19,519 bases of DNA, taken from Candidatus Egaibacter danicus (GTDB lineage: Bacteria > Pseudomonadota > Gammaproteobacteria > Burkholderiales > Burkholderiaceae). Of this stretch, positions 1-19,519 are shown one piece after another; position 1 is the first letter of the stretch, and each line of letters begins with the position of its first letter. The DNA lies in assembly GCA_011391115.1 (NCBI GenBank), contig JAABRC010000009.1, positions 1 through 19,519 on the forward strand. The letters are read 5' to 3'. The notes below the pieces were generated by a model. It was not told the origin of the DNA, did no database searches, and saw only the letters and a list, made by a program, of their open reading frames with translations. The position numbers and the translations under genes were made by a program.

Positions 1-27
1 CGCGTGCCCCTGATGGCCGGCTTGCCC

Positions 28-68
28 GGTGAACCTGTTTACGGGATGACACCGGAGGCAGGTTTACC
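28..68. terminator. Imperfect hairpin, possible terminator
   Basis: A 10-bp stem (28-37 with 59-68, one G-T wobble) encloses a shorter CGG/CCG pairing. It lies beyond the 3' end of the leftward operon that stops at 184 and before any recognisable neighbour. It could end that transcript or belong to a gene left of the window. No clear U-run follows on either strand, so the terminator role is weak. The rest of 1-183, apart from the repeat at 81-132, shows nothing I recognise. Confidence 0.3.
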
Positions 69-80
69 TAAAAACTGGTG

Positions 81-132
81 CTATTGAAATTATAGCTACC
101 CACGCATATTTTACGAGGTCTGGAGCCATTTT
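81..132 (+). repeat. Dispersed intergenic repeat, copy A
   Basis: This stretch aligns base for base, with one single-base gap, to 14753-14805. Shared blocks are CTA at the 5' end, TAGCT, CGCATAT, GAGG, TGGA and GCCA, and roughly two thirds of positions are identical. The 5' part can fold (CTAT 81-84 with ATAG 92-95), and the same stem is kept with changed bases in copy B. I recall similar AGCTGCTCGCGC...TGGAGGCC-type elements between genes in Comamonadaceae genomes; that is recollection, not a search result. Confidence 0.6.
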
Positions 133-183
133 CCATAGGCAATTCGGCTCATTTTTGTATCACCAGACCATTCGCAAGCTCAG

Positions 184-1239
184 TCACAAACCAAGCATGC
201 GTTGAATTTGCGTCTTGTCTACCGAAGCCCCTGCAAAATCATCAAATGATTTGGTAGCCATGTTGATGATGTGTTTGCTGATGAACGGGGCGCCTTCGCG
301 CGCACCATCCTCCGGGTCTTTCAGGCAGCACTCCCACTCCAGCACAGCCCAGCCCCGGTAACCGTACTGCGTGAGTTTGCTGAAGATGGCGCCAAAATCA
401 ACCTGCCCGTCGCCGAGCGAGCGGAAGCGCCCAGCCCGGTTGACCCAGGATTCGAAGCCGCCGTAAACGCCCTGGCGCCCAGTTGGCCGGAACTCGGCAT
501 CCTTCACATGGAAGGCCTTGATGCGGTCGTGATACAGATCGATGTATTCCAGGTAGTCAAGTTGCTGCAGCACAAAATGACTGGGGTCATACAGCAGGCA
601 GGCGCGCTGGTGCTGCCCGACGGCATCCAGGAAGCGCTCATAACTCGCGCCATCACACAAGTCTTCGCCCGGGTGAACCTCGTAACAGACATCCACATCC
701 TCGGCATCGAAGGCGTCCAGAATCGGCTTCCAGCGGCGACCCAACTCGGTGAATGCGGTCTCGATCAGCCCTGCCGGACGCTGTGGCCAAGGGTAAAGGT
801 AAGGCCAGGCCAGTGCACCCGAGAAGGTGGCGTGGGCGTTGAGGCCCAGCCTGCGCGATGCCTTGGCTGCCAGCTTGAGCTGGCTCACCGCCCATTCCGT
901 GCGTGCGGCGGGCTTGCCGCGAACGTGCTCCGGGGCGAACCCGTCCATCTGCAGGTCGTATGCCGGGTGAACGGCCACCAGTTGCCCCTGCAGGTGGGTT
1001 GACAGCTCGGTCACGCTGATGCCGAACTCACCCAGCGTGCCCCGCACCTCGTCGCAGTAGGTGTCGCTCTCGGACGCTTTTTGAAGATCAAAGAGTTGCG
1101 GCGCGGTGGTCGGGATTTGGACACCTTTGTAGCCATGTCCTGCGGCCCAGCGGGCGATGGACGCCAGCGAATTGAACGGTGGCTTGTCGCCGACGAACTG
1201 TGCCAGAAAGATGGCCGGTCCCTTCATCGAATTTGACAT
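184..1239 (-). CDS. Sugar phosphate isomerase/epimerase family protein (TIM barrel), 351 aa
   Basis: Member of the xylose-isomerase-like TIM-barrel family (AP-endonuclease 2 fold), whose members isomerise, epimerise or dehydrate sugars and keto-sugars with a divalent metal. Likely metal and substrate ligands are E187 and H189 (CYEVHPGED), D218 and H221 (YDPSHF), H244 and D247 (FHVKDAEF) and E301 (LEWE). At 351 aa it is longer than the 250-290 aa typical of the family, like the members often found beside Gfo/Idh/MocA oxidoreductases. The start follows an AGGAG ribosome site 7 bases upstream. It is the last gene of the leftward operon, 15 bp after the oxidoreductase gene. There is no signal peptide, so it acts in the cytoplasm. 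The substrate cannot be read from the sequence; a keto-sugar or keto-glycoside made by the neighbouring dehydrogenases is the natural guess. Confidence 0.85.
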   Translation of the reverse strand: MSNSMKGPAIFLAQFVGDKPPFNSLASIARWAAGHGYKGVQIPTTAPQLFDLQKASESDTYCDEVRGTLGEFGISVTELSTHLQGQLVAVHPAYDLQMDGFAPEHVRGKPAARTEWAVSQLKLAAKASRRLGLNAHATFSGALAWPYLYPWPQRPAGLIETAFTELGRRWKPILDAFDAEDVDVCYEVHPGEDLCDGASYERFLDAVGQHQRACLLYDPSHFVLQQLDYLEYIDLYHDRIKAFHVKDAEFRPTGRQGVYGGFESWVNRAGRFRSLGDGQVDFGAIFSKLTQYGYRGWAVLEWECCLKDPEDGAREGAPFISKHIINMATKSFDDFAGASVDKTQIQRMLGL

Positions 1240-1254
1240 GGTGTACTCCTGTTA

Positions 1255-2424
1255 TCAGCGGGCGTTACGCCAGAGATTGCCGGCGTCGGCCTCACTCATG
1301 GCCGCAGGTTTGTCGATGGTGGGGGCGACGGTAATCGTGCTGCCCTCCGTGCCGGACTCCAGAATGGCATACATCACCTCCAGCACGTGCGAGGCCAGTT
1401 GCCCACTGGCACGATGCGGGGTGCCTTGCTGAATGGCGCTGGCCATGTCGGATACGCCCACGCAACGGTAGTTGGCCCGGCTGGGCCGCGAAGCGGGCCA
1501 GGCTGGTGACCGGTAATTGGCCTCGCCAAAATGCATGCTGGAAGAATCGTGGGCCTTCCACTCGCCGCCACGCTCCGTCACCTCGACCAGACCATCGTAG
1601 AAGTTGGGGTCGGGGTAACGCATCGAGCCTTCGCTGCCATACAGCTCAATTGGCGGATGACCATGGGCCCACACATCCCAGCTCATCGTGAAGTTGATCT
1701 CGGCCCCGCTGGCTGAAGTCAGCATGGCCATGACAGTGGTGGGTGTCTCGACCTTGATGTGGCTGCCATTGCGCGGGCCTGGTGCCGTTACCAGACGCTC
1801 GGCAAACCCCGTGGTGGCGCGGGCCTGCACACGGCTGATGGGACCGATCAGGTTGACCAGCGCCGCGAGGTAGTAAGGCGCCAGATCCAGCACGGGCCCG
1901 CCACCGGGTTTGTAGAAAAATTCAGGATCAGGGTGCCAGTGTTCGGGCCCGTGCGACATCATGAACAGCGAGCCGGCAATCACGCGGCCAATCGCCTGTT
2001 TGTCCACCAACTGGCGTGCCAACCTGCCTGATGCGCCCAGAAATGTGTCGGGGGCACCACCCAGCACCAGCTTGCGCTTTGCAGCCTCGGCCACCAGACG
2101 GCGGCTCTCATCGGGCGTGACGCACAGGGGCTTTTCTGAGAATACATGTTTGCCTGCGGTCAGCGCGGCATGGCTCACGGCGAAGTGGGCATTGGGCACG
2201 GTGAGGTTGATCACCAGATCAATGTCGCTGCGTTTGAGCAGGTCGTCCACGCTCAGTGCCTCGATGCCATATGCTTCGGCTTGCGCCTTGGCAGATTCGG
2301 GCCGCATGTCGGCGCAGGCAATGAGTTTGAGCCCCGCAAACAGCGGCATGTTGCGCATGTAGATGCCGGAGATGACACCACATCCAATGATTCCAACGCC
2401 CAGGTCATTCATGTTTTTGGCCAT
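1255..2424 (-). CDS. Gfo/Idh/MocA family oxidoreductase, 389 aa
   Basis: NAD(P)-dependent sugar or cyclitol dehydrogenase. The N-terminal Rossmann fold has the dinucleotide loop GIIGCG at residues 11-16, and the catalytic lysine is in the EKP motif (E97-K98-P99). The C-terminal alpha/beta domain carries PGGGPVLDLAPYY, where Tyr stands at the position usually held by the catalytic His of GxxxxDxGxHxxD; Tyr at this position is known in glucose-fructose oxidoreductase-type members. It is clearly paralogous to the protein at 8872-9969: both share APDTFLG, PGGGPxLD, ALVNLIGP and PHRASG/AHRASG blocks. An AGAGGA ribosome site lies 8 bases before the start. It sits 16 bp after one TIM-barrel isomerase gene and 15 bp before another, so it is co-transcribed with both. 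Likely role: oxidising an imported sugar or glycoside, or reducing a keto-intermediate. Confidence 0.9.
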   Translation of the reverse strand: MAKNMNDLGVGIIGCGVISGIYMRNMPLFAGLKLIACADMRPESAKAQAEAYGIEALSVDDLLKRSDIDLVINLTVPNAHFAVSHAALTAGKHVFSEKPLCVTPDESRRLVAEAAKRKLVLGGAPDTFLGASGRLARQLVDKQAIGRVIAGSLFMMSHGPEHWHPDPEFFYKPGGGPVLDLAPYYLAALVNLIGPISRVQARATTGFAERLVTAPGPRNGSHIKVETPTTVMAMLTSASGAEINFTMSWDVWAHGHPPIELYGSEGSMRYPDPNFYDGLVEVTERGGEWKAHDSSSMHFGEANYRSPAWPASRPSRANYRCVGVSDMASAIQQGTPHRASGQLASHVLEVMYAILESGTEGSTITVAPTIDKPAAMSEADAGNLWRNAR

Positions 2425-2440
2425 GTTCTGATCCTCTCAA

Positions 2441-3199
2441 TCAATTCCAGGTGGCCAGCGTGGCCATGGAGCGACGTACGAAACGTGAGGCGTCAGAGGG
2501 TTTGTCATGCTCCAGCACAAACAGCTTCACACCGATGCCTCGCATGGTGCTGATCAGCGAAGGCCAGTCCAAGGTTCCGTGGCCCACGTCGGCCCAGCCG
2601 TCTTCGTCCAGGCAGGTGCCCGGCGCGGCAATGTCCTTGATGTGGCACGCCTCGATGCGTGAGCCGTAACGCTTGAGCCAGGCTACCGGGTCTTCACCAC
2701 CACGAACTACCCAGGACACATCGACCTCCCATAACATGTCAGGGGCTTCGCTCAGCAGGATGTCCATCGGGATGGTGCCATCCGCCGTCTTCTTGAATTC
2801 AAAGTGGTGGTTGTGCCAGCCAAACCTCAAGCCCTCACCCGTTACCACCTTGCCAATGGCAGCGAGTTCCTTGCCGAATGCGCGCCAGCCCGCGACGTCC
2901 TTGTCGCGCTCATCCGGCGGCGGTGCAGGGGCATACATCGTTTTGATACCCAGCTCGCGGCAGGTACGGGACATGGCGGCGGCGTCATTGCGCAGTGACG
3001 GCATGCCCACGTGCGCACTGGGCGCCTGCATGCCGTGGCGAGCCAGGTTGTCTTTCAGTCGCGGGGCGTCGGCCAGCAGGCCGCCCCAAGGCTCAACGCT
3101 TTTGAAGCCCAGGCTGGCAAGCAGGTCAAACTGCGCTTCCAGAGGCTCGATCATGCGGGTGGAATACAGCTGGATGGAAGTGGTTTCTGAAGGTCTCAT
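2441..3199 (-). CDS. Sugar phosphate isomerase/epimerase family protein (TIM barrel), 252 aa
   Basis: Compact xylose-isomerase-like TIM-barrel protein of the size usual for keto-sugar epimerases, inosose dehydratases and YcjR-type 3-keto-glycoside epimerases. Visible active-site blocks are WHNHHFEF (128-135), WEVDVSW with D160, CHIKD with H186 and D189, and LEHD with E230. It is not close to the 351-aa protein at 184-1239, so the operon holds two different members of this fold. The start is chosen because TSIQLYSTRM matches the conserved first beta strand (QLYS.R) a few residues in; no good ribosome site is visible before it and the upstream 20 bases are pyrimidine-rich. It follows the regulator gene by 57 bp. 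Exact reaction unknown. Confidence 0.85.
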   Translation of the reverse strand: MRPSETTSIQLYSTRMIEPLEAQFDLLASLGFKSVEPWGGLLADAPRLKDNLARHGMQAPSAHVGMPSLRNDAAAMSRTCRELGIKTMYAPAPPPDERDKDVAGWRAFGKELAAIGKVVTGEGLRFGWHNHHFEFKKTADGTIPMDILLSEAPDMLWEVDVSWVVRGGEDPVAWLKRYGSRIEACHIKDIAAPGTCLDEDGWADVGHGTLDWPSLISTMRGIGVKLFVLEHDKPSDASRFVRRSMATLATWN

Positions 3200-3256
3200 G
3201 GTGTTTAAACGCTAGAAGGGAAAGGGTTGGTGAAAAGGTAAACACGGCGCGGCGCG

Positions 3257-4306
3257 TCAGGTGACGGGTACAGCCTCTGGGGCAGCGATGGGAGGATGCG
3301 GACCCGGCGCCAGCGAATGGCGCAACACCACTTGTGAATCAAAATTGCGCTGCACGCTCAGACCCGCGCCGTAACACAGGTTGATCAGGTGGCGGCAGGC
3401 GTTCGCGGCCACCTGGGTGGACGGAATGCGGATGGTGCTCAGGGCTGGTGAGGTGTAAGCGGCCAGTTCGGTATCGTCGTAACCCAGTACCGACAGGTCC
3501 TGCGGTATACGTATGCCGACGGCCTGAAGGCGTGACAGCGTGGCCATGGCAAGCACGTCCGAGACACAAAACAGTGCCGTGAAGGGCCGGTGCGCCATGC
3601 CGACAATCACGCCCGCCTTGTTCCACGCGTTGGTGAAGTTGAGCAGGCCGTCGATGATGAACTCGGCAGTGGGGGTCAACCCGTGCAGGCTGAGTTCGTG
3701 TTTGAAACCGGCCACGCGTGCTGTTACGTCCGGCCCGTGACGCAGGCTATGCATGGCAGCGATGTCCCGGTGCCCTTGTGCCAGTAGCGCCCGTGCCGCC
3801 AGCCGCCCTGCCGCTTCATGGTCCACCGAGAAACAGTGATCCTCCAGGCCTGCCACCATGCGGTTCATGACCACCAGATGACGGACACGCTTGCGCAACA
3901 GCAGCAAATCTTCGCCCAGCACGTAGCTGTCGACAGCCAGAATGCCATCACATTCCCGGTCAACCAGGAATCGGATACCGTTCAGGGATTTCTCGCTACG
4001 GGGGCCTTGTCCAAAATTGCTGGCAGCCACCATGTGGTGGTTGCCAGCACGCAATTCGCCATCAATGGCCTGCAGGATGGGCGCAAAAAAAGTACCTTCA
4101 AACGTGGGCACATATACACCCACCATGCCTTGACTTCTGGAAGACAGGGAACGGGCCACGCGTGAGGGGTGAAATTCCAGGGTGCGGACAGCCTCCTGCA
4201 CGCGCTCCAGCGCCACGGCTGACACCGCGCCTTTGCCCGAGATGGCCCGTGACGCGGTGCCTATGCCAACGCCTGCCAGCATCGCAACGTCTTTGATGGT
4301 GGCCAT
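3257..4306 (-). CDS. LacI-family transcriptional regulator, 349 aa
   Basis: The N-terminal LacI helix-turn-helix starts ATIKDVAMLAGVGIGTASRA and is followed by the hinge helix (VARSLSSR, about residues 51-58). A periplasmic-binding-protein-like effector domain fills the rest (GVYVPTF, LAVDSY, FCVSDVLAMA, SVLGYDDTELAAYTSPALST). The ATG at 4306 is preferred over an in-frame TTG at 4324: it gives the canonical MATIKDVA start and has AGGTGA 7 bases upstream. The gene is embedded in the operon it probably controls, 48 bp after the ABC ATPase. Its likely operator is the palindrome at 8700-8725. The usual logic of the family is repression relieved by a sugar ligand, here probably the transported sugar or an intermediate; that is inference. 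Confidence 0.92.
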   Translation of the reverse strand: MATIKDVAMLAGVGIGTASRAISGKGAVSAVALERVQEAVRTLEFHPSRVARSLSSRSQGMVGVYVPTFEGTFFAPILQAIDGELRAGNHHMVAASNFGQGPRSEKSLNGIRFLVDRECDGILAVDSYVLGEDLLLLRKRVRHLVVMNRMVAGLEDHCFSVDHEAAGRLAARALLAQGHRDIAAMHSLRHGPDVTARVAGFKHELSLHGLTPTAEFIIDGLLNFTNAWNKAGVIVGMAHRPFTALFCVSDVLAMATLSRLQAVGIRIPQDLSVLGYDDTELAAYTSPALSTIRIPSTQVAANACRHLINLCYGAGLSVQRNFDSQVVLRHSLAPGPHPPIAAPEAVPVT

Positions 4307-4354
4307 GCTTACGTCACCTGGCAATCGGGCCGACGGAATACATTACGCGTCTTG

Positions 4355-5437
4355 TCACAGCCGGTTTTCAGTTGTCGCATCAAACAGGGACATATGCCCT
4401 GGATCCATGGCGAGATGCGCCAGGGTGCCGCTTGTCAACGCCGTTGTTGGCTCGACCTGCAGTGCCAGCGATGAACCTTGCGCGTCCAGCCAGACGATCT
4501 TGTAGGCTCCCATGGGTTCAATCAAACCCAGAGTGGCCAGCGCGTTGCGCGGCGCATCCGCGGCCACCATGTGCAGATGTTCGGGACGAATGCCCAGCAC
4601 CGTGGGCTGGTTGTCAGCAGGCGGCTGCGCAAAGGCGTAGTCGCTGACATCGGCCTGAAACACAGCAGATTCAAACTGCACCCGGCCACCTGAATTGCGC
4701 AGATGCCCTTTGATGAAATTCATGCTGGGGGAGCCGAGGAAACCTGCCACAAACATGTTGGCCGGCTTGGCATACACCACGTCAGGTGCGTCAAGTTGCT
4801 GGATTTTCCCGGCCCGCATCACGGCCAGGCGTGTGGCCAGTGTCATGGCCTCAATCTGGTCGTGGGTCACGTAGATCATGGTGGCGCCCAGGTCGTGGTG
4901 CAGTTGCTTGAGTTCGCGGCGCAACTCGGCCCTGAGTTTGGCATCCAGGTTGGAGAGCGGCTCGTCCAGCAGAAACACTTTGGCCTCGCGAACCAGGGCC
5001 CGGCCAATGGCCACACGTTGCCGCTGGCCACCCGACAACTGGGATGGTTTGCGTTGCAGCAGTTCGGTCAGTTGCAGCATGCGGGCGGCGTTGTCCACAC
5101 GTTTGCTGATGTCTGCTTTGGGCATGCCGCTGATGCGCAGGCCAAAGGAGAGGTTGCGCTCCACCGTCATGGTGGGGTACAGCGCATAACTCTGGAACAC
5201 CATGCCGATGCCACGGTCTTTGGGGTCAGCCCAGGTAACATCCTTGCCTGCAATTTCGACCTGACCGTCAGTGACGTCAATCAGGCCGGCAATGCTGTGC
5301 AGCAGCGTGGACTTGCCACAGCCCGATGGCCCAAGCAGCACCACAAATTCACCGACTTTGATATCGAGGTGGAGGTTTTCAATAACGGACGTTTTTCCGA
5401 AAGAAATATTCAGGTCTTTGATGGATACGTTTGACAT
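4355..5437 (-). CDS. Sugar ABC transporter ATP-binding protein (MalK/UgpC type), 360 aa
   Basis: Energises import through the two permeases encoded just upstream. The motifs are intact: Walker A GPSGCGKST (36-44), Q-loop Q82 (FQSYALYP), signature LSGGQRQR (134-141), Walker B VFLLDEP (154-160) with catalytic E159, D-loop SNLDAKLR, and switch H192 (THDQ). The C-terminal third is the TOBE/regulatory domain typical of carbohydrate CUT1 ATPases (GIRPEHL). The length is normal. The start has AAAGGGT as ribosome site overlapping the end of the preceding permease gene, only 6 bp away, suggesting translational coupling. It acts on the cytoplasmic face of the inner membrane. Confidence 0.96.
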   Translation of the reverse strand: MSNVSIKDLNISFGKTSVIENLHLDIKVGEFVVLLGPSGCGKSTLLHSIAGLIDVTDGQVEIAGKDVTWADPKDRGIGMVFQSYALYPTMTVERNLSFGLRISGMPKADISKRVDNAARMLQLTELLQRKPSQLSGGQRQRVAIGRALVREAKVFLLDEPLSNLDAKLRAELRRELKQLHHDLGATMIYVTHDQIEAMTLATRLAVMRAGKIQQLDAPDVVYAKPANMFVAGFLGSPSMNFIKGHLRNSGGRVQFESAVFQADVSDYAFAQPPADNQPTVLGIRPEHLHMVAADAPRNALATLGLIEPMGAYKIVWLDAQGSSLALQVEPTTALTSGTLAHLAMDPGHMSLFDATTENRL

Positions 5438-5443
5438 GCTTGA

Positions 5444-6403
5444 TTACCCTTTAACCGCGCCAGCGGCGATGCCGCGCACAAACCAGCGACCGGAAACAAA
5501 ATACACCGCGAGTGGCACCATGGAGGTCAGCAGCGTGGCCGCCATGTTGACGTTGTAGACCTTCTCGCCCTGCGTGGAGTTGATGATGTTGTTGAGCTGG
5601 ACCGTGATGGGGAAATTTTCACGTCCCGCAAAAATCAGCCCCAGGATGAAGTCGTTCCAGATGCCGGTGGTCTGCATGATGGTGGCCACTACAAAAATGG
5701 GCAGCGACATGGGCACCATCAGCTGGAAGTAAATCCGCCAGAAACCACCACCATCAATCCGCGCGGCCTTGAACAGCTCCACCGGCAAACCCGCGTAGTA
5801 GTTGCGAAACAGCAGTGTCATGATGGGCATGCCAAAAAAGGTGTGAATCAACACAATGTTCGGAATGGACTGGAACATGTTGATGGATGCAAACATGCGC
5901 ACCAGCGGGTAAATCATCACGGGGTAAGGAATGAAGGCCCCCAGCATCAGGATGCCGAAGAGCCAGTTGGCCCATTTCACCTTCCAGAACGACAGGGCGT
6001 AGCCATTCAGCGAGCCCATAAAAACCGACAGCAACAGTGAGGGCACCAGAATTTCCATCGAATTCCAGAAGCCCACCGCAATACCCTTGCAATCCAGCCC
6101 CGTGCACGCTGACGACCAGGCCTGCGCCCAGGGCTCAAAAGTAATGACAAGCGGAAGCGCAAAAATGTTGCCTTGCCGGATCTCATCCATGGGCTTGATG
6201 GACGTGATGCCCATCACATACAGCGGCAGCAGAAAGAATACGGCGGCACTGATCAGGAATGCATATATACCCAGCCGAGCGGGTGAAAAGAAAGCCGCAC
6301 GCGGGCGCTCCGTGCGGCGTGGCACGAGCTGGCTTTGCAGTGCGGCAGAGCCCAAAGTGGGGGGCATCGAAGGGGACACAGGGGGAGTGAGTGGGTGACT
6401 CAT
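5444..6403 (-). CDS. Sugar ABC transporter permease (MalG type), 319 aa
   Basis: Inner-membrane subunit of a CUT1 carbohydrate importer. A proline-rich cytoplasmic tail of about 45 residues precedes TM1 (YAFLISAAVFFLLPLYVMG), followed by the periplasmic segment SIKPMDEIRQG and five further predicted helices. The EAA loop that docks on the ATPase reads AARIDGGGFWRIYFQLMVP, close to consensus. The C-terminus (YFVSGRWFVRGIAAGAVKG) matches the MalG-family ending. The start overlaps the stop of the other permease gene by four bases (ATGA at 6400-6403), a classic coupled arrangement. The N-terminal tail is longer than in most MalG relatives. Confidence 0.95.
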   Translation of the reverse strand: MSHPLTPPVSPSMPPTLGSAALQSQLVPRRTERPRAAFFSPARLGIYAFLISAAVFFLLPLYVMGITSIKPMDEIRQGNIFALPLVITFEPWAQAWSSACTGLDCKGIAVGFWNSMEILVPSLLLSVFMGSLNGYALSFWKVKWANWLFGILMLGAFIPYPVMIYPLVRMFASINMFQSIPNIVLIHTFFGMPIMTLLFRNYYAGLPVELFKAARIDGGGFWRIYFQLMVPMSLPIFVVATIMQTTGIWNDFILGLIFAGRENFPITVQLNNIINSTQGEKVYNVNMAATLLTSMVPLAVYFVSGRWFVRGIAAGAVKG

Positions 6404-7296
6404 GAATGCCTCGCTGCGGCTTGTGAACGCGACCGCGCATACATCAGCGGCGCAATGATGATGAGTACCGTGACCAACATGGTGGTGGAAGCGGCAGATG
6501 CCAGCCCGATGTTTTGTCGTTCAAACAGGTTGTCCATGATGAATTTGGAGGGCACGTCGGTCGCGTCGCCCGGACCACCGTTGGTCATCGCGACCACGGC
6601 GTCATACACCTTGACGACTGAGATGGCCAACAAGACCACCGCCGTACTGACAGTTGCACCCAATTGCGGCAACACAATGCTGACGTAGTAGCGCCAGCGG
6701 GGAACGCCTTCAATGCGGGCTGCTTTCCAGAGCTCTTCGTCCACACCGCGCAAGCCGGCGAGCAAAATCGCCATGACCAGGCCGGCCGAATGCCATAGCA
6801 AGGCAATTACCACGCAATAAATGGCCATGTCCTGCGAGGCGATCCAGTCAAATCGGGCACTCTCCCAACCCCAGCTTTGCAATGAACGCTGTATGCCCAG
6901 GGTGGGGTTGAACATCCATTGCCAGACCACCCCGCAGGCCACAAATGAAATGGCGTAGGAGTACAGGTAAATGGTTCTAAAGACACCTTCCAGGCGCACC
7001 TTCTGGTCCACAAAAACTGCCAGCAAAAAGCCCAGAATCAGAGCGCTAGAGATAAAAAATACACCAAACTGCACCATGTGAACCATGTCGATGGTCCAGC
7101 GCTCATTGGTGAACAGCCTGACGTATTGTGTGATCCCCGCCCAATCGGACTTGGGCAACATTTTGGAACTGCTGAACGAGATGCGCACCGTCCACAGGAT
7201 GGAGGCCACGTAAGCGATCAACACCACCATACCCATGGGCAGCAACGCGGACTGCGCTGCCCAGGCCGTCTTGGGGCCTTTGCGTTGGTTCTTCAT
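6400..7296 (-). CDS. Sugar ABC transporter permease (MalF type), 298 aa
   Basis: First membrane subunit of the CUT1 importer, with about six transmembrane helices starting at LLPMGMVVLIAYVASILW. It has the EAA loop KAARIEGVPRWRYYVSIVLP and the MalF-type block VVKVYDAVVAMTNGGPGDAT. It is about the minimal size for the family, with none of the large periplasmic insertion of E. coli MalF. An AGAGGA ribosome site lies about 8 bases before the ATG. It follows the binding-protein gene after a 91-bp spacer that contains strong hairpins, and overlaps the next permease gene by four bases. Confidence 0.95.
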   Translation of the reverse strand: MKNQRKGPKTAWAAQSALLPMGMVVLIAYVASILWTVRISFSSSKMLPKSDWAGITQYVRLFTNERWTIDMVHMVQFGVFFISSALILGFLLAVFVDQKVRLEGVFRTIYLYSYAISFVACGVVWQWMFNPTLGIQRSLQSWGWESARFDWIASQDMAIYCVVIALLWHSAGLVMAILLAGLRGVDEELWKAARIEGVPRWRYYVSIVLPQLGATVSTAVVLLAISVVKVYDAVVAMTNGGPGDATDVPSKFIMDNLFERQNIGLASAASTTMLVTVLIIIAPLMYARSRSQAAARHS

Positions 7297-7315
7297 GAGA
7301 TGTCCTCTTGAACGA

Positions 7316-7380
7316 CGGGAAAAGCGGGTGCAAGCCCCGCTGCACCGGGTGCAACTGGCAGGTCCCGCCTGCCAGTTGCA
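7316..7380 (-). promoter_or_regulatory. Intercistronic stem-loops between binding-protein and permease genes
   Basis: A perfect 13-bp inverted repeat (7350-7362 with 7368-7380, 5-base loop) begins 7 bases after the stop codon of the binding-protein gene. A second potential stem pairs GGTGCA (7327-7332) with TGCACC (7341-7346) and, read on the minus strand, is followed by CGCTTTT. The arrangement recalls malE-malF, where intergenic hairpins stabilise the binding-protein message and lower permease expression. The likely role is differential expression by partial termination or 3'-end protection. The structure is seen directly; the role is inferred. Confidence 0.7.
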
Positions 7381-7387
7381 GCGGGCA

Positions 7388-8620
7388 TCAGTTGGATGTC
7401 AGTGCTTTGGCAAACAGGCCTTGTGCGTCTTCTACCTTCATGTCGGTGTTCCAGAACTTGGTGATCACGTCACTCACGTTGCCGAAAATATCCGGTGCCA
7501 TCAGCATGCTGGGGTCTGGTGTAGCGCGTGCCGGGTCTTTCAAGGCAATTACACCTGCCTGCGCGCAAATGTCCATGCCACTGGCATCGACATCGGGGCG
7601 AATGGGGATGGACCCCTTTTTCATGTTGAACGCCACCTGTGTGGCGGGTGACGTAATCACCTTGGCCAACAGTTGCTGGGCAGCTATGGCATCTTTGTTG
7701 CTGGTTTTAGGCAGCACAAAAACATCGCCGCTGACCATGTAGGGTGCCTTGGGCCCCCAACCCTGGAAGCAGCCAAACTCCTTGCCAGCCGTCTTGCCTG
7801 CTGCCAGAAATTCGCCCTTGGCCCAGTCGCCAACCGTCTGGAATCCAGCCTTGTCGGTCACCAACAACGCTGTGGTGTCATTCCAGCTGCGACCTGCTAC
7901 ACCCGCATCGGTGTAGCTACGCAGCTTTTTGAATTTTTCCAGCACCGTTTTGAAGGCTGGTGACTTGACCAGATTGGCATCTTTGTCGCCATAAAACTTC
8001 ATGTACATGTCGCGCCCACCCATATGAAGCAGCGTAGCGTTGAAGGTGGAGCGTTCGTAGGCCAATGTGCCGGATTGGGCAAAGGCGGTTTGCCCGGAAG
8101 CCTTGATTTTGTCCAGCGCCGTCCAGAACTCGGCTTCGGTTTTGGGCTCGGTCACACCAGCCTTGGCCAGCACCGCCTTGGAATACCAGAACCAGGTGCC
8201 GCTGTGAATATTGACCGGCACCGCGTAGTAGTGCCCATTTTTCTTGATGACGTTTTTAATGGGACCTGGCATCCATTGTTCCCAACCCTCTTTGGCGGCC
8301 ACTTCATCTACATCGGCCAAAAGGCCCGCGTCGATCAACTCATGGTATTGCTTGGAGGTATTGAACTGTGACGCGGTGGGCGGGTTACCGCCTGCAATCC
8401 GGTTCAGCGCTGCGGCGCGAGCGTTATCCCCGCCAGCAATGGCGTTGTCCACCCACTGGCCACCGGCCTTGTTGTAGCCTTCCGCCAGTTGTTTGAGGGC
8501 TGCAGACTCCCCGCCAGACGTCCACCAGTGAATGACTTCAGCCTTCTGGGCCAGTGCGGGGGAAGAGATGCCCAGACTGGCAATCAGTGTTGCCAGCAGG
8601 GACATTTTGATGTTTTTCAT
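7388..8620 (-). CDS. Extracellular sugar-binding protein of ABC transporter, 410 aa
   Basis: Periplasmic solute-binding protein (family 1, COG1653 type) that delivers sugar to the MalF/MalG-type permeases. The signal peptide is MKNIKMSLLATLIASLGISS followed by PALAQ, with cleavage after ALA. The mature protein begins KAEVIHWWTSGGESAALKQL, the block characteristic of glucose/mannose-type binding proteins such as Pseudomonas GtsA, but I would not assign the ligand from this. The ATG at 8620 is chosen because it gives a proper signal peptide and has GGAG 9 bases upstream; the in-frame ATG at 8656 would add 12 hydrophobic residues. It is the first gene of the leftward operon, facing the divergent control region. 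Confidence 0.94.
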   Translation of the reverse strand: MKNIKMSLLATLIASLGISSPALAQKAEVIHWWTSGGESAALKQLAEGYNKAGGQWVDNAIAGGDNARAAALNRIAGGNPPTASQFNTSKQYHELIDAGLLADVDEVAAKEGWEQWMPGPIKNVIKKNGHYYAVPVNIHSGTWFWYSKAVLAKAGVTEPKTEAEFWTALDKIKASGQTAFAQSGTLAYERSTFNATLLHMGGRDMYMKFYGDKDANLVKSPAFKTVLEKFKKLRSYTDAGVAGRSWNDTTALLVTDKAGFQTVGDWAKGEFLAAGKTAGKEFGCFQGWGPKAPYMVSGDVFVLPKTSNKDAIAAQQLLAKVITSPATQVAFNMKKGSIPIRPDVDASGMDICAQAGVIALKDPARATPDPSMLMAPDIFGNVSDVITKFWNTDMKVEDAQGLFAKALTSN

Positions 8621-8645
8621 GACTTGTCTCCACAAGAATAGTTGG

Positions 8646-8673
8646 AATATGGCCAATTCATTTCCTGCCGCAA
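8646..8673 (-). promoter_or_regulatory. Candidate sigma70 promoter of the leftward transport operon
   Basis: On the minus strand TTGCGG (8673-8668) and CATATT (8651-8646) are separated by 16 bases. Transcription would start near 8639, giving a leader of about 20 bases before the ATG at 8620. The match is moderate, and other combinations in this AT-rich stretch are possible. Confidence 0.35.
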
Positions 8674-8699
8674 TGCGTCATGCAGATAGCTGATTTGGT

Positions 8700-8725
8700 C
8701 TGAATTGGAACCGTTTCCAATTCAG
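8700..8725. promoter_or_regulatory. Candidate LacI-family operator (26-bp palindrome)
   Basis: The left half CTGAATTGGAAC and the right half GTTTCCAATTCAG flank a central CpG; 12 of 13 base pairs across the dyad match. CpG-centred palindromes with GGAA/TTCC arms are the usual operator type of LacI/GalR regulators. It lies in the divergent region between the transport operon and the plus-strand catabolic operon, so one regulator (3257-4306) could control both. It sits upstream of the candidate minus promoter rather than on it, so the exact mechanism is unclear. Confidence 0.75.
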
Positions 8726-8821
8726 CGGTTATTGAACAGCATCAAGCCGTGCCAACCCATCGGGGTGAACCCTAATACACCGAATGGGGTTTGTACCAAT
8801 CTCACTTTTGCAGAAGGCACG

Positions 8822-8835
8822 TACTATTTAGTTCG
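8822..8835 (+). promoter_or_regulatory. Possible TetR-type site and -10 element before the plus-strand operon
   Basis: The bases ACTATTTAGTTCG (8823-8835) match the sequence ACTAACTAGTTCG upstream of dctQ (15811-15823) at 11 of 13 positions. TACTAT (8822-8827) could serve as a -10 box, but no convincing -35 was found. The distance to the ATG at 8872 suits a promoter-proximal operator. A low-complexity coincidence cannot be excluded. Confidence 0.35.
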
Positions 8836-8871
8836 ACCAAAAAATTAACTTGAGCCCAAGGTAACGTTCTT

Positions 8872-9969
8872 ATGGACAAAGTTGGCATTGGCATCATTGG
8901 CTGCGGCAATATCAGTGATGCCTACCTCAAGGCCATTGTGGGTTTTCCCTTGCTGGAGGTTCGGGGTGTGGCGGATATCCGCCCTGAAGCGGCGCTAGCG
9001 GCTGCGGCTAAACACGGGCTAAAGGCGCAAACGATGGACGCGCTGTTATGCGACGATGACATCGAAATTGTGGTCAACCTCACCATTCCTGCGGTGCATG
9101 TGGAAGTAGGCTTGCAGGTGTTGGCTGCTGGCAAACATGTGCACTCTGAAAAGCCGCTGGGGCTGACGGTGGCGGATGCCAGCCGCTTGATCGAGATGGC
9201 AGAGCGGCATCAACTGCGCGTAGGTTGTGCACCGGATACTTTTCTGGGCGGTGGTCACCAGACGTGCCGGACCCTGATCGACGATGGTGAAATGGGCAGC
9301 GTGGTGGCCGGAACGGCGTTTTTCATGTGTCCCGGACACGAGCGCTGGCACCCCAATCCAGCCTTCTACTACCAGCCAGGTGGTGGCCCCATGCTGGACA
9401 TGGGGCCGTACTACATCACGGCGCTGGTCAATCTGATCGGGCCTGTAGCCCGCGTCTCGGGCATCACCTCACGCAGCCGGACGCAGCGTCTGATCACCAG
9501 CGAACCGCTCAAGGGGCAGTTGATGGATGTCACGGTGGCCACGCATGTGGCTGGCACGCTGGAATTTGCCAGCGGCGCGGTGGTGTCAATTGCCACCAGT
9601 TTTGATGTACCCAAACACACCTGCAAACCGATTGAACTGCACGGTACGCTGGCCAGCCTGCAGGTGCCTGATCCCAACCGCTTCGGTGGTCCGATTGCCA
9701 TGGCGCAGCCGGGGCAGGACTGGGTGGACCAGCCCACCACACACGGCTACTGGGATGGCAACTTCCGCAGCATTGGGGTGGCTGACATGGCCCATGCCCT
9801 GCGCTCCGGGCGTGCCCACCGCGCCTCGGGCGAACTGGCGTTACACGCGCTGGAGGTCATGGAGGCGTTCCAGGTGTCATCAGATTCCGGTCGACATGTG
9901 CAGATTGCATCGCGCCCGCCCCGCCCGGCTCCCTTGCCTGCCAGTTTGATGCCTGGCCTTCTGGATTGA
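8872..9969 (+). CDS. Gfo/Idh/MocA family oxidoreductase, 365 aa
   Basis: NAD(P)-dependent dehydrogenase with Rossmann loop GIIGCG (7-12), catalytic E93-K94-P95 in HSEKP, and the substrate-domain block PGGGPMLDMGPYYITALVNL. As in its paralogue at 1255-2424, Tyr replaces the usual catalytic His. The two proteins share APDTFLG, the HWHP/RWHP region, ALVNLIGP and RASG...L..HxLEVM, so they arose by duplication and probably act on related substrates, perhaps in opposite directions. First gene of the plus-strand operon, 251 bp from the divergent binding-protein gene. An AAGG ribosome site lies about 11 bases before the ATG. The C-terminus is proline-rich and without known function. Cytoplasmic. Confidence 0.92.
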   Translation: MDKVGIGIIGCGNISDAYLKAIVGFPLLEVRGVADIRPEAALAAAAKHGLKAQTMDALLCDDDIEIVVNLTIPAVHVEVGLQVLAAGKHVHSEKPLGLTVADASRLIEMAERHQLRVGCAPDTFLGGGHQTCRTLIDDGEMGSVVAGTAFFMCPGHERWHPNPAFYYQPGGGPMLDMGPYYITALVNLIGPVARVSGITSRSRTQRLITSEPLKGQLMDVTVATHVAGTLEFASGAVVSIATSFDVPKHTCKPIELHGTLASLQVPDPNRFGGPIAMAQPGQDWVDQPTTHGYWDGNFRSIGVADMAHALRSGRAHRASGELALHALEVMEAFQVSSDSGRHVQIASRPPRPAPLPASLMPGLLD

Positions 9970-10006
9970 GCGCAGACTCTTACCTCAACAACACACAGGA
10001 AACCAT

Positions 10007-10648
10007 GTGAAAAAAGCATTGATCGTCTGGGGCGGATGGCATGGCCACGAACCCGAACAGGGCTCGCAGATTGTGCGCGACATTCTCCAAAACAATGGTT
10101 TCGAAGTTCGTGTTGAGACGCAGACGGCCGCTTTTGTCGACCCGGCATTGGCGCAGCTGGATCTGATTGTGCCGATCTACACCATGTCCAAGATCGAGAA
10201 GGAGGAATGTGCCAATCTTACCGCAGCAGTGCGTTCCGGCGTGGGGCTGGCGGGCTTTCATGGGGGCATGTGTGACTCGTTCCGCGACTCGGTTGAGTAC
10301 CAGTTCATGACGGGCGGGCAGTGGGTCGCACACCCCGGTGGTGTGATTGTTTACCGCGTCAACATCACCAGGCCGGAGGACCCGGTGATGGCTGGCTTGT
10401 CAGACTTCGACTATCGCTCCGAGCAGTACTACATGCATGTAGACCCTTCCAACAAGGTGCTGGCCACTACCACCTTCAGCGGCGAACACGCCGAATGGAT
10501 CACCGGTGTGGTCATGCCGGTTGCGTGGAAGCGTCGCCATGGCCAGGGCCGGGTTTTTTACAGTTCACTGGGCCATGTGTCGGCAGAGTTTCAGGTGCCG
10601 CAAATGCGGACGATTTTTGAGCGCGGCATGTTGTGGGCGGCACGCTAA
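10007..10648 (+). CDS. ThuA-like domain protein, 213 aa
   Basis: Single-domain protein of the ThuA family, related in fold to class I glutamine amidotransferases but lacking the Cys nucleophile. Blocks seen: KKALIVWGGWHGHEPEQ at the N-terminus, GVGLAGFHGGMCDSF (about 78-92), GGQWVAHPGG, YYMHVDP, and GRVFYSSLGH near the end. In rhizobia ThuA works with the dehydrogenase ThuB in trehalose/sucrose use through 3-keto-disaccharides. Here the gene lies between two Gfo/Idh/MocA dehydrogenase genes (37 bp and 31 bp away), the same functional pairing. The start is GTG: CAGGAAACC precedes it, and the overlapping ATG at 10005 is out of frame and meets TGA at once. The reaction is not established for the family at large. 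Confidence 0.88.
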   Translation: MKKALIVWGGWHGHEPEQGSQIVRDILQNNGFEVRVETQTAAFVDPALAQLDLIVPIYTMSKIEKEECANLTAAVRSGVGLAGFHGGMCDSFRDSVEYQFMTGGQWVAHPGGVIVYRVNITRPEDPVMAGLSDFDYRSEQYYMHVDPSNKVLATTTFSGEHAEWITGVVMPVAWKRRHGQGRVFYSSLGHVSAEFQVPQMRTIFERGMLWAAR

Positions 10649-10679
10649 TTGGCACGTTAACAACCCGAAAGCAAATGAG

Positions 10680-11879
10680 ATGACGATTGAAGCTGGTAAC
10701 GTGACGAAGGGAGTGACCACAAACGACAAACCCCGCCGATTGCGCCTGGGCATGGTCGGGGGGGGTGAGGGGGCTTTTATCGGTGCTGTGCACCGCATCG
10801 CCCTGCGCCTGGATGACCACTACGAGTTGGTGGCCGGGGCGCTGAGTGCCGATGCCGCGCGTAGCCATCGCTCGGGTGCCGCGCTGGGTCTGGACCCGCA
10901 CCGGGTTTACGCCAGCTACCAGGACATGGCGCAGGCAGAGCACCAGCGGCCGGACCCGATTGACGCGGTGGTGATCGTCACCCCCAACCACATGCACGCG
11001 CCGGTGGCGGAAGTGTTTTTGCGCGCGGGTTTTCATGTAATTTGCGACAAACCACTGACCACCACTCTGGCGCAGGCGGTGGCGCTGCGCGATTTGGCGC
11101 GCACTTGTGGCAGGGTGTTTTGTGTAACCCACAACTACACGGGTTACCCGCTGATGCGCCATGCCCGCGAGATGGTGGCCACAGGCGTGCTGGGGGACAT
11201 TAGGCTGGTGCAGGTAGAGTATCCGCAAGAGTGGCTGGCCGAGCCCATTGAACAAACGGGCCAGAAACAGGCCGAGTGGCGCACCGACCCCGCCCGCTCC
11301 GGCGCGGGTGGTTGCCTGGGCGACATTGGTACACACGCCTACAACCTGGCAGACTTCGTCACCGGCTTGAAACTTGACCAGCTATGCGCCGAACTGACGA
11401 CGTTTGTGCCTGGTCGGCGACTCGATGACAACGTCAACATGCTGCTGCGTTACCAGGGCGGTGCCCGTGGCATGTTGTGGGCCAGCCAGGTTGCGCCGGG
11501 CCATGAAAACGGTCTGCGTTTGCGGGTGTATGGCACCCTGGGCGGTGTCGAATGGGTTCAGGCTGAGCCCAATGTGCTGATTCATTCGCCGCTGAACGAG
11601 TCGCGCCGCCTGATTACCCGGGGCTCTACGGCAGCGTGTGCAGCGGCAGCCCGTGTGACCCGTATCCCGTCAGGCCATCCTGAGGGTTATCTGGAAGGGT
11701 TTGCCAACATTTATACCGAGGCGGCACTGGCGATTCGCGCGGTGAATGCGGGTCGGCCCATCCCTGCCGAGGTGCATTTCCCCACGATGGACGACGGTGT
11801 CAAAGGCATGGCGTTCATTGAGGCGGCCGTCAAGTCCTCAGCCGCTGGTGCGGTCTGGGTGACACCTGACTTCGTCTAA
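10680..11879 (+). CDS. Gfo/Idh/MocA family oxidoreductase, 399 aa
   Basis: NAD(P)-dependent dehydrogenase of a different subgroup from the two PYY paralogues. Seen: LRLGMVGGGEGAFIGAVHR (21-39) as the dinucleotide-binding strand and loop, TPNHMHA, catalytic K124 in CDKPLTTT, and the canonical GDIGTHAYNLADF with D215, H219 and D225. So it keeps the His that the paralogues lack. The ATG at 10680 is chosen as the first in-frame start after the thuA-like stop; upstream in-frame codons run inside that gene in another frame. The ribosome site is weak. It is 31 bp after the ThuA-like gene and 16 bp before the GH43 gene. Possible substrate: the free sugar or glycoside handled by those enzymes. Confidence 0.9.
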   Translation: MTIEAGNVTKGVTTNDKPRRLRLGMVGGGEGAFIGAVHRIALRLDDHYELVAGALSADAARSHRSGAALGLDPHRVYASYQDMAQAEHQRPDPIDAVVIVTPNHMHAPVAEVFLRAGFHVICDKPLTTTLAQAVALRDLARTCGRVFCVTHNYTGYPLMRHAREMVATGVLGDIRLVQVEYPQEWLAEPIEQTGQKQAEWRTDPARSGAGGCLGDIGTHAYNLADFVTGLKLDQLCAELTTFVPGRRLDDNVNMLLRYQGGARGMLWASQVAPGHENGLRLRVYGTLGGVEWVQAEPNVLIHSPLNESRRLITRGSTAACAAAARVTRIPSGHPEGYLEGFANIYTEAALAIRAVNAGRPIPAEVHFPTMDDGVKGMAFIEAAVKSSAAGAVWVTPDFV

Positions 11880-11895
11880 ACCACTTACTGCACCA

Positions 11896-13518
11896 ATGAT
11901 TACCAACCCCATCCTGCCGGGCTTCAACCCCGATCCTTCCATTTGCCGCGTTGGTGAAGACTATTACATCGCCACCTCCACGTTTGAGTGGTACCCCGGC
12001 GTACAGATTCACCATTCGCGTGATCTGGTCAACTGGACGCTGGTCAAGCGCCCGCTGGACCGCGCGTCACAGCTCGACATGCGCGGCAACCCCGATTCCT
12101 GTGGCATCTGGGCCCCCTGTCTGTCCCACGCTGACGGGTTGTTCTGGCTGGTGTACACCGATGTCAAGCGCTACAGCGGCTTCAAGGATACGCACAACTA
12201 CATCGTGACCGCACCGTCCATTGACGGGCCGTGGAGCGACCCCATTCACATCAACTCGTCGGGGTTCGATCCGTCGTTGTTCCACGATACGGACGGCCGC
12301 AAGTACTTCATGAACATGTACTGGAACCAGCGCGCTGAAGCACCTGGCGGCCACCAGGTCACGCCCAGTTTTCTGGGCATCTTGCTGCAGGAGTGGGATG
12401 CTGACAATGGAAAGCTCGTCGGTGAAACCAAAAACGTGTTTCGCGGCAGCTACCTTGGTCTGGTCGAGGGGCCCCATGTGTTCAAGCGCAACGGCTGGTA
12501 CTACATGACCCTGGCTGAAGGCGGCACGGGCTACAACCATGCCGTCACCATGGCGCGTTCGCGCAGCATCTGGGGGCCGTATGAGATGCACCCCCGCGTA
12601 CATCTAATGACCTCCAAGGACACGCCCGATGCGCCCCTGCAGCGTGTGGGTCACGGCCAGTATGTGGAGACCCCGGACGGTGAGGTCTACCACACCCATT
12701 TGTGCTCACGGCCTTTGCCCGGCACGCGGTTGTCGCCCCTGGGGCGCGAAACAGCCATCCAGAAATGCGTGTGGCGCGACGACGACTGGCTGTACCTGGA
12801 GAGTTCCGAAGGCGGGCCGATGGTTGCCAGTGTTCACGTGCCAGCACCCCATTTTCAGGCAGTGGCGGAGCCTGCCCAGGCCAGCCACAACACGTTCACG
12901 GGCAGTGAATTGCCGCTGGAATTCCAGTGGCTGCGCACGCCTTATCCAGCGCGTCTGTTCAGCCTGACCGGCAAGGCCCTGCGCCTGCATGCGCGCGAGT
13001 CGGTCGGTAGCTGGTTCGAGCAGTCTTTGGTGGCCCGGCGGCAGGAGCACTTTGTGTTCCGTGCTGAAACCGAACTGGACTTTGAACCCCAGACCCATCA
13101 GCAGCTGGCTGGCCTGACGCTGTATTACAACCAGTTCAAGTACCACGCCTTGGGTGTGACATGGCATGAGGTGCTGGGCCGCTGCCTGACCCTCGTCAGC
13201 TGCGAGGCCAACTACCCGGATGCCAAGCCCACCCATCCCCTGCCGGCGCTGATTCAGTTGCCCGCCCAAGGGAAAATTGGCTTGGCCTGCGAGGTAGACC
13301 ATGGCCAGCTTCGCCTGCAGTACCGCATTGCCAATGACTGGATTGATGTGGGTCCGGTGCTGGATGCTAGTCTGATCTCGGACGAGGCCGGCCGGGGTGT
13401 ACACGGCTCATTCACCGGGGCCTTTGTGGGCATGCTGGCGTTTGATCTTTCAGGTGGGGCGCAGCCGGCCGATTTTTACCGCTTCAGCTACATTCCCCAC
13501 AATGTTGCCGCATCCTGA
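11896..13518 (+). CDS. Glycoside hydrolase family 43 beta-xylosidase/alpha-L-arabinofuranosidase, 540 aa
   Basis: Five-bladed beta-propeller hydrolase acting on xylo-oligosaccharides or arabinosides, close in layout to XynB/SXA-type two-domain beta-xylosidases. The catalytic set is visible: base D13 (GFNPDPS), pKa-tuning D125 (SGFDPSLF) and general acid E191 (LVEGPHVF). After about residue 320 comes the C-terminal beta-sandwich that helps close the active site, ending FYRFSYIP. There is no signal peptide, so it works in the cytoplasm on imported short oligosaccharides, which agrees with the ABC importer in the divergent operon. The length is normal for the two-domain type. No good ribosome site precedes the ATG. 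It lies between a dehydrogenase gene (16 bp) and the aldose epimerase gene (21 bp). Confidence 0.93.
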   Translation: MITNPILPGFNPDPSICRVGEDYYIATSTFEWYPGVQIHHSRDLVNWTLVKRPLDRASQLDMRGNPDSCGIWAPCLSHADGLFWLVYTDVKRYSGFKDTHNYIVTAPSIDGPWSDPIHINSSGFDPSLFHDTDGRKYFMNMYWNQRAEAPGGHQVTPSFLGILLQEWDADNGKLVGETKNVFRGSYLGLVEGPHVFKRNGWYYMTLAEGGTGYNHAVTMARSRSIWGPYEMHPRVHLMTSKDTPDAPLQRVGHGQYVETPDGEVYHTHLCSRPLPGTRLSPLGRETAIQKCVWRDDDWLYLESSEGGPMVASVHVPAPHFQAVAEPAQASHNTFTGSELPLEFQWLRTPYPARLFSLTGKALRLHARESVGSWFEQSLVARRQEHFVFRAETELDFEPQTHQQLAGLTLYYNQFKYHALGVTWHEVLGRCLTLVSCEANYPDAKPTHPLPALIQLPAQGKIGLACEVDHGQLRLQYRIANDWIDVGPVLDASLISDEAGRGVHGSFTGAFVGMLAFDLSGGAQPADFYRFSYIPHNVAAS

Positions 13519-13539
13519 TGGGCCTTGAAAGCTTTGCTG

Positions 13540-14616
13540 ATGACGACCGCTAACCCGACATCTGTCCATCCCACCCCTGGGCCACGGTTGCCGCAGGTGT
13601 TTGGTCTGGCCAATGGGGGTACCCATATCATGGTGACTGACCGCGGGGCCAGTTGGCTGTCGTGTGAGTTGGACATGGGGCCAGATAGTCGGCGCGAGAT
13701 TCTACTGGGGCATCAAGAGCCCTTCATGTATGGCTCCCAGCCGGGTTATCTCGGCGCTATTGTGGGGCGGTATGCCAACCGTATTGCCGGTAGCCGGTTT
13801 GTCGACGCCACAGGCCAGACCCATGTGCTCACGCCAAACGAAGGAGAGGTGCAATTGCATGGCGGGCTGGACGGTTTTGACAAACGTGACTGGCAGGTGT
13901 TGTCCCGGGGACCCAGTCGGCTCGTGCTCGGGCTGGAATCGCCTGCCGGAGACCAGGGCTTTCCGGGCAACCTGCAGGCGCAGGTGACTTATGAAGTTGC
14001 GCTGGATGGTGCGGTCACGATCCGTTTCGACACCCGCGTGGATGCAGTGTGTCCGGTCAACCTGTCCAGCCACGGCTACTTCAACCTGGATGGCGCCGAT
14101 GCACAGAGCGACTTTGGGGACGTGCTGGACCACACGCTGTGGATTGCGTCGAAGCACTACCTGCCCATCGATGCACGCCTTATCCCCACGGGCGAGCTGG
14201 CCCCGGTTCAGGGAACACCATTCGATTTTTCAACGGCGCAGCGACTGCGTGAGGCGCTGGCCCAAAGCCATCCCCAACTGTCCTTGGGCGGCGGTGGCCT
14301 GGATCATTGCTTTGTGCTGGACGCAACAGGCCAGGCGGGCGCCCGGCCCGTGGCAAAACTGTGCGCTGGGGACGGCAGTCTGACCATGACGTTAACCACC
14401 AGTTACCCGGGCCTGCAGTGTTACAGCGGCAACTATCTCACCGGCCTGCCCGGACGCAATGGTCGCCCCTTGACGCGCCATGCCGGGCTGGCCCTGGAGC
14501 CTGAGTACTTCCCGGACAGCCCTAACCACCCGGAATGGCCGCAGGCCAGTTGCTGGCAGCAGCCTGGTGAGCTGCGATCGCACTTCATGTGTTTTGCGTT
14601 CGACAGATATCTATAG
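13540..14616 (+). CDS. Aldose 1-epimerase (galactose mutarotase family), 358 aa
   Basis: Interconverts alpha and beta anomers of free aldoses such as those released by the GH43 enzyme. Signature residues (numbered from the ATG): NR in GRYANRIAG (80-81), H107 in LHGG, the proposed acid H178 in SSHGYFNLDG, D255 in LDHCF, and the proposed base E320 in ALEPEYFPDSPNHP. The length matches the family. An in-frame TTG at 13525 would add five residues; the ATG at 13540 is preferred though neither has a strong ribosome site. Last gene of the plus-strand operon; only a weak 5-bp hairpin followed by TTTC (14637-14653) lies downstream. It could be called galM, but sugar specificity is not shown. Confidence 0.92.
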   Translation: MTTANPTSVHPTPGPRLPQVFGLANGGTHIMVTDRGASWLSCELDMGPDSRREILLGHQEPFMYGSQPGYLGAIVGRYANRIAGSRFVDATGQTHVLTPNEGEVQLHGGLDGFDKRDWQVLSRGPSRLVLGLESPAGDQGFPGNLQAQVTYEVALDGAVTIRFDTRVDAVCPVNLSSHGYFNLDGADAQSDFGDVLDHTLWIASKHYLPIDARLIPTGELAPVQGTPFDFSTAQRLREALAQSHPQLSLGGGGLDHCFVLDATGQAGARPVAKLCAGDGSLTMTLTTSYPGLQCYSGNYLTGLPGRNGRPLTRHAGLALEPEYFPDSPNHPEWPQASCWQQPGELRSHFMCFAFDRYL

Positions 14617-14752
14617 AGCCCTTACCGGCAGGGGTGACTCTGAACAGAGTTTCGGCGCTGTGGCGGGGCAGCATGCGGCGTCCAATCGCAAACCAGTCTA
14701 GGGCACCGTGGTGAGAAACCCATCTGATTCATCGTCATCTGTAAATAATTCG
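14617..14752. other. Intergenic stretch after the plus-strand operon
   Basis: No gene was recognised. A short hairpin, ACTCT (14637-14641) with AGAGT (14646-14650) followed by TTTC, may be a weak terminator for the operon ending at 14616. The remainder shows no clear signal. Confidence 0.35.
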
Positions 14753-14805
14753 CTACTAAATCAGTAGCTGCTCGCGCATATCCAATGAGGGTTGGATGCC
14801 AATTG
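14753..14805 (+). repeat. Dispersed intergenic repeat, copy B
   Basis: Second copy of the element at 81-132, same orientation. It begins with a perfect stem, GCTACT (14752-14757) with AGTAGC (14763-14768), then GCTCGCGCATAT, GAGGGTTGGATGCCAATT. The stem differs in sequence from copy A but still pairs, so the fold seems to be what is kept. The two copies bracket the whole ABC/GH43 sugar cluster. Confidence 0.6.
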
Positions 14806-14845
14806 AGTGCATTAAAACAACCAAAAACTACTCCTGCGGGCATGG

Positions 14846-14962
14846 AGTGTTATTGACTACAGCCGCTTTCTCGCCGGGCCGCTCTTGTCGCGATGCCTGG
14901 GTGCGTTGGGCGCAGAGTTCATCACGGTTGAATGTCCACAGGCCGGTGACGCTGGCACGGTA
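14846..14962 (+). pseudogene. Remnant of a CaiB/BaiF (family III) CoA-transferase N-terminus
   Basis: Read in the frame of 14846, this stretch encodes VIDYSRFLAGPLLSR, then LGALGAEFITVECPQAGD, before TGA at 14963. It matches in order and spacing the conserved N-terminus of family III CoA-transferases (VLDxSRxLAGPxxxxxLxxLGAxxIKVExPxxGD). It is open only from a TAA at 14813 and has no plausible start codon. The family is about 400 residues long; only some 39 are left here. A possible continuation in another frame reads ICRGKLCRLR (about 14969-14998), like the NRGKRSVxLD block that comes next in the family. I infer a decayed gene. The tetR promoter appears to lie at its end. Confidence 0.7.
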
Positions 14963-14993
14963 TGACTTTATTTGCAGGGGAAAGCTGTGCCGC

Positions 14994-15023
14994 TTGCGTC
15001 CCATGTTCGCCCCGTTTTATACT
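14994..15023 (+). promoter_or_regulatory. Candidate promoter of tetR-family gene
   Basis: TTGCGT (14994-14999) and TATACT (15018-15023) are separated by 18 bases. The expected start of transcription falls at about 15030, the A of the proposed ATG, so the message would be leaderless. That agrees with the absence of any ribosome site there. Confidence 0.45.
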
Positions 15024-15028
15024 GAAAA

Positions 15029-15049
15029 AATGAACGAACTAGTACATTC
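15029..15049. promoter_or_regulatory. Candidate TetR operator over the tetR start codon
   Basis: GAACGAACT and AGTACATTC (15032-15049) form an 18-bp dyad with 7 of 9 pairs matching, centred between 15040 and 15041. The stretch ATGAACGAACTAGT (15030-15043) matches the reverse complement of 15815-15828 (ATGTACGAACTAGT) at 13 of 14 positions. Its place on the predicted transcription start suits autorepression. Confidence 0.55.
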
Positions 15050-15746
15050 TGCAAGTGCACGCGTGTCTGCTGCGCGTGTCGGTACGGCCGTCAAGCCAGC
15101 CGCAAAAACCAGAACCGGGCGGGAACCCACACGCACCAACGACCCGGCCCGCACCATGGCGGGCATTCTGGAGGTGGCGACGAAAGAGTTTGCCGACAAG
15201 GGTTTGAGCGGCGCGCGCATCGACGAGATTGCGGCAGCCACCAAGACCAGCAAGCGCATGATTTATTACTACTTCGGCAGCAAGGAGGGTCTGTACGTGG
15301 CGGTGCTGGAAGACCAGTACCGCCGCATGCGCAAAATCGAGGCCGAGCAACATTTGGAGGATCTGGCACCCGAGGCCGCATTGCGCAAACTGGTGGCGTT
15401 TACGTTCGACCATCACTACGGCAATCAGGACTACATCCGGCTGGTCATGACCGAAAACATGGAGCGGGGCCAGTATCTGGCCCAGAGCAAAACCATCCAG
15501 GAACTCAACGTGACAGCCATCCAGTCTGTGCGGCTGCTGTACGAACGTGGCGTGGCGCAAGGTGTGTTCCGGCCGGGGCTGGACCCCATCGACATTCATG
15601 CTTCCATTTCGGCGCTGACGTTTTTCAATGTGTCGAACCAGTACACCTTCGGTCTGATTTTCAAGACGGGCAAGCGTTCGCCAGAAGCTTTGTCAGCCCG
15701 GCGCCAGAATATTGTCGAGTTGATCGTGCGTTTCGTAAAAGCCTGA
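15030..15746 (+). CDS. TetR-family transcriptional regulator, 238 aa
   Basis: A basic tail of about 45 residues precedes the TetR helix-turn-helix: ILEVATKEFADKGLSGARID, EIAAATKTSKRMIYYYFGSK, EGLYVAVLEDQYRRM. The C-terminal ligand domain ends VELIVRFVKA and resembles the TetR_C type seen in regulators of transport and catabolism of aromatic or organic acids. The ATG at 15030 is chosen: the in-frame ATG at 14796 lies inside a repeat and the reading between crosses a pseudogene. No ribosome site is seen before 15030, and a -10 box sits directly upstream. The gene is followed after 116 bp by the TRAP transporter genes in the same direction, and a shared 14-base site links both promoters, so it probably represses itself and the TRAP operon. 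The effector is unknown. Confidence 0.88.
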   Translation: MNELVHSASARVSAARVGTAVKPAAKTRTGREPTRTNDPARTMAGILEVATKEFADKGLSGARIDEIAAATKTSKRMIYYYFGSKEGLYVAVLEDQYRRMRKIEAEQHLEDLAPEAALRKLVAFTFDHHYGNQDYIRLVMTENMERGQYLAQSKTIQELNVTAIQSVRLLYERGVAQGVFRPGLDPIDIHASISALTFFNVSNQYTFGLIFKTGKRSPEALSARRQNIVELIVRFVKA

Positions 15747-15763
15747 GAGCGCGAAAGGGATGT

Positions 15764-15781
15764 GCCGCCAGAATCTGCGGC
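15764..15781 (+). terminator. Weak hairpin after tetR
   Basis: GCCGC (15764-15768) pairs with GCGGC (15777-15781) over an 8-base loop. No U-run follows, so it may only attenuate transcription into the TRAP genes. Confidence 0.25.
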
Positions 15782-15808
15782 GATATTAGGGTAATTACTA
15801 ATTCATAA

Positions 15809-15828
15809 AAACTAACTAGTTCGTACAT
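15809..15828. promoter_or_regulatory. Candidate TetR operator upstream of dctQ
   Basis: The palindromic core AACTAGTT (15814-15821) is flanked by a partly symmetrical AC-T/C-GT, and the right arm reads AGTTCGTAC. The bases 15815-15828 are the reverse complement of the tetR start site with one mismatch. The centre lies 45 bp before the dctQ ATG, where a bound repressor would block a promoter. No confident -35/-10 pair was identified. Confidence 0.6.
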
Positions 15829-15862
15829 TACGTATGACTACGCAATAACAGGAGACATTTCT

Positions 15863-16417
15863 ATGCTGCAGACCTGGATAGACCGGTATTGCCGACTTCT
15901 GTCGGTGCTGATGGTCGCCTGCCTTGCCCTGATGGTCGTGCTGGTGTTTGGCAATGTTGTCATGCGCTACGCCTTCAACTCCGGATTCACGCTGTCTGAA
16001 GAGTTGTCGCGCTGGCTGTTTGTCTGGATGACCTTTCTCGGGGCCGTGGTGGCGCTGAATGAACGCGGGCATCTGGGCACGGATTCGCTGGTTGCCCGGC
16101 TCCCCATCCGGGGCAAGAAAATTTGCCTGGGGCTGGGTCATGCCTTCATGCTCTATATCTGCTGGCTGGTTTTCCAGGGCGCCCTGGAGCAGACCAGGAT
16201 CAACTGGACGTCTACCAGTGCTGTCATGGAGACATCCATGGGGTATTTTTACTCTTGCGGTGTATTTTTCGCGGTTTCCGCCGCCGTGATTCTGTTGAAC
16301 GACTTCTGGCGCCTGCTGTCAGGGCAGTTGTCAGACGAAGAACTGGTCGGTATCCGCGAATCTGAAGACATGCCGCACGGCGACCCCCAGCCGCTGCCCA
16401 CTCAAACTACACGTTGA
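15863..16417 (+). CDS. dctQ: TRAP transporter small permease (DctQ), 184 aa
   Basis: Small four-helix membrane subunit of a tripartite ATP-independent periplasmic transporter. Helices lie at about residues 12-34, 50-66, 88-108 and 126-150. The family motif SGFTLSEELSRWLFVWMTFL spans the first loop and second helix, and the NERGHLGTD block follows. The hydrophilic C-terminal tail (from about 153) is acidic then proline-rich. AGGAG lies 8 bases before the ATG. First gene of the TRAP operon, 16 bp before dctM. The symbol denotes family; the substrate is unknown. Confidence 0.93.
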   Translation: MLQTWIDRYCRLLSVLMVACLALMVVLVFGNVVMRYAFNSGFTLSEELSRWLFVWMTFLGAVVALNERGHLGTDSLVARLPIRGKKICLGLGHAFMLYICWLVFQGALEQTRINWTSTSAVMETSMGYFYSCGVFFAVSAAVILLNDFWRLLSGQLSDEELVGIRESEDMPHGDPQPLPTQTTR

Positions 16418-16433
16418 AAGCAGAGGCATCCAA

Positions 16434-17711
16434 ATGACCATCGCCATCTTTCTGGGTTCCCTGCTTGCCGCCATGGCAATTGGCATTCCCATTTCGTTCT
16501 CGCTGCTCCTGTGTGGCGCCGCCCTGATGTGGCATCTGGACATATTTGATGCCCAGATCCTCGCGCAAAACGTCATTGAAGGCGCCAACAGTTTCCCCTT
16601 GCTGGCCGTGCCATTCTTCATGCTGGCGGGTGAAATCATGAACGCAGGCGGCTTGTCCCGCCGCATCGTCAACTTTGCCATGTCCCTGGTGGGGCATATC
16701 AAGGGTGGCTTGGGTTACGTGGCCATTCTGTCTGCCTGCATCATGGCTGCGTTGTCGGGTTCAGCCGTGGCGGATGCAGCCGCCCTGTCGGCTTTGCTGC
16801 TGCCGATGATGGTCGCGGCAGGCCATGACAAAGCCCGTTCGGCTGGCCTGCTGGCATCGGCCAGCATCATTGCGCCCATCATTCCCCCCAGCATTGCTTT
16901 CGTGATTTTTGGCGTGGCCGCCAACGTGTCGATTTCCAAATTGTTCATGGCAGGCATCGTTCCAGGCCTGATGTTGGGGGCATCGCTGTGGTTCACATGG
17001 GGCTTTCTGGCGCGGCGTGAGCAAGTGGCTGTTCCAGCGCGCAAGACAGCTGCAGAGGTTGTCGCCGCGTTCAAGGACGCCATCTTCGCGCTGGTTATGC
17101 CGATCATTGTCATTGTGGGTCTGAAGTTTGGAGTGTTCACGCCAACTGAGGCCGCTGTGGTCGCAGCGGTCTATGCCCTTTTTGTTTCAACCGTCATTTA
17201 TGGCGAGTTGAAGATCAGCCAGTTGTATGGCCTGTTTCTGGCTGCTGCCAAGACCACGGCGGTCATCATGTTTCTGGTGGCTGCGGCCATGGTGTCTGCC
17301 TGGCTGATTACAGTGGCGCAATTGCCTGCGCAACTGGTGGCGTTGCTTCAGCCTTTGCTGGACAGTCCACGGTTGCTCATGGCGGCCATTATGGTGCTGG
17401 TGATCATTGTGGGCACGGCCATGGACATGACCCCAACCATCCTGATCCTGACCCCCGTGCTGATGCCGTTGGTGAAGGCGGCAGGCATTGACCCCGTGTA
17501 CTTTGGTGTGCTGTTTGTGATGAACAACGCCATCGGCCTGATCACACCGCCGGTCGGTACCGTTCTCAATACCGTTGCCGGTGTCGGCAAAGTGAGCATG
17601 GACGACGTTACCAGAGGTGTGTGGCCTTTTATGGCTGCGCAATTTACGCTGATGTTTTTGATGGTTCTGTTCCCGCAGATCGTCATGGTGCCAGCGCGCT
17701 GGTTCTATTGA
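16434..17711 (+). CDS. dctM: TRAP transporter large permease (DctM), 425 aa
   Basis: Large membrane subunit that carries the sodium-coupled transport path. Typical motifs: FPLLAVPFFMLAGEIMNAGG (about 54-73), LSGSAVADAAALSALLLPMM, ASIIAPIIPPSIAFVIFG, the second-half block GVFTPTEAAVVAAVYALFV, and AMDMTPTILILTPVLMPL followed by NNAIGLITPPVGTVLN. The length is normal for the family, with about 12 helices. It begins 16 bp after dctQ and is separated from dctP by 86 bp. Confidence 0.96.
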   Translation: MTIAIFLGSLLAAMAIGIPISFSLLLCGAALMWHLDIFDAQILAQNVIEGANSFPLLAVPFFMLAGEIMNAGGLSRRIVNFAMSLVGHIKGGLGYVAILSACIMAALSGSAVADAAALSALLLPMMVAAGHDKARSAGLLASASIIAPIIPPSIAFVIFGVAANVSISKLFMAGIVPGLMLGASLWFTWGFLARREQVAVPARKTAAEVVAAFKDAIFALVMPIIVIVGLKFGVFTPTEAAVVAAVYALFVSTVIYGELKISQLYGLFLAAAKTTAVIMFLVAAAMVSAWLITVAQLPAQLVALLQPLLDSPRLLMAAIMVLVIIVGTAMDMTPTILILTPVLMPLVKAAGIDPVYFGVLFVMNNAIGLITPPVGTVLNTVAGVGKVSMDDVTRGVWPFMAAQFTLMFLMVLFPQIVMVPARWFY

Positions 17712-17797
17712 ATGTTTTCCCGATGCGGGGCGTGTTTGGTACGCCTAACCCTGTGTCACTACATTTTGCGTACTGCGTTCACTTTTTCGGAGACAAC

Positions 17798-18805
17798 ATG
17801 AAACGATTAGTCCTTAAATCCATCGCTGCCGCTGTGGCCTTGACCGCCATTGGCATGGCTTCGGCTCAAGACATCAAGGAGCGGACCCTGAAATTTGCGG
17901 TTGCGGGTCCCGAAACCCATCCCGCCGTGCCTGGCATGAAGAAATTTGCCGAGGCCGTAACCGCCAAGTCCGGCGGCAAGATCAAGGTCACCCTGTTTCT
18001 GAACAGCGCACTCGGTGGCGACCAGGCAGTGGTCTCTGCCATCAAGGGCGGCACCGTTGAAATGTCGGTGATGAACTCCGGTATCCTGGCCAGCGAAGCC
18101 AAAGAGCTGGCACTGTTTGACTTCCCCTTCCTGTTCGCCAACGAAAAAGAATCCGACGCTATCGTTGACGGACCGGTTGGCAAGAAGATGCACGCCCTCC
18201 TGCAGGAAAAAGGCCTCGTGGGCCTGTCTTACTGGGAACTGGGCTATCGCCACATGACCAACAGCAAGCGCCCATTGAACAAAGTGGAAGACATCGAAGG
18301 TTTGAAGCTGCGCGTGATCCCGAACCCCATCAATGTGGACTGGGTCAAGGCACTGGGTGCCAACCCGACACCACTGCCTTTCCCTGAAGTCTATGGTGCT
18401 CTGGAGCAAAAAGCCATCGACGGTCAGGAAAACCCCATCGCTGTGATCGCAGCCAACAAGTTCTGGGAAGTCCAGAAATACGTGGCCCTGACTAATCATC
18501 AGTACAACCCGCAATCGGTAATCTTCAGCAAGAAGGTCTGGGACACCCTTAGCCCGGCCGAGAAGAAAATCATTGATGACTCTTCCGACGAGGCTACCAA
18601 GTTCCAGCGCGAGCAGTCGCGTGCTGCGGTAGCCGCCAACGTGGAACTGTTGAGGAAAAACGGCATGACCATCACCCAGTTCTCACCAGCCGAAGTCACC
18701 AAGCTGCGCGACAAAATGAAGCCGGTGATTGCCAAGTACACCGCTAGCGTGGGCGAAGCGACCGTCAACGAAGTGCTGGCTGAACTGGCCAAGATGCGCA
18801 AATAA
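17798..18805 (+). CDS. dctP: TRAP transporter substrate-binding protein (DctP), 335 aa
   Basis: Periplasmic binding subunit. The signal peptide MKRLVLKSIAAAVALTAIGM-ASAQ has a likely cleavage after ASA. The mature protein has DctP-family blocks: GDQAVVSAIKGGTVEMSVMN, FDFPFLFANE, LKLRVIPNP with the arginine that normally holds the substrate carboxylate, and PFPEVYGALEQKAIDGQENP. This supports an acidic ligand (organic or sugar acid). The ATG at 17798 is chosen for the signal peptide and the GGAG 8 bases upstream; an in-frame ATG at 17621 lies inside dctM. A terminator hairpin follows 20 bp after the stop. The order Q-M-P differs from the P-Q-M order of the classical dctPQM. Confidence 0.95.
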   Translation: MKRLVLKSIAAAVALTAIGMASAQDIKERTLKFAVAGPETHPAVPGMKKFAEAVTAKSGGKIKVTLFLNSALGGDQAVVSAIKGGTVEMSVMNSGILASEAKELALFDFPFLFANEKESDAIVDGPVGKKMHALLQEKGLVGLSYWELGYRHMTNSKRPLNKVEDIEGLKLRVIPNPINVDWVKALGANPTPLPFPEVYGALEQKAIDGQENPIAVIAANKFWEVQKYVALTNHQYNPQSVIFSKKVWDTLSPAEKKIIDDSSDEATKFQREQSRAAVAANVELLRKNGMTITQFSPAEVTKLRDKMKPVIAKYTASVGEATVNEVLAELAKMRK

Positions 18806-18825
18806 GCTGAATTACTATTAAGTTA

Positions 18826-18860
18826 CCTGGGAGGCACTGACACCTCCCGGGCGGCTTTGT
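18826..18860 (+). terminator. Rho-independent terminator after dctP
   Basis: The 9-bp stem CCTGGGAGG (18826-18834) with CCTCCCGGG (18843-18851) contains one wobble and closes an 8-base loop. It is followed by the T-rich CGGCTTTGTCTTT. It probably ends the TRAP transcript, so the next gene would need its own promoter or read-through. Confidence 0.7.
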
Positions 18861-18899
18861 CTTTCCGAAAAGCTTTCTTGCATCTCGCCCTCTTTTTTC

Positions 18900-19519
18900 A
18901 TGAATAAAACACGTATCGCGGTAGCCGGCGCTGGCTATATCGGGCAAGCCCATATGGACGTGGCGCAAGCCAGCCCGACCTGCGTTTTGTCTGCGATTGT
19001 TGATCCTTCGCCCGCTGCGGTAGCCTTAGCGGCGAAGGCCGGTGTTCCGCTTTACGCGTCACTCGATGAGCTTTTATCCAAAGACCGTCCGGATGGTCTG
19101 ATTCTGGCCACGCCCAACCACCTGCATGTCACGCAGGGGTTGCAGTGCATCGCTGCAAAACTGCCTGTCCTGCTGGAAAAACCGATTGCCACCACCGTGG
19201 CCGAAGGTGAGCAATTGGTCAAGGCGGTTGACACCGCCGGTGCCAAAGTACTCATTGGTCACCACCGTGCGCACAGTCCCATCATGGCCAAGGCCAAAGA
19301 GGTGGTGGATTCCGGCAAACTGGGCAAACTGGTCGCTGTGATGGGTAGCGCCACCTTTCTCAAGCCCGATCACTATTACGCAGATGGCCCCTGGCGCTGT
19401 GAAATCGGCGCAGGCCCGATTCTGTTGAACATGATCCACGAAGTGCATAACCTGCGCATGTTGTGCGGCGACATGGTTGCGGTGCAGGCGTTCGCCTCAC
19501 ACGCCACACGGGGCTTCCC
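18900..19519 (+). CDS. Gfo/Idh/MocA family oxidoreductase, N-terminal 206 aa (cut by window end)
   Basis: Partial gene running off the right edge. The protein begins MNKTRIAVAGAGYIGQAHMD with the Rossmann loop GAGYIG, then ATPNHLH, catalytic lysine in LLEKPIATT (about K94), the GHHRAHSP strand and the substrate-domain stretch GAGPILLNMIHEVHNLRML. The last has the His of the active site in an altered context (IHEVHN in place of GxHxxD). It differs from the three dehydrogenases of the sugar cluster. No ribosome site is seen before the ATG; the upstream bases are T-rich. It lies 94 bp after dctP beyond a terminator. Such proteins act on cyclitols, sugar acids or quinate-like compounds, which would fit an acid-carrying TRAP system; this is inference. 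Confidence 0.85.
   Translation, partial: MNKTRIAVAGAGYIGQAHMDVAQASPTCVLSAIVDPSPAAVALAAKAGVPLYASLDELLSKDRPDGLILATPNHLHVTQGLQCIAAKLPVLLEKPIATTVAEGEQLVKAVDTAGAKVLIGHHRAHSPIMAKAKEVVDSGKLGKLVAVMGSATFLKPDHYYADGPWRCEIGAGPILLNMIHEVHNLRMLCGDMVAVQAFASHATRGF

What the first reader, a model, noticed from the sequence alone, without database searches (positions are those of the whole stretch)
184..14616. Divergent sugar cluster that may run an oxidation/keto-glycoside route rather than a kinase route
Seen: two TIM-barrel sugar isomerases, three Gfo/Idh/MocA dehydrogenases, a ThuA-like protein, a cytoplasmic GH43 hydrolase, an aldose epimerase, a CUT1 importer and a LacI regulator, with no kinase, xylose isomerase or aldolase. 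Known: the E. coli ycj cluster (ABC transporter, LacI regulator, Gfo/Idh/MocA 3-dehydrogenase YcjS, isomerase-fold epimerase YcjR) converts gulosides to glucosides through 3-keto-glycosides. Rhizobial thuAB act through 3-keto-trehalose. Inference: this cluster oxidises an imported glycoside, rearranges or cleaves the keto-form with the TIM-barrel and ThuA proteins, and uses GH43 for a xylosidic or arabinosidic bond. The combination with GH43 is not one I know to be described.
Basis: partly seen in the sequence, partly recalled or inferred. Interest (0 to 1): 0.7.

Follow-up and report, generated by a model that had tools for sequence, protein, structure and literature searches.

The report
Keto-glycoside cleavage locus with β-xylosidase
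This bacterial gene cluster probably imports plant-type glycosides and breaks them by oxidising, eliminating, hydrating and re-reducing a sugar instead of simply hydrolysing it, with a conventional xylose-releasing enzyme alongside; the chemistry is known, the mix of enzymes is a variant of it.

Summary
The genes are as described. The two 'TIM-barrel isomerases' are homologues of the A. tumefaciens O-glycoside β-eliminase (OGE; PDB 8bvk, eight of eight named active-site residues kept) and 2-hydroxy-3-keto-glucal hydratase (HYD; PDB 8ro4, 580 bits). DH3 resembles the Gfo reductase beside that hydratase (58%). So the core looks like the known oxidation-elimination-hydration-reduction pathway, with a Gfo/Idh/MocA dehydrogenase (DH1) in place of flavin-dependent GlycDH: of 48 OGE genes, 27 have DH1 near, 10 GlycDH, 0 both, 11 neither. 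DH2, a DH1 paralogue, pairs with ThuA. GH43 is β-xylosidase-like. A LacI-type palindrome lies between the divergent operons. The combination recurs: Roseinatronobacter has OGE-DH1-GH43-HYD-DH3; Paracoccus adds DH2-ThuA and xylA but lacks the epimerase. The route would replace a glycosidase, not a kinase. The ycj and classical thuAB comparisons fail by sequence. No activity was tested and the host genome is not held. Most novel reading: ThuA is a second 3-keto-glycoside-cleaving enzyme.

The parts
184..1239 (-). HYD: 2-hydroxy-3-keto-glycal hydratase homologue
   Evidence: 580 bits to PDB 8ro4 '2-hydroxy-3-keto-glucal hydratase'; 68% to the gene in the A. tumefaciens OGE operon (L043)
1255..2424 (-). 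DH1: Gfo/Idh/MocA dehydrogenase, predicted glycoside 3-dehydrogenase partner of OGE
   Evidence: Pfam; DH1-type gene near 27 of 48 OGE genes, never together with GlycDH; K98, D180, Y184 kept in 47 of 47 DH1/DH2 homologues
2441..3199 (-). OGE: O-glycoside beta-eliminase homologue (Mn2+ TIM barrel)
   Evidence: E 3.5e-42, 36% to PDB 8bvk; eight named AtOGE active-site residues all kept
3257..4324 (-). LacI-family regulator
   Evidence: Pfam LacI + Peripla_BP_3; 47% relatives at the same place in L129, L130
4355..5437 (-). CUT1 importer ATPase (MalK type)
   Evidence: Pfam ABC_tran, OB_MalK, TOBE_2
5444..6403 (-). CUT1 permease (MalG type)
   Evidence: Pfam BPD_transp_1
6400..7296 (-). CUT1 permease (MalF type)
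   Evidence: Pfam BPD_transp_1
7388..8656 (-). sugar-binding protein of the CUT1 importer (true start probably about 8620)
   Evidence: Pfam SBP_bac_8 and SBP_bac_1
8700..8725 (.). LacI-type operator palindrome between the divergent operons
   Evidence: two perfect 11-nt arms, 4 nt apart; arm length reached in 4 of 5000 single-base shuffles of the gap; LacI-type sites upstream of SBP in 11 of 25 loci, window included
8872..9969 (+). DH2: paralogue of DH1 beside ThuA, predicted second glycoside 3-dehydrogenase
   Evidence: 42% to DH1; falls in the clade of ThuA-adjacent dehydrogenases
10007..10648 (+). ThuA-family protein, predicted to act on the DH2 product
   Evidence: Pfam ThuA 167.6 bits; of 12 loci chosen by ThuA alone, DH2 lies beside it in 4, a DH1-like gene in 1, neither in 7; of the 5 with 57% identity or more, 4 have DH2
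10674..11879 (+). DH3: predicted 3-keto-aldose reductase
   Evidence: 527.6 bits to PDB 3v5n, an unassigned oxidoreductase; in 69 of 80 HYD loci; 58% to the Gfo of the A. tumefaciens OGE operon (L043)
11896..13518 (+). GH43 beta-xylosidase-like hydrolase, no signal peptide evident by eye
   Evidence: 529 bits to a solved xylan beta-1,4-xylosidase 1yrz; GH43 + GH43_C2
13525..14616 (+). aldose 1-epimerase (GalM type)
   Evidence: Pfam Aldose_epim 217.3 bits; NCBIfam PRK11055 364 bits, over its cut-off; TIGR02636 325.7, under its cut-off

Best explanation
A LacI-controlled importer brings in a beta-linked glycoside that carries xylose. Inside the cell DH1 oxidises C3 of a glycosyl unit with NAD+; OGE removes the aglycone or next sugar by Mn2+-assisted beta-elimination, giving a 2-hydroxy-3-keto-glycal; HYD adds water to give the 3-keto-aldose; DH3 reduces it to the free aldose with NAD(P)H. 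The sum is a redox-neutral hydrolysis. GH43 releases beta-xylose by ordinary hydrolysis and GalM interconverts anomers. DH2 with ThuA is a second C3-oxidation/cleavage pair. Shown: gene content, homology, conserved active-site residues, a palindrome between the operons, recurrence. Inferred: each reaction, NAD+ use, substrate, direction of flux, LacI binding there, and the link of GH43 to the same substrate.
For: HYD 580 bits to 8ro4 and OGE 36% to 8bvk with 8 of 8 named residues. A. tumefaciens OGE, HYD and Gfo steps: PMC10628242 (sections read; hydration there called preliminary). Gfo/Idh/MocA enzymes do the first and last step in the levoglucosan pathway (PMC7676230 and PMC10066097, passages). 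OGE near DH1 27, GlycDH 10, both 0, neither 11 of 48; in the set chosen by HYD alone, 14 GlycDH, 3 DH1, 3 neither, 0 both of 20. HYD with DH3 in 69 of 80. OGE tree: the window and the A. tumefaciens OGE lie on one side of a 31-row split, 100/100. Same combination with GH43 in L094 and L137. Palindrome between the operons.
Against: No activity tested. HYD, OGE and DH1 are in one operon and DH3 in the other, whereas HYD and DH3 mostly sit together elsewhere. GH43 is a minority partner: within 10 kb of OGE in 4 of 48 OGE cases, window included (L093, L094, L137), and in an even sample of 385 genomes of one class 7 have such a GH43: none lay by OGE, one lay by DH2-ThuA. C3 regiochemistry of DH1 and DH2 rests on neighbourhood, not on a close characterised homologue: best NCBIfam hits are far below cut-off. 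14 of 25 loci scanned, Paracoccus L137 among them, show no LacI-type site upstream of SBP.
Confidence: 0.72

Rival explanations
1. Two separate substrate modules under one regulator: OGE-DH1-HYD-DH3 handles a beta-glucoside, while GH43-epimerase (with DH2-ThuA) handles xylo-oligosaccharides. They share the importer or are induced together but do not act on one molecule.
For: Each module occurs without the other in the stretches fetched: OGE-DH1-HYD-DH3 without GH43 (L013, L038, L054, L117, L118); GH43-DH2-ThuA without OGE (L154 with xylA and xylB, L178).
Against: They are joined, with a palindrome between them, in the window; joined in Paracoccus L137; and GH43 lies inside the run of OGE genes in L094, between DH1 and HYD.
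Confidence: 0.3
2. A YcjR/YcjS-like route: C3 oxidation, epimerisation of the keto-glycoside, re-reduction, no cleavage.
Against: OGE has no match to YcjR at 1e-3, HYD only 40 residues, whereas OGE and HYD match the eliminase and hydratase, OGE with its active-site residues kept. No phosphorylase among the Pfam hits, unlike ycj.
Confidence: 0.06
3. Oxidation of free pentoses at C1 (lactone route, Weimberg or Dahms type).
For: Distant similarity to XylDh_Gfo6 (DH3 74.1 bits, cut-off 350).
Against: No lactonase, IlvD-type dehydratase or aldolase family among the Pfam hits of 17 proteins; two relatives have xylA or xylA + xylB instead; HYD and OGE would be left without a role.
Confidence: 0.05
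4. Inositol or inosose catabolism (IolE/IolG-like).
For: Best NCBIfam hits of HYD and OGE are IolE (63.7 and 40.2 bits) and of DH1 and DH2 IolG (63.8 and 59.7).
Against: All are far below the cut-offs of 290 and 355 bits; the solved-structure matches to hydratase and eliminase are much stronger.
Confidence: 0.03

Closest known systems
A. tumefaciens O-glycoside pathway GlycDH-OGE-HYD-Gfo (Bitter et al. 2023, PMC10628242)
   Same: OGE, HYD and the final Gfo reductase are homologues; the OGE of an A. tumefaciens MAG (L043) lies on the window's side of the tree split.
   Different: No GMC flavoenzyme GlycDH in the window; a Gfo/Idh/MocA dehydrogenase stands beside OGE instead. Extra CUT1 importer, GH43, DH2-ThuA.
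Levoglucosan pathway LgdA-LgdB1-LgdB2-LgdC (Kuritani et al. 2020, PMC7676230; Gfo/Idh/MocA membership stated in PMC10066097)
   Same: LacI + ABC importer + two TIM barrels + two Gfo/Idh/MocA dehydrogenases; NAD+-linked first step (passages).
   Different: No window dehydrogenase reaches the LevoglcsnDh cut-off (60.4, 52.5, 102.4 against 650 bits).
E. coli ycj cluster
   Same: Importer, LacI-type regulator, Gfo/Idh/MocA dehydrogenases.
   Different: YcjR is not a near relative of OGE or HYD; ycj has two phosphorylases and no GH43.
thuEFGKAB of rhizobia and Agrobacterium (title seen in a reference list; paper not held)
   Same: ThuA Pfam family; importer; keto-sugar theme.
   Different: Window ThuA has no BLAST match at 1e-3 to the ThuA in an A. 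tumefaciens MAG's MalK-ThuA-ThuB arrangement; that ThuB is nearer DH3 (30% over 269) than DH2. That this is the thu operon I infer from gene order.
GH43 beta-xylosidases (1yrz, 2exh)
   Same: Full-length two-domain match; D13, D125, E191 (checked) line up with 2exh D15, D128, E187 (counted by hand; their catalytic role recalled).
   Different: Sits with keto-glycoside genes.

Membership tests
A. tumefaciens OGE pathway | 2-hydroxy-3-keto-glucal hydratase | tested here: met
   580 bits to 8ro4 over 348 residues
A. tumefaciens OGE pathway | OGE with the metal ligands and catalytic His134 | tested here: met
   E39, H66, H132, H134, E161, D163, H189, E233 all kept
A. tumefaciens OGE pathway | Gfo reductase next to HYD | tested here: inconclusive
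   a 58% relative (DH3) is present, but in the divergent operon, not next to HYD
A. tumefaciens OGE pathway | flavin-dependent GlycDH as first enzyme | tested here: not met
   no match in the window when searched with the GMC protein of L043 (GMC by Pfam)
A. tumefaciens OGE pathway | catalytic activities and C3 regiochemistry | not testable with these tools
   needs purified enzymes
levoglucosan Lgd pathway | levoglucosan dehydrogenase LgdA | tested here: not met
   best 102.4 bits against cut-off 650
E. coli ycj pathway | YcjR-type 4-epimerase | tested here: not met
   no OGE match; 40-residue HYD match, E 4e-4
classical thuAB | orthologous ThuA and ThuB | tested here: not met
   no BLAST match of ThuA; ThuB nearer DH3 than DH2 (reference operon inferred from gene order)
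ThuA family PF06283 | Pfam gathering score | tested here: met
   167.6 against 33.4 bits
GH43 beta-xylosidase | GH43 plus C-terminal GH43_C2 domain, full-length match to solved beta-xylosidases | tested here: met
GH43 beta-xylosidase | beta-xylosidase activity | not testable with these tools
   needs assay

The most novel reading that the evidence does not exclude
ThuA of this subfamily is itself a 3-keto-glycoside-cleaving enzyme, probably an eliminase for a linkage OGE does not take, so that the window holds two parallel oxidation-elimination pairs (DH1-OGE and DH2-ThuA) feeding one hydratase and one reductase. Basis: DH1 and DH2 are one subfamily with the same K-D-Y residues; 26 of 47 sit by OGE, 18 by ThuA, none by both, 3 by neither; and in an A. 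tumefaciens MAG, HYD-DH3 follow the importer genes opposite ROK-DH2-ThuA with no OGE in that 19.9 kb (L135). Against: that genome has OGE elsewhere (L043, L131); only 3 of 20 DH2-ThuA loci have HYD and DH3 within 10 kb; chosen by ThuA alone, only 4 of 12 loci have DH2 beside it.
Probability: 0.33. Interest if true: 0.68.

Novelty: new variant of a known kind. Interest (0 to 1): 0.46.

Why it matters
It extends the non-hydrolytic route for glycoside breakdown to loci that use a Gfo/Idh/MocA dehydrogenase with OGE and sometimes couple it to a beta-xylosidase, and it suggests a concrete, testable role for ThuA, a family whose reaction I did not find stated in the passages I read. In plasmid records that I opened these genes are annotated only as 'sugar phosphate isomerase/epimerase' and 'Gfo/Idh/MocA family oxidoreductase' (for example), so the function is easily missed.

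Tried and rejected
Epimerase (ycj) reading: rejected on sequence. Levoglucosan and inositol readings: scores far below cut-offs. Classical thuAB: rejected on sequence. A DH2-ThuA fusion protein (P0025) looked like linkage evidence, but by eye its ThuA part is garbled in places, as from frame errors, so I did not use it. ThuA structure: model poor (mean pLDDT 61.8); Foldseek's only hit under 1e-3 was a ThuA-like protein 4jqs; it says nothing on mechanism. The window's own genome is not held; a 99% match to its ThuA is named Rhodoferax sp. MAG (P0122). The promoter scan of the divergent gap found none. A LacI-operator pattern search over the window gave 2 matches (one site, both strands) against 1.00 expected by chance, so the pattern alone is not significant; the case rests on arm length, place and recurrence, and the recurrence count had no shuffled control. 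Genome co-occurrence tests: GH43 with OGE 3 genomes (of 7 and 10 in 385, p 0.0004; 2 of 6 and 9 in 384 without the chosen centre, p 0.007); OGE with ThuA 4 (p 5e-5; 3 without the centre, p 0.0007); GH43 with ThuA 2 (p 0.012; 1 without the centre, p 0.13). These are confounded by lifestyle and relatedness, and in none of the three genomes with GH43 and OGE did the two lie together. DH2 at E 1e-100 is rare in the order of Variovorax (1 of 399 genomes, a 48% match); at E 1e-80 it is in 6 of 101 genomes of that genus, with no GH43 match in the stretches fetched.

Row handling: five duplicate loci (L111, L120, L124, L132, L133), E. coli L186 and loci under 9 kb were left out of the tallies; one search kept the duplicate L111. 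The plasmid and genome OGE sets were chosen with the window's OGE (or DH2, DH1) and so lean towards DH1-type loci; the 80-locus HYD set does not. From the plasmid search listings I opened only a part: 25 regions by hit of the OGE, DH1, DH2 and GH43 searches, chosen by hand for spread.
Full report
What is there. The window holds two divergent operons. Minus strand: SBP, MalF, MalG, MalK, LacI, OGE, DH1, HYD. Plus strand: DH2, ThuA, DH3, GH43, aldose epimerase. Gaps within operons are -4 to 91 bp. A TetR gene and a TRAP transporter follow and look separate. A 99% match to the window's ThuA is labelled Rhodoferax sp. MAG (P0122), so the host is probably a Rhodoferax-like Burkholderiales; no genome of it is held.

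The core pathway. HYD matches PDB 8ro4, '2-hydroxy-3-keto-glucal hydratase', with 580 bits over the full length. OGE matches PDB 8bvk, the A. tumefaciens O-glycoside beta-eliminase, at 36% identity, and keeps all eight residues that the paper names around the metal and the catalytic His134. Across the 48 OGE genes found here, window included, each of these residues is kept in 45 to 48. PMC10628242 (abstract, introduction, sections 7 and 8 and discussion read) describes the A. tumefaciens operon: GlycDH (a flavoenzyme) oxidises C3, OGE eliminates, HYD hydrates (evidence called preliminary there), and a Gfo oxidoreductase reduces 3-keto-glucose. In L043, an A. tumefaciens MAG, genes of these four kinds lie together: HYD and Gfo are 68% and 58% identical to the window's HYD and DH3, OGE 36%, and a GMC oxidoreductase follows.

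A different first enzyme. The window has no match to that GMC protein. Instead DH1, a Gfo/Idh/MocA protein, follows OGE. In the 80 loci chosen by HYD alone, OGE lies within 8 kb of HYD in 20: with GlycDH in 14, with DH1 in 3, with neither in 3, with both in 0. Over the loci of 9 kb or more, 48 OGE genes have DH1 within 4.5 kb in 27, GlycDH in 10, both in 0, neither in 11 (this set leans towards window-like OGE). In the OGE tree the window and the A. tumefaciens OGE lie on one side of a 31-row split (100/100) that holds 27 DH1-linked genes, that one GlycDH-linked gene and 3 with neither, so the partner of OGE seems to have been exchanged there. Gfo/Idh/MocA enzymes at both ends of such a pathway are known from levoglucosan use (PMC7676230 and PMC10066097, passages), but no window dehydrogenase is a levoglucosan dehydrogenase by score.

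The second pair. DH2 is 42% identical to DH1. In 47 DH1/DH2 proteins the residues K98, D180, Y184 are invariant; 26 lie by OGE, 18 by ThuA, 0 by both, 3 by neither. The two sets fall mostly in different parts of the tree (2 changes; none of 500 shuffles as low); the exceptions are three OGE-linked proteins (L129, L130, L134) on the ThuA side and one ThuA-linked (L181) on the OGE side. In 20 loci with an adjacent DH2-ThuA pair, 4 have GH43 within 10 kb (window, L137, L154, L178) and 3 have HYD and DH3 (window, L137, L135). When loci are chosen by ThuA alone the link is weaker: DH2 lies beside it in 4 of 12, a DH1-like gene in 1, neither in 7; of the 5 ThuA with 57% identity or more, 4 have DH2. 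In L135 the minus-strand run MalF-MalG-MalK-HYD-DH3 faces ROK-DH2-ThuA with no OGE in the stretch, though the genome has OGE elsewhere (L043, L131). ThuA thus seems to stand where OGE stands in the other set. This is the basis for the novel case; it is inference from gene order only. The ThuA and ThuB of a MalK-ThuA-ThuB arrangement, taken as the classical pair, are different proteins.

GH43 and xylose. GH43 is full-length similar to solved beta-xylosidases (529 bits to 1yrz). Relatives of this GH43 lie near xylA and xylB matches in L154 and L196 and near xylB in L195. Paracoccus sp. AK26 plasmid pAK3 carries LacI, importer, OGE, DH1, HYD, DH3 and, convergent, GH43, MalK, DH2, ThuA, xylA: the window's enzyme families except the epimerase, plus xylose isomerase. 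Roseinatronobacter sp. S2 has importer-OGE-DH1-aldo/keto reductase-GH43-HYD-DH3 in one run. S. meliloti Ak57 pSymB has OGE-DH1-aldo/keto reductase and GH43 about 7 kb on, with TRAP genes between. So the combination recurs, and a xylose-containing substrate is likely. Against a tight link: in an even sample of 385 genomes of one class (that of a Devosia MAG), 7 have this GH43; one lies by DH2-ThuA, none by OGE, and one (L198) near a distant ThuA-like protein (25%).

Regulation. The gap between the operons holds CTGAATTGGAA-ccgt-TTCCAATTCAG at 8700-8725, a LacI-type palindrome; arms this long arose in 4 of 5000 single-base shuffles. Scanned for TGnnAnCGnTnnCA from 500 bp before to 150 bp after the SBP start, 11 of 25 loci have a site: the window and L130 (whose LacI is 47% identical) with TGGAA-type arms, nine others with sites like TGTAATCGATTACA; 14 have none, among them L129 and Paracoccus L137. 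No shuffled control was run for that count; with even base composition eight fixed bases give about 0.01 per locus. One site between divergent operons suggests joint control by LacI.

How it works. Inferred sequence: import; C3 oxidation by DH1; beta-elimination by OGE; hydration by HYD; reduction by DH3; anomer exchange by the epimerase; xylose release by GH43; a second oxidation/cleavage pair DH2-ThuA. The outcome is free aldoses, so isomerase and kinase are still needed downstream.

Novelty. Paper searches in the held library listed no paper whose title or abstract start describes OGE with a Gfo/Idh/MocA dehydrogenase and GH43; most subscription papers are not held, among them two later ones on this chemistry seen only as references (Kastner 2024, Nasseri 2024), and PMC10628242 mentions increasingly diverse operon organisation in a supplementary figure that I could not see. 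The chemistry is known; the gene set is a variant. Interest is moderate, higher if ThuA proves to be a cleaving enzyme.

Noticed in passing
window 14886-18805: TetR_C_29-type regulator followed by a TRAP transporter (DctQ, DctM, DctP); probably a separate transport unit.
   Followed up: partly
L001-L080: 43 of 80 HYD loci carry HYD + DH3 but no OGE, DH1, DH2, GlycDH, GH43 or ThuA match within 8 kb: other, unidentified first steps may feed the same hydratase.
   Followed up: no
L131: In an A. tumefaciens MAG an OGE-DH1-importer cluster lies convergent with a MalK-ThuA-ThuB-like operon.
   Followed up: partly
L093, L094, L114, L116, L118: An aldo/keto reductase (annotated mgrA in L093 and L094; Pfam Aldo_ket_red) recurs in OGE-DH1 loci (57-72% to that of L094); role unknown, no match in the window.
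   Followed up: no
L014, L024, L025, L034, L067, L075: Distant ThuA-like proteins (22-24%) lie near HYD and DH3 in six Chitinophaga loci.
   Followed up: no
P0025: Database protein of 589 aa that reads as DH2 joined to ThuA; the ThuA part looks frame-shifted, so probably a sequencing artefact.
   Followed up: partly
plasmid hits H132, H133: HYD homologues (68%) also occur on two Klebsiella pneumoniae plasmids.
   Followed up: no
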